A DNA stretch of 64,000 nucleotides from Prochlorococcus marinus (GTDB taxonomy: Bacteria > Cyanobacteriota > Cyanobacteriia > PCC-6307 > Cyanobiaceae), in contig NZ_CVSZ01000035.1 of the NCBI RefSeq assembly GCF_001180325.1, positions 1-64,000 of the forward strand. Reading direction: 5' to 3'. The notes below the pieces were generated by a model. That model was not told where the DNA came from, ran no database searches, and saw only the letters and a program-made list of their open reading frames with translations. This document shows, piece after piece, positions 1-64,000 of this stretch. Within the stretch, counting starts at the first letter, position 1. Each line of letters begins with the position of its first letter. The position numbers and the translations under genes are program-made.

Positions 1-587
1 CTTTAATTTCTCTTGGCCTTATAAGAGATAAAGGTGATTTTAAATTAAATAAATTTCAGATAGAAGAAATTTTTGAATCTGCTTTGGATTCCCTAATTAA
101 TCATTGCAGAGAGGAATTAGATAATTGCGAGTCAGAGTTAGAAAATGCTTCACAAAAAATATTAGAAAGTGAATTACAAGAAGGTGCTGATTCCTCTTAT
201 TCAAATGTTCGAGATGAGTTAAAAAAATCTCTTACAAAAATTGAAACCGTAATGAATACACTCTCTGTCACTCTAGACTTTCCAAAATTAATTGTTTCTA
301 GCGGTCAAATAGATATTAGAGAGGATGTAAATCAAAGGATTTGTAACATAATAAATAACCTTAAAAGTATTGATTCAGATATCGATAAAGTAATGGATGG
401 TTGGAGATTAAAAAGATTACCAAGAATTGATAGGGATATTTTGCGTCTAGCTTACGTGGATATCAATTTTTTGAACACACCTGTCGCAGTTGCTTGTGAT
501 GAGGCTGTTAATTTAGCTAATAAATATAGTGATTTGCAAGGAAGAAAATTTATTAATGGAGTTTTAAGGAGATTACAAACAATTTAA
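1..587 (+). CDS. nusB: Transcription antitermination factor NusB (5' end cut by window edge)
   Basis: NusB binds boxA RNA with ribosomal protein S10 and supports rRNA antitermination. The frame is open from base 3 to the stop at 585-587, so the gene begins left of the window. The TTG at 84 is an internal leucine codon, because well-conserved NusB-like sequence (SLGLIRDKGDFKLNKFQIEE) precedes it. The C-terminal half has the family pattern RLPRIDRDILRLAYVDI followed by VACDEAVNLANKYSD and the closing KFINGVLRRL. It lies 67 bp upstream of ftsY on the same strand. The identification is secure; the true start is not visible. Confidence 0.93.
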   Translation, partial: LISLGLIRDKGDFKLNKFQIEEIFESALDSLINHCREELDNCESELENASQKILESELQEGADSSYSNVRDELKKSLTKIETVMNTLSVTLDFPKLIVSSGQIDIREDVNQRICNIINNLKSIDSDIDKVMDGWRLKRLPRIDRDILRLAYVDINFLNTPVAVACDEAVNLANKYSDLQGRKFINGVLRRLQTI

Positions 588-654
588 TTGTCATAATAAT
601 TTGATATAAATAAATAGTGTTTAGAAAAATTTTAATTACGAACTATAGATAATA

Positions 655-1854
655 ATGACTAATACTGAATCTGATAATTCTCGTGAATGGGCTGCACAAG
701 CATATGCACTTCTAAAAAAAAGACAGGAAGAGCAAAAGAAAGAATTAGAGAAACAGGAAGAGCAAAAGCAAGAATTGATTGATATTCCGAATAAAGAAAA
801 TATTGCTGGACAGTCTAAAGCTATTGCTGAAACTGAATTAGGAGAATTCGATGATAATTTTACTTGGTCTGCAATGGTATTAGCTGCTCAAGGAAAAAAA
901 ATAAATCAAATATCGATTGATGAAATTGATTGGTTAACTAAATTACGGAGAGGATTAGAAGAAACCCGAAAAGGATTTGTTACAGAATTATTGGATAAAT
1001 TGGGAGATGATCCTCTTACTCCTGAATCTCTCGATGATTTAGAGACTCTATTAATAAGAGCTGATGTAGGGATTGATTCAACCGATAAAGTTATAAGTTC
1101 TCTTAGAACAAAATTAAACGAGGAAGTTGTGGGCGGAGAAGCAGGAATAAAATTCTTGAAGAGGGAATTAAAATTAATTATCGATAAACCAATAAAAAAT
1201 TCGGGCTCTGATCTTTTAGTTCCCCAAAAGGGCAAGTTAAATGTCTGGTTATTAGTTGGAGTTAATGGTGTTGGTAAAACTACTACATTAGGAAAATTAG
1301 CATACTTGTCATCAAAAAGTAATTATAAAACTTTGATTGCTGCTGCTGATACTTTTAGAGCAGCTGCAGTAGAGCAACTTAAGGTGTGGGGAGATAGAAG
1401 TAATGTTGACGTTATATCTAATCAATCAAAAAATGCCGATCCAGCTGCTGTGGTTTTTGATGCAATTAATTCTGCAAAAAAAAGAAATATTGATTTATTA
1501 CTTGTTGATACAGCTGGTAGATTGCAAACAAAAAATAATTTAATGGATGAATTAGCAAAAATAAAAAAAATTATTGATAAAAAGGTTCCAGATGCACTTG
1601 TTGAATCATTATTAGTTTTAGATGCAAGTCAGGGACAAAATGGCTTAAAACAAGCAAAAAGTTTCGCTAAATCAGCAGATTTAAGTGGAGCAATTATTAC
1701 TAAATTAGATGGCACTTCTAGAGGTGGTGTTTCTTTAGCAGTATCTGAAGAAGTAAATTTGCCAATAAGGTTTATTGGAGCTGGAGAAGGTATAAAAGAT
1801 TTAAGACCATTTAATAGCTATGAATTTGTAGAGGCTATGCTTGCAGATAAATAA
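655..1854 (+). CDS. ftsY: Signal recognition particle receptor FtsY
   Basis: SRP-receptor GTPase that docks ribosome-nascent chain-SRP complexes at the membrane. The 399-aa protein has a charged, Glu/Lys/Gln-rich N-terminal region (about residues 15-60), an NG domain with the P-loop GVNGVGKTTT near 202, the DTFRAAA motif of SRP GTPases, DTAGR near 285, TKLDG near 349 and a GxGE closing motif (GAGEGIKDLRPF). The ATG at 655 follows a 67-bp gap after nusB. The length is normal for a receptor with a short A domain. Nothing is odd. Confidence 0.96.
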   Translation: MTNTESDNSREWAAQAYALLKKRQEEQKKELEKQEEQKQELIDIPNKENIAGQSKAIAETELGEFDDNFTWSAMVLAAQGKKINQISIDEIDWLTKLRRGLEETRKGFVTELLDKLGDDPLTPESLDDLETLLIRADVGIDSTDKVISSLRTKLNEEVVGGEAGIKFLKRELKLIIDKPIKNSGSDLLVPQKGKLNVWLLVGVNGVGKTTTLGKLAYLSSKSNYKTLIAAADTFRAAAVEQLKVWGDRSNVDVISNQSKNADPAAVVFDAINSAKKRNIDLLLVDTAGRLQTKNNLMDELAKIKKIIDKKVPDALVESLLVLDASQGQNGLKQAKSFAKSADLSGAIITKLDGTSRGGVSLAVSEEVNLPIRFIGAGEGIKDLRPFNSYEFVEAMLADK

Positions 1855-1921
1855 AAATTTAATTAATTTTTTTTAAAAACTTAAATTTAATGTTAAAACA
1901 TACTTATCTATTAGATTTGTT

Positions 1922-3265
1922 TTGGCAAATAATCAAAAAGAGAAAATATTTTCGAATAAATTTATCCAAAAATTTTTAGAAAATGATCCTAAATTATCTT
2001 TAAAAAATAAATATAAATTTGCTGAAATTGCATCTTCCTTAGCATATTATTTAAAATCATTTTCCAACATAAATAAATTGCTGGATTATGTATGCTTAAT
2101 TTTTAAACATATCTTTCCTAAGAATATAATTTTAATTATTCCGTTAAATTACGATGGTGATATATGGAATGAAAATATAAAAATATCTTTTAATTATGAA
2201 TATTTAAAAATTCAACGAGAGATTGATAAATTTTTGGATCAATTTCATTTTTCAAAAAATTTTAAAATAAAAGAAATTATAACTTTTGAAAATGCTCTAA
2301 AAAATAAATTTAAAGAATATAGTATTGAAACAAAAAAAATAATATCTAGAGGTAAATGTAGAGGATTTATTTATATTTTTAGCGAAGATATTTCTAGAGA
2401 TTCGATTACTGAAGATAGTAATTTTAATTTTATTGAAAATTGTTTAGCTGTTGGATTAGAAAATCATTATTTAATAAAAACAAAGAAAAAGCATGAAAAT
2501 GTTGATAGAGAAATTTCCACTGGTGCTGAAATTCAATCTCAATTACTTCCGGATTATTGTCCAATTATCTTTGGTCTAGATCTGGCTGCACATTGTAGAC
2601 CAGCTCTTCAACTCGGTGGAGATTACTATGATTTTATGTGCTTAAAGACGAATATTTCTGAAAAAAGGAAAGAAAAATCAAGATGGGCCTTTGTAATAGG
2701 TGATGTCATGGGTAAAGGGATTCCAGCTGGTCTTTTAATGACTATGTTAAGGGGAATGCTACGTGCAGAAGTTCTTACAGGTCTGCCTCCAGATAGAATT
2801 TTGCATGATTTGAATCAACTAGCAATCAATGATTTAGATCAATCGCATAGATTTGTTACATTATTTTACTCCGATTATGAACCTAGAACTAGAAAATTGA
2901 GATTTGCTAATGCAGCACATAATCCTCCTTTGCTTTGGAAAAGTGCAGATCAGAAAATTATTAAATTAGATGCAAAAGGATTTGTACTTGGACTGCAAAA
3001 AGATGCTGAATATCATTGTGGTGAAATCAAGCTTAATCAAAATGATTTAGTTCTTTATTATACAGATGGAGTAATTGATACTTCTAATTCTTTAGGACAA
3101 AGATTTGATGAGGAAAGATTAATTAAAACACTTACAAAATTATGCAAGCAATCTTACACATCGCAAGAAATTTTAAATAAAATATTTAAAAAGTTAGATG
3201 ACTTTACAGGGCAAAATAGACATCTTGAGGATGATGCTTCGATGGTTATTTTTCAAGTTAAATAG
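1922..3265 (+). CDS. SpoIIE/RsbU-type PP2C serine phosphatase
   Basis: Predicted Ser/Thr phosphatase of the partner-switching type. The N-terminal 190 residues look like a degenerate GAF-type sensor with no clear ligand residues. The C-terminal half (about 195-447) is a SpoIIE domain: GAEIQSQLLPD linker helix, LGGDYYDF with metal-binding Asp, GDVMGKGIPAGLLM, FANAAHNPPLL, YTDGVIDTSN and the final DDASMVIF. The start is TTG at 1922; an in-frame stop at 1874 and no in-frame ATG/GTG/TTG between them leave few alternatives. No anti-sigma factor or antagonist gene is next to it, so its substrate is unknown. Confidence 0.85.
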   Translation: MANNQKEKIFSNKFIQKFLENDPKLSLKNKYKFAEIASSLAYYLKSFSNINKLLDYVCLIFKHIFPKNIILIIPLNYDGDIWNENIKISFNYEYLKIQREIDKFLDQFHFSKNFKIKEIITFENALKNKFKEYSIETKKIISRGKCRGFIYIFSEDISRDSITEDSNFNFIENCLAVGLENHYLIKTKKKHENVDREISTGAEIQSQLLPDYCPIIFGLDLAAHCRPALQLGGDYYDFMCLKTNISEKRKEKSRWAFVIGDVMGKGIPAGLLMTMLRGMLRAEVLTGLPPDRILHDLNQLAINDLDQSHRFVTLFYSDYEPRTRKLRFANAAHNPPLLWKSADQKIIKLDAKGFVLGLQKDAEYHCGEIKLNQNDLVLYYTDGVIDTSNSLGQRFDEERLIKTLTKLCKQSYTSQEILNKIFKKLDDFTGQNRHLEDDASMVIFQVK

Positions 3266-3328
3266 ATATTTTTTGTCACTTATATAAAAAAATGCTTTAT
3301 TAGAGATATTGAAAGTTACTAAATTGAT

Positions 3329-4708
3329 ATGGCAAAAGTTTGGAGTAAAAGGTTTGATAATGCACTTGACCCTTTTATTGAAAAGTTCAATGCCTCAATT
3401 GGTTTTGATAAAAAGCTTATTTTAGAAGATTTAGATTGCTCGATTGCTCATGCGAAAATGCTTGGCAAAACAAGAGTTTTATCCTCTTCTGAGTCTTTGC
3501 AAATTATTAATGGTTTAGAGTTAATAAAAGTTGAGTATTTGGAGGGTAAATTTTCTCCTGGTCCGCCTTCTGAAGATATTCACTATTGCATAGAAGAAAA
3601 GCTGATAAGTTTAATTGGTGAAACTGGAAAAAAATTACATACAGGTAGGAGTAGAAATGATCAAGTCGGTACAGATATAAGATTGTGGCTAAGAAAAGAG
3701 ATTGATAATATTGAATCTTTAATAACCGATTTGCAAAAATCCTTCTTAAATCTTGCGAAATCTCATATTTATACATTAATTCCTGGATATACCCACATGC
3801 AAAGAGCTCAACCATTATCTTTGGCTCATCATTTATTGGCTTACATAGAAATGCTCCAAAGAGACCGTGAAAGGTATAAAGAAGTACGCGCAAGAGTTAA
3901 TATTTCTCCGTTAGGAGCTGCAGCATTAGCTGGAACAAAAATAAAAATAGATAGGCACTTCACAGCTGCAGAATTGGGTTTTAAAAAGATTTATAAAAAT
4001 AGTATTGATGCAGTAAGTGATAGAGATTTTTGTATAGAGTTTGTTTCTGCATCTGCCATATTGATGTCTCATTTAAGTAAAATTTCAGATGAAATAATTT
4101 TATGGGTAACTGATGAATTTTCTTTCGCAAAATTAACAGATAAATGTGCCACAGGAAGTAGCTTAATGCCTCAGAAAAAAAATCCTGATGTTCCAGAATT
4201 GATAAGAGGTAAGACAGGAAGAGTATACGGACATCTTCAGGCATTGTTAACGATGGTCAAAGGGGTACCACTTTCTTACAATAAGGATTTTCAAGAGGAT
4301 AAAGAACCAATATTTGATACTGCAGAAACAATATCTTCTTGTATTAAAGCAATGACTATTTTAATTAATGAGGGCATTGAATTTGATACGAAAAATCTAT
4401 CTGATTCTGTAGAAAATGACTTTTCTAATGCTACAGATTTGGCAGATTACTTAGTTGATAAAGATGTTCCTTTTAGGACCGCCTATCAAGTTGTTGGTCA
4501 AATGGTTAAATATTGCCTGGAGAGAAAAATGTTATTTAAAAATCTCAAAATTGAAGAATTTAAAAAATTTCATCCAGAATTTGATGAGGATGTTTTTACG
4601 GATCTTAAACCTCTTAATGTTGTTAAATCAAGAAATAGCGAAGGCGGCACAGGTTTTGTTCAGGTAGAAAGAGAGGTAAATAATTGGCAAAAAAGATTGT
4701 TACTTTGA
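3329..4708 (+). CDS. argH: Argininosuccinate lyase
   Basis: Last step of arginine synthesis: argininosuccinate to arginine plus fumarate, in the cytoplasm. The 459-aa protein is full length. It shows [45 protein letters not shown] and the fumarase/aspartase-superfamily signature [12 protein letters not shown] near residue 276, whose serine is the catalytic residue in the family. Strong ATG start. It stands alone, 63 bp after the phosphatase gene; argJ lies about 40 kb away, so the arginine genes are scattered. Confidence 0.97.
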
Positions 4709-4821
4709 ATCTCAATTAATTTTCTTCAACAAGGGTGTGCTTTGAAGTAGAATACTAAAGCAATGTTATAAGGCTACTAATTGTAGTTTTTTTATAAGGT
4801 AAATTTTTTGTTGAGTTTAAA

Positions 4822-5526
4822 GTGAGTATTTTCGTTGGCAATTTGCCGTTCCGCGCAGAGCGTGAAGATGTTATACAGTTGTTTGCCCCTTTTGGAGAGG
4901 TTTTAAATTGTTCTCTACCCTTGGAAAGGGATACTGGAAGGAAAAGAGGATTCGCATTTATTGAAATGGGAGATGAGGCGATTGAGTCAAAAGCTATTGA
5001 TGGTTTGCAAGGTACGGAACTTATGGGTAGACCATTAAGAATTAATAAAGCTGAGCCTAGAGGTTCTGGTGGATCTCGTAGAGGAGGAAGAGGCGGCAAC
5101 AATGGTGGCTATGGAGGCGGTGGCTACGGTGGCGGTGGCTACGGTAGCGGCAATAATGGTGGCTATGGAGGCGGTGGCTACGGTAGCGGCAATAATGGTG
5201 GCTATGGAGGCGGTGGCTACGGTGGCGGCAATAATGGTGGCTATGGAGGCGGTGGCTACGGTAGCGGCAATAATGGTGGCTATGGAGGCGGTGGCTACGG
5301 TGGCGGCAATAATGGTGGCTATGGAGGCGGTGGCTACGGTAGCGGCAATAATGGTGGCTATGGAGGCGGCAATAATGGCTCTAACACTAATAAATCTTCT
5401 GGAGCAGAAGGTTGGGAAGACAGAAGCTATGGAAATTCTTCTGATAACTCTGAATATGAAAATGGTAGGAGCAGAAGGAAGAGGGGAGTGTCCCATGAGA
5501 GCAATGCTTCAAATGAGACAAATTAG
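4822..5526 (+). CDS. RRM RNA-binding protein with glycine-rich repeat tail
   Basis: Single RNA-recognition-motif protein of the cyanobacterial Rbp family. Residues 1-80 carry RNP2 (IFVGNLPF) and RNP1 (KRGFAFIEM). The GTG at 4822 is chosen because the domain starts at once (MSIFVGNLPF). Residues about 90-190 are a glycine/tyrosine/asparagine tail built from a 13-residue repeat, followed by a charged C-terminus ending in an arginine/lysine patch (RSRRKRG). Family members are commonly cold-induced and bind mRNA. A 113-bp leader separates it from argH. Its last codons overlap the end of convergent dusA by 4 bp. Confidence 0.93.
   Translation: MSIFVGNLPFRAEREDVIQLFAPFGEVLNCSLPLERDTGRKRGFAFIEMGDEAIESKAIDGLQGTELMGRPLRINKAEPRGSGGSRRGGRGGNNGGYGGGGYGGGGYGSGNNGGYGGGGYGSGNNGGYGGGGYGGGNNGGYGGGGYGSGNNGGYGGGGYGGGNNGGYGGGGYGSGNNGGYGGGNNGSNTNKSSGAEGWEDRSYGNSSDNSEYENGRSRRKRGVSHESNASNETN
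5101..5385 (+). repeat. 39-bp in-frame tandem repeat in the RNA-binding protein gene
   Basis: Units of 39 bp (13 codons, reading roughly NGGYGGGGYGSGN) start at 5155, 5194, 5233, 5272 and 5311. A longer first unit starts at 5101 and a short last one at 5350. Units alternate between a Ser and a Gly codon at one position, so the higher-order period is 78 bp. The array is GC-rich in an AT-rich chromosome and is probably variable in copy number between strains. Confidence 0.95.
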
Positions 5527-6527
5527 TAACCCATTTCTTTAAGTTCTGTCGTTAATTTAAATAAATATTCAATATTTAATTCATTTTTTATGGATTTATT
5601 TGAAATTTGATTTCTCCAAATTTTAGCTTTTGGTATACCTTCAATTAAATTTATAAGATGTTTACAAATATCCCAAGATTTTCCTCCATTACTTAAATGC
5701 GCTTCTATGTATGGAATTAAGGAGAATATAATTTTTGAGGCAGATTTGGGTTTTTTATTAATTCCATAAATCTTTTGATCAATTTCAGACCATCTCAAGG
5801 GATGTTTATAAATTGACCGACCAATCATGACCCCATCAAAATCACTCAAGGCTTTTAGTGATTCATCGATATTTGTTAAACCTCCATTGATTTCTATTAA
5901 TAATTCTGGATTTAATTTTTTCAATTTTTTTACTACATCATAATTTAGTGGTGGTATGGTCCTATTTTGTTTTGGATTTAGACCTTTTAATATGGCTTTT
6001 CTTGCGTGAACTGTAAATCTGTCTGCACCAGCATTTGCGATAATTCTTACGAAATTATTCAAATTAACGAAACTATCATCATTATCTACACCGATTCTGT
6101 GTTTGATCGTAACCGGTAAGTTGCAATTATTTTTTAAGGATTCTATACATTTTGCTGCTTTTTCAGGTTCTTTCATAAGTGAAGCGCCAAAATTTCCAGA
6201 ACAGACCCTTGGACTAGGACAACCAACATTAAAATTTATTTCGTCATAACCCCAATCCTGTGCCATTTGGGCTGCCTCTTTGAGGATTTCAGGATCATCT
6301 CCTCCAAACTGAATCGATATCGGGTGTTCTTCATCATTAAAATCTAGAAATTTTTCTTTTTTATTTGTAAAAATTAAACTCTGGGCCACAATCATTTCCG
6401 TATACAATAGAGCTTTAGAACTTATTTTTCTCATTATCATTCTGAAATGCTTATCAGTACAATCCATCATTGGAGCAATACTTAATTTATGAATATTTTT
6501 AATAGAATTAGTCTTAATGAAATTCAT
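5523..6527 (-). CDS. dusA: tRNA-dihydrouridine synthase (DusA type)
   Basis: FMN-dependent reduction of uridines in the tRNA D-loop. The 334-aa protein starts with the family motif SIAPMMDCTDKHFR and has the product-site signature NFNVGCPSPRVCSGNFGASLM with the catalytic cysteine, followed by KHRIGVD, TVHARKA and the FMN-phosphate region EINGGLTN / GVMIGRSIYKHP. The NVGCPSPRV and HARKA patterns favour DusA over DusB/C. It is convergent with the RNA-binding protein gene and divergent from msrB, whose start is 22 bp from its own. Confidence 0.92.
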   Translation of the reverse strand: MNFIKTNSIKNIHKLSIAPMMDCTDKHFRMIMRKISSKALLYTEMIVAQSLIFTNKKEKFLDFNDEEHPISIQFGGDDPEILKEAAQMAQDWGYDEINFNVGCPSPRVCSGNFGASLMKEPEKAAKCIESLKNNCNLPVTIKHRIGVDNDDSFVNLNNFVRIIANAGADRFTVHARKAILKGLNPKQNRTIPPLNYDVVKKLKKLNPELLIEINGGLTNIDESLKALSDFDGVMIGRSIYKHPLRWSEIDQKIYGINKKPKSASKIIFSLIPYIEAHLSNGGKSWDICKHLINLIEGIPKAKIWRNQISNKSIKNELNIEYLFKLTTELKEMGY

Positions 6528-6549
6528 TACTTTTTTGTGATTTAAATAT

Positions 6550-7044
6550 ATGAATCAATTTCTATCAAGAAGAACTTTTATTCTAATTCCTACTATGTCA
6601 ATCTTAAAAATAATCTTCAACCCCATGCAAGTATTAGCATCTTCACTACCTTCTAAAGAAGAGTGGAATTTATCAAAAGATGAATGGAAGGCTAGGCTTA
6701 GTCCAGAATCATATTATATTTTGAGGGAGGAAGGGACTGAAAGAGCTTTTAGCAGCCAATTAAATAATGAAAAGAGGAAAGGGACTTTTTGCTGTGCAGG
6801 ATGCGATTTGCCGCTTTTTTCCTCAGATAAAAAATTTGATAGTGGTACAGGATGGCCAAGTTTTTGGGAGTCAATTCAAGGATCAGTAGAAACAAAAGTT
6901 GATTTCAAGTTAATTGTTCCAAGAACCGAATATCATTGTTCTAGATGTGGAGGTCATCAGGGACATGTCTTCAATGATGGGCCACTTCCTACTGGCAAAA
7001 GATACTGCAACAATGGATTAGCATTAAGGTTTGTTCCTGACTAA
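6550..7044 (+). CDS. msrB: Peptide-methionine (R)-S-oxide reductase MsrB
   Basis: Repairs methionine-R-sulfoxide in proteins. Two zinc-binding CxxC pairs are visible (CAGC near residue 80, CSRC near 138), the substrate-binding GTGWPSFW, and RYCNNGLAL near the end with the catalytic cysteine. Residues 1-32 include an arginine pair and a hydrophobic segment ([17 protein letters not shown]) that looks like a signal or membrane anchor, so a periplasmic or lumenal location is possible. The sequence fits the single-domain MsrB family. It precedes grpE by 74 bp. Confidence 0.93.
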
Positions 7045-7118
7045 ATATTTGTGCGGCCTTCCGCAACTTGTTTTGTGCATCACTTTATTGGACAATAGTC
7101 TTATTAAATTTTAGAAAA

Positions 7119-7838
7119 ATGATTGAAAATCAATCAGACAATATTGATATTAAAGAGAATGATGATTCTAAACTGGATAATGCTCCTGAAGACAAATCAT
7201 CTACCCAAAATTTAACAACCGAAAATGATGCATTATCTTCTCAAGAAAAAGAAGAAATAAATACTGAAGATTTAAAAAATACTATTTCAAATAATGATGC
7301 GAGATTAGAACAATTAGAAAAAGAGCATGAAACATTAAAAAATCAATATGTAAGGATTTCGGCAGATTTTGATAATTTCAGAAAAAGGCAGTCTAGGGAT
7401 CAGGACGATTTAAAAATTCAACTTGTTTCCAAGACTTTAACTGCCATACTTCCTATTGTTGATAATTTTGAGAGAGCAAGACAACAACTTAAACCAGAAA
7501 ATGAGGAAGCTCAAGCTCTTCATAGAAGTTATCAAGGATTGTATAAACAACTAGTAGAAGTTCTAAAACAACAGGGAGTGTCACCCATGAGAGTTGTAGG
7601 TCAGCAATTTGATCCAAACTTGCATGAAGCTGTATTAAGAGAACCTAGTGAAGAGTTTGAAGAGGATTTTGTTATTGAAGAATTACAGCGAGGATATCAT
7701 CTAGAAGGTAAGGTTTTGAGACATGCATTGGTTAAGGTTTCTATGGGACCTGGTAAACAAAATTCACAACAGGAAGTAGAAAAGGATACAGTTGAAGGGG
7801 ATGTTAATTCAGATGCAAATACTTCTGAAGATGAATAA
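7119..7838 (+). CDS. grpE: Nucleotide exchange factor GrpE
   Basis: Exchange factor that releases ADP from DnaK. I place the start at the ATG at 7119 (239 aa). An in-frame TTG at 7068 would add 17 hydrophobic residues that do not resemble GrpE. The N-terminus is acidic and disordered-looking, residues about 65-100 form the dimeric coiled coil, and the signature runs through [20 protein letters not shown], [21 protein letters not shown] sequence and [17 protein letters not shown]. dnaJ follows 29 bp later on the same strand, so the pair is probably co-transcribed. Confidence 0.94.
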
Positions 7839-7867
7839 ATTCCAAATTCTTATTTGAGCATTATCTA

Positions 7868-8992
7868 ATGGCTGATTTTTACCAAATACTTGGAGTTTCA
7901 AGAGATGCTGATGCGGATACCTTAAAAAGGGCTTATAGAAAATTAGCAAGACAATATCATCCTGATGTTAATAAAGAACCTGGTGCGGAAGATAAATTTA
8001 AAGAAATTGGTAAGGCTTATGAAGCATTAGCTGATCCTGAAACTAGAGCAAGATATGACCAATTTGGAGAGGCTGGCCTTGGAGGTGCAGCTGGAATGCC
8101 TGATATGGGAGATATGGGTGGCTTCGCAGATTTATTTGAAACTTTTTTTAATGGCTTTGGGGGGCAAAATCCGCAAGGAGGAAGAACACAAAGAAGAGGC
8201 CCTCAGCAAGGAGATGATCTAAGGTATGACCTTAATGTTGACTTTAAAGATGCAATTTTTGGCCAACAAAGAGAAATTAAAATTCCTCATTTGGAGACAT
8301 GTGAAGTCTGTAGGGGAACAGGTGCAAAACCAGGAACCGGCCCCAAAACTTGTTCAACATGTGGTGGAAGTGGACAAGTTAGAAGAGCCACAAGAACACC
8401 TTTTGGTAATTTCACACAAGTAGCTGAATGTCCTTCCTGTAATGGGGCTGGCCAGATAATTGCAGATCCATGCGTAACTTGCGGCGGTAATGGCGTTAAG
8501 CAAGTCAGAAAAAAATTAAGAATTAATATTCCTGCAGGAGTTGATACTGGCACTAAATTAAGAGTTTCCGGCGAGGGAAATGTTGGTTTGAAAGGGGGTC
8601 CACCTGGAGATCTTTACGTTTTTATAAAGGTTAAGAATGATTCAAAACTTAAAAGAGATGGTGTAACTATTTACTCTGAAATAGCAGTGAGTTATTTACA
8701 AGCTATTTTAGGCGACACTGTAAAAATCACTACAGTTGATGGAGATGTTGATTTAAAAATTCCAAGTGGTATTCAGCCAAATACAACTCTTTCACTTGAG
8801 AATAAAGGGGTACCTAGACTTGGAAATCCGGTTGCGAGAGGAAATCATGAAGTCTTAGTAAAAGTAAAATTACCAACTCGTATAACCGACTCAGAACGTG
8901 AGCTTTTAGAGGGTTTAGCTTCTCAATATTCAGATAAAAATATAAATTCCAGTAGTGGACTTTTTAGTAAATTATTTGGTAAAGAATCTTAA
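7868..8992 (+). CDS. dnaJ: Chaperone protein DnaJ
   Basis: Hsp40 co-chaperone of DnaK. Full domain set in 374 aa: J domain with HPD at 31-33, a short Gly/Phe-rich region (about 70-115), a zinc-finger domain with four CxxCxGxG motifs (from residue about 145: [32 protein letters not shown]) and the C-terminal substrate domain. It is therefore a type I DnaJ. The stop overlaps the ATG of the next gene (TAATG), which suggests translational coupling. Confidence 0.96.
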
Positions 8993-9222
8993 TGACTTCT
9001 TTAAAGCATTTGGATCTTAAATCTGTTCCATGTCCTTTAAATGTTGTCAAAATTAAATTGGCTTTGGAGAAGTTATCTAAAGACGGACAACTTATTGTTG
9101 AACTAGATAAAGGAGAACCAGAAGAAATGGTATTAAACAATTTAAAAGAGATGGGATATTTGTTTAAACAAATCAAAGAAAATGAAAAATTTATAAAAAT
9201 AAAAATATTTAATGAAAACTAA
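8992..9222 (+). CDS. TusA-family (SirA-like) sulfur carrier protein
   Basis: Small 76-aa protein with the family motif CPLN near residue 14 (LDLKSVPCPLNVVKIKLALEKL), whose cysteine carries persulfide sulfur in characterised TusA proteins. The C-terminal half keeps the LDKGEPEEMV...NLKEMGY pattern of the fold. It is sandwiched in an operon: its ATG overlaps the dnaJ stop by 1 nt and its end overlaps rsgA by 11 nt. The sulfur acceptor cannot be read from sequence; tRNA thiolation and molybdenum- or iron-sulfur-related roles are known for family members. Confidence 0.83.
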   Translation: MTSLKHLDLKSVPCPLNVVKIKLALEKLSKDGQLIVELDKGEPEEMVLNNLKEMGYLFKQIKENEKFIKIKIFNEN

Positions 9223-10129
9223 TAGTAAATATTTAGGTTTAGTTACGAAAAAATTTAATGATTTTTTTTTAGTTGATTTAAAAAATCAAGAAACCTCTGG
9301 AAATAGCCAGAAGTTTTTATGTAAGGTTAAGAAGTCTATAAATTTCAAGGATCAATTAATTTATGTTGGAGACGAAGTAACGATTGAAAAAATTGATTTT
9401 AAAAGTAAACGCGCAATAATAACAAGTCTAAAAAAAAGAAAAAATCTTTTAGATAGACCCTCAGTTGCAAATATTTCTAACATATACGTTACTTTTTCCG
9501 TTGAAGAACCAGAGTTAAATTTATCTCAAGTCAATAGGTTTTTGATATCAGCAGAATCAATGGGAGTTGAAGTCTCATTAGTTTTGACAAAGTGTGATTT
9601 AATTTCCGATAAAAGAAGATCATATTTACTTGATAAATTTGAAAAATGGGGTTACCAAGTCATAACTTTAAATTTACAGAAATCTGATTGCTTTAAAAAT
9701 CTATTAGCCGAGGTAAAGCTAAAAGAATGTTCAATTTTTATGGGACCATCTGGAGTTGGCAAAACTACTTTGCTAAATATGATTATTCCAGGTCTTAAAA
9801 ATAGTACTTCTCCAGTTTCCAATAAAATTAAGAGAGGAAAAAATACTACTCGAAATGTTGAGTTATTTTCTATGTCGAATCAAAGTTATATTGTGGATAC
9901 TCCTGGTTTTAATATGCAACCTTTAGATGTTGATATTAAATTGTTACCAAATCTTTATCCAGAAATATATAAGCAGGTAATCGAAGAAGGCATTAAGTGT
10001 AAATTTCGTAACTGCTTACATTTAAACGATGAGGGATGTAATTTAAATAAATCTTTCGAGAGATATTCTTTTTATAAAGAAATGATTGAGTCTTCTAAGA
10101 GTCACTATTTTCAAAACCAGGAAGATTGA
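9212..10129 (+). CDS. rsgA: Ribosome small-subunit biogenesis GTPase RsgA
   Basis: Circularly permuted GTPase acting in late 30S maturation. The order of G motifs is permuted as expected: TKCD near residue 127, then the P-loop [10 protein letters not shown] near 178, then DTPGF near 229. An OB-fold precedes them and a C-terminal zinc knuckle follows ([14 protein letters not shown]). The ATG at 9212 lies inside the end of the TusA-like gene. The 3' end overlaps the convergent YbaB-family gene by 35 bp. Confidence 0.94.
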
Positions 10130-10445
10130 GATTTAATCCACCAGTTAAATCATTCATCCTTTCTTTCATAGTTGTAGTCGATAATTCATGAGCTTTTTGA
10201 ATAGCTTGTAGAATGCTTTGCTCTATTTGTTCTTTATTTGCATTTAAGATATTTTCTTGTACTTCTACCTTTAAAGGTAATTGGTTTCCACTAATCCAAA
10301 CTTTTATCATCTCATCATCACTTTTGCCTTCAATTTCCATCTTTTCAAGTTCATCTTGTAATCTTTGAGCATCTTGCTGAATTTGTTTAGCTTTTTTAAA
10401 AGCTTCTGTAAGTTGTCCAAAGTTAGGAAGTCCAAAACCCGCCAT
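10095..10445 (-). CDS. YbaB/EbfC-family nucleoid-associated protein
   Basis: 116-aa DNA-binding protein of the YbaB/EbfC family, which form tweezer-like dimers on DNA. Visible family features: a methionine/glycine-rich start ([12 protein letters not shown]), a long helix with [18 protein letters not shown], the central [19 protein letters not shown] strand region, and a C-terminal helix ending in [12 protein letters not shown]. It is the last gene of a leftward murC-murB-ybaB group, 17 bp after murB. Confidence 0.9.
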
Positions 10446-10462
10446 TTTGTAAAAACGTTTCT

Positions 10463-11356
10463 TTAGTTAGGATAGTCAAAACCAATCATTCTTACTTCCG
10501 GTTGCAAATAAATTCCTTTGTTTTGTAGTACTTTTTGTTGAATTACTGTTATTAATTCATAAATATCTTCTGAGCTTGCTGAAGAAGTGTTAATTATAAA
10601 ATTTGAATGCATTGTAGAAATTTCAGCACCGCCAATTTTAAATCCCTTTAAACCCATATCATCAATTAATTTTGCTGCAAAATTATTTTCAGGATTTTTA
10701 AAAACACTACCAAAACTTGGTTGATGATATGGTTGTGTTTCTGTTTTTAATTTAAGGTTATTTTTGGTTGTTTGAATTAATTTTTCTAGATTTCCATTAG
10801 GTTCATAATGTAATTTTGCACTAATAATTGTTAAATCATTTCTTTGAAAAGAACTAAATCTATACTCAAAATTGATATCTTTTTTTGCGATTTCAAGTTT
10901 TTTAAGAGTTTTATTATTAATAACTTTTACGGAAATAAGATTTTTTGCTAGCGATAAATTACCTGTGCCAGCATTCATATAAATTGCTCCTCCTAAAGTT
11001 CCTGGAATTCCGACAGCCCATTCCCCCCCTTGTAATCCATTTTTAGCAAGAGAATTAGATAATGTTGGGAGCATTACACCTGCTTCCGCTTCAACAATTC
11101 CTGAATATGGTTCTATCTTTAATGATTTCAATTTTTTTGTACAAACAACTAAGCCTTTTATGAAAATATTATTTATTAAAAGATTTGAACCTGCACCAAT
11201 TATTTGACATCTTTGTTTATTTAAATTAGCCCATTCTATTAGATATGAAAGTTCTTCAATGCTTCTTGGCTCAGCAAAATATTCAGCCACTCCTCCTACT
11301 TTTATAGTTGTATAACTACTTAAATTAAAGTTCTCAGAAAAAAATTTTTTATTCAT
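10463..11356 (-). CDS. murB: UDP-N-acetylenolpyruvoylglucosamine reductase MurB
   Basis: FAD enzyme of peptidoglycan precursor synthesis: UDP-GlcNAc-enolpyruvate plus NADPH to UDP-MurNAc. FAD-binding motifs are visible ([48 protein letters not shown]), then the catalytic serine region [11 protein letters not shown] and [19 protein letters not shown]. 297 aa is normal for the short (type II-like) form. It starts 7 bp downstream of murC. Confidence 0.95.
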
Positions 11357-11363
11357 AAATTAG

Positions 11364-12782
11364 TTATTTATTTTCATTATTTTTTTCATTTAAAATTGAC
11401 CAGAAATAATGACAATCACCAGCTCCCATATTCAAAATTAAATCCCCTTTTTGAGTTAATTCGTAAAAATTCTCTGAAAATTCATAATAATTATTTATGT
11501 AACTAACATTTTTATTTTTTTTATAAATCAGATCAGTAATAATTTTCGAGGTAATTTTATCTCCGTTTCCTTCACCTGCTCCATAAATACTTGTTACATA
11601 AATAACATCTGCTTTTGATAATTCTTCAGCGAATTCTTTATTAAATTGCTTTACTCGAGAATATCTATGAGGTTGAAATAAAGCAATTAATCTATTTTTT
11701 TGAAATTCATTATTATTTTTTTGCTTAATAAATAATCTTCCTAATTTAATTGTCTCTTTTATTTCGTTTGGATGATGTGCATAATCATCATATAAACTTC
11801 TTTCATCTATTTGGCCTCTAAATTCAAATCTTTTTTTTGGCAGTTTCAAATATTTTAAATTTTTCTTAATTTCTATAAAATCTACTCCTATCATTCTGGA
11901 AGCTGCTATGGCTGCGGTGATATTAGATAGATTGTGTAGTCCTGGAATTGGAATATTTAAATTACTGATAAAATTTCCATTTTCATAATATTTTCCAATT
12001 GTATACTTTGAATTAATTTCAGTTGGGATTATTGCATATGCTACGTTTTTAGCCGTAGAGTTTGACCACTTACAATTAGAATAAAAATTTTTTCTTGAGG
12101 TTTCACAATCAAAATTAAGTAATAATTTTTTAGAGTTTTTAGCGAAACTTTTAAAAGAAGATATGACTTCACTTAAATCAGAAAAGTGATCGCAATGATC
12201 AAAATCAATGTTATTGATTATTCCAATATCAGATTTATATTTGTCAATAGTCCCATCAGATTCATCAACTTCAGCTACTAAGTATTTTGTATTTTCTAAA
12301 TGACAATTAGAGTTGTAAATAGGAATGATTCCTCCAGTTATTGAAGAAGAATTACGTGTACATAACTCAAGTATCGTAGAAAGAAATGTACTAGTTGATG
12401 TTTTTCCGTGGCTGCCTGCTATTGCCAATGCAGTATAATCGCGCATAAGCATTGCAAGTATCTCTGAACGATGTTTTATTGAAAAATTTTTTTCTTTGCA
12501 ATACGAAAATTCTTCATTTTCTGGCTTGATCGCGGAGCTTACAACAAAATTAATCAATCTGTTGGTAAATTTTGAAGTAACAAATTCAATATTTTGTCGA
12601 ACTTGAGAAGTAAAGATTACTGCACCTTGTTTCTCCAATTTATTAGTTTCATCGTTTTTAACTAAATCAGATCCTGAAACTGAACAACCTTTTTTAAGTA
12701 AACCCATTGCTAATGCTGACATCCCAATACCTCCGATCCCAATAAAATGAAAATGATTTTTCAAAAGTAATTTTTTATCCAA
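11364..12782 (-). CDS. murC: UDP-N-acetylmuramate--L-alanine ligase MurC
   Basis: Adds L-alanine to UDP-MurNAc in peptidoglycan synthesis. The 472-aa protein shows the N-terminal GIGGIGMSALA nucleotide loop, the ATP-binding SHGKTSTSTFLS, the EVDESDGTI region and the C-terminal YDDYAHHPNEIKETI and QPHRYSR motifs typical of MurC. First gene of murC-murB-ybaB. A divergent 193-bp AT-rich gap separates it from gap2 and should hold both promoters. Confidence 0.96.
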   Translation of the reverse strand: MDKKLLLKNHFHFIGIGGIGMSALAMGLLKKGCSVSGSDLVKNDETNKLEKQGAVIFTSQVRQNIEFVTSKFTNRLINFVVSSAIKPENEEFSYCKEKNFSIKHRSEILAMLMRDYTALAIAGSHGKTSTSTFLSTILELCTRNSSSITGGIIPIYNSNCHLENTKYLVAEVDESDGTIDKYKSDIGIINNIDFDHCDHFSDLSEVISSFKSFAKNSKKLLLNFDCETSRKNFYSNCKWSNSTAKNVAYAIIPTEINSKYTIGKYYENGNFISNLNIPIPGLHNLSNITAAIAASRMIGVDFIEIKKNLKYLKLPKKRFEFRGQIDERSLYDDYAHHPNEIKETIKLGRLFIKQKNNNEFQKNRLIALFQPHRYSRVKQFNKEFAEELSKADVIYVTSIYGAGEGNGDKITSKIITDLIYKKNKNVSYINNYYEFSENFYELTQKGDLILNMGAGDCHYFWSILNEKNNENK

Positions 12783-12975
12783 TGTTTATCTTTTACTAAA
12801 ATCAAAATAACTTCTAGGTGAAATTTTGCTATTTTTTCTTAAAAAAAAATGTTTTTTTTTCTTGAATTAATACAAAACTAGACTTATTTGCTTAATAAAT
12901 CAAAAAAACCTTACGTTATTGCACAAAATTCAGTATGATCAGCAACTTAGGTAAATCATTTAGAAATTATTAGTT

Positions 12976-13998
12976 ATGACTTTGCGTGTTGCAATTAACG
13001 GCTTTGGCAGAATTGGCCGAAACTTTATGCGTTGTTGGCTTAGTAGAGGGGCTTACACCAATATTGAAGTAGTCGGAATTAACGTTACATCAGATCCTAA
13101 GACTAATGCCCATTTATTAAAATATGACTCAGTCCTTGGTCAACTTGATGGTGTTGATATTCAATATACTGATGATACTTTTGTAATTAATAACAAGACG
13201 ATTAAATGTTTCTCTGATAGAAACCCAATGAATCTCCCTTGGAAAGACTGGGGTGTAGATTTGGTTATTGAATCTACTGGAGTATTTAATACAGATGTAG
13301 GTGCAAGTAAGCACTTAGAGGTAGGAGCAAAAAAAGTTATCTTAACTGCACCTGGTAAAGGCGATGGAGTTGGTACTTATGTAGTTGGAGTTAATGCTGA
13401 TACATATAAACACAAAGACTACGATATTTTGAGTAATGCTAGTTGTACAACGAATTGTTTAGCTCCAGTGGTCAAAGTTTTAGATCAAACTTTTGGGATT
13501 AATAAAGGTTTGATGACTACAATTCATAGTTATACAGGTGATCAAAGAATTTTAGATAATAGTCACAGAGACCTAAGAAGGGCTAGAGCCGCTGCTACAA
13601 ACATCGTTCCTACTTCTACAGGAGCTGCAAAAGCAGTTGCTCTTGTATACCCAGAAATGAAAGGCAAATTAACTGGAATTGCAATGAGAGTTCCAACTCC
13701 TAACGTTTCAGCGGTAGATTTTGTTTTTGAATCTTCTAAATCCGTCACAGCTGAAGAAGTCAATAATGCTCTCAAGGAAGCATCTCTAAGTACAATGAAA
13801 GGCATTATTAAGTATGGAGATGAACCATTAGTGTCAAGCGATTATGCAGGTACCAATGAATCATCAATTGTAGATAGTGATCTTACTATGTGTATCGGAG
13901 ATAACCTTGTAAAGGTGCTTGCATGGTACGACAATGAGTGGGGTTATAGTCAGAGAGTTGTAGATTTAGCAGAGATTGTTGCTAAAAATTGGGAGTAA
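12976..13998 (+). CDS. gap2: NAD(P)-dependent glyceraldehyde-3-phosphate dehydrogenase
   Basis: Calvin-cycle/gluconeogenic GAPDH. 340 aa with the Rossmann start [21 protein letters not shown], the active site [13 protein letters not shown] with the cysteine at residue 157, and the C-terminal [17 protein letters not shown]. The plastid/cyanobacterial Gap2 look (RCW after GRIGRNF, GTGVFVD-like IESTGVFNT) supports the photosynthetic isozyme. Monocistronic; it ends one base before the convergent thiL stop. Confidence 0.95.
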
Positions 13999-14985
13999 TT
14001 AAAAGTGTTTGAAAGGTGAGTTATTAAATAGTTTGTTTTTTTTATTATCTTTAAATTCTATTGATGGTTCACCATCAGTAAAAAAACCAATCTCGTTAAT
14101 ATCTTTATCAAGTTTAGATAAATTTTCCGCCCATTTTTTGGGCAATGAGAAAACTAATTCATAATCTTCTCCTCCAAAAAAATAGTATTCGTCCCATTTA
14201 TCTCCTTTAGGCCAATCCTTATCTTTAGGTATTTTTTCATAGTTTATTATCGCTTTGCAGTTGCTAGCTATTGCTAAATCTTGTAATGCTTGAAATAGGC
14301 CATCACTGCTATCAGTACATCCTACTCTCTTTATATTTTTATTAGAGCGAGTTTTGAGGAGATTATTTAGAAAATTTTGGTAAACTCTAGGACGGCAAAA
14401 ATGTTCAATAGACTTAATGATTAATCTTTCATTAAGAGAAAATTTATTATCGAAATTAATTTTATTTTGTATCAAAAATCCCAGTTTGCTAAGACCATGA
14501 ATTCCTGTAGTTAAGATAATATCTCCTGGTTTACATGCGTTTCTCCGTAATTCAAGTTCACCTTGAACTCCAAAGGCCGTAATTGAGATGATTTTTTCAT
14601 TCCCCTTTGAGCAATCTCCCCCTAGGATCAATCCGCCATATTCTTCTAAAGCTTTATTTATTCCTTTGTATACTTCTTCAACCCAAATCCATTCAGTTCT
14701 AACAGGTAGAACTAGGCTTATTGTGATACCAATAGTTTTCTTGCTTCCACTAGATAATAAGTCAGAGATGTTGCTTACCACTGCTTTCCACCCAAGGTCT
14801 TGAGGACAAATACTAATGTCATTGAAATGAACATTTTCCACTAAAGAATCAGTATTAACAAGTAAATTTTCACTTTTAGTTTTGATTAAAGCGCAATCAT
14901 CTGAAACTTGATTTTTAGGCATAAATTTTCTTAGCCTATTTATTAATTCTTTTTCCCCTATATCTTCTAAAATTTCTTTATGCAT
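13999..14985 (-). CDS. thiL: Thiamine-monophosphate kinase ThiL
   Basis: Phosphorylates thiamine monophosphate to the cofactor thiamine diphosphate. The AIR-synthase-like fold is visible: DDCALIKTKSENLLVNTDSLVENVHF, DLGWKAVVSNISDLLSSGSKK, GLILGGDCSKG, TTGIHGLSKLGF, CTDSSDGLFQAL and GGEDYELVFSLP. 328 aa. The start overlaps the end of the cyclophilin gene by 8 bp, so the two are probably translated from one message. Confidence 0.93.
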   Translation of the reverse strand: MHKEILEDIGEKELINRLRKFMPKNQVSDDCALIKTKSENLLVNTDSLVENVHFNDISICPQDLGWKAVVSNISDLLSSGSKKTIGITISLVLPVRTEWIWVEEVYKGINKALEEYGGLILGGDCSKGNEKIISITAFGVQGELELRRNACKPGDIILTTGIHGLSKLGFLIQNKINFDNKFSLNERLIIKSIEHFCRPRVYQNFLNNLLKTRSNKNIKRVGCTDSSDGLFQALQDLAIASNCKAIINYEKIPKDKDWPKGDKWDEYYFFGGEDYELVFSLPKKWAENLSKLDKDINEIGFFTDGEPSIEFKDNKKNKLFNNSPFKHF

Positions 14986-16069
14986 TTAATCTGAGGTTTT
15001 CAATCCCTTCTAAAACATCGATCGAAATTATCGTGTCATCTTTAGTAAGCTCTTCTAATACATCAAATCCATCTACAACGTAACCAAAGGCAGCATTCCT
15101 CCCGTCAATTAAATTGCGACCCGCTGGATTTAATTCTGCTTCATATAAAAAGAAGAAAAATTGCGATGACCCATCATCAACTGCGGCATTTGAATGGGAC
15201 CATCCTAGAGTTCCAAGTGTTGCGAAAGGTAATGTTGGCGTCTCAGTGTAAAGACCTAAATCTTCAAAAGTTTGATTGTAAAAAGTATCTTGTTCATCAG
15301 GAATTCTTATTTCTAAGGGAACGTGACGTTCTTCGTTTGTTTCAGGATCTATGTAACCAATATCATCACCAATTGGATCACCTGTTTGCAGTACAAAAAA
15401 TTCTTCTGCTCTGTTAATGGGTAAATCTTTGTAGAAGTTTTTTGAAGATAAATCTATAAATGCTCCTGCTGTAAGTGGGGCGTTAAATCCATCCACAATT
15501 GCTTGCATATCTCCTTTGGAGGTTTTTATATTGACTTTTGCTCTGCCCAGTAATCTTGGTAAATTTGCAAATTCCTGGGGAATAGAGTACGGGAATTCTT
15601 TTGGTAGAAAATATTCTTCTAATCCACCTATTTTATTTAAAGCATTTCTTCGAGTCGCTATAAACGAGTATTTATCCTTTGATTTTGCGTAATCTTGAAG
15701 GCTATCAAAATTTTCTTTAAGTTCTAAAAATGTTTTTTCAGCAATCTTCTTTTTATCTTTTGGCAATTCTTGAATAATTTTACTTTGGTATTTTTTTAGC
15801 AAAGATTGACATTTTGTAACAGTTTTTGTAAGAGCAGGCCATCTTCCTCCTCTTACAAGATCACTAGTTTCTTCCAATTTGTGTTGAATTTCTTGCAACT
15901 CAACTTGCTTGATAGGGAGTGCGTTTCTGAGGATTGCATTAGGGTCTTTTACTGCATTTCCAGTGGGTAAATCAGCTAATACTTGGATAGGTTTTAAAAG
16001 AAAAACATGTAAAATTACAATCGATAGGATTAAGAAAAGTTTGTTCTGATTTGATAAGAATTTTTGCAT
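14978..16069 (-). CDS. Cyclophilin-type peptidyl-prolyl isomerase (TLP40/CYP38-like)
   Basis: Signal peptide at residues 1-32 (hydrophobic stretch, then VLADLP). A helical domain follows (about 40-160: leucine- and lysine-rich helices) and a C-terminal cyclophilin-like domain (about 185-355) with NVKTSKGDMQAIVDGFNAPLTAGAFIDL-like sequence (written here in parts) and GRNAAFGYVVDGFDVL. This helical-plus-cyclophilin layout matches the thylakoid-lumen protein TLP40/CYP38, which assists photosystem II assembly. The canonical catalytic arginine/phenylalanine pattern is not obvious, so isomerase activity is uncertain. Upstream of thiL, divergent from efp. Confidence 0.86.
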   Translation of the reverse strand: MQKFLSNQNKLFLILSIVILHVFLLKPIQVLADLPTGNAVKDPNAILRNALPIKQVELQEIQHKLEETSDLVRGGRWPALTKTVTKCQSLLKKYQSKIIQELPKDKKKIAEKTFLELKENFDSLQDYAKSKDKYSFIATRRNALNKIGGLEEYFLPKEFPYSIPQEFANLPRLLGRAKVNIKTSKGDMQAIVDGFNAPLTAGAFIDLSSKNFYKDLPINRAEEFFVLQTGDPIGDDIGYIDPETNEERHVPLEIRIPDEQDTFYNQTFEDLGLYTETPTLPFATLGTLGWSHSNAAVDDGSSQFFFFLYEAELNPAGRNLIDGRNAAFGYVVDGFDVLEELTKDDTIISIDVLEGIENLRLNA

Positions 16070-16113
16070 AGCACTCTTGCAGGTTTATGATCCTTGGGGG
16101 GTGTAATACAGGA

Positions 16114-16674
16114 ATGATTTCCAGTAACGATTTTCGCACAGGTACTACCATCGAATTGGATGGACAAGTTTGGCGTGTTGTAGAATTTCTACATGTCAAG
16201 CCTGGTAAGGGTTCTGCTTTCGTACGAACAAAATTAAAATCAGTTCAAAGCGGCAACGTTGTTGAAAAAACTTTTCGAGCCGGAGAATCAGTACAGCAGG
16301 CTATCCTTGAGAAGTCTAACCTGCAGCATACTTATGTGGAGTCTGGTGATTATGTTTTTATGGACATGACAAGTTTTGAAGAGACAAGACTAACCTCTGA
16401 ACAAATCGGTAAAGGCGCAAAGTATTTGAAAGAGGGAATGGAGGTTAATGTAATTTTCCATAATGGTAAAGTTCTAGAAGTAGAACTTCCAATATCCATT
16501 ACTTTGAAAGTTACAGAGACTGATCCAGGCGTTAAAGGTGACACTGCTAGTGGTGGCACGAAACCAGCTATTCTAGAAACAGGTGCTCAAGTTATGGTTC
16601 CTTTATTTATTTCTGTGGGAGAAATGATTAAAGTTGATACTCGAAATGACACTTATCTTGGACGTGAAAATTAA
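16114..16674 (+). CDS. efp: Translation elongation factor P
   Basis: Relieves ribosome stalling at proline stretches. The start is set at the ATG at 16114 (186 aa, [17 protein letters not shown]), which matches the usual EF-P beginning. An upstream in-frame ATG at 16087 would add nine unrelated residues. The apical loop VKPGKGSAF places the modifiable lysine at residue 32. The ending [17 protein letters not shown] is the family signature. The final A of its stop is the first base of the accB ATG, so the two genes are coupled. Confidence 0.95.
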
Positions 16675-17183
16675 TGGCTATGAAACTAGATCATGATGAA
16701 TTAGATCGCTTAATAGAGAAAATCTCTACAAGTGATATACAAGAGTTCTCGCTAGAGGGAGAAGATTTTAAACTTGAAATAAAAAGGAATGTATTTGATC
16801 AGAACCAAGTTATTAATAATTTAGTTTCTAATACTTCATTATTGGATAAGCAAACAATTACTAATCAAAAAACTATTAATGATAATGTCCCTCTTGTTAA
16901 TGAGCCTGAAGTACCCCAGGTGGCGCCTCCAGGACGTCCTGATCTAACTGAAATTACTTCTCCTATGGTTGGGACTTTTTATAGGGCTGCAGCTCCTGGT
17001 GAGGAGCCATTCGTCGAAGTAGGGAATAACGTAAAGGTCGGTCAAACTATTTGTATTTTGGAAGCGATGAAATTAATGAATGAAATTGAATCTGAATTTA
17101 ATGCTGAAATAGTAGAGATTCTCGTTGAAAATGGAACACCAGTAGAATTTGGCCAGGTTTTAATGCGTGTTAAGCAGTCTTGA
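16674..17183 (+). CDS. accB: Biotin carboxyl carrier protein of acetyl-CoA carboxylase
   Basis: Carries biotin between the biotin carboxylase (AccC, encoded at 59.8 kb) and the carboxyltransferase in fatty-acid synthesis. 169 aa: an N-terminal assembly helix, a proline/valine-rich linker around residues 80-90 (EVPQVAPPGRPD) and the biotinyl domain with EAMKLMNE, biotinylated lysine at residue 133. Start ATG 16674 overlaps the efp stop; a second ATG two codons on is equally possible. The efp-accB pairing is common in bacteria. Convergent overlap with pdxA is 24 bp. Confidence 0.95.
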   Translation: MAMKLDHDELDRLIEKISTSDIQEFSLEGEDFKLEIKRNVFDQNQVINNLVSNTSLLDKQTITNQKTINDNVPLVNEPEVPQVAPPGRPDLTEITSPMVGTFYRAAAPGEEPFVEVGNNVKVGQTICILEAMKLMNEIESEFNAEIVEILVENGTPVEFGQVLMRVKQS

Positions 17184-18194
17184 ATTGTTAGTCATTTCTA
17201 CAGCAGACTTAATAGCCTCAATCATGCTCTGAGATTGAGCAATTCCTTTGCCAGCAATATCAAATCCCGTTCCATGATCCGGAGATGTTCTTATAAATGG
17301 TAAACCGATTGTTGTATTGACTGAGTAATTAAGAGCTATCACTTTCATTGGTATTAAACCTTGATCATGGTACATAGCAAGAATGCCATCGTGCTTATCC
17401 GCATTATTGTCACTCCATGCTTTTACGGAAGAATTCCAGCAACTATCTGGAGATAAAGGGCCTAATAATCTAATACCTTTATTCTTCTCATTCCACGTAA
17501 TTAATGCATCATTAAGCCAGTCTTTTTCTTCATGACCTAAAATACCTTCTTCGCCAGCATGAGGGTTTAATCCTGCTACTTTTAAAGTAGGTTTATCAGT
17601 GTAAATATTACAAAAATCTTTGAAAAGATCCAATTTAGAGTGGATTAATTCTGTAGTTAATTTCTTGGGGACCTCAGAAAGGGCTATGTGGGTTGTAGCT
17701 AATAAAGTATTAAATCTCCAACCTGTAATTGGTGATTTTGCTGTGAATAACATCCCAACATTTTTTACTCCACATGATTTTGCTAGTACTTCAGTTTGAC
17801 CAGAGAAGTAATGACCTGCGAGAGACCATGATTTCTTGCAAATTGGTCCAGTTACAAGTGCTGAATTGGGAGATTTTTTTACAATTTCTATTGCTCTTGT
17901 TAAATATTGGAAACTTGAATTGCCATAACTTGATTTAGGGTCATTATTTGATGAAGAAATTTCGAGATTATGTATCTTTAAATTTTTAGGATTTGCAAGA
18001 TTTTCTAATCCTAATGATCTAAGATATTCATATGTATTTTGTAGATTTTTTTTGGATCCTACTAATGTAAAGTCAATATTTTTGGGTATCTGACTCGAAC
18101 AAAGTGCTTTTAAGATTATTTCAGGGCCAATACCTGACTCATCTCCGACGCTTAATATCACCTTCTTTATTTTATTTGTATTTTGAAAATTCAT
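17160..18194 (-). CDS. pdxA: 4-hydroxythreonine-4-phosphate dehydrogenase PdxA
   Basis: NAD-dependent oxidation in the DXP-dependent pyridoxal 5'-phosphate pathway. 344 aa with SVGDESGIGPEIILKAL at the N-terminus, ALVTGPICKKSW, GLNPHAGEEGILG, GPLSPDS and the metal/substrate segment HDGILAMYHDQGLIPMK, plus RTSPDHGTGFDIAGKG near the C-terminus. Full length. It lies downstream of an epimerase-like gene by 20 bp on the same strand. Confidence 0.94.
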   Translation of the reverse strand: MNFQNTNKIKKVILSVGDESGIGPEIILKALCSSQIPKNIDFTLVGSKKNLQNTYEYLRSLGLENLANPKNLKIHNLEISSSNNDPKSSYGNSSFQYLTRAIEIVKKSPNSALVTGPICKKSWSLAGHYFSGQTEVLAKSCGVKNVGMLFTAKSPITGWRFNTLLATTHIALSEVPKKLTTELIHSKLDLFKDFCNIYTDKPTLKVAGLNPHAGEEGILGHEEKDWLNDALITWNEKNKGIRLLGPLSPDSCWNSSVKAWSDNNADKHDGILAMYHDQGLIPMKVIALNYSVNTTIGLPFIRTSPDHGTGFDIAGKGIAQSQSMIEAIKSAVEMTNNSRLLNTH

Positions 18195-18214
18195 AAAAAG
18201 TTTTTAATTTATTT

Positions 18215-19093
18215 TTAACTGTTCAGATAGCAATTTTTTAAGCCTAATTTATAGTTTTTATAAATTAGTTTATAACCGAGTGTTTCGCATAAAAGTTTGT
18301 TTGAAACTCTTCTATTTTCCATCCAAAAAGATTGAGCGATAGGAGATAATGCATCTTTCACATCCTCAAATAATATTGGCTTTGGCATTGTTAAACCAAG
18401 TAAATCATAGCAATATTGAATAACTTCTATCTGAGAACAGGGTTCATCATCTGCAATATTTATGATTTGGTGAAACTTTAAATAATCTTTATTTTGTAAT
18501 AAAAAAATAATCGCATGTGTAATGTCAGCAACATGAACTCTTGAAAATACCTGAGCTTTTTTTGAAATAACGCGAATTTTTTGATTTTTGATTGCTTCAA
18601 AAGTGGATCTTCCTGGTCCATAGATACCAGGTAATCTAAAAATTTGTACGGGCAAACTAGATTCAATCCATTTTTTTTCGCAATTTAATCTGTTATGACT
18701 TCTTTTTTGAAAAGGATTAGGCTGATCTACCTCAGAAACCCAACCACCTTCAGTGTTTCCATATACTCCTGTGGTAGATAAATATCCAACCCATTCAAGG
18801 GGTAAATGTTTTAGTTTACTTTGAAGACTTTCAAGTACTGGATCATTGCCATTTTTGTCAGGAGGTATGCAACTAAGAATATGCGTGACTCCATCAAAAA
18901 TTTCCTTATCAGGAACTATATTTTTTTCACTGTTAAAAATAAAACTATTTGGATCTTTGCTTCTAGATCTTGAGCTTGTTAAAACAGTGCATCCTAATTT
19001 TCTAATAGTTTTTGCAAAAAAACTACCGCTGAAACCACATCCCAAGATTAAAAATTTATTTTTATTTCCGAGTAAACTTGCAGTTTTCTTCAT
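18215..19093 (-). CDS. NAD(P)-dependent epimerase/dehydratase-like protein (extended SDR)
   Basis: Rossmann-fold protein of the extended short-chain dehydrogenase family (YeeZ-like). The dinucleotide loop GCGFSGSFFAKTI starts at residue about 18 and YLSTTGVYGNTEGGWVSE carries the catalytic-type Ser/Thr and Tyr; RLPGIYGPGRS follows. 292 aa. Substrate unknown; the nucleoside-sugar epimerase label is only a family name. It probably shares a transcript with pdxA. Confidence 0.8.
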   Translation of the reverse strand: MKKTASLLGNKNKFLILGCGFSGSFFAKTIRKLGCTVLTSSRSRSKDPNSFIFNSEKNIVPDKEIFDGVTHILSCIPPDKNGNDPVLESLQSKLKHLPLEWVGYLSTTGVYGNTEGGWVSEVDQPNPFQKRSHNRLNCEKKWIESSLPVQIFRLPGIYGPGRSTFEAIKNQKIRVISKKAQVFSRVHVADITHAIIFLLQNKDYLKFHQIINIADDEPCSQIEVIQYCYDLLGLTMPKPILFEDVKDALSPIAQSFWMENRRVSNKLLCETLGYKLIYKNYKLGLKNCYLNS

Positions 19094-19128
19094 TTTGGTT
19101 TAAAGTAGTACATATGTATTAATTAATA

Positions 19129-19356
19129 ATGAAGACAGCTTTTGAGCCCGATTTAAAATCAAAAACTTTCCGTTTTAGCAAAAATTACTCCCTTCTTATA
19201 GATAAAGAAGTATATTTATCTAGTTTTAAATTCTACCAAAAGTTATTTGTCTTTCTTATTTCATTATCGACAATTTTAATATTCCCAGAATCTCCAAAAG
19301 AATTGGAAAATATTTGTGAAATTTATAACTCTAGAAAAATATGTAATGTCTGGTAG
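19129..19356 (+). CDS. Small hypothetical protein, one hydrophobic segment
   Basis: 75-aa protein starting at ATG 19129, divergent from the epimerase gene by 35 bp. Residues about 36-53 form one hydrophobic stretch (KLFVFLISLSTILIFP). The C-terminus ICEIYNSRKICNVW has a cysteine pair and a terminal tryptophan of a style I associate with small conserved picocyanobacterial proteins, from memory only. It ends where the convergent HNH gene ends (stops adjacent). Function unknown. Confidence 0.55.
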   Translation: MKTAFEPDLKSKTFRFSKNYSLLIDKEVYLSSFKFYQKLFVFLISLSTILIFPESPKELENICEIYNSRKICNVW

Positions 19357-19758
19357 TCAAGCTGCTTTATATTCTGATTCATCTTTTATGTAATTTTTAT
19401 TTTTTACCTTAAAGTTAGGATTGGCCCATTGTAGTAATCTAATAGCTAATCTCAAATCTCCTTCTAACCAAGCTCTTATAGCCATTGCTCTTCGGGGATC
19501 ATAAAATTTTTGCCTTCTATACCAATACAAAGCATTTTCATCTGATTTATCCCCATTACATGAAAGACATGCAGGGACGCAGTTTTCTGTCGTACTTAAT
19601 CCTCCTTGGCTTCGTGGTATTACATGGTCAATAGATTCAGATGGTTTTCCGCAATAAATACAACTTTTTCCAGTAAACTTATGAATAGATTTTCGCCATT
19701 GTCTTAATCTGAACTTAGGACATAAATCCTCTAAAAACACCGCATCATTAATATGCAT
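19357..19758 (-). CDS. HNH endonuclease domain protein
   Basis: 133-aa single-domain HNH nuclease. Zinc-binding pairs CIYCG and CLSCN frame the HNH core (SIDHVIPRSQGG...TTENCVPAC). The C-terminal part (YWYRRQKFYDPRRAMAIRAWLEGD) is shared by the cyanobacterial orthologues I remember. No intein, intron or restriction partner is adjacent, so it looks like a resident housekeeping or repair-type nuclease and not a homing enzyme. The biological role is unknown. Confidence 0.85.
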   Translation of the reverse strand: MHINDAVFLEDLCPKFRLRQWRKSIHKFTGKSCIYCGKPSESIDHVIPRSQGGLSTTENCVPACLSCNGDKSDENALYWYRRQKFYDPRRAMAIRAWLEGDLRLAIRLLQWANPNFKVKNKNYIKDESEYKAA

Positions 19759-19921
19759 TTAGAATATTTAGTTAAATAAATAATCGCTTGAATATATTAA
19801 AAGTCAACATTTATTCATGCTTATTAGCCTAAATTAGCCAGTAGAAATATGATTTAGTGTGTTTAGATACAAAATAGTAGTTATCAAATTTCGAATAAAT
19901 TATTATCTTTTGGAACATTAA

Positions 19922-20386
19922 TTAATAACTATATCTATCAAGCGTTTCATCACTAAATTCTTCAGAAATTTCATCATTAGTTTCTTCTAATTCTTTTTTT
20001 AATTTTTTTCTTTTCTTTTCTCTATCCGCTGCTTCTTTTTCTTTTCTTTTTTCTTCTTTTTCTAATTCTCGTATTAATTTTCTATTTGGATGAAGATTAT
20101 CTAAATACTCAACACAATAACTAAATTTTTCTTTTTCTCTTATAACGGTTTCAGTAATTTGCGCTGCTGCATTTTTAGGTGAAACTTTGAAGAATCCTCC
20201 CTTTTGTTTTTTTATATACGTATAAGCGGCATCCCAACTACTTTCATGGTCATTTCCGGCATCTCTCATGGCACAAAAAATTTCCGCTCCAAATGAACTT
20301 GCATTTACTCTTGGCGTAGTAAGGATTAGAGGAGTGGAAATTCCCAAAGCTAATGATATTAGTTTTTTCTTCTTTAATCTTTGCAT
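19922..20386 (-). CDS. Secreted conserved-hypothetical protein with a lysine/glutamate-rich tail
   Basis: 154 aa. A signal peptide is clear: basic start (MQRLKKKKL), hydrophobic core to about residue 23, then VNASS as a likely cleavage site. The mature part has a compact region with two cysteines (FCAMRDAG, FSYCVEYL) and then a highly charged helix (about 105-135) of K/E/R repeats. It lies downstream of a 163-bp gap. No function is recognisable. Confidence 0.7.
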   Translation of the reverse strand: MQRLKKKKLISLALGISTPLILTTPRVNASSFGAEIFCAMRDAGNDHESSWDAAYTYIKKQKGGFFKVSPKNAAAQITETVIREKEKFSYCVEYLDNLHPNRKLIRELEKEEKRKEKEAADREKKRKKLKKELEETNDEISEEFSDETLDRYSY

Positions 20387-20442
20387 TAGACTTTTATCTT
20401 CTATTTAAAAATATCTTTTATTATTGATATGTCTATAGAAAT

Positions 20443-20964
20443 TTAAGATTTAATCACTCCAAATATATTCAAGCATTTCACAACTAAAGGAAGAATTAAA
20501 AGGACAGTAATCAATCTTACAGCGTGTAAAGTCGCTACCGCAGGCCCCACTCCGTACTCAGACCCTACAAGACTCATTCCGCTAATTCCTCCTGGTGCAG
20601 CTCCAAGAATTGTTGTGATGATATCTATATTAAGTAATCTGCTTGTCCATAATCCAATTGCTAATCCAGTAATAACTAAAGTAAATGTTATTAATATAGC
20701 TGGCCTCCATAAATTTTGAATATCAACTAATGCGTCTTTTGTTAATGATGTACCAATGACTGTTCCAATTCCGATTTCTAAAATTGTTCTTGTTCCGATT
20801 GGCCACTCTGCGATGTCGACTTTGCCACTTATGCTAAGAATGCTTGCACCTATTAAAGCACCTGCTAGAGGAGCCGCAGGAATACCCGTTTTTAGAGCTA
20901 AAGCTCCAAAAATACAACCTGCAAAAAGATAATATATTAGATTTATGTTAGGCATAAATTTCAT
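20443..20964 (-). CDS. AbrB-family membrane protein (single duplication half)
   Basis: 173-aa polytopic membrane protein matching one half of the AbrB/'ammonia monooxygenase' membrane family (a name from E. coli AbrB, unrelated to the Bacillus regulator). Helices alternate with glycine-rich turns: FGALALKTGIPAAPLAGALIGAS, TILGAAPGGISGMSLVGSEYG, LHAVRLITVLLILPLVV. Full-length relatives carry two such halves. No partner half is next to it. Transport substrate unknown. Confidence 0.72.
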   Translation of the reverse strand: MKFMPNINLIYYLFAGCIFGALALKTGIPAAPLAGALIGASILSISGKVDIAEWPIGTRTILEIGIGTVIGTSLTKDALVDIQNLWRPAILITFTLVITGLAIGLWTSRLLNIDIITTILGAAPGGISGMSLVGSEYGVGPAVATLHAVRLITVLLILPLVVKCLNIFGVIKS

Positions 20965-21088
20965 GGATGTTTGAACATAATATTAGAAAATTTTTTTTTT
21001 GTTTAAGTTTATAGTCAAATAATATTTTTAGTTTTCTCTCATAATGTTCCCTTTTGTTGGCATAATATTGATTAAAGCTAATATTTTT

Positions 21089-21286
21089 ATGTCTTCGCAA
21101 ATTTCATACAAAGATAATAAAAACCGCATAAAGAAAAAATTGTCTTTTTTTGAGGGTGGCCATCAACTCGAAAAATTAGAGTTTGCACTTGCAATAGCTC
21201 AAACAAAAGGTGATGAAAAAAAATCAATCGTTCTTAGAAAAAAGATTGTTGAATTAGGTGGAAATGTTGAAGAGCCAGGAACTTAA
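21089..21286 (+). CDS. Conserved small hypothetical protein
   Basis: 65-aa protein. I start it at ATG 21089 (MSSQISYKDN...). An in-frame ATG at 21044 would add 15 hydrophobic residues of poor quality. The body is a charged helical segment (FFEGGHQLEKLEFALAIAQTKGDEKKSIVLRKKIVELGG), a pattern I recall from cyanobacterial small proteins. No catalytic or binding motif is visible. It ends 2 bp before the convergent aminotransferase stop. Confidence 0.68.
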   Translation: MSSQISYKDNKNRIKKKLSFFEGGHQLEKLEFALAIAQTKGDEKKSIVLRKKIVELGGNVEEPGT

Positions 21287-21287
21287 C

Positions 21288-22451
21288 TTAATTTCCTTCT
21301 AGATATTTTGATACCATAACTAATGCTTCACCAGCTTGTTGGGTAGTAATTTTACCGAGGTCAAGAAGTGTATTACTCATTGCAGAGACTACCGTAATAA
21401 TATCTCTATCATTAACATAACCTAAATGTCCGACTCTAAATATTTTCCCCTTCAGACGATCTTGACCTCCTGCAAGTAGAATATCAAAATTATTCTTTAT
21501 TGTTTTTCTAAATTCCTCAGCATCAATCCCTTCAGTTTTTATTGCAGTAATTGAAGGACTTAAATATTTTTCATCAGCAAATAATTTTAGATTTAAAGCT
21601 TTTACGGCATTGCTCATCGCTAATTTGTGTTTATTGTGTCTAAGGAAAATATTATCTAATCCTTCTTCTCTCATCATTTTTAAAGCTTCATCTAAAGCAA
21701 AAACTAAATTAACTGCTGGGGTGTATGGATTACTGTTAGTTAAAAGACTTTTTCTGTAGGATTTTAAATTTAAATAAAATTTTGGAAGATTAGATTTTTC
21801 CGCAGCTTTCCATGCCTTCCCGCTCATTGATATAAAGCTAAGCCCTGGAGGTATCATATATCCCTTTTGTGATCCTGAAGCAACGATATCTAATTTCCAT
21901 TCATCTACTGGTACATTGCAAGCTCCAAGACTTGTAACGCAGTCAACAATTGATAAAGCTGTGTTGTGTGCACGAATATATGAACTAATAGTTTCTAAAT
22001 CATTAATTACACCTGTAGAAGTTTCAGAATGAGTCAAAATAACCGCCTTTATTTCTTTCTGTTTATCTTCCTCTAACACCTTCTTGAATTCTTCTGGATC
22101 AAGTGGAGTTCCCCATTCAGAATCAATTTTTATTACTTCCAGACCAAATTCTTCAGCAACTTTTACCCATCTTTCTCCAAATTTTCCATTTTCTCCACAA
22201 ATTACTTTATCTCCTCTACTTAGGGTATTTATTATTCCAGCCTCCATTGCGGCAGTCCCACTACCAGTGATTGTTAGAACATCATTTTGAGTTTGATGAA
22301 GCCACTGTAAATTTTTTGTTGTACTCTCTACGAGATCTTGAAATTCTTTACTGCGATGGCCTATTGGATGCTTACTTAATGCTTGTAAAACTTTTTCTGG
22401 AACTGGTGTGGGTCCAGGAATCATCAATGATAATTTTTGTTGTATGGCCAC
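21288..22451 (-). CDS. Class V aminotransferase (alanine/serine--glyoxylate aminotransferase type)
   Basis: PLP enzyme of 387 aa. The N-terminal MIPGPTPVPEKVL and PIGHRSKEF, the TGSGTAAMEA substrate loop and the PLP-lysine motif SGSQKGYM near residue 197 are typical. In cyanobacteria this family is often mislabelled as the soluble hydrogenase small subunit. The likely role is alanine- or serine-glyoxylate transamination linked to photorespiration; the amino donor cannot be decided by reading. Confidence 0.88.
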   Translation of the reverse strand: MAIQQKLSLMIPGPTPVPEKVLQALSKHPIGHRSKEFQDLVESTTKNLQWLHQTQNDVLTITGSGTAAMEAGIINTLSRGDKVICGENGKFGERWVKVAEEFGLEVIKIDSEWGTPLDPEEFKKVLEEDKQKEIKAVILTHSETSTGVINDLETISSYIRAHNTALSIVDCVTSLGACNVPVDEWKLDIVASGSQKGYMIPPGLSFISMSGKAWKAAEKSNLPKFYLNLKSYRKSLLTNSNPYTPAVNLVFALDEALKMMREEGLDNIFLRHNKHKLAMSNAVKALNLKLFADEKYLSPSITAIKTEGIDAEEFRKTIKNNFDILLAGGQDRLKGKIFRVGHLGYVNDRDIITVVSAMSNTLLDLGKITTQQAGEALVMVSKYLEGN

Positions 22452-22511
22452 TTTTTATGAAATAGGTCATTCTTAGATTAGTTCTCATTATATATTTTTC
22501 AATTACTTGAT

Positions 22512-23624
22512 TTGAAAAAAGGATTTTCTTTACCTTTGTGGGTCGCTGGAGCTGCTAGGTCAGCATTAAATAAACTAGTAGGGGTACCATTTAAGAATTA
22601 TGAACTAATAAAAATTCCTAATGAAAAAAAAGAAATAAAAATCGAGATTCATTCTGTTGGTCTACTTCAAGATGACTCGCATGCATTAGGAATTACCTTT
22701 GCAAAGTCTGGCTTGGATCTTGATATTACACAAAACTTAGAGATATGGACAATAGCCTCTTTAGAAAAAATTTCTTTTAATAAGCCTGTTCAAACAATTC
22801 CAATAAATATTATTGCAGGATCTGGTGTAGGCATAAAAGAAGATACATCGGAGATATGCATTTCTAATTTTGCCAAAGAAGTTTTATATGAAAATTTATT
22901 AGATAGTATTCCTGATGGCTTTAATTTGAAATTAGAAATTATTTTCCCAAATGGAGCGTTTTTAGCAGAAAGAACTAGTAATAAGTCATTTGGCATTGTT
23001 GATGGATTATCTATTATTGGTACTTCTGCTGAGACTTATTCGAGTGCTTCACCTGATCAATTAGAAGAGGCTAAAAATAATCTAGCAAAGTCAATTCAAA
23101 ATGATTTTAAAGGGGAAGTTATATTTGTTATTGGTGAAAATGGGTTAGATTTAGCCAAAACTTTTAATGTTAATTTGCCAATTATCAAAATTGGAAATTG
23201 GATAGGACCATTATTAGTTGATGCTGCAATAAAAAAAGTTAAAACTGTAATTCTTTTTGGTTATCACGGGAAATTAATTAAATTAGCAGGCGGCATTTTT
23301 CACACACATAATCATTTGGCTGATGCAAGAATTGAGATTCTAGTTTATTTAGCCGTTCAAGAAAAGATACCACCTGAAATAATAGTTGAATTATCTCAGT
23401 TAGATAATCTTGAGAATGCATTACAACTTCTTGAAAGATTTAATAAATCTTTAGCTGATAAATTATTCAAGAATTTATCAAATACGATCGAAAAGAGATC
23501 TCTTACTTATGTAAATAGATATGTAAAAACTGATATGGAAATCGCATCAATCATTTTTGATAAAAAAAGGAAAATTAGATGGGCTGGAATTAACGGCAAT
23601 AATTATATTTCTTATTTTCAATAA
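22512..23624 (+). CDS. cbiD: Cobalt-precorrin-5B C(1)-methyltransferase CbiD
   Basis: Anaerobic-pathway corrin methyltransferase of cobalamin synthesis. The 370-aa protein begins at TTG 22512 (MKKGFSLPLWVAGAARSALNKL, written as in the frame). It shows IIAGSGVGIKEDT, ERTSNKSFGIVDGLSIIGTSA and LFGYHGKLIKLAGGIFHTHNHLADARIE, all typical of CbiD. No ATG lies near the expected N-terminus. It is isolated from other cob/cbi genes and sits 54 bp upstream of guaA. Confidence 0.92.
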   Translation: MKKGFSLPLWVAGAARSALNKLVGVPFKNYELIKIPNEKKEIKIEIHSVGLLQDDSHALGITFAKSGLDLDITQNLEIWTIASLEKISFNKPVQTIPINIIAGSGVGIKEDTSEICISNFAKEVLYENLLDSIPDGFNLKLEIIFPNGAFLAERTSNKSFGIVDGLSIIGTSAETYSSASPDQLEEAKNNLAKSIQNDFKGEVIFVIGENGLDLAKTFNVNLPIIKIGNWIGPLLVDAAIKKVKTVILFGYHGKLIKLAGGIFHTHNHLADARIEILVYLAVQEKIPPEIIVELSQLDNLENALQLLERFNKSLADKLFKNLSNTIEKRSLTYVNRYVKTDMEIASIIFDKKRKIRWAGINGNNYISYFQ

Positions 23625-23678
23625 GATTAATTTGTGATGCATTATGCTTTTGTAAATAAATTGAGTTAACTTTTATAC

Positions 23679-25265
23679 ATGAGTCAAATAATTACAAAAA
23701 AAGAACGAGATCCATCAATATTAATTTTGGATTTCGGATCTCAATATTCTGAATTGATTGCAAGAAGAATTAGAGAAACTAATGTTTTTTCTCTTGTAGT
23801 AAGTAATTACATTGCAATTGAGGAAATTAAAAATATTAAACCTAAAGGGATTATTTTGAGTGGGGGCCCAAATTCTGTATATGAACAAAATGCGCCTAGG
23901 TGTGATGAAAAAATTTTTAATTTAGGAATTCCTATTCTTGGCATATGCTATGGAATGCAATTAATGGTTAAAGAACTTGGAGGATCTGTTATATCAGCCA
24001 CTAAAAAAGCTGAATATGGGAGAGCACCAATAAATATAGACCAAGAATCTGAACTCCTTTCTGATGTAGAAGATAAATCTATTATGTGGATGAGTCATGG
24101 CGATTCTATAAATTCTTTGCCTGATGGATTTAATAAAATTGCTCATACCGAGAACACACTTCATGCAGCAATTTCAAATGATGTAAAGAAATTATTTGGT
24201 GTACAATTTCATCCTGAAGTTATTCATTCAGAGTTTGGGATGACAGTAATTAAAAATTTTGTTTATAAAATTTCTTGTTGTGCGGCTGATTGGACAACCG
24301 AAACCTATATAGAAGAAACTATTCCCATGATAAGAGAGCAAGTTGGTAATAAAAAAGTTTTGCTTGCCTTATCTGGAGGAGTTGATTCCTCTACTCTTGC
24401 TTTTCTTCTCAATAAAGCTATTGGAAATCAGCTTACATGCATGTTTATAGACCAAGGTTTTATGAGAAAAGGTGAACCAGAATTTTTAATGAATTTTTTT
24501 GATAAGAAATTTCACATAAAAGTTGAATATATTAATGCAAGGGAAAGGTTTATTTCCAAATTAAAAGGTATTACTGATCCAGAACAAAAAAGAAAAATTA
24601 TAGGTGAAGAATTTATAAGAGTATTTGAGGAGGAAAGCAATAGGTTGGGACCTTTTCAGTATTTAGCCCAAGGTACTCTTTATCCTGATGTTATTGAAAG
24701 TGCTGGGACTAACATTGATCCTAAAACAGGAGAAAGAATAGCTGTAAAAATAAAAAGTCATCACAATGTAGGTGGATTACCAAAAGATTTACAATTTAAA
24801 TTAGTTGAGCCATTAAGAAAACTGTTTAAAGATGAAGTCAGAAAACTGGGAGTGGCTTTAGGCTTGCCGGACGAAATTATAAAAAGGCATCCATTCCCAG
24901 GACCAGGATTAGCTATAAGAATTTTGGGAGAGGTGAATAATGAAAAACTTGATTGTTTAAGAGATGCAGACTGGATAGTAAGAGATGAAATTAAAAAAGC
25001 AGCTCTTTACAATGATATTTGGCAAGCTTTTGCAGTATTGCTACCTGTAAAAACAGTAGGAGTTATGGGTGATAAAAGGACTTATGCATGGCCAATAGTT
25101 TTACGTTGCGTATCTAGTGAAGATGGTATGACAGCCGATTGGTCAAAAATTCCTTTTCAGCTTTTGGAAAGGATTGCGAATAGAATCGTAAACGAAGTAC
25201 GTTCAGTTAATAGAGTTGTTTATGATATTACAAGCAAACCTCCTGGAACTATTGAGTGGGAATAG
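23679..25265 (+). CDS. guaA: GMP synthase (glutamine-hydrolysing)
   Basis: Converts XMP to GMP. The class I amidotransferase domain comes first with GICYGMQ (catalytic Cys90) and the FHPEV histidine/glutamate. The ATP-pyrophosphatase domain has LSGGVDSS near residue 232. The dimerisation domain ends in the near-invariant [10 protein letters not shown]. 528 aa, complete. The 3' end borders a GC-richer accessory stretch. The guaA 3' end is a documented integration point for islands in other bacteria. Confidence 0.97.
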
Positions 25266-25305
25266 TCCAAGAGTAGAGATCCCAGTTATAACTTGAAAAA
25301 CGTGT

Positions 25306-25384
25306 GCTCACCCGAAGATCACCCGTCTTTTTTTTACCATTTTGCAATGGATCTGACGTGATCCTGCTCACCCTTGTCTCACCC
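25306..25384 (+). repeat. Two pairs of 11-bp-spaced CTCACCC repeats
   Basis: GCTCACCC starts at 25306 and 25366; GATCACCC at 25317; TCTCACCC at 25377. Within each pair the starts are 11 bp apart, about one helical turn, and the two pairs are 60 bp apart. A third, diverged pair is at 26429. The regular phasing suggests protein binding sites, for example recombinase arm sites. Confidence 0.75.
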
Positions 25385-25397
25385 AGAGCATCTTGAC

Positions 25398-25433
25398 TGT
25401 CTCTATGGAGAAGTCGTAGGAAGTGTAGAGACA
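25398..25433. repeat. 8-bp inverted repeat, TGTCTCTA / TAGAGACA
   Basis: Perfect 8-bp arms at 25398-25405 and 25426-25433 with a 20-bp centre. It begins 13 bp after the second CTCACCC pair. A TGTCTC also follows the third CTCACC pair (26458-26463), so the block is a repeated composite. It is not followed by a T-run and is therefore not a terminator. Confidence 0.7.
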
Positions 25434-25578
25434 TCATAGAGAAAATGTTTCTAAATAATTTAAAATTTTTTTAAACTTTTTTTTGAGTTATACAATCACT
25501 AAAGGAAATTCTAAAATGTTTACATTTAAAGAATTTGCTATTAATTAATTTATTATCTTCCATTTAAATCATTAATTC

Positions 25579-26406
25579 ATGAATAAAAATATTGATCAAG
25601 ATGTCATAAATGATTTTGGTAAAGAGTGGGATACATATGATCAAAGTAAGTTGAATCTAAAATTAGATGAAGCATATTTACAATATTTTAATTTACTCCC
25701 AGAAAAATATTTAAATTCCAGTGCAATTGGATTTGATGCTGGATGTGGAAGCGGAAGGTGGGCAAAATTTGTGGCACCTAAGGTTAAAACTCTTTATTGT
25801 TTTGATCCCAGTCAAAAAGCGCTAAATGTTGCCCAAAGAAATTTGTCTAATTTTAATAATTGTTTTTTTGAATGTAAAAGCATTAATGAATTTTCTGTTT
25901 TAGATGAATCTATGGATTTTGGATATTGTTTAGGTGTTCTACATCATCTGCCTAATACATTAAGCGCTCTTTCTCATTGTGTTTCCAAATTAAAAAAAGG
26001 TGCTCCATTTCTACTATATATCTATTACAAATTTGATAATAAACCTCTTTGGTTTAAATTTATTTGGAGATGTGTAGATGTCATTAGAAAATTGATTTGT
26101 CGCTTTCCCTTTAAACTTAAATTAGTTATTACTAGATTAATAGCAATTGTAATTTATTTACCTTTGGCGAGACTTTCATTTTTTTTAGAATTGTTGGGCA
26201 TGAACGTTTCGAATATCCCTTTGTCTGATTACCGTAAGAAAACTTTTTATTTTATGTGCACGGATGCTTTAGATAGATTTGGAACAAAACTTGAAAAACG
26301 TTTTACTAAAGCGGAGATATCATCAATGATGATTAAATCTGGTTTGTCAGAAATAAAGTTTAGTAATTCGACTCCATTTTGGGTTGCAATTGGTTATAAA
26401 AAATAG
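25579..26406 (+). CDS. SAM-dependent class I methyltransferase
   Basis: 275-aa methyltransferase. Motif I is FDAGCGSGRWAKF near residue 52, followed by CFDPSQKALNVAQRNL (acidic post-I) and GYCLGVLHHLPNTLSALSHCVSKLKKGAPFLLYIYYKF. A hydrophobic segment near 190-205 (IAIVIYLPLARLSFFLELLG) may contact the membrane. Substrate unknown. It stands alone, with AT-rich flanks and repeat blocks on both sides (25306-25433 and 26429-26463), so I regard it as accessory cargo. Confidence 0.82.
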   Translation: MNKNIDQDVINDFGKEWDTYDQSKLNLKLDEAYLQYFNLLPEKYLNSSAIGFDAGCGSGRWAKFVAPKVKTLYCFDPSQKALNVAQRNLSNFNNCFFECKSINEFSVLDESMDFGYCLGVLHHLPNTLSALSHCVSKLKKGAPFLLYIYYKFDNKPLWFKFIWRCVDVIRKLICRFPFKLKLVITRLIAIVIYLPLARLSFFLELLGMNVSNIPLSDYRKKTFYFMCTDALDRFGTKLEKRFTKAEISSMMIKSGLSEIKFSNSTPFWVAIGYKK

Positions 26407-26428
26407 AATTTTTTAATTTTAATTTTAG

Positions 26429-26463
26429 TCTCACCTACTTCTCACCCAAGAAAAGTCTGTCTC
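26429..26463 (+). repeat. Third 11-bp-spaced CTCACC pair, diverged copy of the 25366-25403 block
   Basis: TCTCACCT starts at 26429 and TCTCACCC at 26440, again 11 bp apart. TGTCTC follows at 26458, 10 bp after the pair, compared with 13 bp in the left block. The order and spacing match the left copy, so the methyltransferase gene is bracketed by direct copies of one element. Confidence 0.65.
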
Positions 26464-26604
26464 GACAATGACATCAAACTTTCATCACACGAGAAAAATT
26501 TTATGTTACTTTAAATTAGAAATAATTATTTTTGCAATAGATTTGCAAGTTTCAAAATCTCTAGTTTTCTCTATGTTTTACGGAGTGGGATTAAGAGTAA
26601 GTTT

Positions 26605-26641
26605 GAAACCTAGTGAGAAAAAAATGCTTTCACTGGGTTTC
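26605..26641. repeat. Imperfect 12-bp hairpin
   Basis: GAAACCTAGTGA (26605-26616) can pair with TCACTGGGTTTC (26630-26641) with one G-U-type mismatch and a 13-base loop. No T-run follows, so an intrinsic terminator is unlikely. It may be an RNA element or part of the degraded insertion end. Confidence 0.5.
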
Positions 26642-26807
26642 ACACAAGAAAATCTGTGATTTAATACTCTCAAATGTGTTGCCATCATTCACTTTTCTTG
26701 CCTATTCTTTTACCATGACTATAGAGTGGTAGTAAGTATCCAAATTTTTTAAAAAATTTAAAGTTTTTTACTTATGCAAGAAATTTTTCAATGAGATTTA
26801 AAACGTA

Positions 26808-27521
26808 ATGCCCGATATTATTAAATTAAGTCGATCTACAGTTGAGAAATATCTTAGTTGTCCAAGATGTTGTGTTCTGGACAAAAAATATCAAATAAAA
26901 CCGCCATCATTACCATTTACCTTAAATATAGCTGTAGATAATTTATGTAAAAATGAATTTGATTATTATAGGAAAATTCAGGAGCCGCATCCTTTATTTA
27001 TTGAATATGGAATTGATGCTGTGCCTTTCAAACATAAAGATTTAGAACGCTGGAGAAGTAATTTTCAAGGGATAAGATATAAGTCAATTGAACACAACTA
27101 TGACTTTGGTGGAGCTGTAGATGATATTTGGCAGAAAAAAAATGGTCATCTTATTATCGTTGATGTAAAAGCAACATCTAGAAACAATTTTGATTGGTTA
27201 GAGACTTTTAATAAATACGAATATGCAAAAGCTTATAAAAGACAGTTAGAAATGTATCAATGGTTGTTTAAAAAAAACGGTTTTACAGTGGCTAAAGAAG
27301 CTTATCTTTTGTATTTCAATGGCAAGAAAAATGAAGAGTTTTTTAATAACCAATTAAATTTTGATATACATCTAATTAAATTAGATTGTTCTACTTCATG
27401 GGTAGAAAATAAGATAATAGATACTGTAAATTTATTACGTTCGGATAATTTCCCCAAACCTTCCTTAAATTGCGAATACTGTAATTATTTAAAGAAGCGT
27501 TGGCAGCTGTCGATAACTTAG
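26808..27521 (+). CDS. PD-(D/E)XK nuclease-superfamily protein (RecB/Cas4-like)
   Basis: 237 aa. The nuclease core reads GGAVDDIWQKKNGHLIIVDVKATS, giving the D...(D)xK motif near residues 105-125, followed by the QLEMYQWLFKKNG helix with the usual glutamine and tyrosine. Cysteines lie at the start (SCPRCCVLDKKY) and end (CEYCNYLKKRW) as in iron-sulfur RecB/Cas4 nucleases, though the spacing differs. No CRISPR array or cas gene is in the window, so it is a solo enzyme, perhaps in repair. Function is inferred from the fold only. Confidence 0.78.
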   Translation: MPDIIKLSRSTVEKYLSCPRCCVLDKKYQIKPPSLPFTLNIAVDNLCKNEFDYYRKIQEPHPLFIEYGIDAVPFKHKDLERWRSNFQGIRYKSIEHNYDFGGAVDDIWQKKNGHLIIVDVKATSRNNFDWLETFNKYEYAKAYKRQLEMYQWLFKKNGFTVAKEAYLLYFNGKKNEEFFNNQLNFDIHLIKLDCSTSWVENKIIDTVNLLRSDNFPKPSLNCEYCNYLKKRWQLSIT

Positions 27522-27601
27522 TATTAATAGAATAATTTTTTATATTTCTGGAAAAAGAGTGAATAAAAGATAATCTTTAATTAGATTAATAATTTAGACT
27601 T

Positions 27602-28210
27602 TTGATAAATTCGAAAAATTCTGAAAGAAAGCTAACTCATCATCTGCAACAAGATGTGGTCAAGTTATCTGGTAAAACAATTTTTATCAATCCTTTTTTA
27701 TACTGGCGGAGATTTGACGACAATACTAATAGATGGCTTAGAGAACCTGGTCAAATGTCCGAGGATCAAATCTCACCAAATAGGAACCGTTTTTATCCAG
27801 AAATAGAGTGGGATGATTTAAGTCATGAGCAAAAGCTCATAAAAGATGCAACTGTTGAGATGTTTTTAAAAACTCTTGAATTGATTAGCACATTTCATCC
27901 TTATCTTAGTTCCGGACAATTATTAGAAGTGGAGAGAAAAATGGCGATTACAAAAAAGATTCCTTTCGAAAAGTGGGTAACAAAATCTTTCGCCAAAAAA
28001 GCGAGATTGCTAGAAAATGAAAAAAGAAAATTTCAAAGAGAAAGATTTTATAGTAGCTGGAGGGAATGGTTCAGTCTAGTCAATACTCAACAAGCCATTT
28101 TACCGTTAATTGTCACGATATTTATTGCTGCATTTATTGGATGGTCTTTAGGGATATCTAAGAATAGTTGTAATCCTTATTTTGAACAAAATATAGAACA
28201 ATTAAATTAA
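27602..28210 (+). CDS. Hypothetical protein with C-terminal membrane anchor
   Basis: 202 aa from TTG 27602 (MINSKNSERKLTHH). The body is rich in charged and aromatic residues (FINPFLYWRRFDDNTNRWLREPGQ, EIEWDDLSHEQKLIKDATVEMFLKTLE) and has a basic helix (about 125-155). One transmembrane helix near 170-190 (AILPLIVTIFIAAFIGWSLG) is followed by a short tail, so most of the protein probably faces the cytoplasm. No known domain is recognised. The codon style matches its neighbours. Confidence 0.72.
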   Translation: MINSKNSERKLTHHLQQDVVKLSGKTIFINPFLYWRRFDDNTNRWLREPGQMSEDQISPNRNRFYPEIEWDDLSHEQKLIKDATVEMFLKTLELISTFHPYLSSGQLLEVERKMAITKKIPFEKWVTKSFAKKARLLENEKRKFQRERFYSSWREWFSLVNTQQAILPLIVTIFIAAFIGWSLGISKNSCNPYFEQNIEQLN

Positions 28211-28317
28211 TTTATTTTTGATCTCATTAAGTATCTAAGTAAATAAAATTTTGAAAAAATAAATTTATTATTTAGAATTCTATTAATTGAAATAATTACT
28301 TAAAAAATAAAAGTATT

Positions 28318-28461
28318 ATGAGTGAAAATTTAAGTTCAAATAATATTGAAAATGATGACTTTAATCCTGTCAATGAAGATCGTGATTATAAAGATTTAAT
28401 AAATAGACTTAATGAGATAAAATCAACCATCGCTTCAATAGAAAAAACAATATTTCAATAA
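28318..28461 (+). CDS. 47-aa acidic small protein
   Basis: ATG 28318 to TAA 28461. The product starts MSENLSSNNIENDDF and ends in a helical segment NRLNEIKSTIASIEKTIF. It lies 11 bp before the TTG at 28472 that may be the original mrdA start, so it could be the first gene of an mrdA operon. It was too short for normal ORF calling. Support is only an ATG, operon-like position and a plausible composition. Confidence 0.5.
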   Translation: MSENLSSNNIENDDFNPVNEDRDYKDLINRLNEIKSTIASIEKTIFQ

Positions 28462-28471
28462 ATCTATATTT

Positions 28472-30263
28472 TTGATAAAAACAAGTCCTAATAAAAAAAC
28501 TTATTTCATTAAAGAGACAGCCTTTAGTCTTACTTATTTTTTCTTCTGTATCATTTTTATTGATTCTTTGTAGGTTAATTTTTTTACAACTTTTAAATTA
28601 TGAATCTTTTAAGAAGATGTCAGATGAGAATAGGATCAGACTTATTGAGGAACAGCCAATACGTGGAAGAATAATAGACAAAAATGGTTATGTTTTAGCA
28701 GATAGTAGAGTTAAATATTCTTTGATAATAAAACCTCAATCTGTTAATAAAAGCAATTGGGAAAAACATAAATCAAGTATTTCTAACTTGTTAAATATTG
28801 ATAGTAATGAAATTCAAAAAAAATACTCTGATGGTCTAAAAAATCAGAAACTTTCAGTAATTATTCTTGATGATTTAAATGTAGATCAATTAATAAAATT
28901 TAAGGAGAATGAAGGTAATTTAATTAGTTTTGAAATAGCTACCAAATTAATTAGGAATTATCCTTATAAATCGCTTGCTGCCCATGTAATTGGTTATACT
29001 CAGCCAATTACTCAATTAGAATATAAATTCTTATCTAAGAAAGGTTATAAATTAAATGATTTAATCGGTAGAACTGGAATTGAATATGTTTACGAAGATT
29101 TTATAAGAGGTGAATGGGGTGGAGAAATGGTTGAAGTTAATTCATTAGGAAAATTTCAAAGATCATTGGGTATAAGACCTCCAGTACAAGGTAATGATAT
29201 TGAACTAACAATCGACCTTAAGCTGCAATTAGTTGCGGAGGAAGTTCTTAAAGATAAAAAAGCTGGAGCCATAATAGTGATGGATCCAAGAGATGGCGCA
29301 ATAAGAGCAATGACAAGTAAACCTACATTTGATTTAAATTTTTTCTCAAAGGATTTTAAACCTGAGAAAGAATATAATAAACTTTTTAATTCTCCCGAAA
29401 AACCTTTATTTAATAGAGCATTAAATGCCTACGACCCAGGAAGCGTTTGGAAAATTGTAACTGCTTTGGCTGGCTTGGAAAGTGGAAAATTCCCTAGAGA
29501 AACCATGTTAGAAACGAAACCATGTATAACTTATGGGAGCCAATGTTTTAGAGAGCATAATGATTTAGGCTTTGGGGTAATTGGTTATGAAGATGCTTTA
29601 AGAGTTTCAAGTAATACATTTTTTTATCAAGTAGGTTATGGAGTAGGAGTTGATGAAATTCATAAGGTCTCACGAAAGCTTGGTTTTAATAATCTATCTG
29701 GAGTTGAAATTTCTGAACAAGAAAATATAGGATTAGTAGCTAGTAGTGAATGGGCTGAAGAAGGCAGAGGATGGGGGCAACCAGGAAGTACCCCTTGGGT
29801 TCCAGAAGATATTGCGAGTATGTCTATTGGACAATTTGTTGTACAAGTTACCCCTATTCAAATAGCTAGAGCATATGCTGCAATTGCAAATGGTGGTTAT
29901 CTAGTTACTCCCTATTTAGTTAAAAAAGATAAAGAAAATCTTTCAGATAAAAAACGTATTCCAATTGACATTGATCCACAAAATCTTCAATTAATAAAAA
30001 GTGGTCTCAGAAAAGTAGTAGAGTCTGGCACAGGAGTATCAATTAATTATGGGGTTTCAAATTTACCTCCAGTTTCAGGCAAAACTGGAACTGCTGAAGA
30101 TGGTGAAGGTGGCTCAGATCACGCTTGGTTCGTTTGCTTTACTCCCTCTGAAAAAAGCGAATTACTTATAGTTGCTTTTGCACAAAATACTCCTGGTGGA
30201 GGATCTGTTCATGCACTGCCTATGGCTAGAGAAATTTTGAAAGTTTGGAATGAAAAAGAATAA
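28472..30263 (+). CDS. mrdA: Penicillin-binding protein 2 (possible frameshift near the start)
   Basis: Class B transpeptidase for lateral wall synthesis, anchored by an N-terminal helix. Motifs: dimerisation domain with QPIRGRIIDKNGYVLADS, SxxK in DPGSVWKIVTAL (Ser near residue 295 counted from 28560), SSNTF and KTGTAEDG. The transpeptidase frame is open from 28479, but its first usual start is TTG 28560, inside the membrane helix (QPLVLLIFSSVSFLLILCRLIF). A TTG at 28472 in another frame would give MIKTSPNKKTYFIK and join the helix if one A near 28511-28513 were absent. Start coordinate is therefore tentative. Confidence 0.85.
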
Positions 30264-30285
30264 TATTTTATTGGGTTTTAAATGC

Positions 30286-30810
30286 TTATGTTTTTAATTT
30301 TTTCATTTGTAAAAGTCTTTGAATAATATCTTCAATAGTTTTTGTATCTATAGGTTTACTATATGAGGACAAAAGTTGTCTCCCTAATACTTGACTTCCT
30401 AAATGCACTAATTGGATGCGTAATGTGGTTAGTAGTTCTAATCCTATGCCACCAGAGAATGTTGCAATTGCAATCGGTTGACCATTAAATAAATTCCTAA
30501 AGTCATCTCCCGAAATAGAAAGCCATGCTATGAAGTTGGAGAGAATGGGAGGTATAGATCCATTATATTCAGGCGCACAAATCACCCACCTCTCAATCTT
30601 GAAAAGCTTTGTTTTTAATTCTTTTATTTCATTTGGAATATTTTCTTTGCTGTGAATTCTTGGATTAAATAATGGAATATCAAGAGTGGTAAGATCTAAA
30701 ATTTCAGAACTAATTTTAAGTTCATTACTTTTTTCAAGAAATTTTTCAGAAAGTTCTAGATTTTTACCACAACTAGCCGTAATGATTATTAGATCTTTTG
30801 TTTCAGTCAT
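30286..30810 (-). CDS. NADPH-dependent FMN reductase family protein
   Basis: 174-aa flavodoxin-like reductase. Family marks: an N-terminal phosphate-binding strand-loop (IIITASCGKNLELSEKF), CAPEYNGSIPPILSNFIAWLS and FSGGIGLELLTTLRIQL. It follows flv1 by 17 bp on the same strand and probably supplies or uses reduced flavin with the flavodiiron proteins; this link is inferred from position. Confidence 0.86.
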   Translation of the reverse strand: MTETKDLIIITASCGKNLELSEKFLEKSNELKISSEILDLTTLDIPLFNPRIHSKENIPNEIKELKTKLFKIERWVICAPEYNGSIPPILSNFIAWLSISGDDFRNLFNGQPIAIATFSGGIGLELLTTLRIQLVHLGSQVLGRQLLSSYSKPIDTKTIEDIIQRLLQMKKLKT

Positions 30811-30827
30811 AAATTAGATAAATAAAT

Positions 30828-32630
30828 TTAATAGTTAGCGCCTGTTTTGCGGTGATGAACTGCCGTTAGACTATCGGATTTTAGTATATTACCGTGAAGT
30901 ACTTCGGCGTAAATTACCCAATGATCTCCACATTCCATTCTCTTTTTTACAGAAGCATCTAACCATGCTAATGATTCAGGAATTATTATCTGTTCATTAG
31001 GAGTTAATTCAATATCTATTCCTTCAAATCTATCTTCTCCAGGCGCAAAGTGCTTTGTGAATCTTTTCAAAGGTTCTTTGAAATCTTTTTCACTAAGAAT
31101 ATTTAATGCGAAAGAATCTCCTATTTGTAGAAGAGACTCTACCGATCTATCTTTTGCTACTGCAATACTTAACCCGGGCGGAGAAAAACTTGCTTGACTA
31201 ACCCAAGATGCAAGCATAGCTCCTTTAATATTATCCTCATCTTTGCCTTTAGAGGCTGTCAGGACACAAAGAGAACCAATTACTCTTCCAAGAGCTTGTA
31301 GCTTTGGATCCGTTTTGCTTGTAATCATTCCAGTATCTGATTTGCTGGGTTTTTTCTTTGCTTTTTTTATAATTTTTCTTCCAAAGTGAGTTCCTATTTC
31401 TTCTAACTCTTTAATCTTTGGTTTATTTGGACTGAATTTAATCCTTATAGGGTCAAAACCAAACTTAAAACCACCGTCTTTTAATTTTGTTTCAAGTAAA
31501 TCTATTGCTTCGCCACTCCAGCCAAAACTCCCAAAAATTCCCACTGGCTTATCTCTATTTCCTTCCGCTAATAATGTTCCTAGTGCACTAACTATTGGAG
31601 TTGGGGCGTGACCACCCAATGTGGGGGATCCTATTAAATATCCATCAGCATTTTGGATAGATTTTACTAGTACATCATTAGGTGTAAATTCACAATTAAT
31701 ACTTTCAACTTCTACAGAAGTTCTATTTATCCCTTTAGCTAATGCATCCCCTATTGAGGCTGTATTTCCATAAGCACTTGCATATATCAGAGCGATCTTA
31801 GGATTATTTGTTGATAGATTCTCACCCCATCTAATGTAGTCATTTAAAAAGCTTTTTAAGCTATATTCGATCGCGGGACCATGTAATGGTGCGATAGTTT
31901 TAATGTCATAATCTGCAATTTTTTCAGTTATTGATACTACTTGATTAGACATTGGTGCCATCAAGCAATCATAAAAATGTTTCCTATCAATTTCAGTACT
32001 AACTCGATTTGTTTCAGACCAATATTTAGATGCAATATGTGCAGAGAAAATTTTTTCACTAAGAAGTATTTCTTGATTACGTTCATAAATTATCAGGCCA
32101 CCAGGCCAACGTGCTGTTGGAATAGGAATTAACTCTAGTGAAATGTTTTCTAATTCTAAATTAAATTCTTTTTTGATTATCTTTACTTCAGGTAATTGAA
32201 TATCAATAAAGTTTTCTAGGGTAGGATTTCTTTGATTCCAAAGTTCGCTAATAAGTTTATAACCTGGATTAGAGCAAGTAATAGTTGTGTTTTGAAATTG
32301 GGTACTTATATTTTTTAAAGTTTCAATAATTTGGGGATTAATATGACCAGAAATGAAGTTGATTTTATCTAATTTAAATTGATCGCAAAACTTTGAAATT
32401 ACTTTATTAAATGAATTTAAATATTTTTTTTCAGGTGGATGAATAATAAAAAGTTCCTCATTACTTCTAATGAAAAAAGTATTAAAAGAAGTTCCTTTTT
32501 CGAGGTTAAATTCAAGTTCAAATCTTTCTTTATTTTGGTCTAAGAATCTTACACAAGAAAAATTTTCGGTAATTTCAAATTCCGATAAGTTTTTATTTTC
32601 TGTAAGTAAGCCTATATTAATATCTGACAT
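30828..32630 (-). CDS. flv1: Flavodiiron protein Flv1 (non-canonical diiron site)
   Basis: 600 aa in three parts: beta-lactamase-like domain (1-260), flavodoxin domain (about 275-420: IALIYASAYGNTASIGDALAKG) and a C-terminal flavin reductase-like domain with SWVSQASFSPPGLSIAVAKDRS. In characterised cyanobacteria Flv1/Flv3 act together in NAD(P)H- or ferredoxin-linked oxygen reduction. The usual HxExDH iron-ligand segment is replaced by SGHINPQI, which is the Flv1-type (not Flv3-type) pattern. flv3 is about 2 kb upstream. Confidence 0.9.
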   Translation of the reverse strand: MSDINIGLLTENKNLSEFEITENFSCVRFLDQNKERFELEFNLEKGTSFNTFFIRSNEELFIIHPPEKKYLNSFNKVISKFCDQFKLDKINFISGHINPQIIETLKNISTQFQNTTITCSNPGYKLISELWNQRNPTLENFIDIQLPEVKIIKKEFNLELENISLELIPIPTARWPGGLIIYERNQEILLSEKIFSAHIASKYWSETNRVSTEIDRKHFYDCLMAPMSNQVVSITEKIADYDIKTIAPLHGPAIEYSLKSFLNDYIRWGENLSTNNPKIALIYASAYGNTASIGDALAKGINRTSVEVESINCEFTPNDVLVKSIQNADGYLIGSPTLGGHAPTPIVSALGTLLAEGNRDKPVGIFGSFGWSGEAIDLLETKLKDGGFKFGFDPIRIKFSPNKPKIKELEEIGTHFGRKIIKKAKKKPSKSDTGMITSKTDPKLQALGRVIGSLCVLTASKGKDEDNIKGAMLASWVSQASFSPPGLSIAVAKDRSVESLLQIGDSFALNILSEKDFKEPLKRFTKHFAPGEDRFEGIDIELTPNEQIIIPESLAWLDASVKKRMECGDHWVIYAEVLHGNILKSDSLTAVHHRKTGANY

Positions 32631-32676
32631 TTTAAAGACTTATTTTTTAGTAATAGTTTCCGACTTATTAGTCGTG

Positions 32677-32775
32677 GTAAGGTGTCATATGGACTTTCAA
32701 CGGATTTTCAACTATCGACCAGAACGTTTAGTTCTCGTGAAACCGTTATGTATCAGTAGATTATACCTATAACAG
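32677..32775 (+). repeat. Spaced-repeat element, copy A (flv intergenic region)
   Basis: About 100 bp closely matching copy B at 33769-33870. Its core has two (G/A)A(T/C)TTTCAAC repeats with starts 11 bp apart (32692 and 32703), then TATCGACCAGAA and an inverted repeat AGAAC (32721-32725) / GTTCT (32731-32735) around a 5-base centre. In copy B the arms change to AGAAT/ATTCT together, so pairing is conserved. A 27-codon frame runs through it but is open only in this copy. Confidence 0.82.
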
Positions 32776-32836
32776 CACCATAAATGAGTTATTAAATGTA
32801 GGGTTTCCAACTGGACCGCGATTTCTTCTTGATTAT

Positions 32837-32986
32837 CTAAGCAAATTGATGATTCTTATAAATTTTTCTGTAATCATCATGTAATCTTTCTGTTGCTAAT
32901 CTTCTATTGTTATTCATTGCATCTCTAATCAAATCTATTTCATGGAAGTTTTGAGTGAGAATAGTGAAAGGAGTAATGAGTTTCAT
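32837..32986 (-). CDS. 49-aa small protein with strong ribosome binding site
   Basis: ATG at 32986 reading left to a TAG ending at 32837. It is preceded by an almost perfect Shine-Dalgarno sequence (AGGAGG, 5-6 bases before the ATG), which is rare in this AT-rich window. The product is MKLITPFTILTQ then FHEIDLIRDAMNNNRRL, ATERLHDDYRKIYKNH: helical, charged, no signal or membrane helix. I recall similar tiny proteins in Prochlorococcus. Function unknown. Confidence 0.72.
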   Translation of the reverse strand: MKLITPFTILTQNFHEIDLIRDAMNNNRRLATERLHDDYRKIYKNHQFA

Positions 32987-33053
32987 AAGACCTCCTATAT
33001 CTGCACTTATATTGTCCTCCTTTTTACTTGAAATTCATAGGGTATTTCTACCC

Positions 33054-33198
33054 AAGTATTAGTGCTTTGTGGTAGTCACGACTATCATTTTTCATTCAGT
33101 AAGAGTAGAAATAATTCAGGAGTCAAAAGCACTTCATCGACTTTGTGGACAGCGAGGAGCATACGACTCGAAGAGGGCGAATAAATGCCCTCTTATTT
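33054..33198 (+). ncRNA. Candidate small RNA ending in an intrinsic terminator
   Basis: The stretch between a GGGTA-TTTC-TACCC hairpin (33040-33053) and the terminator at 33171-33198 has no good gene. It carries a short inverted repeat (CGAG 33153 / CTCG 33167) directly before the terminator. Codons of the overlapping 66-codon frame run through the terminator, which argues against that frame. The 5' end is a guess. Confidence 0.4.
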
Positions 33199-33203
33199 TA
33201 TTC
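33171..33203 (+). terminator. Rho-independent terminator
   Basis: Perfect 8-bp stem AAGAGGGC (33171-33178) with GCCCTCTT (33187-33194), an 8-base loop, followed by ATTTTATTCTT. It is the clearest intrinsic terminator in the window. It lies upstream of the thiamine-binding gene, so it ends a separate short transcript. Confidence 0.75.
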
Positions 33204-33295
33204 TTAGGAAACTTTTACGGGTTTACTTTGCCAAATTCTTTGGATCTTGAGCATTTAGAATTTAAATAGTTAGATTTATCAAAAAATAAAAAATT

Positions 33296-33589
33296 ATGTT
33301 TGTAAGTATTGATTTGTGCTTAGTCCCGATTGGTGTTGGAACTTCTTTGTCGCCTTATATAAAAGAGTGTATTGAAATAATAAAAAACGAAGGACTCAAC
33401 TATGAATTAGGGGCGAATGGCACTGCAATAGAAGGAGATTGGGATAAAGTGTTTGAATGTGTTAAGAAGTGTCATGAAAAAATTCATTCAAAAGGTGCTC
33501 CTAGAATTTATACAACGATGAAAGTAAATACAAGAACTGATAAAGAACAAAAATTCTCAGATAAAGTAAGAAGTGTATTAGAAAAGTAA
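33296..33589 (+). CDS. MTH1187/YkoF-type thiamine-binding protein
   Basis: 97-aa protein of the MTH1187 (DUF77) family: MFVSIDLCLVPIGVGTSLSPYIKE, ELGANGTAIEGDWDKVFECVKKCHEKIHSKGAPRIYTTMKVNTR. Members form a ferredoxin-like fold and some bind thiamine; here the role is inferred. It sits between two repeat copies (A and B) in the flv1-flv3 intergenic spot. Its TAA overlaps the ATG of a 36-codon ORF (TAATG). Confidence 0.83.
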   Translation: MFVSIDLCLVPIGVGTSLSPYIKECIEIIKNEGLNYELGANGTAIEGDWDKVFECVKKCHEKIHSKGAPRIYTTMKVNTRTDKEQKFSDKVRSVLEK

Positions 33590-33699
33590 TGGAAAGAGAA
33601 AGTAATTACGATAATGATGGATTAGATCCATCCGAAGAATATTTCAGAAACAAGAAAAAAGGTAATGACGAGGAAACATATTTCTCTCCAGAAGAATAA
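33589..33699 (+). CDS. 36-aa acidic small protein coupled to the thiamine-binding gene
   Basis: ATG 33589 overlaps the preceding stop by one base, typical of translational coupling. The product starts MERESNYDNDGLDPSEEYF and ends in ETYFSPEE. It is short, acidic and without a membrane segment. Two (S/P)xEEYF-like ends suggest a motif, but no family is recognised. Evidence is the TAATG junction and the composition. Confidence 0.5.
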   Translation: MERESNYDNDGLDPSEEYFRNKKKGNDEETYFSPEE

Positions 33700-33768
33700 G
33701 TACCGCCGCATTATTAAAAGTATTAGTAAATTTGTTAAAGGATAATTGGCAAATAAAATTTTGGATTT

Positions 33769-33870
33769 GTAAGAAATATGTAGGACCGATTTTCAACTAA
33801 TTTTCAACAATCGACCAGAATATTTAATTCTTTGGAAAACATTGAGTATCCATTGAGTATAACTATACAG
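33769..33870 (+). repeat. Spaced-repeat element, copy B (flv intergenic region)
   Basis: Second copy of the element at 32677-32775. The TTTTCAAC repeats start 11 bp apart (GATTTTCAAC at 33789, AATTTTCAAC at 33800, counted to the nearest base). The inverted repeat is AGAAT (33817-33821) / ATTCT (33827-33831) with a 5-base centre; the paired change relative to copy A keeps complementarity. Similarity continues into the GAGTATAACTATACAG end. Confidence 0.82.
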
Positions 33871-33964
33871 AATGTTGCTTGGTTCTATCTTGTTTTAAAG
33901 GACTATATATTTCTCAAAATTACTTTCAGTAGATAATCTTTCAAAATTATTTTGAAAAGTTTTA

Positions 33965-34318
33965 TCAGATTTTATTTTTATTTTTGTCTTTATTTTTTTT
34001 CCATATCTCATATCTTTCTTTTGCTGCCTCTTTCATAGCGTTTTGATTATTTTCCAATTTATCAATATTGGACTGTTTCTGCTCACTTGCGCTTTTTTTA
34101 CTATTCCCACTTTTTTTACTATCCCCACTTTTTTTACTTGCGCTTTTTTTACTATCCCCACTTTTTTTACTATCCCCCCCTTCTTTTGCTAAAAGTTCTT
34201 TTGAATCTTCATAAATTTGTAAATTATTTAAGTAATTTAAAGCATCTGAAGTTTGCCCTATGCTAAAAAAAAGTAGCATTGTTGAGAAGAAAATAATCTT
34301 TAAAGTTTTTAGTCTCAT
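33965..34318 (-). CDS. Secreted Lys/Ser repeat protein
   Basis: 117 aa with a signal peptide (MRLKTLKIIFFSTMLLFFSI, cut near GQTSDA). Residues about 48-80 are built from a repeated SKKSGD / SKKSAS unit of six residues, giving a strongly basic, flexible tail, followed by a charged helix rich in N/K/E. It lies between repeat copies B and C. Codon use and the degenerate repeats suggest fast-changing accessory sequence. No function known. Confidence 0.65.
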   Translation of the reverse strand: MRLKTLKIIFFSTMLLFFSIGQTSDALNYLNNLQIYEDSKELLAKEGGDSKKSGDSKKSASKKSGDSKKSGNSKKSASEQKQSNIDKLENNQNAMKEAAKERYEIWKKNKDKNKNKI

Positions 34319-34624
34319 AATTTAACTATTAATTTTTCTAAATTATATAAATTCTTAATAAAAAAATTTTGTTTTTATAAAGAAACGCTTAATTATAAAT
34401 TTTCAGAAGATCTAAATTAAATGATTTTTATCAAATACTATTTTAATAAATCCATATAAAAGGTTGATTGTGGAGATTAATTTTTCAACTGATTTTCAAC
34501 TATAAATCAAAAAAACCTAGTTATAACTTCAATCTATATTTTTTAAATGAAATGAAAGGTATAATTTTTTTATCTTAAGTTAGTTATACCAATCATTTCT
34601 AAAAAAACTAAGTAGTAAATCTAG
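34319..34624. other. Intergenic gap before flv3, holding a partial repeat copy
   Basis: 306 bp of AT-rich DNA with no ORF of note. At 34482-34500 two TTTTCAAC repeats again start 11 bp apart, followed by a diverged tail and the palindrome AGTTATAACT (34519-34528). I see no clear promoter for the leftward gene. The rest of the gap is featureless to me. Confidence 0.6.
34475..34528 (+). repeat. Spaced-repeat element, copy C (partial)
   Basis: TTTTCAAC at 34482-34489 and 34493-34500, starts 11 bp apart, inside ACTGATTTTCAAC-like context as in copies A and B. The following TATCGACCAGAA segment has decayed to TATAAATCAAAA, and the short inverted repeat is lost. AGTTATAACT ends the match region. 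Partial or degenerate copy. Confidence 0.65.
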
Positions 34625-36400
34625 TCAGTAGTGATTAGCAACTTTTCTATGATGGACTGCTGTTTTGCATGATAAATCAGAAACATTACCATTTTCAACA
34701 ATTCCGTAAATTATCCAATGGTCTGGGGTCTCCAGTCTGGAACTAACTTTACAATCTAAAAAGGCAAGTGAATCTGATAGAACCGGTCCTCCTTCTGCGA
34801 TGTTACTAATTACATCTACATCTGCAAACCTATCAGCTCCAGGGGCAAATCTTTTTAAAAAATGTCTGAACATTTTTTGATAGTTATCTTCTCTCAGAAT
34901 ATTCACAACAAAACCTTCCCCAACTTGCATATATGATTCAATAGCTCTATCTTTTGCTACTGCAACTGTAATGCCTGGTGGAGAAAAGCTTGCTTGACTA
35001 ACCCAACTTGCGACCATTGCACTTTGTCTAAATGTAGAACCTTCGCCTTGGCTCGCTGTAACTACATATAATCCACCACTTAATCTCCCTAACGCTTTAT
35101 CTAAATTTGAATCAAGGCTCTTCATAGAGGCAATATTCTTCTTTTTATTGATCAATTGACCCAAGTCAGTTCCAGCTTCTTCGAATTGTTGATAAATGAT
35201 GGGATCTGGAATATTTTTAACTCTTAAGGGAGAGAAAGCTTCTTTTTGCCCAAGTTCTCTTAATTTATTTGCTAAGGAATCTATAGGTTCATCATTTCCA
35301 CCAAATGCATCATAAACTGCAGTAAATTGTTTTGGTTTTAGTGCTGCAAATAAAGTACCTAGTGATTCTTTCAATTCATTATCTGAGTCTACTGGCCATG
35401 TGGGTATGACTACTGCTTTTGATTCGGAAATTAAACTTGCTAATTCTTGCGGGTCAGAAGATCTTAAATCAATTAACTGAACCTGAGCATCTGCTTTGCT
35501 TATTCCATGAGATATCGCTTGACTTAGTCGATCACAATAACCATAGTCGCTTATGTAGCAGACTGACACAAAATCATTGCCTTTGCTTTTATTACTACTC
35601 CATTCTAGATATTTTCCTTTCCAAAAATTGACCTGATTATGGAGCAAAGGCCCATGACCAACAGCTATTGTTTTTAATTCAGGTAGCTTATCTATTCTTT
35701 TGATTGCCTGCATAACGCTTCTAGCGTTTGGACCCATCAGGCAATCGTAATAAAAACGGAAATCATCGTATATTTCTTTTTGATCAGTGTCAAAAAATTC
35801 GTCAGAACAATAATGCAGTCCAAATGCATCGCATGTATAGAGAACATTTGTGCTGTGATCATATGAAAATATGGTATCTGGCCAATGTAAATTTGGTGCA
35901 CTTATAAATTCAATATTATGTTCTAAACCACTTTTAGGATTTGTTCCAAGATTTAAAAACTCTCCACTCTTAACCTCTAGACGCATAAAGGGAATATGTA
36001 TTTGGTCTTCAATAAATTTAAGGGCTAATTTTGATCCAACTATTGTAATATTTTGATTTAATTCTAAAAGTTTACCTATTAAACCAGAATGATCAGGTTC
36101 TGTATGGCTCGTAATTAGATAATCAACTTCTTGCAGATTAACCTTTTTCAGTAATTCTTCAAACCATAATTCTTCGAACTTTGCGTGACTAGTGTCAATA
36201 ATTGCTAGTTTTTCGCCTTTAATAATAAAACTATTGTAAGTAGTTCCATTTCTCAAACCAAATTCAATATCAAATCTACTGCGATCCCAATCCAAAGATC
36301 TTATGGCACAAGAATCATCAGCAAAGTTTTGAGATTGAACCGTCAATTTGTTATAAGTTTGTGCCAATTTAGAATTACTTGTCTGGGCAGAGGCTATCAT
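34625..36400 (-). CDS. flv3: Flavodiiron protein Flv3 (canonical diiron ligands)
   Basis: 591 aa with the same three-domain layout as flv1. The diiron ligand segment is intact: ITSHTEPDHSG (HxExDH), with further ligands around PNLHWPDT and GHGPLLH. Flavodoxin domain: CYISDYGYCDRLSQAISHG. C-terminal flavin reductase domain: VASWVSQASFSPPGITVAVAKD. The canonical ligands identify it as Flv3-type. The two flv genes have the same orientation; the gap between them is occupied by accessory genes. Confidence 0.91.
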   Translation of the reverse strand: MIASAQTSNSKLAQTYNKLTVQSQNFADDSCAIRSLDWDRSRFDIEFGLRNGTTYNSFIIKGEKLAIIDTSHAKFEELWFEELLKKVNLQEVDYLITSHTEPDHSGLIGKLLELNQNITIVGSKLALKFIEDQIHIPFMRLEVKSGEFLNLGTNPKSGLEHNIEFISAPNLHWPDTIFSYDHSTNVLYTCDAFGLHYCSDEFFDTDQKEIYDDFRFYYDCLMGPNARSVMQAIKRIDKLPELKTIAVGHGPLLHNQVNFWKGKYLEWSSNKSKGNDFVSVCYISDYGYCDRLSQAISHGISKADAQVQLIDLRSSDPQELASLISESKAVVIPTWPVDSDNELKESLGTLFAALKPKQFTAVYDAFGGNDEPIDSLANKLRELGQKEAFSPLRVKNIPDPIIYQQFEEAGTDLGQLINKKKNIASMKSLDSNLDKALGRLSGGLYVVTASQGEGSTFRQSAMVASWVSQASFSPPGITVAVAKDRAIESYMQVGEGFVVNILREDNYQKMFRHFLKRFAPGADRFADVDVISNIAEGGPVLSDSLAFLDCKVSSRLETPDHWIIYGIVENGNVSDLSCKTAVHHRKVANHY

Positions 36401-36519
36401 AGAATAATTAGCTTTATGAATTAACTTTAGTTATATAGAATATAAATTCGCGTGATTATTTTTGCGAAATAACCGAAATTACGCTTTTCTTTAATTTTTA
36501 ACCTTCTTATTCTGGATAA

Positions 36520-39180
36520 ATGACATCTCAACTAATTAAAAAAATAGTTACTGGAGATGAGATAAGAAATGCTTTTTTAAAATTTTACAGTGAAAAATTA
36601 CATAAAATCATTCCAAGTGCATCTTTGATTCCAGATGACCCTACGGTTATGCTCACAATTGCTGGAATGCTACCTTTTAAACCTGTTTTTTTAGGTTTAC
36701 AAAAAAGACCATCAAAAAGGGCTACATCTAGCCAAAAGTGCATCAGAACAAACGATATAGAAAACGTTGGAGTTACAGCTAGACATCACACTTTTTTTGA
36801 AATGCTTGGTAATTTTTCTTTTGGAGATTACTTTAAACGAGAGGCTATTCAATGGGCTTGGGAATTAGTTACTGATATTTATCAACTTTCTGTTGAAAAT
36901 ATAATTGTGAGTGTTTTTCACGAAGACGAAGAGTCTGCAAAAATTTGGAGAGATGAAATTGGTATCCATCCAGATAGGATAGTGAAACTAGGTGAGGAAG
37001 ATAATTTTTGGTCATCTGGCAAAACAGGTCCATGTGGACCTTGTTCAGAACTTTATTATGATTTTCATCCTGAAAAGGGTCTGCAGAATATTGATTTAGA
37101 AGATGGAGATCGTTTTATTGAATTTTATAATCTTGTTTTTATGCAATATAATCGTGATCCTAGTGGAAAATTGACAGATTTAAAATCTAAAAATATTGAT
37201 ACAGGAATGGGTCTTGAAAGGATGGCTCAAATACTACAAAAAAAGCAAAATAATTATGAGACAGATTTAATTTTTCCTATCATTCAAAAAATTTGTGAGA
37301 TTGCAAATATTGATTATTTTTCTTCAGATGATAAAAACAAAATTTCTTTAAAAATCATTGGTGATCATACAAGAGCTGTCATTCATTTAATTTCTGATGG
37401 AGTAGCAGCAAGTAATCTCGGCAGGGGATATATATTAAGAAGGCTTATTAGAAGAATGATCAGACATGGGAGATTATTAGGTATAAAAAATGAGTTTTTA
37501 CCTCATATCGCTACTGTCGGGATCAATTTAATGCAAAATAATTATCCTAATTTAAAAAATAATAATGATTTAATTTTGAATGAGATAAAAATTGAAGAAA
37601 TCAGATTTAGGGAAACTCTTGAAAGAGGAGAGAAATTGCTAGATGAGATAATTTCTTCAGGGCAGAAATTAATTTCTGGTTTTAAAGCTTTTGAACTTTA
37701 TGATACTTATGGATTTCCTCTAGAACTTACTGTAGAAATTGCTGCAGAAAATAGTATCAGTGTAGATGTAAAGGGCTTTGAAGAAGAAATGAATTCCCAA
37801 AAAGAGAGAGCTAAAGCTGCTTCAAGTAATATTGATTTGACATTAGAGGGATCATTAGAGCGAGAAATAGATCTTTTTAACAAAACTGTTTTTAATGGTT
37901 ATGACTCACTTCTTTCTGAAGCTGAAATAAAAGGTATATTCTTGGATTCAACATTAGTTAAGCAAGCAACTGAAGGTCAGAAAGTTTTAATTGTTCTTGA
38001 TCAGACAACTTTTTATGCAGAATCTGGCGGTCAAGTTGGTGATATTGGAACGATATTTTCAAAAGATGTAGAGGTCTTGGTTGACAATGTTATTCGAAAG
38101 AAAAATGTTTTTTTACATTATGGAATGATAAAAAAAGGAATATTAACTATTGGACAAAAAGTTAACACTAATGTTAGTTCCTCAAATAGAGCTAAGGCTG
38201 CTGCAAATCATACAGCTACTCATTTATTACAATCTGCACTTAAATTAGTTGTTAATGAAAGTGTTGGACAGAAAGGTTCATTAGTAGCCTTCAATAAATT
38301 ACGATTTGACTTTAATTCCTCTAATCCTATTTCTAAAGATCAAATTTCAAAGATTGAGATTTTAGTTAACTCTTGGATTATGGAAAATCACGCTTTAGAA
38401 GTAAAAAATATGTCCAAGAGTGAGGCTCTTGAAAAGGGCGCAGTCGCCATGTTTGGAGAAAAATATGATGATGAAGTACGCGTTGTTAATGTGCCAGGAC
38501 TTTCGATGGAACTTTGTGGTGGCACACATGTTAAAACTACATCTGAATTAGGTTCTTTCAAAATAATTAGTGAGGAAGGAATCTCAGCTGGAGTAAGAAG
38601 AATCGAAGCATTATCAGGCCAATCAGCATTAGACTATTTCAGTGATAGAAATGCTTTAGTAAATCAACTAAGTGATTTGTTAAAAGCAAATCCTAATCAA
38701 CTTTTTGAAAGGGTTAATAATTTGCAAGCAGATCTTATTAATAAGAATAAAGAGATACAAAAAATGAAAGATGAAATCGCATATTTTAAATACTCTTCTA
38801 TAAAATCATCCGCAGAAATAGTAAATTCCTTTTCAATTTTAGTAAATCAGATTGATGGCTTAGATGGTAATTCTTTGCAATCTGCAGCACTTAATTTAAC
38901 CTCTCATTTGGGAAATAAAGCAATAGTGATTCTTGGGGGAATACCAAATCCAGAAAATAGAAAATTGTTATTTGTAGTTTCTTTAGGTAATGATTCAGTA
39001 AAAATAGGTTTGCATGCAGGTAAATTAATTAATGAGATTGCAAGAATTTGTTCGGGAGGTGGAGGAGGAAAGCCTAACTTTGCTCAAGCAGGTGCTAAAG
39101 ATATTGATAAGATAAGTGCTGCATTAGATTATGCTAAAAATCATTTGCAAAAAACATTAGATAGTCATTCTGATAAATAA
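36520..39180 (+). CDS. alaS: Alanyl-tRNA synthetase
   Basis: 886-aa, full-length class II synthetase: N-terminal [13 protein letters not shown]-like region (here [12 protein letters not shown]), [16 protein letters not shown], the editing-domain HTATHLLQ (near residue 565), zinc ligands with CGGTH (near 666), [10 protein letters not shown] and a C-Ala domain ending in [18 protein letters not shown]. All catalytic and editing motifs are present. Convergent with speA (16-bp overlap). Confidence 0.97.
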
Positions 39181-41111
39181 CTACTTTTTCTGAGACTAAT
39201 TTCGATTTGATCCATTAATTTCCTTGCTTCTTGAATAGTTAATTTTTTTTGATCAATTGCTGATTCAGTACTAATTCTTATAGATTCAACCAAAGAAGCG
39301 GAACTGTAATCTAATAATTGTAAAATTTCAGATTTACTGTCCTCTTTAATAATATTTTTGACCTTATATGAATTATCTTGATTGATATCTATATGAACAA
39401 TGTTTGTACTGCCAAATAAATTGTGCAAGTTTCCTAATGCTTCTTGATAGGCTCCAGTCATAAAAATCCCAATTAGATAATCTTTATTTTCCTCTGGCTT
39501 ATGTAAATTTAGTAATGATTTAATTTTTCCATTATCAAAAAAATTATTTAGTTTCCCATCTGAATCACAAGTTAAATCAGCAAAGTTCCCTTTGCAGAAA
39601 GGCTCCTCTAAGTGCCTATGTATTGGTGCAATTGGAAAAATCTGATTTATTGCCCAGCTATCGGGGATAGATTTAAATATAGATAAATTTGCATAATAAG
39701 TTGATGCAAGAGTTTCTGTAATTTCAGATAAATCAGGGTGATTGATTTCTTCATTATTCAGGTTATCAGAAATTTCTTTTGCGCAAGCCCAAGTAAGTTC
39801 TTCGGCATAAGCTCTTTCTGACAAACTTAAAAATCCTAATCTAAAAGCGACTAAGCAATCTTCTTTAAACTTTTTTGCGTCATTCCATAGTTCAATTATT
39901 TGAGATAAATTAATTTTTTTATTTTTAATTTTTTTTAATTCATAGAAAGTTTCTAGTAAATTTGAAATTATTAATTTTTGATTTTTTTTATCAGAAATTT
40001 GTAGTTTGGAACTGACATGGCTTGTTCCTAAGACATTAAAAATTAAAACTGAACAATGACTAATTATTGCTCTTCCACTTTCTGAGATTATGGTTGGATG
40101 CTTGATATTATTTACTTCACATGAATCCTTAATAGTTGCAATTACATCGTTAGCATAATTTTGAAGAGAATAATTAGTAGAGGTGTTGGAGGAGGTTTTA
40201 GTTCCATCAAAATCTATTCCTAATCCTCCCCCAACGTCGATATATTGCATTGGGGCTCCTAGTTTGCATAGTTCAACATATATTTGACTCGCTTCTTGTA
40301 ATGCGTCTTTAATCACAGCAATATCACTTATTTGACTTCCTATATGAAAATGGAGCAATTTCATTTCGTTGATAAGATTTGCTTCTTTTAGTTCTTGTAT
40401 TGTCGACATAATTTCTGGGATTGATAATCCAAATTTGGAATTATCTCCAATAGATTTACTCCACCTACCACTACTTTTACTTGATAACTTTGCTCTAATT
40501 CCTATCAATGGAGTCGCTTTAAGTTCTTGAACTGCTTGAATAATTCTTTTTACCTCATCTCGTTGTTCAATAACTATTATTGGATTTTTGCCAAGTTTTC
40601 TGGCCAAAGTAGCAATCTCGATATATTTCTTATCTTTATATCCGTTGCATATTAATAATGAATTTTGGTTTTCAAGAAGTGCAAGGCCAATTAATAGTTC
40701 TGATTTACTTCCTACTTCCAAGCCAAAATTCCATTGACTACCAAACTCTATTATCTTTTCTAGGACATTTTTCTGTTGATTACATTTGACAGGAAAAACG
40801 CCTTGATAAATGTTCTTATATTTATAGGTTTTTATTGCTTTTAAAAAAGAGTCATGTAATGCATTGATGCGATCTTTCAAGATATCATTAAATCTTATGA
40901 TTAATGGAGGATTTACTTCTCTACTTTTAAGTTCTTTGACAAGCTTAAAAAGATCAATCTTATTTTCAGATTTTATATCTTTAGTTACTGATATATTTCC
41001 TTTGGAATTTATAGAAAAATATTTATCTCCCCATTTGTCTATGTTGTAAGTCGAAATACTATCTTTAATAGTCCAAATATTCTTTAATTTTTTCGGTTCA
41101 AAATTGGTCAA
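39165..41111 (-). CDS. speA: Biosynthetic arginine decarboxylase
   Basis: PLP enzyme making agmatine for polyamine synthesis, group IV decarboxylase. The PLP-lysine motif is PVKCNQQK; later come [14 protein letters not shown] and AVGRYQGS-like and [18 protein letters not shown]-like C-terminal motifs ([19 protein letters not shown]). I choose TTG 41111 ([13 protein letters not shown], 648 aa), the length I remember for Prochlorococcus SpeA. A GTG at 41195 would add 28 residues without family resemblance. Confidence 0.93.
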
Positions 41112-41232
41112 TTTATATTTAGTGGTTAATAAATGTTTTTGAAAATAACTCAAAACAATATCTTTTATTTTAATGATTACTTGCCAAGTTACCACCTAAA
41201 AGCTGAATATACATAGAGTGATTATCAACTAA

Positions 41233-41691
41233 ATGACTAAAGAAAGAACCTTTATTGCAATTAAACCAGATGGAGTTCAAAGAGGATATGTTGCTGAGAT
41301 TATTGGCAGATTTGAAAAAAAAGGATTTAAATTAGTTGGATTAAAGCAATTAATTCCTTCAAAAGATCTTGCTCAAAATCATTATGGAGTACATAGAGAA
41401 AGACCCTTTTTTGGTGATTTAGTAGACTTTATTTCCAGTGGTCCTGTTGTAGCAATGGTGTGGGAAGGCGAAGGAGTTATTTTGAGTTCTAGAAAACTAA
41501 TAGGTGCGACAAAACCTCTGGAAGCAGAGCCTGGAACAATAAGAGGAGATTTAGCTGTTGATATTGGGAGGAATATTATTCATGGTTCTGATGGAGAAGA
41601 TACAGCAAAATTTGAAATTGATCTATGGTTTAACGAAGAGGAATTATGTCAGTGGGAAACTTCTGACGCGAAATGGCGATCTGAAAATTAA
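41233..41691 (+). CDS. ndk: Nucleoside diphosphate kinase
   Basis: Transfers phosphate between nucleoside tri- and diphosphates. 152 aa, hexamer/tetramer-forming family, with [15 protein letters not shown] at the start, [10 protein letters not shown] and the active-site histidine in NIIHGSDG (His117). The start ATG is close to the 5' end of divergent speA. It ends 3 bp before the convergent thiO stop. Confidence 0.97.
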
Positions 41692-41694
41692 AAT

Positions 41695-42804
41695 TTAAAT
41701 CGCAAATCTATCTAAACTAAATTTTTCTAAAAAGTTTTTTTCTATTTCTTTGAGATTTTTATTTTGAACTACTTTCAAAATAAGATCACTTGTTATTGCA
41801 GAAAATAAAACTCCATTTCTGTAATGCCCTGTAGCTATAAAAAGATTTTCAATATTTGATTTTCCAATTATTGGTTTTACATCTGGTGTGCAAGGTCTAA
41901 ATCCCCACCAATGTTCCATTTGTGGCCAATTAATAGCTTCTGGCAATAAGGAGCGAATGCCTTCTTGCAGTTGTTTTATTCCATTAGGAGTATTACCTTG
42001 ATTAAATTTTGAATCTTTTTCAACTGTCGCGCCAACTATAATAAGTCCATCATCACGAGGTACTAGATAAGTTTTTGGACCAAAAATAATCCTTTTCAAA
42101 AAATTTGTTGGACCTTGTATTGATAGCATTTGTCCCTTTACAGGAAAGACTGGAATCTTACTAAAAATTTTTTTACTCCAAGCACCGCTGCATATAATTG
42201 CTTTTTCGCAGTTAATTTTTTTTATTTCCCCAGTTGCACATAAAACTGTTGCACCTTTAATTTTGTTTTTTTCGAATGTCAAATCCTCTACTTCAGACCC
42301 TTCTTGAAATTCGACTCCATGTAAGGAGCATGCTCTCTCAAGAGCACGCATTAGTCTTCTTCGGTTATCTATTTGACCATCTTGTTCAAAAAGTAAACCA
42401 TGTTTCCAAATAGAATTTATTCCATTAATTTCTGTTTGAAGATCTTTGTGATTTAAATATTTTCCATATTTATAAGTGGGAAACTCTTCAAGATCTTCTT
42501 TGTTTTTAAAAGGAACTACTATGCCACATTTTTTTAATCCGCATTTAATATTACTATCTTGTTCAATACTTTTTATCCACTTAGGAATTAGATTTTGACT
42601 TTCTTGGCCAAATTTTAATAATTCATCTTCGAGCCCTTCGGCATGAGTAGCTAACATTCCTGCAGCAACAAATCCAGCTGATTCATTTCTGTTTTTGCTT
42701 AAAACTAAAACTTTGAAGTTATTTCTAGAAAATTCATAAGCTATAGATAAACCTAAAAGTCCACCGCCAATTATTAATATTGAATTTTTGGTTTCTTGTG
42801 CCAT
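41695..42804 (-). CDS. thiO: Glycine oxidase ThiO
   Basis: FAD oxidase of 369 aa, likely oxidising glycine to iminoglycine for the thiazole moiety of thiamine. Rossmann loop IIGGGLLGLSIAYEFSRNN; ESAGFVAAGMLATHAEG; ICSGAWSKK; and the C-terminal ATGHYRNGVLFS motif that marks ThiO. Related to D-amino-acid oxidases, but the latter motif supports ThiO. Together with thiL it makes the window rich in thiamine genes, though not in one operon. Confidence 0.9.
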   Translation of the reverse strand: MAQETKNSILIIGGGLLGLSIAYEFSRNNFKVLVLSKNRNESAGFVAAGMLATHAEGLEDELLKFGQESQNLIPKWIKSIEQDSNIKCGLKKCGIVVPFKNKEDLEEFPTYKYGKYLNHKDLQTEINGINSIWKHGLLFEQDGQIDNRRRLMRALERACSLHGVEFQEGSEVEDLTFEKNKIKGATVLCATGEIKKINCEKAIICSGAWSKKIFSKIPVFPVKGQMLSIQGPTNFLKRIIFGPKTYLVPRDDGLIIVGATVEKDSKFNQGNTPNGIKQLQEGIRSLLPEAINWPQMEHWWGFRPCTPDVKPIIGKSNIENLFIATGHYRNGVLFSAITSDLILKVVQNKNLKEIEKNFLEKFSLDRFAI

Positions 42805-42883
42805 TTAAAAATTAATATTTTTATTTGTGTTTTGGTCCTCTTTTCCTTTATATCCAATAATATTAATAAAGAGACTTTTAATA

Positions 42884-44356
42884 ATGAACAATTTGGAATC
42901 TTGGGAAGCTGTGATTGGTTTGGAAACTCATGTACAGCTTAATACGAAAAGTAAAATATTCACATCTGCGTCAACAGCTTTTGGTGATGCACCTAATACG
43001 CATATAGATCCTGTAGTTTGTGGGTTACCAGGAACTCTTCCAGTTCTGAATGAGACTGTTCTTGAGTATGCTGTAAAAACTTCGTTAGCATTAAATTTAA
43101 ACGTTGCAGAACATTGTAAATTTGATAGAAAACAATATTTTTATCCTGATCTACCTAAAAATTATCAAATTTCACAATTTGATGAGCCACTAGCTGAAAA
43201 TGGTTGGTTAGAGGTTGAAATAATTGAAAAGGACAAAGAACCTTATATCAAAAAAATTGGTATAGAGAGGCTACATATGGAAGAAGACGCCGGAAAACTA
43301 GTCCATTCAGGAAGTGATAGATTAGCTGGCTCTAAGTATTCTTTAGTTGATTACAATCGTGCCGGAATAGCACTTTGTGAGATTGTAAGTAAACCTGATA
43401 TTAGATCAGGTAAAGAGGCATCTGAATATGCTTCAGAGATTAGAAGAACAGTAAGATATCTAGGGGTATCAGACGGAAATATGCAAGAGGGTTCATTACG
43501 CTGTGATGTCAATATTTCAGTTAGAAAAGGACCTAATGCTCCCTTTGGTACCAAAGTGGAAATAAAAAATATGAATTCATTTTCTGCAATTCAAAAGGCT
43601 TGTGATTATGAAATAGCTAGACAAATAGAAGTTTATGAAAATGGAGGAAAAATTTTCCAAGAAACAAGGTTATGGGATGAAGCTAAGCAATTAACGAAAA
43701 GCATGAGATTAAAAGAAGGTAGCAGTGACTATAGATATTTTCCTGATCCTGACTTAGGTCCAATTGAAATAACAAAAGCCCAACAAGAAATATGGTTTAA
43801 AGAACTACCAGAATTACCTTCAAAGAAAAGAAAGAAATTCGTAAGTCAATTTGGGTTGTCTGCATATGATGCAAGGGTAATTACTGATGAAATAAGCATG
43901 GCAAACTTTTTTGAAGAAACAGTAGCAAATGGTGCCGAGGCCAAACTAGCTTCAAATTGGGTAACAAGTGATATTGTGGGCTATTTAAAATCAAACAAGC
44001 TAAGTTTTAGTGAATTAAAGCTTAGTCCTGAAAATCTTGCTGAAATGATTAACATGATTTCAAAAAATATAATTAGTGGAAAAATTGCAAAAGAAATTTT
44101 ACCTGAACTTATTCAAAAAAATATTTCTCCGAAAAAATTAGTTGAAGAAAAAGGGTTGGCAATGATATCTGATTCTTCAAGTATTTTACCAATAATTGAT
44201 GAACTTATAAATGAACATCCAAATGAAGTTCAAGCATTTAAAAATGGCAAAACTAAGTTACTTGGTTTTTTTGTTGGTCAACTTATGAAAAGAACAAAAG
44301 GTAAAGCTGATCCTAAACTTGCAAATAAACTTCTTATGGAAAAATTAAATAGCTAA
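42884..44356 (+). CDS. gatB: Aspartyl/glutamyl-tRNA(Asn/Gln) amidotransferase subunit B
   Basis: Part of the GatCAB complex that amidates misacylated tRNAs; binds the tRNA and presents the acyl group. I start at ATG 42884 (490 aa, MNNLESWEAVIGLETHVQL). The longer frame from 42827 adds 19 hydrophobic residues that do not fit. Motifs: VIGLETHVQLNTKSKIF, DRKQYFYPDLPKNYQIS, EIKNMNSF and DYRYFPDPDLGP. It carries the GatB/YqeY C-terminal domain. Convergent with coaE. Confidence 0.95.
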   Translation: MNNLESWEAVIGLETHVQLNTKSKIFTSASTAFGDAPNTHIDPVVCGLPGTLPVLNETVLEYAVKTSLALNLNVAEHCKFDRKQYFYPDLPKNYQISQFDEPLAENGWLEVEIIEKDKEPYIKKIGIERLHMEEDAGKLVHSGSDRLAGSKYSLVDYNRAGIALCEIVSKPDIRSGKEASEYASEIRRTVRYLGVSDGNMQEGSLRCDVNISVRKGPNAPFGTKVEIKNMNSFSAIQKACDYEIARQIEVYENGGKIFQETRLWDEAKQLTKSMRLKEGSSDYRYFPDPDLGPIEITKAQQEIWFKELPELPSKKRKKFVSQFGLSAYDARVITDEISMANFFEETVANGAEAKLASNWVTSDIVGYLKSNKLSFSELKLSPENLAEMINMISKNIISGKIAKEILPELIQKNISPKKLVEEKGLAMISDSSSILPIIDELINEHPNEVQAFKNGKTKLLGFFVGQLMKRTKGKADPKLANKLLMEKLNS

Positions 44357-44359
44357 AAC

Positions 44360-44977
44360 TTAAAGAAGCTCTTTTATCGTATTGATCCATTTATTTTGAT
44401 TATCCGAATTCTCTAAAATAATATCTGAGAATTTTCTTTTTTCTTCAAAACTTAATTGAAAATTTATCAATGCATATGCTTCTTTTTCGCTAATTTTATC
44501 TCTTGTGATAAGTCTGTTTTTTTGTATTTCTTTAGAACATTTAACTAACCATATTTCAGTGCAAATATCTTCAAATTTTGCTTCAAACAATAATGGAATA
44601 ACCAATACTATAGTTTGATTATTTCTGTATTGACTGCATTCTTCTATCATTCTTTCTTTAATTAATGGGTGAAGTAGTTTTTCAATCCATTCCTTGCTAG
44701 CTGAATGTTTAAAAATAATGTTCCTTAAAAGTTTTCTGTTTATTTTCCTTTCTGAATTGCTTTTATTATCAATAATTTTATTTCCAAAATAATCTAAAAT
44801 CTTTTTATATCCATATGTATTTGGTTTGATTAATTCTCTTGAAAAATGATCTGCATCTAAAATTGGTATGTTTTTATGTTTTCTAATGTAATTAGTTATG
44901 GTTGTCTTCCCACTTGCAATACCTCCTGTTAAACCAATCCTTCTTTGGTTGTTTTTTAATTTTTGAAGAATGTCCAT
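44360..44977 (-). CDS. coaE: Dephospho-CoA kinase
   Basis: Last step of CoA synthesis: ATP-dependent phosphorylation of dephospho-CoA. 205 aa with the P-loop GLTGGIASGKTT, DADHFSRELI and VIPLLFEAKFE. P-loop-type kinase fold, C-terminal helical end. It is convergent with gatB (3-bp gap) and divergent from argJ (76 bp). Confidence 0.93.
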   Translation of the reverse strand: MDILQKLKNNQRRIGLTGGIASGKTTITNYIRKHKNIPILDADHFSRELIKPNTYGYKKILDYFGNKIIDNKSNSERKINRKLLRNIIFKHSASKEWIEKLLHPLIKERMIEECSQYRNNQTIVLVIPLLFEAKFEDICTEIWLVKCSKEIQKNRLITRDKISEKEAYALINFQLSFEEKRKFSDIILENSDNQNKWINTIKELL

Positions 44978-45053
44978 ACAATTAATAATAATCTAATTAC
45001 TTAGTTTCTTTAGTATTAAAGAGTAGTTAGTATGAATTAAAATACCAAAAAGT

Positions 45054-46292
45054 TTGAGCCAGATAGATTCCAATTGGTCGTTTGTTGATGACAGTAAGGT
45101 AACACCTAAGGGTTTTCTTTTTGCTGGTATATCTGCTGGTTTAAAAGCTTCTAATAAAAAAGATTTAGCACTAATACTCGCTCCAGAAGGAAGTATTTTT
45201 AGTGGGATGTTTACCCAATCAATAGTTCGAGCTTCTTGTGTGGATATTTGTGAGGAAAGGATTAAAACAACTTCAGGTTTTGTAAGAGCAATACTAATTA
45301 ATTCTGGTCAAGCAAATGCCTGTACAGGAAATCTTGGCATTCAACATTTTCAAATTGCTACAGGAAAGATTGCGGAACTTTTAGGAATAAAAGAAGAAGA
45401 GGTTTTAATGTGCTCAACTGGTGTAATTGGTGTTCCAATACAAATAAATGATTTAGTAAAAAATTTACCGAATTTAGTTAGTGATTTAAAGGATAATAAT
45501 TTTGAAAATGCAGCAGAAGCAATTTTAACTACTGATTTGACTTTGAAAAAAGTGTCAATAGAGACGATTATTCAAGGTAGAAAAATAAAAATAGCAGGAT
45601 TTGCAAAAGGTTCCGGAATGATTTACCCCAACATGGCTACAATGCTTGCTTTTCTAACCATTGATGCGGGAATACAAAAAGAAGAATGGGACAAAATGAT
45701 TGCTATTGCGGTTCAAAAATCTTTTAATGCAATATCAGTTGATGGAGAGACAAGCACAAATGATTCTTTTGTTGGAATAAATGCAGGAGAGAAAATTGAA
45801 AAAAGGTTTTTTCCAATTATCCAGAAAGGGATTGATATTGTATGTCAGAACTTGGCAAAAAATATTGCAAGGGATGGAGAGGGAGCAAATTGTTTATTAG
45901 AAGTTTTGGTTCAAGGAGCAAAAAATACAGATGATGCAATTATGCTCGCGAAATCTATTTGTAATTCTGCTTTGGTAAAAACTGCGATACATGGTTGTGA
46001 TCCGAATTGGGGACGAATTATTTCCGCTGCAGGTAATTCTGGAGTTAAATTTAATTTAAATGACGTTGACTTGTATATAGGAAACGCTCAGATTTTGGAA
46101 AATGGCAAGTTAAATAAATATGATCCACAAAAAGTCACAGACTATATTAAGTCCAGAATGAAAGGTAGATATTTAGTAGATGATATTGTAAAAATTATGA
46201 TTAATCTAAATTCTGGCGAATCGAAAGGCACAGCTTGGGGGTGCGATCTTTCTAAAAAATATGTTGAAATTAATAGCGAGTATACAACTTAG
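45054..46292 (+). CDS. argJ: Bifunctional ornithine acetyltransferase / N-acetylglutamate synthase
   Basis: ArgJ recycles the acetyl group in arginine synthesis. 412 aa from TTG 45054 (MSQIDSNWSFVDD). The precursor is cleaved before the nucleophile threonine in KGSGMIYPNMATMLAF (Thr196). Also GDGEGANCL-like (ARDGEGANCLLEVLV) and HGCDPNWGRIISAAGNSG. Complete. The last 26 bp (46266-46291) recur almost unchanged at 48056-48081, on the far side of the next gene. Confidence 0.95.
   Translation: MSQIDSNWSFVDDSKVTPKGFLFAGISAGLKASNKKDLALILAPEGSIFSGMFTQSIVRASCVDICEERIKTTSGFVRAILINSGQANACTGNLGIQHFQIATGKIAELLGIKEEEVLMCSTGVIGVPIQINDLVKNLPNLVSDLKDNNFENAAEAILTTDLTLKKVSIETIIQGRKIKIAGFAKGSGMIYPNMATMLAFLTIDAGIQKEEWDKMIAIAVQKSFNAISVDGETSTNDSFVGINAGEKIEKRFFPIIQKGIDIVCQNLAKNIARDGEGANCLLEVLVQGAKNTDDAIMLAKSICNSALVKTAIHGCDPNWGRIISAAGNSGVKFNLNDVDLYIGNAQILENGKLNKYDPQKVTDYIKSRMKGRYLVDDIVKIMINLNSGESKGTAWGCDLSKKYVEINSEYTT
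46266..46291 (+). repeat. Direct repeat, left copy (argJ 3' end)
   Basis: 26 bp beginning GAAATTAATAGCGA and ending ACTTA. It matches the right copy at 48056-48081 at 24 of 26 positions. The left copy is inside argJ and supplies its last eight codons and part of the stop. This is the arrangement expected when an element integrates at the 3' end of a gene and restores it. Confidence 0.85.
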
Positions 46293-46420
46293 CTCAGATC
46301 CATTGCGCTGCAAGGAGTTTGGGCAAATAAGAAAGGATGTGAAACACTAATAAAACAGTGCTTTAGTGAAAGCAATAACTTTCAGCGAGAAAAACCTAAA
46401 TAAAACACTAAATATTGAGT

Positions 46421-47689
46421 TTATTTGAGTTGATAAACTGCTAAATCTTTTGTTTTAAGATCTCCAAGCGCGACTTTTTCTAGTCTTTCTAATCTCGCTA
46501 AAAGTGCATCATTTTGAGCAATAATATTTTTGTTATTTTCTTTCAAATCAGCAATTTCTTCTTTTAATTCTTTTGTTTCTTTCATACTAATTTGAGTAGG
46601 TTTTGTTGCCTTACCTAACTTCCATACAAACCCTGCTCTCGCAGAAAAAGTATCTTCAAAATCACCTGCGTAATCTTGACCTGGCATAGTCATTGATGCA
46701 GCATAGTTAATTGATAATTTGTCATTAACTTTAGAAGCACAACCACCAGAAAAAGCAAAATCACCTCCATGAGTTCCAGTTCCTAATCCGCAAGCGAGAG
46801 TTGTATCTGTTGGAACTGTTGGTAATCCAGTTAAAGCAGCACTTAATGCACCAACATTATTAATTGATTGTTCTACATCTCTTCCATTGATAAGTAACTT
46901 GGTTCCATTTGTATAGTCGATTGGAATTGAATTACCGTTAGCATCTTTCGCATAAACTTTTTGTCTTCCATTTTCTTCTTTTGTGATCCATGAGTTTTTA
47001 CCAATATGTAATTCTCCATTTGCTTTTTTTGTAATTAATGGTTCTCCATCAATTGCGAGTCCCTCTGAAGTTATATCAATGTCATTTTCATCTGTTCCAA
47101 TCTGGATAGTGCCATCAGCATTTTTAGTAATAACAGCAGCACCATCAATATTCAAACCATCTGCAACTACATCGATATCGTCACCATCCGCACCTAGTTG
47201 AATAGTCCCATCATTATTTTGTTTAATCATTGTTTCTCCGTTACTGCCTCCACTAGTTATTTCTGATGTTTTAATCCTAAGTAATTCACTATCTCCATCA
47301 TTTGTTAGAACAATACTTCCATCAGATGGTCCTCCTCCGATGGAGGGTCTTTGAAAAATAGTCATTTCTCCCACTCCTGACGCTGTTATTGTTGTATCTC
47401 TCCAAGTATTGGTTGACCAGTTATAAACGTGATATTGATGGTTTCCAGTAAAAACAAATATTTCACCGGTATTTGAGCTTATAAAACTATTTCCTGCATT
47501 GTAGCTGTTTCCACTAAATGCCTTTTCAGAGAGCAATGTTCTTGTTCCATTTGTGCTATCAATTCCGTAAATATAATTTGTATTATTTCCGCTGGATTGT
47601 ATTCCAAAAGCATCATAGTCAGCCTTTGCAGGACTAGTGCTAACTACAAAAATCATACTAGCGGCTATAGAAGAGTAAAGATTTCTCAT
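46421..47689 (-). CDS. YadA-like trimeric surface protein with C-terminal coiled coil
   Basis: I start at ATG 47689 (MRNLYSSIAASMIFVVSTSPAKA, signal peptide); an upstream ATG at 47731 adds 14 residues that make it look less like a signal. Residues about 140-240 hold two near-copies of a ~33-residue unit (GTIQLGADGDDIDVV... / GTIQIGTDENDIDIT...), a passenger-like repeat. Then a region resembling the YadA membrane anchor (LSAALTGLP ... ACGLGTGTHGGDFAFSGG ... SARAGFVWKLG). A coiled coil (KEEIADLKENNKNIIAQNDALLARLERLEK) follows the anchor, which is unusual. It lies in the direct-repeat-flanked segment. Confidence 0.78.
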   Translation of the reverse strand: MRNLYSSIAASMIFVVSTSPAKADYDAFGIQSSGNNTNYIYGIDSTNGTRTLLSEKAFSGNSYNAGNSFISSNTGEIFVFTGNHQYHVYNWSTNTWRDTTITASGVGEMTIFQRPSIGGGPSDGSIVLTNDGDSELLRIKTSEITSGGSNGETMIKQNNDGTIQLGADGDDIDVVADGLNIDGAAVITKNADGTIQIGTDENDIDITSEGLAIDGEPLITKKANGELHIGKNSWITKEENGRQKVYAKDANGNSIPIDYTNGTKLLINGRDVEQSINNVGALSAALTGLPTVPTDTTLACGLGTGTHGGDFAFSGGCASKVNDKLSINYAASMTMPGQDYAGDFEDTFSARAGFVWKLGKATKPTQISMKETKELKEEIADLKENNKNIIAQNDALLARLERLEKVALGDLKTKDLAVYQLK

Positions 47690-48074
47690 AATTTTATATT
47701 TAAAATTTATACATTTTAGAAAAAGATCCAAAAGATTATGAGTGTTTATACTTAGGGAAGAAGAATAAATTAACTTTCAGTAATATGTGTTTATTACTTA
47801 ATTTAAAAATCTAGTAGGAAATTCCCATTCCCCTTCTTAAAGACGAATACTCACCTTTGGTATGAATGTGATTATTCTGTGATTACGGATAAGATCACAG
47901 AAATTTAACCTTATTCTTTCAAGGGTTTTTATTTGAAATCTAAAACTGTGATTATTATTTGCCTAACTGCGATTATGGTGTGATTATTTTCTAAAAATTC
48001 ACCTAAGTGATAGCAATTGATTACAGCATGGTGTATATACTATTTGCCCTAGGTGGAAATTAATAGCGAATATA
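47690..48074. other. Intergenic region between the YadA-like gene and the parA-linked ORF
   Basis: 385 bp without a gene. It holds five TGTGATTA-type repeats (47867-47988), an inverted repeat CTGTGAT/ATCACAG (47877-47900), a TGATTACAGC near 48018 and the right copy of the argJ repeat at its end (from 48056). The upstream half (47740-47860) is AT-rich and should contain the promoter of the leftward surface gene. Confidence 0.65.
47867..47988 (+). repeat. Array of TGTGATTA repeats with 11-bp phasing
   Basis: 10-bp repeats TGTGATTATT or close variants start at 47867, 47878, 47947, 47968 and 47979. The pairs 47867/47878 and 47968/47979 are exactly 11 bp apart, and 47947 to 47968 is 21 bp. CTGTGAT (47877-47883) and ATCACAG (47894-47900) are inverted around a 10-base centre. 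This resembles iterons or recombinase arm sites. Confidence 0.78.
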
Positions 48075-48081
48075 CTACTTA
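48056..48081 (+). repeat. Direct repeat, right copy
   Basis: Second copy of the argJ 3'-end repeat, 24 of 26 identical, 1,790 bp from the left copy. The bases following it (TTTTAGTAAATC) belong to the end of the leftward ORF at 48075, whose stop lies inside the repeat. Confidence 0.85.
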
Positions 48082-48317
48082 AGTTTTAGTAAATCTAATG
48101 GTAGATATTCATTCATATAAAGAAACAGTATTGTTAAAGTTCCAAATATAGAGCCTATAAAACCGCCAAAAAAATTAACCAATAATCCAGATTGTCTAAT
48201 TATTGTTTCTTCGTTTTTTTCTTCTTCAAAATTAGAAGAATCAACTACTTTTAAGCGCTGATTAGTTGTTGGTTGTTTAAGTTGTTGGTGTCGGATGAGG
48301 GCTTCGAAATCAGGCAT
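48075..48317 (-). CDS. Small membrane protein overlapping parA
   Basis: I use ATG 48317 (MPDFEALIRHQQLKQPT); the frame is open further up to an ATG at 48341. 80 aa: a polar N-terminus, then one hydrophobic segment (LLVNFFGGFIGSIFGTLTILFLYM) near residues 45-70. It overlaps the parA 3' end by 67 bp in another frame. No family recognised. The stop lies within the right direct repeat. Confidence 0.55.
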   Translation of the reverse strand: MPDFEALIRHQQLKQPTTNQRLKVVDSSNFEEEKNEETIIRQSGLLVNFFGGFIGSIFGTLTILFLYMNEYLPLDLLKLK

Positions 48318-48922
48318 GGAATTTGTGAGGCAATTGAACAATAAGCAGACCAGCCCGTCATTCGACGAGGATCTGATCTACCTAAATCGTCTACAGCTTC
48401 AAATACAGCATTGCCCGAAGCTTCTGCTTTATCAAATGCTGAAAGTAAGGGTATAAATGTATCAAAAACATATAAACCAAAATTTTCTAGAGCTGCTTTG
48501 GCTTGTTGCGCTGCTTTTTGCTGTCTAAAATCAACTTTTACTATTACTACAGCATGGTTAACTTTTAAGTTGCTTAATAAATTAGCTAGTTCAACAGTTA
48601 ATTCTACTGATCTTGCTTTTGCAGTTGTAGGTAAGATAACTAAATCTGAACCATACGCTAAGTGTTTAAGTTCTTCTTGATCACTGCTAGCCTGGCCATC
48701 AGTTATTACAATTTCTGATGATCTCGATGCTTTAGCAGCTGAACTGACAGGGAAAACTGGAAATGGAAGATTGCCTCTTGATGCGTATGCTAAAGCAGAT
48801 CTATTCTTGTCGGCATCGACTATGCAAACTTTTTTACCTTCAGAATGCCAAACACTAGCAAGGTGAATACTTGTACAGGTCTTGGCCACTCCCCCTTTTT
48901 GTCCGCAAACGGTAATGAACAA
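48251..48922 (-). CDS. parA: ParA-family partitioning ATPase
   Basis: Deviant Walker A motif KGGVAKTCTS with QKGGVAKT near residue 8, followed by DADKNRSALAYA and IVITDGQASS. 223 aa. No ParB gene is adjacent, so it is probably an orphan ParA of the MinD/ParA type; such orphans position cellular cargo such as carboxysomes in other cyanobacteria, but no cargo is identified here. The C-terminus is overlapped by the small ORF at 48075. Confidence 0.84.
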   Translation of the reverse strand: MFITVCGQKGGVAKTCTSIHLASVWHSEGKKVCIVDADKNRSALAYASRGNLPFPVFPVSSAAKASRSSEIVITDGQASSDQEELKHLAYGSDLVILPTTAKARSVELTVELANLLSNLKVNHAVVIVKVDFRQQKAAQQAKAALENFGLYVFDTFIPLLSAFDKAEASGNAVFEAVDDLGRSDPRRMTGWSAYCSIASQIPCLISKPSSDTNNLNNQQLISA

Positions 48923-49072
48923 TTTTTTATTTTTATTTCCCTTACTTTGGAGAATAATTTCTTAATGTCAAGAGAAATTGATTTTTAATGCTTTAAAACT
49001 TATTTTTTGAAATATTTTAAAGAAGTTAATATTTTTAGATAACCTTATAAAGTTCCTTATTTAAATTGGCTA

Positions 49073-50035
49073 GTGAAGAAAAGAATTGGATTAGGTACGT
49101 GGTCTTGGGGGAACAAGCTTTTCTGGAATTATCAATCTATAAATGATGATGATTTACGTGAGACATATAATGAAGTGTTACGGAGAGGTTTCGATCTAAT
49201 TGATACTGCAGATTCTTACGGTACTGGGAATCTTCAGGGTAGAAGCGAATTGTTAATAGGAAAATTTTTACTAAATACTCCTTCAGCAAAGAAAAAAAGA
49301 ATTCAAGTAGCAACCAAACTTGCACCTTATCCCTGGAGAATAGGTAACAGAGGTTTTAATAAACCTTTTTTGAAAAGTTTAGAAAGACTTAATAACAAAT
49401 TAGATATAGTGCAATTACATTGGTCAACTGCAAAATACAATCCTTGGCAGGAATTAGGGCTGTTGAATAATCTTTGCGATTTAAAAGATGAAGGCTTTGA
49501 TTTTCAAATAGGGTTATCAAATATAGGCCCTAAAAGATTGATGAAATTAATTAATTTCTTAGCAAAAAGAGATAAGACCCTAAAGAGTGTTCAAATACAG
49601 TTTTCTTTGCTTGCTCCCGATTTAGGAAAACAATATCAGGTAAAAAAAATTTGCGACGAAAATAATATTGATTTCTTTGCTTATAGTCCTTTGTCCTTTG
49701 GAATACTTTGTATTGATCCAGATAAAGAACAGAATAAAGAAAAAAGTTTTATTCGCAATGCATTATTTGAAAACTTTAAAAAACCAACATATGAATTGCG
49801 GAGGTGTTTAAAAAGAATTGCAAATCAAAGATCAGTTTCCCAAGCGCAAGTAGCAATTAATTGGTGTTGTTATCAAGGAGCTATTCCGCTCGTTGGAATG
49901 CGAAAAAAATCTCAAGTTATAGATGTATCGAATGTATTCAAGTGGAATTTAAATAAAAGTGAATTTAATGTACTTCAGGAATTGTCAAAAAAATGTTTAA
50001 AAAAAATGCCTAAAAATCCTTTTTCAAGCATTTAA
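49073..50035 (+). CDS. Aldo/keto reductase
   Basis: 320 aa from GTG 49073 (MKKRIGLGTWSWGNKLFW). TIM-barrel reductase: IDTADSYGTG carries the catalytic tyrosine, KLAPYPWRIG the lysine region, LDIVQLHW the histidine strand and YSPLSFG the C-terminal NADPH strand. Substrate unknown. Cyanobacterial members of this branch are conserved. It is divergent from parA, with 150 bp between. Confidence 0.86.
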   Translation: MKKRIGLGTWSWGNKLFWNYQSINDDDLRETYNEVLRRGFDLIDTADSYGTGNLQGRSELLIGKFLLNTPSAKKKRIQVATKLAPYPWRIGNRGFNKPFLKSLERLNNKLDIVQLHWSTAKYNPWQELGLLNNLCDLKDEGFDFQIGLSNIGPKRLMKLINFLAKRDKTLKSVQIQFSLLAPDLGKQYQVKKICDENNIDFFAYSPLSFGILCIDPDKEQNKEKSFIRNALFENFKKPTYELRRCLKRIANQRSVSQAQVAINWCCYQGAIPLVGMRKKSQVIDVSNVFKWNLNKSEFNVLQELSKKCLKKMPKNPFSSI

Positions 50036-50043
50036 TTAAATTT

Positions 50044-50181
50044 TTAGCTGGATACTTTCTTATTTTTTTTTATTTGAAAACCACTATTCCATAGTTCATT
50101 GGGAAATTTTTCGCCAGTGAATCTAATAACTTTTGGTTTAAGATTTATTATCAAGTCATCTAGTTTTTTATTAGATTCCAT
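50044..50181 (-). CDS. 45-aa small protein
   Basis: ATG at 50181, stop TAA ending at 50044. Product MESNKKLDDLIINLKPK, then VIRFTGEKFPNELWNSGF and a basic tail. It is convergent with the aldo/keto reductase gene (8 bp apart) and lies beyond the ssrA terminator, transcribed leftward. Support: an ATG, an even codon pattern and a protein with an aromatic-rich core. Function unknown. Confidence 0.55.
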   Translation of the reverse strand: MESNKKLDDLIINLKPKVIRFTGEKFPNELWNSGFQIKKNKKVSS

Positions 50182-50334
50182 TTTGCAAGATTCAATTTTT
50201 AATAAGATAAATTAATTTAAAACTTATCTTCTCAGTATTTATACTTATAAAATTAAAAAAATTCCTTTTAATACAAGCATTTGCAGCAATATTTACACAC
50301 TAATAAATTATCTATTACAACTTCTTAGTTATTT

Positions 50335-50361
50335 AAAAAAAGTGGAGTCCTTCCAGACTCC
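50335..50361 (-). terminator. Rho-independent terminator of ssrA
   Basis: On the minus strand GGAGTC, a six-base loop and GACTCC (50344-50361 in window coordinates) are followed by a run of T (A-run at 50335-50341). It lies at the 3' end of the tmRNA coding piece. Confidence 0.75.
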
Positions 50362-50598
50362 TCGTATCATTTGGTTGATAAGGCTGATATAACCCCATCT
50401 CCTTTAGGATCAAGCAGCAACTGGTGCTGTTTGACGGGAGAAACTAACGATTTTGTTAGCATTTGTGTTTTTGCTCTAACCGAGCCGGCTTCAGTCACCT
50501 TCCTTATGCCCCGTCGAAACCATTACAACCCCAAATAGTGGAGTTGAGCGGAATCGAACCGCTGTCCGAAACATCGGTTGAGATCACCTAGTCCAATT
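50342..50598 (-). ncRNA. ssrA: Two-piece (circularly permuted) transfer-messenger RNA
   Basis: Rescues stalled ribosomes. Read on the minus strand, the tRNA-like 3' piece (T-arm GGTTCGATTCC, then CAACTCC at 50540-50546) comes first. The coding piece beginning GGGGTTGTAATGGTTTCGAC (from 50532) follows after only 7 intervening bases (50533-50539). The two acceptor strands pair over 7 bp. This is the permuted arrangement known in picocyanobacteria. The 5' end near 50598 is set by a TATAAA box (50604-50609) and is approximate. Confidence 0.9.
50410..50460 (-). other. tmRNA proteolysis tag reading frame
   Basis: 16 codons plus a TGA inside the coding piece read ANKIVSFSRQTAPVAA. The AA-terminated tag is the type recognised by ClpXP-like proteases. 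I recognise it as the Prochlorococcus-type tag. Confidence 0.9.
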
Positions 50599-50603
50599 GG
50601 ACA

Positions 50604-50609
50604 TTTATA
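50604..50609 (-). promoter_or_regulatory. Possible -10 element of ssrA
   Basis: On the minus strand TATAAA lies 6-8 bases before the proposed start of the tmRNA precursor. No clear -35 at the standard spacing is visible. Confidence 0.4.
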
Positions 50610-50661
50610 TTCTGACAGGCAAAATGGTTATTGAATAGTTTTTTACTAAGTTTTATCGTAT

Positions 50662-51786
50662 ATGAATGTAGTGGCATCATCTCCGGAGGGACTAGAGAAA
50701 TCTTTAGCGGAAGAAATTGCAAATTTAGGCGGCTTTAATATTAATACTTATAAAAGATTTATTAATTTTGAATGTGATTTTGAAACTTTTTATAGAGTTC
50801 ATTTCTATTCCAGATTAGCTTTTCGTTTTTATAGAGAAATTGCAAGTTTTTACTGCTATGACAAGCAATCTTTATATGCGGGGGTTAGAGATTCATTTGA
50901 TTGGTTAAATTGGTTGCACTTTGATAAAACGTTTAATGTACAAGTAACTGGGAGAACATCTTCTTTATGTCATACTCATTTCACAGCTCTTGAAGTAAAA
51001 AATTCTATAACTGATTTGCAGCAGGCAGTCTGGAATAAAAGATCAAATATTTCTCTAGATAATCCTGATTTTATAATTCATCTGCATTTAAATAATAATA
51101 AAGCAATTCTCAGTCTTCAAAGCAGCGTAGAAAGCTTACATAAAAGAGGCTATAGACCTGCAATTGGAAATGCTCCAGTAAAGGAAAATTTAGCTTCTGG
51201 ATTAATAAAGATGACTCAATGGAATGGCAAAGTTCCATTAATAGATTTTATGTGTGGCTCGGGTACTTTTTTAATTGAGGCAGTCAACCAATTCCTTGGA
51301 GTTCCCATAAATATTGATCAAGTATATCTTTTTGAGAATTGGTTGGACTTTAGGAAAGATATTTATCTAAATGAAAAAAATAAGGTAAAAAATAAAATTA
51401 TAAATTATGAAAAATTACCAACAATAATAGGGTGTGAAATTAATAAAAAGGTTTTTGAGCAGGCGAATGTAAACATATCATTAGCTGGACTCGAAAATTA
51501 TATTGAGCTTATAAATAATGATTTTTTAGAACTCCAATTAAGTTGCACCCCTGGGGTAATCATATGTAATCCTCCATACGGCAAAAAATTAGGGGATGAA
51601 AATGAATTGATTTGTTTATATGAACAAATGGGAATCTTCCTAAAGAACAATTTTTCAGGTTGGGAATTTTGGCTGCTAAGTGGAAATCCAAAACTAACAA
51701 AATATTTGAAAATGAAATCTTCATTGAAAATTCCCGTTAGCAATGGGGGAATAGATTGTAGATGGATACAGTACTTAATAAGGTAA
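50662..51786 (+). CDS. THUMP-domain rRNA/DNA methyltransferase (RlmL N-terminal/YpsC-like)
   Basis: 374 aa. The N-terminal THUMP-like RNA-binding region (VVASSPEGLEKSLAEEIANLGG ... VQVTGRTSSLCHTHFTALEVKNSI) is followed by a SAM-binding domain with LIDFMCGSGTFLIEAVNQFLG and the catalytic motif IICNPPYGKKLGDE. In E. coli terms this is the 23S rRNA guanine-N2 methyltransferase family. A basic tail ends the protein. The specific base target is not readable. Convergent with the next gene (2 bp apart). Confidence 0.87.
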   Translation: MNVVASSPEGLEKSLAEEIANLGGFNINTYKRFINFECDFETFYRVHFYSRLAFRFYREIASFYCYDKQSLYAGVRDSFDWLNWLHFDKTFNVQVTGRTSSLCHTHFTALEVKNSITDLQQAVWNKRSNISLDNPDFIIHLHLNNNKAILSLQSSVESLHKRGYRPAIGNAPVKENLASGLIKMTQWNGKVPLIDFMCGSGTFLIEAVNQFLGVPINIDQVYLFENWLDFRKDIYLNEKNKVKNKIINYEKLPTIIGCEINKKVFEQANVNISLAGLENYIELINNDFLELQLSCTPGVIICNPPYGKKLGDENELICLYEQMGIFLKNNFSGWEFWLLSGNPKLTKYLKMKSSLKIPVSNGGIDCRWIQYLIR

Positions 51787-51787
51787 T

Positions 51788-52189
51788 TTATTTTTTGCCT
51801 AAAACTGCCTTTGTTGTCTTGCCTAAACCCTCTAATGTTTGAGGAAGATAAGGTCCTTTAGCTAATTTTCCTCCAAGCTTCAAACTTAAGCCTGCAAGAA
51901 ATAAATCGATAAATATTATGAGTAATAAATTATATTCAATATTCCAGTTATTATATTTCGTTAGAAAAAGGTAAAAAATAATATGGATGCAAATTAGTAC
52001 TAATAATAATAATGTACTTCCTATTGCCAAAAATATTCCCCCACTAATTAATCTTCTTTTTTCTCTATCTACTTCTTGAAGAGCTATTCTTACATGCAAA
52101 TCCATCACTGAACTTGCGATCGCTGAAATTCTCGAGGCGGTACTTGCAAAGTTTTTATTTTTTGGTTTTTCCATATTATTTTCTGCCAC
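51788..52189 (-). CDS. Phage-holin-superfamily membrane protein
   Basis: 133 aa with two transmembrane helices (SGGIFLAIGSTLLLLVLICIHII and YNLLLIIFIDLFLAGLSLKLG) and an N-terminal amphipathic/charged part. This matches the phage_holin_3_6 (DUF1469) family, which is chromosomal in cyanobacteria and need not be phage-derived. Its start overlaps the next ORF upstream (52176) by 14 bp, suggesting a pair that works together. Confidence 0.75.
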   Translation of the reverse strand: MAENNMEKPKNKNFASTASRISAIASSVMDLHVRIALQEVDREKRRLISGGIFLAIGSTLLLLVLICIHIIFYLFLTKYNNWNIEYNLLLIIFIDLFLAGLSLKLGGKLAKGPYLPQTLEGLGKTTKAVLGKK

Positions 52190-52637
52190 TGTTAAGGAGA
52201 GTTCCTATTAATAAACCAATACCAGCCGCAATAGCAATGGATAATAGTGGTTTTTTTCTTATTGGATTTTCTATTTTTGGTCTAAGTGTATTGTTAAGTT
52301 CTTCTAATAATTCTTCTAATTGACTTTCGATAGGTTCAATTTTTTCTGATATTTCCCAATTATTTTCTCTTATTGAATCAATGATTTCAAATAGTTGGCT
52401 TTTTATTCCAATTACTGAGGTTCCACTATGGCTAGCTATTACTTCAACTAAATCATCAATACTCCCTTTTGTGGCTTCAAGGGTTTGTTGTGCAATGTTA
52501 GGCCATTTTTCTTTTATTAAAGGTATTAAACTGTCAATTTTTTCAAGCAACCATTTTTCCGAAATAACTTCTTTTTCAGGAAGATCAGAGTTATTTTCTT
52601 TTTCTTCTACTTCTTTGGGAGGATGGTAGGTCTCCAT
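52176..52637 (-). CDS. DUF883 (ElaB/YqjD-like) ribosome/membrane-associated protein
   Basis: 153 aa. A charged helical region with LLEKIDSLIPLIKEKW ... SQLEELLEELNNTLRP (about 25-120) precedes a C-terminal membrane anchor PLLSIAIAAGIGLLIGTLLNSGRK. This glycine-rich single-helix end is typical of DUF883. E. coli relatives bind ribosomes at the inner membrane in stationary phase. It pairs with the holin-like gene. Confidence 0.78.
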   Translation of the reverse strand: METYHPPKEVEEKENNSDLPEKEVISEKWLLEKIDSLIPLIKEKWPNIAQQTLEATKGSIDDLVEVIASHSGTSVIGIKSQLFEIIDSIRENNWEISEKIEPIESQLEELLEELNNTLRPKIENPIRKKPLLSIAIAAGIGLLIGTLLNSGRK

Positions 52638-52807
52638 TATTTAAAATTATTTATTTTAAGATTAGACCCTATTTTCTTAATTTGGAACCCTTATCTAAAG
52701 AATTGTTCGATTAATATGCAATAAAAACATATAAAAGTTTATTTACATTTTATTTATCTGCTCAGTTCTGCTAGAAGGTTTTGTTAAGCTATTACTGAAT
52801 TTATCAA

Positions 52808-52963
52808 ATGAGTTTAAATTTCATCATGGATATTACCTTTGCATCCTTAATTTTTGCATCTCGCACAATCCCTACAGATTTTGGATTAATAGCTGCAGCT
52901 ATAGCTGGAGCTGGAAGTTTGCTATTTATTGCTTTAAGATTTGTACCTGATGCAGGTAATTAA
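52808..52963 (+). CDS. 51-aa single-helix membrane peptide
   Basis: ATG 52808 to TAA 52963; a second in-frame ATG lies at 52826 (45 aa). The peptide has one helix rich in Ala/Gly/Leu (GLIAAAIAGAGSLLFIALRF) and the C-terminus VPDAGN. Size and composition are like small thylakoid subunits, but it matches none of the photosystem or cytochrome subunits I know. Upstream is a 170-bp AT-rich gap. Confidence 0.6.
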   Translation: MSLNFIMDITFASLIFASRTIPTDFGLIAAAIAGAGSLLFIALRFVPDAGN

Positions 52964-53046
52964 ATAGCAGTAACCATCTTTAATAAAATATATCTTTATC
53001 TCAACTTTGTTTTGAAAATAGATTCGGTTTATTTGTTAATTAGATA

Positions 53047-53409
53047 ATGAATAAATGGGTTTTGCTTGAACATAAAGTTTATTCTGCTAATTCGTTCGAT
53101 ATTCATTATGATTTTCTTGTTGAAAATGGCATAGATTGTTTAACTTGGAAATTTTTAAAACTACCTTTATTAAATCAAGCTTCTATAGAAATTATTAAGC
53201 AGCCAAATCATAGACTAGTATGGTTATCTAGGATAGAACATGAACTTTCTGATAATAGAGGGTTTGTAAAAAGAATTGATCATGGAATATTTAAAAGTGT
53301 TTCTGATAAATTGGACTATGAACATTATAGATTCATTTTGGATGGTGAACTTCTTTATGGCTTATTTGAAATTTCGGGTAATTTTTGCAGATTGAGCAAA
53401 AGTTATTAA
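53047..53409 (+). CDS. LigD 3'-phosphoesterase-like small protein
   Basis: 120 aa. The N-terminal half keeps the phosphoesterase signature HYDFLVENGIDCLTWKF (compare HYDFRLE and the W of LigD's PE domain). RLVWLSRIEHELSDNRG, with a histidine, resembles the second motif. The metal-binding residues (H, D, H) may be present, but the domain is short. A stand-alone PE-like protein, nuclease or phosphatase role unproven. It lies 76 bp before smc. Confidence 0.6.
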   Translation: MNKWVLLEHKVYSANSFDIHYDFLVENGIDCLTWKFLKLPLLNQASIEIIKQPNHRLVWLSRIEHELSDNRGFVKRIDHGIFKSVSDKLDYEHYRFILDGELLYGLFEISGNFCRLSKSY

Positions 53410-53485
53410 AACTCATTTATAAATAAACGTAATATTCCTATTGAGAATTTTTGCAAATTAGTTATTCTTATTTAGCTATTGAGAC

Positions 53486-56400
53486 TTGAGATTGGTACAT
53501 ATCAATCAGGTCGAGTTTGAAAATTTTAAATCTTTTGGGGGAAATGTAAAAATACCTCTTGAAGAAGGTTTTACGGTGGTTACGGGTCCTAACGGTTCTG
53601 GGAAAAGTAATATTTTAGATGGAATTTTATTTTGTTTAGGTCTAGCTAATAGTAGAGGTATGAGGGCTGAAAGATTACCAGATCTAATAAATAACTCCAA
53701 AGTTAAAGAGGGTAAGTCATCAGAAACATCTGTATCAGTAAAATTTAATATTCAAGATTGGTCTCCCAGAGAGGACCTTCCGCCTTTGGAACTAGAAGAA
53801 GAAGAAATTGCCCTTAATAAAGGTCAAAAAGAATGGTTAGTTTCTAGAAAATTAAGGCTTATGCCAGGTGGTTCTTATGCTTCTACTTATACTTCTGATG
53901 GAAAACAATGTACTTTGCAACAAATACAGAGAATATTAAGAGATATCAGTGTTGATCCTGAGGGCAGCAATGTTGTTATGCAGGGTGATGTAACAAGAAT
54001 AGTATCTATGAATAATAAGGAGAGGAGAAATCTTATTGATGAATTAGCAGGAGTCGCACTTTTTGATACAAGAATAGAACAAACTAATGCAAAATTAAAT
54101 GACGTTTTCGAAAGACAAGAAAGATGTGAAATTTTAGAAAATGAATTGCAATCTAGTAAAAATAAGCTTGAAAAAGAATGTGAAAAAGCAAAGCGATATA
54201 AAGAGTTGAAGGCAAAACTATTACAAATAATAGAATTAGAGAAAGTTCTTATTTTTGAAAAACAAGTCAAGCATGTTGAATCTATAGAAAAAAAAGAAAG
54301 TGAAATCGAAAAAAATAAAATCTTATTTATTAAACAAAAAGAATCTATTAGTAAAGAAATATCAGTTTTAGAAGATGCTTTGAAAATACTTGTTGATGAG
54401 CTTAAGGAGAAAGGAGAGGATACTTTGATAAAAGTTAATTCTGATATTGGAAGTATTAACTCTAGCTTGAGAGAACTTGATAGGATATCAATTCTGAATA
54501 AAGAAGAAGGTATTAAATTACAAAGACAGAGAGATGAAATTGCAATTTCTAAGAGGAATATCGAGTCAGAAAAGATTAGACAAGAAAATTTCGATGATAA
54601 TTTTTTAAATAAATTGAACTTGCAAATTGACGATCTCACTTCAAAACACAAACTATCCAGAAAAAAACTTTCTGATGCGGCTGGAGAATCTGGGGAATTC
54701 TCAAAACAAAGTATCAAATTAAATGCTGAGCTTGAAAGTATAAAAAATCAAATTAATCCTTTAGAGATAAAAAAAAGGAAAATTGAAGAAGAAACTATTC
54801 AAAATAATATTCAAAAAGATGAGATATTGGCACAGATCAAATCCTTAGACTTAGAAAAGCAGAAACTCTTTCAGGGAAATCAAAGAAAAAAAGAGACATC
54901 CGATATAAAGAATAAAAACTTGGCAAGTAATAGTGCAGAAATTAATTCTTTAAAAAATGAAATCGATTTATTAATTAAAACTAAATCAAGGCTAAATAAC
55001 GAGCAATTAAGACTTGAAAAGGATTTATCTAGATTCGAAAGTAGGAAGGAAGCTTTAAACGAATCTAGAGGTTCATATGCTCTTAGAATTCTCTTAGAGG
55101 CAGGGTTAGAGGGCATACATGGTTATGTAGCTCAACTTGGAGAGGTCAGTGAGAAAAATAGATATGCATTAGAAATTGCTGCTGGAAATAGGTTAGGACA
55201 AATTGTTGTTGATAATGATCATATTGCTGCAAAAGCAATTGAAATTCTTAAAAAGAAGAAAGCGGGAAGATTAACTTTTTTACCTTTAAATAGAATTAAA
55301 AGTCAAAAAAAGAATTATGCAATTTCAAGATTTGAAAATAACAGGGAGAATGGATTTATTGATAAAGCTATAAATCTAATTACTTTTGATGAAGTTTATT
55401 CAGATGTTTTTCGATATGTTTTTGGAGATACTATGGTTTTTTCAGACTTATCCTCAGCTAGGTTATCTACACAAAAAAATAGGTTGGTTACCTTAAGTGG
55501 TGAATTATTAGAAGCAAGTGGTGCTATTACAGGAGGAAGTAAGTTAAATAAAGATTTGGCTTATAGGTTTGGAATTAATAATGATATTGATGATTCAAGT
55601 CCTATAAAAGAAAGATTAATAGTTATCGAAGAAGCTTTAAAAGAGTCAAATAATGATTTGATACTAAAAAATAATAGACTTAGTATATTAAATTCTAACC
55701 GCAGTCAAATAATTGAAGATTGTGCCTCATTTAATAAAGAAATTGAAGTAAATCAAGATTCTCTTAATGCTGTCTCGCAAAGAATTGAGGATTGTAAATC
55801 GAGATTAAATAAACTTGATACTGCCAATAATTTATTAGTTAAAGAGTTAGGTCATTTAAAAAATCAATTGAAGCCTTATCACGATAAGTTTGATCAACTA
55901 CAAACCATTCAAAAGGCAAATTATGAAAAAAATCAAAAATCATCATTAATAGCTTTTAATGACGATTTTAATAATCTTGATAAAAAACTTGAATTAGTTA
56001 TTAAAGAGAGAAATACATTACTAGATAAAAAGAATCAATTTGCTTTAAATAAAGAGCGTATCAATAATTCATTAAAAATTACTTTACTACAAGAAAAAAA
56101 CTTGCAGGAATCTATTCAACAACTTGCAATTGCTCATAGTGAATGGATAGAAAAAAGAGATCAATTTAAAAAAGAGCTTTCAGATCTCGATAATCAAAAA
56201 AATTCTCTAGAGAAGAATTTAGGTTTATTGAGAAGGAAAAGAGATGAATTAAACTCTTCAATTTCAAATAAAAGGCAAGAATATAATAACTATCTGTTAA
56301 AGCTTGAATATCTTGAAAGGGATATGCATTCCCTTAAAGAAGAGATGAGGAGTGAGAAAATAAAATTAGAAAATTATAAAAAAGATCTACCTAATCCTCT

Positions 56401-57076
56401 ACCCGAGTTTGGAGAATATCAAGGGAAGAGTCTTGAATCTTTGCAATCAGAAATTTCGATTATAAATGCAAAACTAGAAAGCTTAGAACCTGTCAATATG
56501 TTGGCTCTTGATGAACTAGAACAATTAATTGAGAGATTAAATGGTTTGCGAGAAAAATTAGAAATTCTATCTAATGAAAGATCTGAATTATTGCTGCGAA
56601 TAGAAACTGTATCTACGATGCGTCAAGAAGCTTTTATGCAAGCATTTATAGAAGTTGATAGACATTTTAGAGAAATTTTTGCAAATTTATCTGATGGAGA
56701 TGGATTTCTTCAACTTGAAAATCCTAATTCTCCTTTAGAAGGAGGATTAACTTTAGTGGCTCATCCCAAGGGGAAAAATGTCAGAAGATTAGCGTCTATG
56801 TCAGGTGGTGAAAAATCGTTAACTGCATTAAGTTTTTTATTTGCTTTGCAAAAGTATAAGCCTTCACCTTTTTATGCATTAGACGAGGTTGATAGTTTTT
56901 TAGATGGTATTAATGTTGAAAGGTTGTCAAAACTCATATCAAATCAGTCATCAAATGCTCAATTTATAGTCGTAAGTCATAGAAGGCCTATGATTAGTGC
57001 ATCTGAACGAACAATTGGGGTTGCGCAAGCAAGAGGTGCTAATACTCAAGTTCTTGGGTTACCAAATGCTGCATAA
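53486..57076 (+). CDS. smc: Chromosome segregation protein SMC
   Basis: 1196 aa from TTG 53486 (MRLVHINQVEFENFKSFGG). Walker A GPNGSGKSNILDGI near residue 32, two long coiled coils around a hinge (about 515-690, with glycine-rich turns such as YVAQLGEVSEKNRYALEIAAGNRLGQIVV), the signature SMSGGEKSLTALSF near 1115 and Walker B ALDEVDSFLDG. It is full length and intact. Condensin-like chromosome organiser. No scpA or scpB is adjacent. Confidence 0.95.
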   Translation: MRLVHINQVEFENFKSFGGNVKIPLEEGFTVVTGPNGSGKSNILDGILFCLGLANSRGMRAERLPDLINNSKVKEGKSSETSVSVKFNIQDWSPREDLPPLELEEEEIALNKGQKEWLVSRKLRLMPGGSYASTYTSDGKQCTLQQIQRILRDISVDPEGSNVVMQGDVTRIVSMNNKERRNLIDELAGVALFDTRIEQTNAKLNDVFERQERCEILENELQSSKNKLEKECEKAKRYKELKAKLLQIIELEKVLIFEKQVKHVESIEKKESEIEKNKILFIKQKESISKEISVLEDALKILVDELKEKGEDTLIKVNSDIGSINSSLRELDRISILNKEEGIKLQRQRDEIAISKRNIESEKIRQENFDDNFLNKLNLQIDDLTSKHKLSRKKLSDAAGESGEFSKQSIKLNAELESIKNQINPLEIKKRKIEEETIQNNIQKDEILAQIKSLDLEKQKLFQGNQRKKETSDIKNKNLASNSAEINSLKNEIDLLIKTKSRLNNEQLRLEKDLSRFESRKEALNESRGSYALRILLEAGLEGIHGYVAQLGEVSEKNRYALEIAAGNRLGQIVVDNDHIAAKAIEILKKKKAGRLTFLPLNRIKSQKKNYAISRFENNRENGFIDKAINLITFDEVYSDVFRYVFGDTMVFSDLSSARLSTQKNRLVTLSGELLEASGAITGGSKLNKDLAYRFGINNDIDDSSPIKERLIVIEEALKESNNDLILKNNRLSILNSNRSQIIEDCASFNKEIEVNQDSLNAVSQRIEDCKSRLNKLDTANNLLVKELGHLKNQLKPYHDKFDQLQTIQKANYEKNQKSSLIAFNDDFNNLDKKLELVIKERNTLLDKKNQFALNKERINNSLKITLLQEKNLQESIQQLAIAHSEWIEKRDQFKKELSDLDNQKNSLEKNLGLLRRKRDELNSSISNKRQEYNNYLLKLEYLERDMHSLKEEMRSEKIKLENYKKDLPNPLPEFGEYQGKSLESLQSEISIINAKLESLEPVNMLALDELEQLIERLNGLREKLEILSNERSELLLRIETVSTMRQEAFMQAFIEVDRHFREIFANLSDGDGFLQLENPNSPLEGGLTLVAHPKGKNVRRLASMSGGEKSLTALSFLFALQKYKPSPFYALDEVDSFLDGINVERLSKLISNQSSNAQFIVVSHRRPMISASERTIGVAQARGANTQVLGLPNAA

Positions 57077-57121
57077 ACACACTTTTTTAAATTTATACGT
57101 CAGAATGATAAAAAGAAATTT

Positions 57122-58177
57122 ATGAGCTTGTCTAACACATCTGCTAATAAGAATCTCCCTAACTCTGTTCCTAGTGAACGTTTATGGTTAAGGTCAGAAT
57201 TAATGGGAACACAAGTTATAACTACTGATACTGGAAGGAGGCTAGGCGTAGTTGGAGAAGTTGTTGTTGATATTGATAGAAGAGAGGTGATCGCTTTGGG
57301 ACTAAGAGATAATCCACTTACAAGATTTTTACCAGGTTTGCCAAAATGGATGCCTTTAGAAAGTATAAAGCAAGTTGGAGATGTCATATTAGTTGACTCC
57401 CTAGATTCTTTGAGTGAAAGTTTTTCTCCAGAAAGGTATGGGAAGGTAATTAATTGTCAAGTGATTACTGAATCTGGACAACTTCTGGGAAGAGTTCTTG
57501 GCTTTTCTTTTGATATTGAGACTGGGGATTTGATATCTCTTGTGATGGGTGCTGTGGGTGTTCCGCTTTTAGGCGAGGGAGTTTTAAGTACTTGGGAAAT
57601 ACCTGTTGAGGAAATTGTAAGTAGTGGTACCGATAGGATTATTGTTTATGAAGGTGCGGAAGAGAAATTGAAGCAACTAAGTAGTGGACTACTTGAGAAA
57701 CTTGGAGTCGGGGGTTCTTCATGGGATGAAAGGGAAGTAAATGGATACTCAGCAAATCTTGTACCTGTTGAGAATCAGTTACTTTCAGGTTCTGAATCAG
57801 AACAGCAAAACAATTTGGTCGAGGAATATGAAGAAGTTGTTGAACAAGATGATTATGAAGATGATTATGAAGATGATTATGAAGATGAATTTGAATATGT
57901 TGAAATAAAGGGTTCTGGAGAAGAAATAAATAATAGAAGAAAGCTATACATGGATAATGATGATTCTGATCAGATCCAGAATCAAAATAGTGTTAATCAA
58001 ATAGACGAAAAAAACAATATTGATATAAAGCAAAAAAAACAATCAACTACTAATTTAGCTTCGAAAAGACCAATTCAAAATGCAACTGAAACTTTAGATA
58101 TTGAACCACTAAACGAACAAAATTTAGTTCAAGATAAAAAAAAATTAGAAAAGTTTGAAATTGATGATCCCTGGTAA
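57122..58177 (+). CDS. PRC-barrel domain protein with acidic tail
   Basis: 351 aa with two PRC-barrel units in the first 190 residues: ELMGTQVITTDTGRRLGVVGEVVVDI...VIALGL and KVINCQVITESGQLLGRVLGFSF...GDLISLVMG. A third region is Asp/Glu/Tyr-rich (DDYEDDYEDDYEDEFEY near 245-262), coded by an in-frame repeat of about 12 bp. The rest is polar. PRC barrels occur in RimM and photosystem reaction-centre H subunits; here they probably mediate protein contacts. Role unknown. Confidence 0.75.
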   Translation: MSLSNTSANKNLPNSVPSERLWLRSELMGTQVITTDTGRRLGVVGEVVVDIDRREVIALGLRDNPLTRFLPGLPKWMPLESIKQVGDVILVDSLDSLSESFSPERYGKVINCQVITESGQLLGRVLGFSFDIETGDLISLVMGAVGVPLLGEGVLSTWEIPVEEIVSSGTDRIIVYEGAEEKLKQLSSGLLEKLGVGGSSWDEREVNGYSANLVPVENQLLSGSESEQQNNLVEEYEEVVEQDDYEDDYEDDYEDEFEYVEIKGSGEEINNRRKLYMDNDDSDQIQNQNSVNQIDEKNNIDIKQKKQSTTNLASKRPIQNATETLDIEPLNEQNLVQDKKKLEKFEIDDPW

Positions 58178-58180
58178 TTT

Positions 58181-59446
58181 TTAAAGTTTTTTTATTGAAT
58201 TAACAATTATAGAAGCAAGTTTTTTTGCAGCACCTTTTTCGCCTCTTTCTTTGTTTAGATTATCCTTAATACTTTTTAGTTGATCTCTGTTTTTAATAAG
58301 AAACAATACTTCTCTTGCAATTTTTATTGTCGAAATATTACCTATCCTTTCAGGGACAATCATTCTTTTAGCTTTAATATTTGGCCAAGCAAAAAACTTC
58401 TTTTTTTTAAAATAGAAATTTTTAATTATAAAAGTTAGGAATCTATTTATGAATGAAATTTTTCCAACTACTCCAAAAATACCATCCCAAGCGTTCATCA
58501 TATTTAAATGTTGAGTTGGCAGAACAACTAACATTGGAAGACTAATTGCTGCTAATTCTGCAGTATTTGCTCCTACAGTTGTAATTGCAAGATCACATTC
58601 TTTTAATATTTCATAGCAAGGATGTTTCTTGATTAGATATATCTTTGTTTTTTTTGATGTTTCAATTACATAATCAAAACTAGAGTCTTTAAAGTTTTTA
58701 ATTGTTTTGATTTTTGATGAGTAATATTTAGCAATTGGATTTTTATTGCTTTGAAAAAATAAATATTCACTTTTATCAGTAGTTGGTGCAATGGGAATTA
58801 TAAAATTTATATTTTGATTTTCTTTAGCGATATGATCTGCAACTTCTAAGAAGAAAGGAATTCCAATAGAAAGTTTTGCTTTCTTAGAACCAGGCAATAA
58901 TGCAATGTAGTGTTTTTCATTATTTCTTAGTGATATTTCACTATTAAGTTTGATATCTGCCATCAAATCGCCAATTACTTTACATTTATATTTGTATTTT
59001 TGAGGTATTAACTCTTTTACTTTTACATTCATAGCAGCAATTTCATTAGTCCATTTAGGCCATCGTGAAACCCATTCAGCATATGTGATATTTAAATAAC
59101 CTAATCTTTTAGCTAATAAAATGCTCCAAAATTGATCCCCACCAAGGAAAATAACTATCCCTTTTTTTGGCCAATCAGCAAAAGAATGTGGCTTTATTAA
59201 TAATTTCCAAAAACTTTTGGATTTTGTAATTAATTCGAATTTATTCCATGAATTCGCAACTAAAAATTCTTTACCAGTGGCATTTGGGCAAGGAACAAGA
59301 ACTAACCTAAGAGTGAAATCTTGTTTATCTTCATCACATAGTGATTTATTTATTTTGTTTAGCTCATCCACTACAGGATTTACCCATGTAGTTAATTCAC
59401 CAGGACCATTGGAAATTATAACTACTGCAACTGATTCTTTTTTCAT
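58181..59446 (-). CDS. LpxB-related glycosyltransferase-like protein
   Basis: Start at ATG 59446 (MKKESVAVVIISNGPGELTTWVNPVVDEL; 421 aa). Longer frames up to 59566 read into the tRNA-Leu and are not real. It resembles lipid-A-disaccharide synthase-related proteins of cyanobacteria: SNGPGELTTWVNP, FLGGDQFWSILLAKRLGY, LLPGSKKAKL and TTVGANTAELAA near the C-terminus. Lipid A in Prochlorococcus is simplified, so the acceptor is unknown. It lies directly downstream of tRNA-Leu on the same strand. Confidence 0.8.
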   Translation of the reverse strand: MKKESVAVVIISNGPGELTTWVNPVVDELNKINKSLCDEDKQDFTLRLVLVPCPNATGKEFLVANSWNKFELITKSKSFWKLLIKPHSFADWPKKGIVIFLGGDQFWSILLAKRLGYLNITYAEWVSRWPKWTNEIAAMNVKVKELIPQKYKYKCKVIGDLMADIKLNSEISLRNNEKHYIALLPGSKKAKLSIGIPFFLEVADHIAKENQNINFIIPIAPTTDKSEYLFFQSNKNPIAKYYSSKIKTIKNFKDSSFDYVIETSKKTKIYLIKKHPCYEILKECDLAITTVGANTAELAAISLPMLVVLPTQHLNMMNAWDGIFGVVGKISFINRFLTFIIKNFYFKKKKFFAWPNIKAKRMIVPERIGNISTIKIAREVLFLIKNRDQLKSIKDNLNKERGEKGAAKKLASIIVNSIKKL

Positions 59447-59471
59447 TGCAGTTAAACCAGAATACATTAAA

Positions 59472-59553
59472 TGCGGACGGCGAGACTTGAACTCGCAAGG
59501 CCGAAGCCACACGCTCCTTAGACGTGCGCGTCTACCAATTCCGCCACGTCCGC
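59472..59553 (-). tRNA. trnL: tRNA-Leu (anticodon read as AAG)
   Basis: 82-nt minus-strand cloverleaf: acceptor GCGGACG pairs with CGTCCGC, D-arm TGGTAGACGC, T-arm GAGTTCAAGTCTC and a long variable arm, as expected for leucine. The anticodon stem CACGT/GCGTG encloses CTAAGGA, giving anticodon AAG, which would read CUU/CUC. No CCA is encoded. Identity as Leu is firm; the anticodon reading should be checked with tRNAscan-type analysis. Confidence 0.92.
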
Positions 59554-59813
59554 AAAGGGTTTTCAACAGCCGGGGGATGCTTAAACCTTAAAAATATCAT
59601 ACATTATTGGCTGAATTAAGAATGTAGTTCGAAAAGAGTTTTTTTGAATATGATGAATAATTTTTCTATTGCATAAAACAAATATTTATACATATATAAC
59701 GTTTTAGGTTGTATTGTAAAAAATGTCCTCTGATCACTAAAAAATTTTGTTGAATTTTTTGACAAATAATTTTTTATTTTAAGTCATTTCATTTCTTCAA
59801 TTTAATTTTCATA
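59554..59813. promoter_or_regulatory. AT-rich divergent region upstream of accC and tRNA-Leu
   Basis: 260 bp without a gene. It holds the divergent promoters of the tRNA-Leu and accC. I see TATA-like stretches (for example ATATATAACG around 59693-59702) but no -35/-10 pair that I would assign with confidence. Confidence 0.45.
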
Positions 59814-61163
59814 ATGGTTGAAAAAGTTTTAATTGCTAATCGTGGAGAAATAGCTTTACGAATTGTCAGAAGTTGTAGAGAACTAGGTATTGCAACAGTT
59901 GCAGTTTTTAGCACTGTAGATAAAAAAGCATTGCATGTTCAGCTTGCTGATGAGGCAGTTTGCGTTGGAGATTCATTAAGTAATAAGAGTTATTTAAATA
60001 TTCCAAATATTCTTGCTGCTGCTACATCGAGAGGAGTTGATGCTATTCATCCTGGTTATGGATTTCTTGCGGAAAATGATAAATTTGCTGAGATGTGTAA
60101 TGATCACGGCATAGTTTTTATTGGCCCATCTCCTAAAGCTATTAGATCTATGGGAGATAAATCTACAGCTAAAGAAACTATGGAAGCAGTTGGAGTTCCA
60201 ACAGTACCTGGTAGTAAAGGCTTGTTATCAAATGTTGATGAGGCTTATAAATTGGCAGATGATATTGGCTATCCGGTAATTATTAAAGCCACTGCTGGAG
60301 GAGGTGGAAGAGGTATGCGGTTGGTTGAAAACTCTGATAATCTTGAAAAAATGTTTAAAGCAGCTCAAGGCGAAGCAGAAGCAGCTTTTGGTAATGATGG
60401 TTTATATATGGAGAAATTTATAAAGAAGCCAAGACATGTAGAAATTCAAATTTTGGCCGACAGGTCAGGTAATGTTGTTCATTTAGGAGAGCGAGATTGT
60501 TCAGTTCAAAGAAGACATCAAAAGTTACTAGAGGAGTCTCCTAGTCCTGCAATTAATACTGAGCTAAGAAAAAAAATGGGGAACGCAGCTATTGCTGCTG
60601 CAAAAAGTATCGGCTACGAGGGGGCGGGAACAGTTGAATTTTTAGTTGATGATGATGATAATTTTTATTTTATGGAGATGAATACTAGGATTCAAGTTGA
60701 ACATCCTGTTACTGAAATGGTTACAGGAGTTGATTTAATAGCTGAGCAAATTAAAATCGCAAGTGGAGCAAACTTGGAATTTAATCAGGATGATATCCAT
60801 TTAAACGGTCATGCCATTGAATGTAGAATCAATGCTGAAGATCCTTCTCACAATTTCCGACCATCACCCGGAAAAATAACTGGGTGGCTTCCTCCTGGTG
60901 GCCCTGGTGTAAGGGTGGACAGTCATGTCTATACAGGCTATGAAATCCCTCCTTTCTATGACTCTTTAATTGGTAAATTAATAGTCTGGGGAAAAGATCG
61001 TAATACTGCAATTAAACGTATGAATAGGGCTTTAAATGAATGTGCAGTAACTGGTATTCCTACAACAATTAACTTTCATCTAACCTTACTGAATAAATCT
61101 AAATTTAAGCAGGGTAAGATATATACTAAATATGTAGAAGAAGAATTATTGCCAAATTACTGA
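59814..61163 (+). CDS. accC: Acetyl-CoA carboxylase, biotin carboxylase subunit
   Basis: 449 aa ATP-grasp enzyme that carboxylates the biotin on AccB. Motifs: [43 protein letters not shown] (ATP loop), [40 protein letters not shown] and [13 protein letters not shown]. Full length. It stands alone, about 43 kb from accB. Confidence 0.97.
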
Positions 61164-61181
61164 GAAATAATTTAAAGATTT

Positions 61182-61496
61182 CTATGAAATATGTTTATGC
61201 AATGCAAGTTTTATAAGCCCTTGCTGACCAACTAATATTTCTCTTAAAAAGCTTATAAATCCGATCCAAATTACGGGTCCAACATCAACGCCTCCAATAG
61301 GAGGAATTAGTTTTCTTGTTAAATTAAGAATAGAGCTTGATGGTATTGAAACTAATAACCATAAACCCTTACTTAAATCAATTTTTGGGTACCAAGTAAG
61401 TATTAATCTTATTAGAAAAACTATAGTTAGATATGAAAGAGAAACTCCTAAACTAATATCTAAAATTTGAAGAGAGTTTAAAAGCAAGGAAATCAC
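61182..61496 (-). CDS. YggT-family membrane protein (Ycf19-like)
   Basis: 104 aa with four hydrophobic stretches (SLSYLTIVFLIRLILTWYP, LWLLVSIPSSSILN, VIWIGFISFLREIL) and the family pattern LTRKLIPPIGGVDVGPVI. Chloroplast Ycf19 and bacterial YggT proteins belong here. Precise function unknown; linked to cell-division and membrane functions elsewhere. It is convergent with accC (18-bp gap). Confidence 0.87.
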   Translation of the reverse strand: MISLLLNSLQILDISLGVSLSYLTIVFLIRLILTWYPKIDLSKGLWLLVSIPSSSILNLTRKLIPPIGGVDVGPVIWIGFISFLREILVGQQGLIKLALHKHIS

Positions 61497-61577
61497 AATT
61501 ATTTAATTCATCTTAATAAATAACCCATTGAAACGTATTTAATTCGTATTATAAATTGAGAATTTAATATTTAAAAA

Positions 61578-61763
61578 GTGTTTCAAATCTCAAATTTATT
61601 ACTAGCCGCAGATTTTTCTGCTGAAGTTGCAAATAATTCCGCAGTGGGAATGATAGGTAGCTTTATTGCTGCTGCCTTACTTATCGTTATTCCAGCCACT
61701 GCATTTTTGATTTTTGTCAGCCAGAAAGATTCCCTCGATCGTACTTCTACTGGAAGACGCTAG
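61578..61763 (+). CDS. psbX: Photosystem II reaction-centre protein PsbX
   Basis: 61 aa from GTG 61578 ([17 protein letters not shown]). One transmembrane helix [26 protein letters not shown] followed by the stroma-side [12 protein letters not shown]. This is PsbX of picocyanobacteria, a small subunit near the Qb/cytochrome b559 side of photosystem II. The GTG start is supported by the absence of a nearby ATG in frame. Confidence 0.9.
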
Positions 61764-61844
61764 TTTTTGTAGAAGTTTTAAGTACACTATATATATAGGG
61801 GATATAATTAACCCTTTTAAAAAATAAATTTTTGGAGAAAGAAT

Positions 61845-62774
61845 GTGGTCAATGCTAGTCTCAATTGGGCCAGTATTGTTGGTATAGTTCTCGCGGTATG
61901 TGGAGGAGGCCTTTATTTTTTGAGGTCTTTTAAGCCTGCCTTGGCGCGGGATTATGATGTTTTCTTCGCAGCAATTGGACTTTTGTGCGGAGGAATATTA
62001 TTTTTTCAAGGCTGGAGGTTAGATCCTATCCTTCAGTTTGGTCAGTTTTTATTAGCAGGAACTACAGTTTTTTTTGCATATGAAAGTGTGCGATTGAGGG
62101 GAGTTGCTACTGATCAAGCTAGAAAGTCATCTTATTTTGATGACGATCCTATTTCCGATGTTCCAAGAAATTCTAGAGGTCGATTTAACGACGATTATGA
62201 TAGGTTTGAAGAATCTGAAAGATCATCTAGAAGATTTAAACCTCAAGAAGATGAATTTGAAGAAGACTATATGGAGGGGAGATCTCGTAGGAGAAATGTT
62301 TCAAGAGCGATACCCTCGGCTGCAGCAAGTAGAAGTAGGCCAACTACAAGGGAAATAAGTCAGTTTGAAAATAGCGAACCTGTAAGAAGGAGAAGACAGA
62401 CTGTTGAAGATAGAAATAGTAAACAATCAGAAACAAATAACTTTGGTGAGAGAAGAAATTTATCTCGTGATGAAGTGAAAACAGGTTCTAGACCCAGAAT
62501 AAATCGTAGAGTTTCTAGACAAGATAATATCTCTGCTCCTAGTGATTCTTCTCCATTAAGAAAGAAACCTACTAGATCCTCTATTAGGCAGCAAACTTCA
62601 ACAACTCAAGTAGAAGATGCTTCATTTAAAGATGCTAATCAAGCAAAAAAACCAAGTGAGACTCGTAGAGTGAGCTCTTCAGCTAGATCAAGTTCAAAAA
62701 ATCAAAATAGCAGATATAATGTTGGAACAAATAGGAAGAAACCAAGAGATAACAGTTCTAGATTTGATGATTAA
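61845..62774 (+). CDS. ycf66: Ycf66 family protein
   Basis: 309 aa from GTG 61845 (a GGAGA motif lies 8 bases before it). The first 85 residues form the Ycf66 membrane domain with three helices: WASIVGIVLAVCGGGLYFL, FFAAIGLLCGGILFFQGW, FGQFLLAGTTVFFAYESVRLRG. The remaining ~220 residues are a long, arginine/serine-rich, low-complexity tail. The domain is clear; the tail has no known function. It follows psbX and faces hli convergently, with no gap. Confidence 0.86.
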   Translation: MVNASLNWASIVGIVLAVCGGGLYFLRSFKPALARDYDVFFAAIGLLCGGILFFQGWRLDPILQFGQFLLAGTTVFFAYESVRLRGVATDQARKSSYFDDDPISDVPRNSRGRFNDDYDRFEESERSSRRFKPQEDEFEEDYMEGRSRRRNVSRAIPSAAASRSRPTTREISQFENSEPVRRRRQTVEDRNSKQSETNNFGERRNLSRDEVKTGSRPRINRRVSRQDNISAPSDSSPLRKKPTRSSIRQQTSTTQVEDASFKDANQAKKPSETRRVSSSARSSSKNQNSRYNVGTNRKKPRDNSSRFDD

Positions 62775-63050
62775 TTATAAGATTCCTGCCCATTTTAAAA
62801 ACGATTGTTTACTAAATAATTCAATCAAAACTATTGCAATGAAGCCAATCATTGCAAATCTTCCATTAGTTATTTCAGAATAACTACTCCATCCAAATTT
62901 ATATTCATCTTTAATTTCTATAGATTTTTCATCTAATTTATTGTCTTCAATTTGTTCATTGCTGTAATTTGGATCTTTCTGCTGTTCTATAAAACTCTCA
63001 TTCTCTAAATTAGTAAATTCTGAGTTAGTTTGTTCTTCTTTAGAATTCAT
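62775..63050 (-). CDS. hli: High-light-inducible protein (HLIP), long N-terminal form
   Basis: 91-aa HLIP. The single chlorophyll-binding helix has the family motif EITNGRFAMIGFIAIVLIELF. Residues 1-50 are acidic and polar (EEQTNSEFTNLENESF...), longer than in the ~50-60-residue HLIPs. Such proteins bind chlorophyll and help photoprotection and photosystem II assembly. Upstream on the same strand is an ABC transporter gene, 8 bp away. Confidence 0.9.
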   Translation of the reverse strand: MNSKEEQTNSEFTNLENESFIEQQKDPNYSNEQIEDNKLDEKSIEIKDEYKFGWSSYSEITNGRFAMIGFIAIVLIELFSKQSFLKWAGIL

Positions 63051-63058
63051 TTTTTTTA

Positions 63059-64000
63059 TTAATCCTTAAAATTATACTTATCAGAAGTCAATAATTTCCA
63101 GTCTCCTTGTCCATTTAATTCTAAAATATTTTCGTGAAAATCTTTTAAGCTAGGTCTATGTCCAACACTTATTAGAGAAAGTTCTCGTTCTTTTAGTAAA
63201 GTATATAGTTTTTTTTCAGTGTTAATATCTAAAGCACTTGTTGCTTCATCAAGTACTGCAAATCTTGGAGAATTTAGTAAGAGTCTTGCAAAAGCCAATC
63301 TTTGTTGCTCGCCTAGGGAAAGAATTCGTGGCCAATCTTGTTTGATATCAAGATTAGGATATCGATCCACTAAGGTTTTTAAATTTACTTCATGTAGTAC
63401 AGAAGTAAGATGTTCATCACTAAATTTCTTAACTTCGGTGGGATAACATAATTGTTCTCTTAAAGAACCAAGTAACATATATGGTTTTTGAGGTATGAAT
63501 AATAATTCCCCAATTTTTGGTTTTTTAATTACTCCCTGATCGGGTTCCCATAAACCACTAATCATTCTTAGTAAAGATGTTTTCCCGCACCCAGATGGTC
63601 CTACAACCAAAAGTGATTGATTATTGTCGATGCTTAAATTTAAATTTTTAATGATTGTTTTATTTGATCCTGGTGGGCAAAGGTCAGCATTATTGATAAG
63701 AATTGAGGGGTAATCTGAAATAACGTTTTGATTAATTGTTGGGTTAGTTTGACTAATGGATTCAACTTTTGATTGGAATCCTTCTAATCTGCCAATGCCA
63801 GCAGTAAATTTTGCAAGTTCTTCTATTTGATTAACAATGAAAAATAACGAACCTTCAACCATTCCAAATGCAAAGCTTGCCTGAATAAAGCGTCCATAAT
63901 CAATATCACCTTTAAAGTATGGGATTGCCATTATTAAATATGGAAAGAAATTTCCAGCATAATTAATAGATCTTCTCATGACGTCTATTATTACTCTCCA
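63059..64000 (-). CDS. ABC transporter, SbmA/BacA-like permease-ATPase (5' end cut by window edge)
   Basis: The frame is open to the window's right edge (WRVIIDVMRRSINYAGNFF...), so the ATG at 63979 is internal. The permease half is cut; the remaining part starts in the last membrane helices (FPYLIMAIPYF...). The ATPase domain is complete: Walker A GPSGCGKTSLL, ABC signature LSLGEQQRLAFARLLL, Walker B FAVLDEATSALD and the switch histidine in SVGHRPSL. This matches the ABC_membrane_2 (PMP70/YddA) group. Substrate unknown. Confidence 0.85.
   Translation of the reverse strand, partial: WRVIIDVMRRSINYAGNFFPYLIMAIPYFKGDIDYGRFIQASFAFGMVEGSLFFIVNQIEELAKFTAGIGRLEGFQSKVESISQTNPTINQNVISDYPSILINNADLCPPGSNKTIIKNLNLSIDNNQSLLVVGPSGCGKTSLLRMISGLWEPDQGVIKKPKIGELLFIPQKPYMLLGSLREQLCYPTEVKKFSDEHLTSVLHEVNLKTLVDRYPNLDIKQDWPRILSLGEQQRLAFARLLLNSPRFAVLDEATSALDINTEKKLYTLLKERELSLISVGHRPSLKDFHENILELNGQGDWKLLTSDKYNFKD

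Follow-up and report, generated by a model that had tools for sequence, protein, structure and literature searches.

What are the three intergenic spots found after guaA, between the flv genes and between argJ and parA in a 64,000-nucleotide stretch of Prochlorococcus DNA (hereafter the window)? The initial annotation described them as unrelated places sharing one plan, repeat pairs spaced by 11 bp plus a short inverted repeat, and grouped them as small integrase-less mobile cassettes, each with its own recognition sequence. The three spots are real, they do follow one common plan and this plan can be explained. Judging from comparisons with related genomes, they are very probably non-autonomous integrative elements, the pairs being arm-type sites of an integrase.

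Far from being unrelated, all three spots are insertions at the 3' end of a gene (guaA, the flavodiiron gene flvB and argJ, respectively), and the gene end is duplicated in each. Named relatives frequently have these sites empty or filled with different cargo, which agrees with the small, strain-variable cargo first proposed. The guaA site is empty in 21 of 49 cases and filled in 28, the flv site is empty in 62 of 79 and filled in 17, and the argJ site, tallied by a strict rule, is empty in 26 of 66 and filled in 40. The window inserts measure 1.5-2 kb, and the spacers of named relatives range from 210 to 3950 bp at guaA and from 303 to 5733 bp at flv. Most filled sites have the gene end twice; in some guaA inserts (e.g. 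L067 and L075) the second copy is not clear by eye. Insertion at a gene end, a duplicated core and an empty-site counterpart, by which lambda-type integration is recognized, are all found here.

The guaA insert (25266..26735, no strand assigned) comprises an element with methyltransferase cargo, probably followed by a short remnant element. The gene-side attachment core is the guaA 3' end with its stop codon (25251..25265, + strand, as are all features of this spot given below). A proximal arm-type-like pair, CTCACCC at 25307 and ATCACCC at 25318 (25307..25324), occupies the same place in the integrase-bearing element L169, and a distal one, CTCACCC/CTCACCC, starts at 25367 and 25378 (25367..25384). 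Then come an inverted repeat, TGTCTCTA/TAGAGACA, with arms at 25398-25405 and 25426-25433 (25398..25433), the cargo gene for a methyltransferase-domain protein of 275 aa (25579..26406) and, on the right side of the element, the pair CTCACCT at 26430 and CTCACCC at 26441 (26430..26447). Degenerate copies of the guaA end lie at 26580..26594 (3 mismatches in 15) and at 26721..26735 (2 in 15), the latter forming the outer right boundary.

At the flv spot, the gene-side core is the intact flvB 3' end (34625..34644, - strand). The left boundary is a decayed copy of this end (32648..32667, + strand) read by eye against relatives and missed by a scan allowing 6 mismatches. It is followed on the + strand by a left-type pair, CTTTCAAC at 32694 and TTTTCAAC at 32705 (32694..32712), then TATCGACCAGAAC, and by an inverted repeat (32721-32725/32731-32735). 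A non-coding module with a GAGGGC/GCCCTC hairpin (32979..33215, + strand), which occurs in inserts at all three sites, precedes the gene for a 97-aa thiamine-binding protein (TIGR00106; 33296..33589, + strand). The next TTTTCAAC pair, starting at 33790 and 33801 (33790..33808, + strand), is a probable junction of two elements, the sequence looking right-end-like upstream and left-end-like downstream by eye. Beyond it lie a cargo ORF of 117 aa without Pfam match (33965..34318, - strand) and a right-type pair, TTTTCAAC/TTTTCAAC, starting at 34482 and 34493 (34482..34500, + strand).

At the third spot, the argJ 3' end (46270..46292, + strand) provides the gene-side core, and an inexact left-side pair of spacing 11, AAACACT/AAACAGT, lies at 46340..46360 (+ strand). 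The cargo gene (46421..47731, - strand) encodes a protein of 436 aa that weakly matches the YadA anchor; when the 5' part (47400-47690) was compared with 30 parA loci, each with flanks of 1.5 kb, the only match was the locus of the window itself. A distal pair, TGTGATTA/TGTGATTA, starts at 47867 and 47878 (47867..47885, + strand), the argJ-side inverted repeat has its arms at 47877-47883 and 47894-47900, and a proximal pair joins TGCGATTA at 47968 to TGTGATTA at 47979 (47968..47986, + strand). At the right boundary the argJ 3' end is repeated (48060..48082, + strand), and this copy continues into the sequence that is found 3' of argJ at empty sites.

Measured start to start, the pairs at the three window spots are all 11 bp apart. 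We then counted exact 7-mer pairs in 105 insert ends, of which 6 belong to the window and the others to relatives, short inserts being used whole. Spacing 11 occurred in 25 of 51 guaA ends, 20 of 34 flv ends and 10 of 20 argJ ends, against means of 0.55, 0.25 and 0.15 in shuffled ends (largest value 3), and any other spacing from 8 to 25 gave at most 2. After single-linkage clustering, 11 of 33 guaA, 4 of 7 flv and 4 of 14 argJ clusters retained such a pair, other spacings giving at most 1. The window (L127) and genome G047 (L138, L158) entered the insert-end spacing, module and integrase-decay counts twice where applicable, and L053 and L166 are apparently one genome.

A first control on intergenic DNA returned 15 matches in 369 chunks. 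These were exactly the 15 argJ-side pairs of the third spot, because the control loci extend beyond the argJ 3' end into it. Once argJ-side DNA was left out, together with everything left of the PBP/flv gene where a locus had no guaA, none of 309 chunks (49.8 kb) carried a spacing-11 pair; other spacings gave 0 to 10 pairs, the 10 being at spacing 18. The clustered count and both controls skipped loci without both flv anchors. The initial annotation had named equal rates in conserved intergenic DNA, with shuffled controls, as the finding that would overturn its grouping; with no pair in the 309 chunks, the grouping was not overturned on this material. The 26 empty argJ sites likewise showed no spacing-11 pair. 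Nor is the 11-bp plan general to tyrosine recombinases: among 30 mixed recombinase loci (L097-L126, in which L119 is the L169 element without its end), 5 had at least one pair and only L120, at guaA, had clear tandem pairs adjoining the gene end.

Under the exact 7-mer rule only about half of the insert ends have a pair, as do 15 of 40 filled argJ left ends, and none was seen in some guaA inserts (e.g. L022 and L055). Since some inserts lack the pair and some lack a clear second gene-end copy, other types of insert, or decayed ones, must be among them. Within a guaA element, the unit at the left end tends to recur at the right end (5 elements only; 36 of 2000 permutations), the window's right end in this test being that of the second, short element. 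For flv, whose units are alike, no such sharing was discernible (1196 of 2000 permutations).

The inverted repeat fared less well. One is present at each spot, but it is not a single shared feature. Repeats of at least 7 bp occurred in 15 of 51 guaA ends (shuffle mean 9.6, maximum 17), 14 of 34 flv ends (5.9, 10) and 9 of 20 argJ ends (4.7, 8); as a class they are weakly supported, at or modestly above chance. The guaA repeat is the only one seen in a block conserved in integrase-bearing elements; in guaA-type elements this block separates the distal pair from the integrase gene.

The initial annotation had suggested checking the spots against any recombinase encoded elsewhere. Such enzymes are indeed encoded at the same three sites in other genomes: relatives of the genus and family carry there elements with a tyrosine recombinase of about 450-530 aa beside the gene end. 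Within the genus, the guaA-type integrase is carried by 5 of 249 genomes, the flv-type by 8 and the argJ-type by 1. All 5 guaA-type cases lie immediately 3' of guaA, and a family search added 8 more at guaA, giving 13 loci, 12 of which have a pair between guaA and the integrase. The flv-type enzyme was found at flvB in 12 loci, 6 of them with a pair. The second rows of split integrases, L180 and L202, were left out of these counts. Four weaker guaA-type family matches (L191-L194) were not at guaA in the DNA examined, and of 7 new flv-type genomes two, L199 and L200, had the gene at a place other than flvB.

Over 181 bp, the end of the window's guaA element shares 78% identity with L169. TTTTCAAC pairs also occur in L157, L174 and L177, and GGTTTCCC pairs in L029/L037 and L120, so that at guaA and flv, units are common to integrase-bearing and integrase-less elements. 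The only argJ integrase found, in G047, is accompanied by a unit other than the window's. Integrase-bearing elements of 5.6-6.6 kb occur. Decay was visible as a broken flv integrase in L053 and a 44-aa fragment, 41% identical, in L081; no integrase remnant was detected in 20 named guaA inserts longer than 500 bp. The label "integrase-less" therefore fits the window copies and not the whole family, which has integrase-bearing versions at the same sites. As the window copies encode no tyrosine recombinase, we file them only as non-autonomous relatives of those elements.

Four of 5 integrases passed the Pfam cut-off, the fifth falling just below, and all 5 matched PHROG integrases, with a profile covering 3 of them from about residue 40-49 onwards. 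None of the arm-binding models matched (5 integrases against Pfam, 4 against NCBIfam). In a PDB profile search, integrase A1 retrieved four Int/integrase sequences with E values of 9.1e-5 or below, XerA at 1.9e-4 and, more weakly, two Xer proteins (0.044 and 0.067); integrase A2 retrieved none. Two integrases searched against 50,697 phage records gave no match, and no relative was confirmed in viral contigs for three integrases and the flv left-end pattern, single-protein searches of this kind reaching close relatives only.

We propose that an autonomous element, belonging to the same site family and present elsewhere in the population, would supply the recombinase of about 450-530 aa. This enzyme would recognize the core at the gene end and join the circular element there, the gene retaining a complete end and the spare copy marking the far boundary. 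The pairs near the core would be its arm-type sites; a step of 11 bp is about one helical turn and would bring successive units onto almost the same face of the DNA. Element families would differ in their unit, and window-type copies would have lost the integrase and kept their ends, so that they could move only with a matching integrase in trans. The sequence, spacing and position of the pairs fit such predicted sites. Crossover probably takes place elsewhere than at the pairs, which lie inside the element, at guaA roughly 40 and 100 bp away from the stop codon (left-end pairs begin some 38-42 and 97-107 bp past it). Each spot has its own repeated recognition-like sequence, as first claimed, but probably not as the place of exchange. 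From these comparisons we infer integrase binding to the pairs, excision, mobilization in trans and a matching argJ integrase.

On the other hand, the inserts could be relics whose only present means of spread is homologous recombination via the conserved genes on either side, with the pairs as functionless leftovers. This would suit the rarity of the integrases, the failure to find a PF00589 match in the window genome (completeness 86.7%), the recurrence of cargo modules at different sites and the window flv array, which looks fused at a pair. However, integrase-less copies keep both pairs and spacing, with different units at one site, and integrase-bearing versions exist in several genera of the family. 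We thus consider this reading rather unlikely, even if flank recombination could be an integrase-free route by which inserts spread. OmpR/PhoB-type regulators also bind direct repeats about one helical turn apart, and the argJ-side pairs of the window lie upstream of the gene at 46421-47731. That the pairs are operators of such a regulator is nevertheless very improbable, since they are missing from the empty argJ sites and the control chunks, stand at both insert ends, differ in sequence between elements that share a site and separate gene end from integrase in nearly all guaA-type loci. A CALIN reading, with integron-like cassettes mobilized by an integron integrase, would explain cassette-like arrays without a local integrase, but each boundary is a copy of one particular gene end and TIGR02249 scored 19 bits against a cut-off of 265 in one of 4 integrases and did not match the other 3, which makes this barely conceivable. 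Both readings were set aside on this evidence, as was a MITE reading, the boundaries being gene-end copies at fixed sites.

Returning to integrative elements with arm-type sites, a more tentative idea would be a distributed cassette system of marine picocyanobacteria, with several fixed docking sites at gene ends. A rare trans-acting integrase lineage would serve each site, and the tandem 11-bp arm units of the many integrase-less cassettes would have diversified into numerous different keys. The key, not the core, would set which integrase moves which cassette, and the cargo, with a mobile non-coding RNA-like module among it, would be swapped between sites. Tandem 11-bp units beside a duplicated gene end offer a simple signature for small elements without a recognizable mobility gene, here in a very abundant photosynthetic organism, and could account for part of the small-scale gene turnover between similar Prochlorococcus cells. 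Two questions become open to testing: whether a single rare integrase moves many cassettes that lack one, and whether the variable units decide who moves whom.

Genomic islands and ICEs are known at the 3' end of guaA. They have the integration site in common with our elements and differ, as far as listed, in bearing integrases and residing in other bacteria (PMC9376610, PMC7775301). A parallel can also be drawn with lambda-type integrases, described with a core at the insertion point, repeated flank sites and a large recombinase; here the sites are tandem pairs 11 bp apart, with many sequences at one site (PMC4880445, PMC8138268). The tycheposons of Prochlorococcus (Hackl et al. 2023, Cell) are described as integrative, cargo-carrying elements with a tyrosine recombinase (PMC10872708, PMC10187409), 4-200 kb in size and located at one of 7 tRNA genes (PMC10872708). 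Ours are likewise integrative cargo elements forming variable-gene islands in this genus, with a tyrosine recombinase in their autonomous versions, but they are mostly well below 4 kb, mostly without integrase and at protein-gene 3' ends (guaA, flvB, argJ); by the published size range the window inserts are too small, whereas integrase-bearing ones of 5.6-6.6 kb would fit. The integrase family cluster158946 is also a marine picocyanobacterial tyrosine recombinase, often with a serine recombinase nearby as in L159, and differs by its described location, typically near tRNA-Phe or tRNA-Cys (PMC10187409). No tRNA was found in the scanned integrase loci at guaA, flvB and argJ, the scan covering all but L190 and L201. 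Separately, a tmRNA lies beyond parA in L158.

In the window an insert is present at the guaA, flv and argJ sites alike, and we examined these gene ends in its relatives. Close relatives retrieved with the flavodiiron protein numbered 80, all Prochlorococcus or uncultured Synechococcaceae; the host genome of the window itself amounts to 1.44 Mb in 93 contigs. At the flv site, the spacer separating the two flv genes was at most 30 bp in 62 of the 79 evaluable named loci and 303-5733 bp in 17, while on the guaA 3' side (49 named loci) it was at most 90 bp in 21 and 210-3950 bp in 28. On the argJ 3' side, a strict rule matched the empty-site sequence in 26 of 66 named loci and left 40 unmatched. 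An empty argJ-parA spacer of 168-171 bp was found in 11 of a separate set of 30 parA loci that includes the window.

The inserts tend to be bounded by copies of the gene end. Filled flv sites start with a decayed flvB gene-end copy and finish with the intact gene end. Most filled guaA sites carry a copy of the guaA end, ATTGAGTGGGAGTAA, at the far end, and most filled argJ sites show an argJ-end copy there, followed by the sequence that trails argJ at empty sites; in several inserts the duplication is indistinct. In the window, the argJ-end copies lie at 46270 and 48060. The guaA gene copy lies at 25251, and two degenerate copies at 26580 and 26721 suggest, from the motif matches, two elements in tandem, the motif at 4/15 mismatches also occurring elsewhere by chance (28 matches over the whole window, both strands).

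The initial annotation had described repeat pairs with a common 11-bp spacing, together with short inverted repeats, as one plan shared by the three spots. Every one of its pairs was found in the window, each with a start-to-start spacing of 11 bp. Among 105 insert ends, exact 7-mer pairs at spacing 11 occurred in 25/51 guaA, 20/34 flv and 10/20 argJ ends (shuffle means 0.55, 0.25 and 0.15), and each remaining spacing from 8 to 25 gave 0-2 such ends. After near-copies of insert ends were grouped, 11/33, 4/7 and 4/14 clusters, respectively, held a pair. At argJ, left ends of about 105 bp held a pair in 15 of 40 filled sites versus none of 26 empty ones, with units that differ widely from genome to genome. 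Control intergenic DNA with the third spot removed held pairs in 0/309 chunks, a first control set (15/369 chunks with a pair) having been contaminated by DNA of that third, argJ, spot. The inverted repeats of the proposed plan are without comparable specificity.

In the window's own genome, TTTTCAAC-pair patterns were confined to the window and to a single orientation (3 and 2 places). Across 121 genus genomes the exact TTTTCAAC pair occurred in 10, at 13 places: ten are the flv locus judged by flanking genes, one, in G012, was assigned to it by its sequence, and the remaining two, in G020 and G116, are near-identical to each other and appear unrelated.

Among the matches listed, a Pfam scan of the 121 genomes indicated long tyrosine recombinases near these sites. 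Integrase-bearing regions were fetched at flv (L157, L160), guaA (L159, L161) and argJ (L158). Among 249 genus genomes, guaA-type integrases occurred in five, directly after guaA in 5/5; flv-type ones in eight (nine integrases, seven at flvB and two at other places); and the argJ type in one. A family search gave guaA-type matches in 13/300 genomes and flv-type matches in 8/300. The integrase lay at guaA in 8 of 12 new guaA-type genomes, the other four being weaker matches not at guaA in the available DNA, and at flvB in 5 of 7 new flv-type genomes. In one compared set, integrase identity was 37-63% within one site versus 20-28% between sites. The guaA-to-integrase interval held a spacing-11 pair in 12 of 13 loci (in the thirteenth, L171, a pair is visible by eye and was discarded by the complexity filter) and the flvB-to-integrase interval in 6 of 12, other spacings giving at most 2 in either case. 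Two flv-type relatives, one (L179) 3' of a gene resembling trmD by eye and one at another place (L181), suggest additional gene-end sites. The autonomous guaA element of L159 carries a serine recombinase (resolvase; 11565-12242), and the autonomous flv element of L157 a single protein with ParB-like and DNA methyltransferase domains (12584-14122).

Integrase-less copies can be linked to these elements. The window guaA left end is 78% identical across 181 bp to integrase-bearing L169, and the alignment retains both CTCACC pairs plus the greater part of the TGTCTCTA/TAGAGACA block. At flv, the window's unit TTTTCAAC recurs in L157, L174 and L177. Within a single guaA element, both ends tend to have their unit in common (36/2000 permutations, with five elements only). 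The integrase is broken in L053 and reduced to a 44-aa fragment in L081; no integrase remnant was found in 20 named guaA inserts longer than 500 bp. Among 21 argJ insert entries searched (some incomplete, the window and G047 counted twice), G047 was the sole match. The window genome gave no PF00589 match among the matches listed, which is weak evidence since this genome is 86.7% complete and also lacks a recombinase of about 389 aa common in relatives.

In lambda, the integrase N-terminal domain binds arm-type sites distant from the core (PMC4880445), and mobile-element recombinases reportedly gained an arm-binding domain (PMC8138268). The pairs described above have the position and repetition expected for arm-type sites. 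We propose, from sequence comparison, that spacing-11 pairs could be integrase arm sites and that integrase-less copies would be mobilised in trans. Related descriptions concern tRNA-associated elements and a separate picocyanobacterial integrase family near tRNA-Phe/Cys (PMC10872708, PMC10187409), and tycheposons are counted among proposed phage satellites (PMC11389934); the titles and abstract openings of the literature searched do not name guaA, flv or argJ sites for these cyanobacteria.

Cargo is common to different sites: the argJ insert L135 matches the window flv insert (86% over 530 bp) and guaA inserts (88-91% over 408-429 bp). A conserved non-coding module of about 230 bp, at 32979-33215 in the window, bears a terminator-like hairpin and occurs in either orientation in inserts at all three sites (14/23 flv, 4/22 guaA and 2/21 argJ entries). 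It had no Rfam match; its consensus fold was stable against column shuffles (z -9.2, a mild control), with no base pair showing compensatory changes on both sides. The module is possibly a mobile small RNA. Other guaA-site cargo, recurrent in L022, L033, L039, L055, L064, L067, L069 and L075, consists of ORFs of about 490-540 aa that look TPR-sulfotransferase-like by eye, and an argJ-site cargo protein of the window (46421-47731) has a weak YadA-anchor match. Elsewhere in the window, a 39-bp tandem repeat at 5119-5369 (6.4 copies, 97% matches) resembles a Gly/Tyr-rich coding stretch, and a permuted cyanobacterial tmRNA gene lies at 50345-50618.
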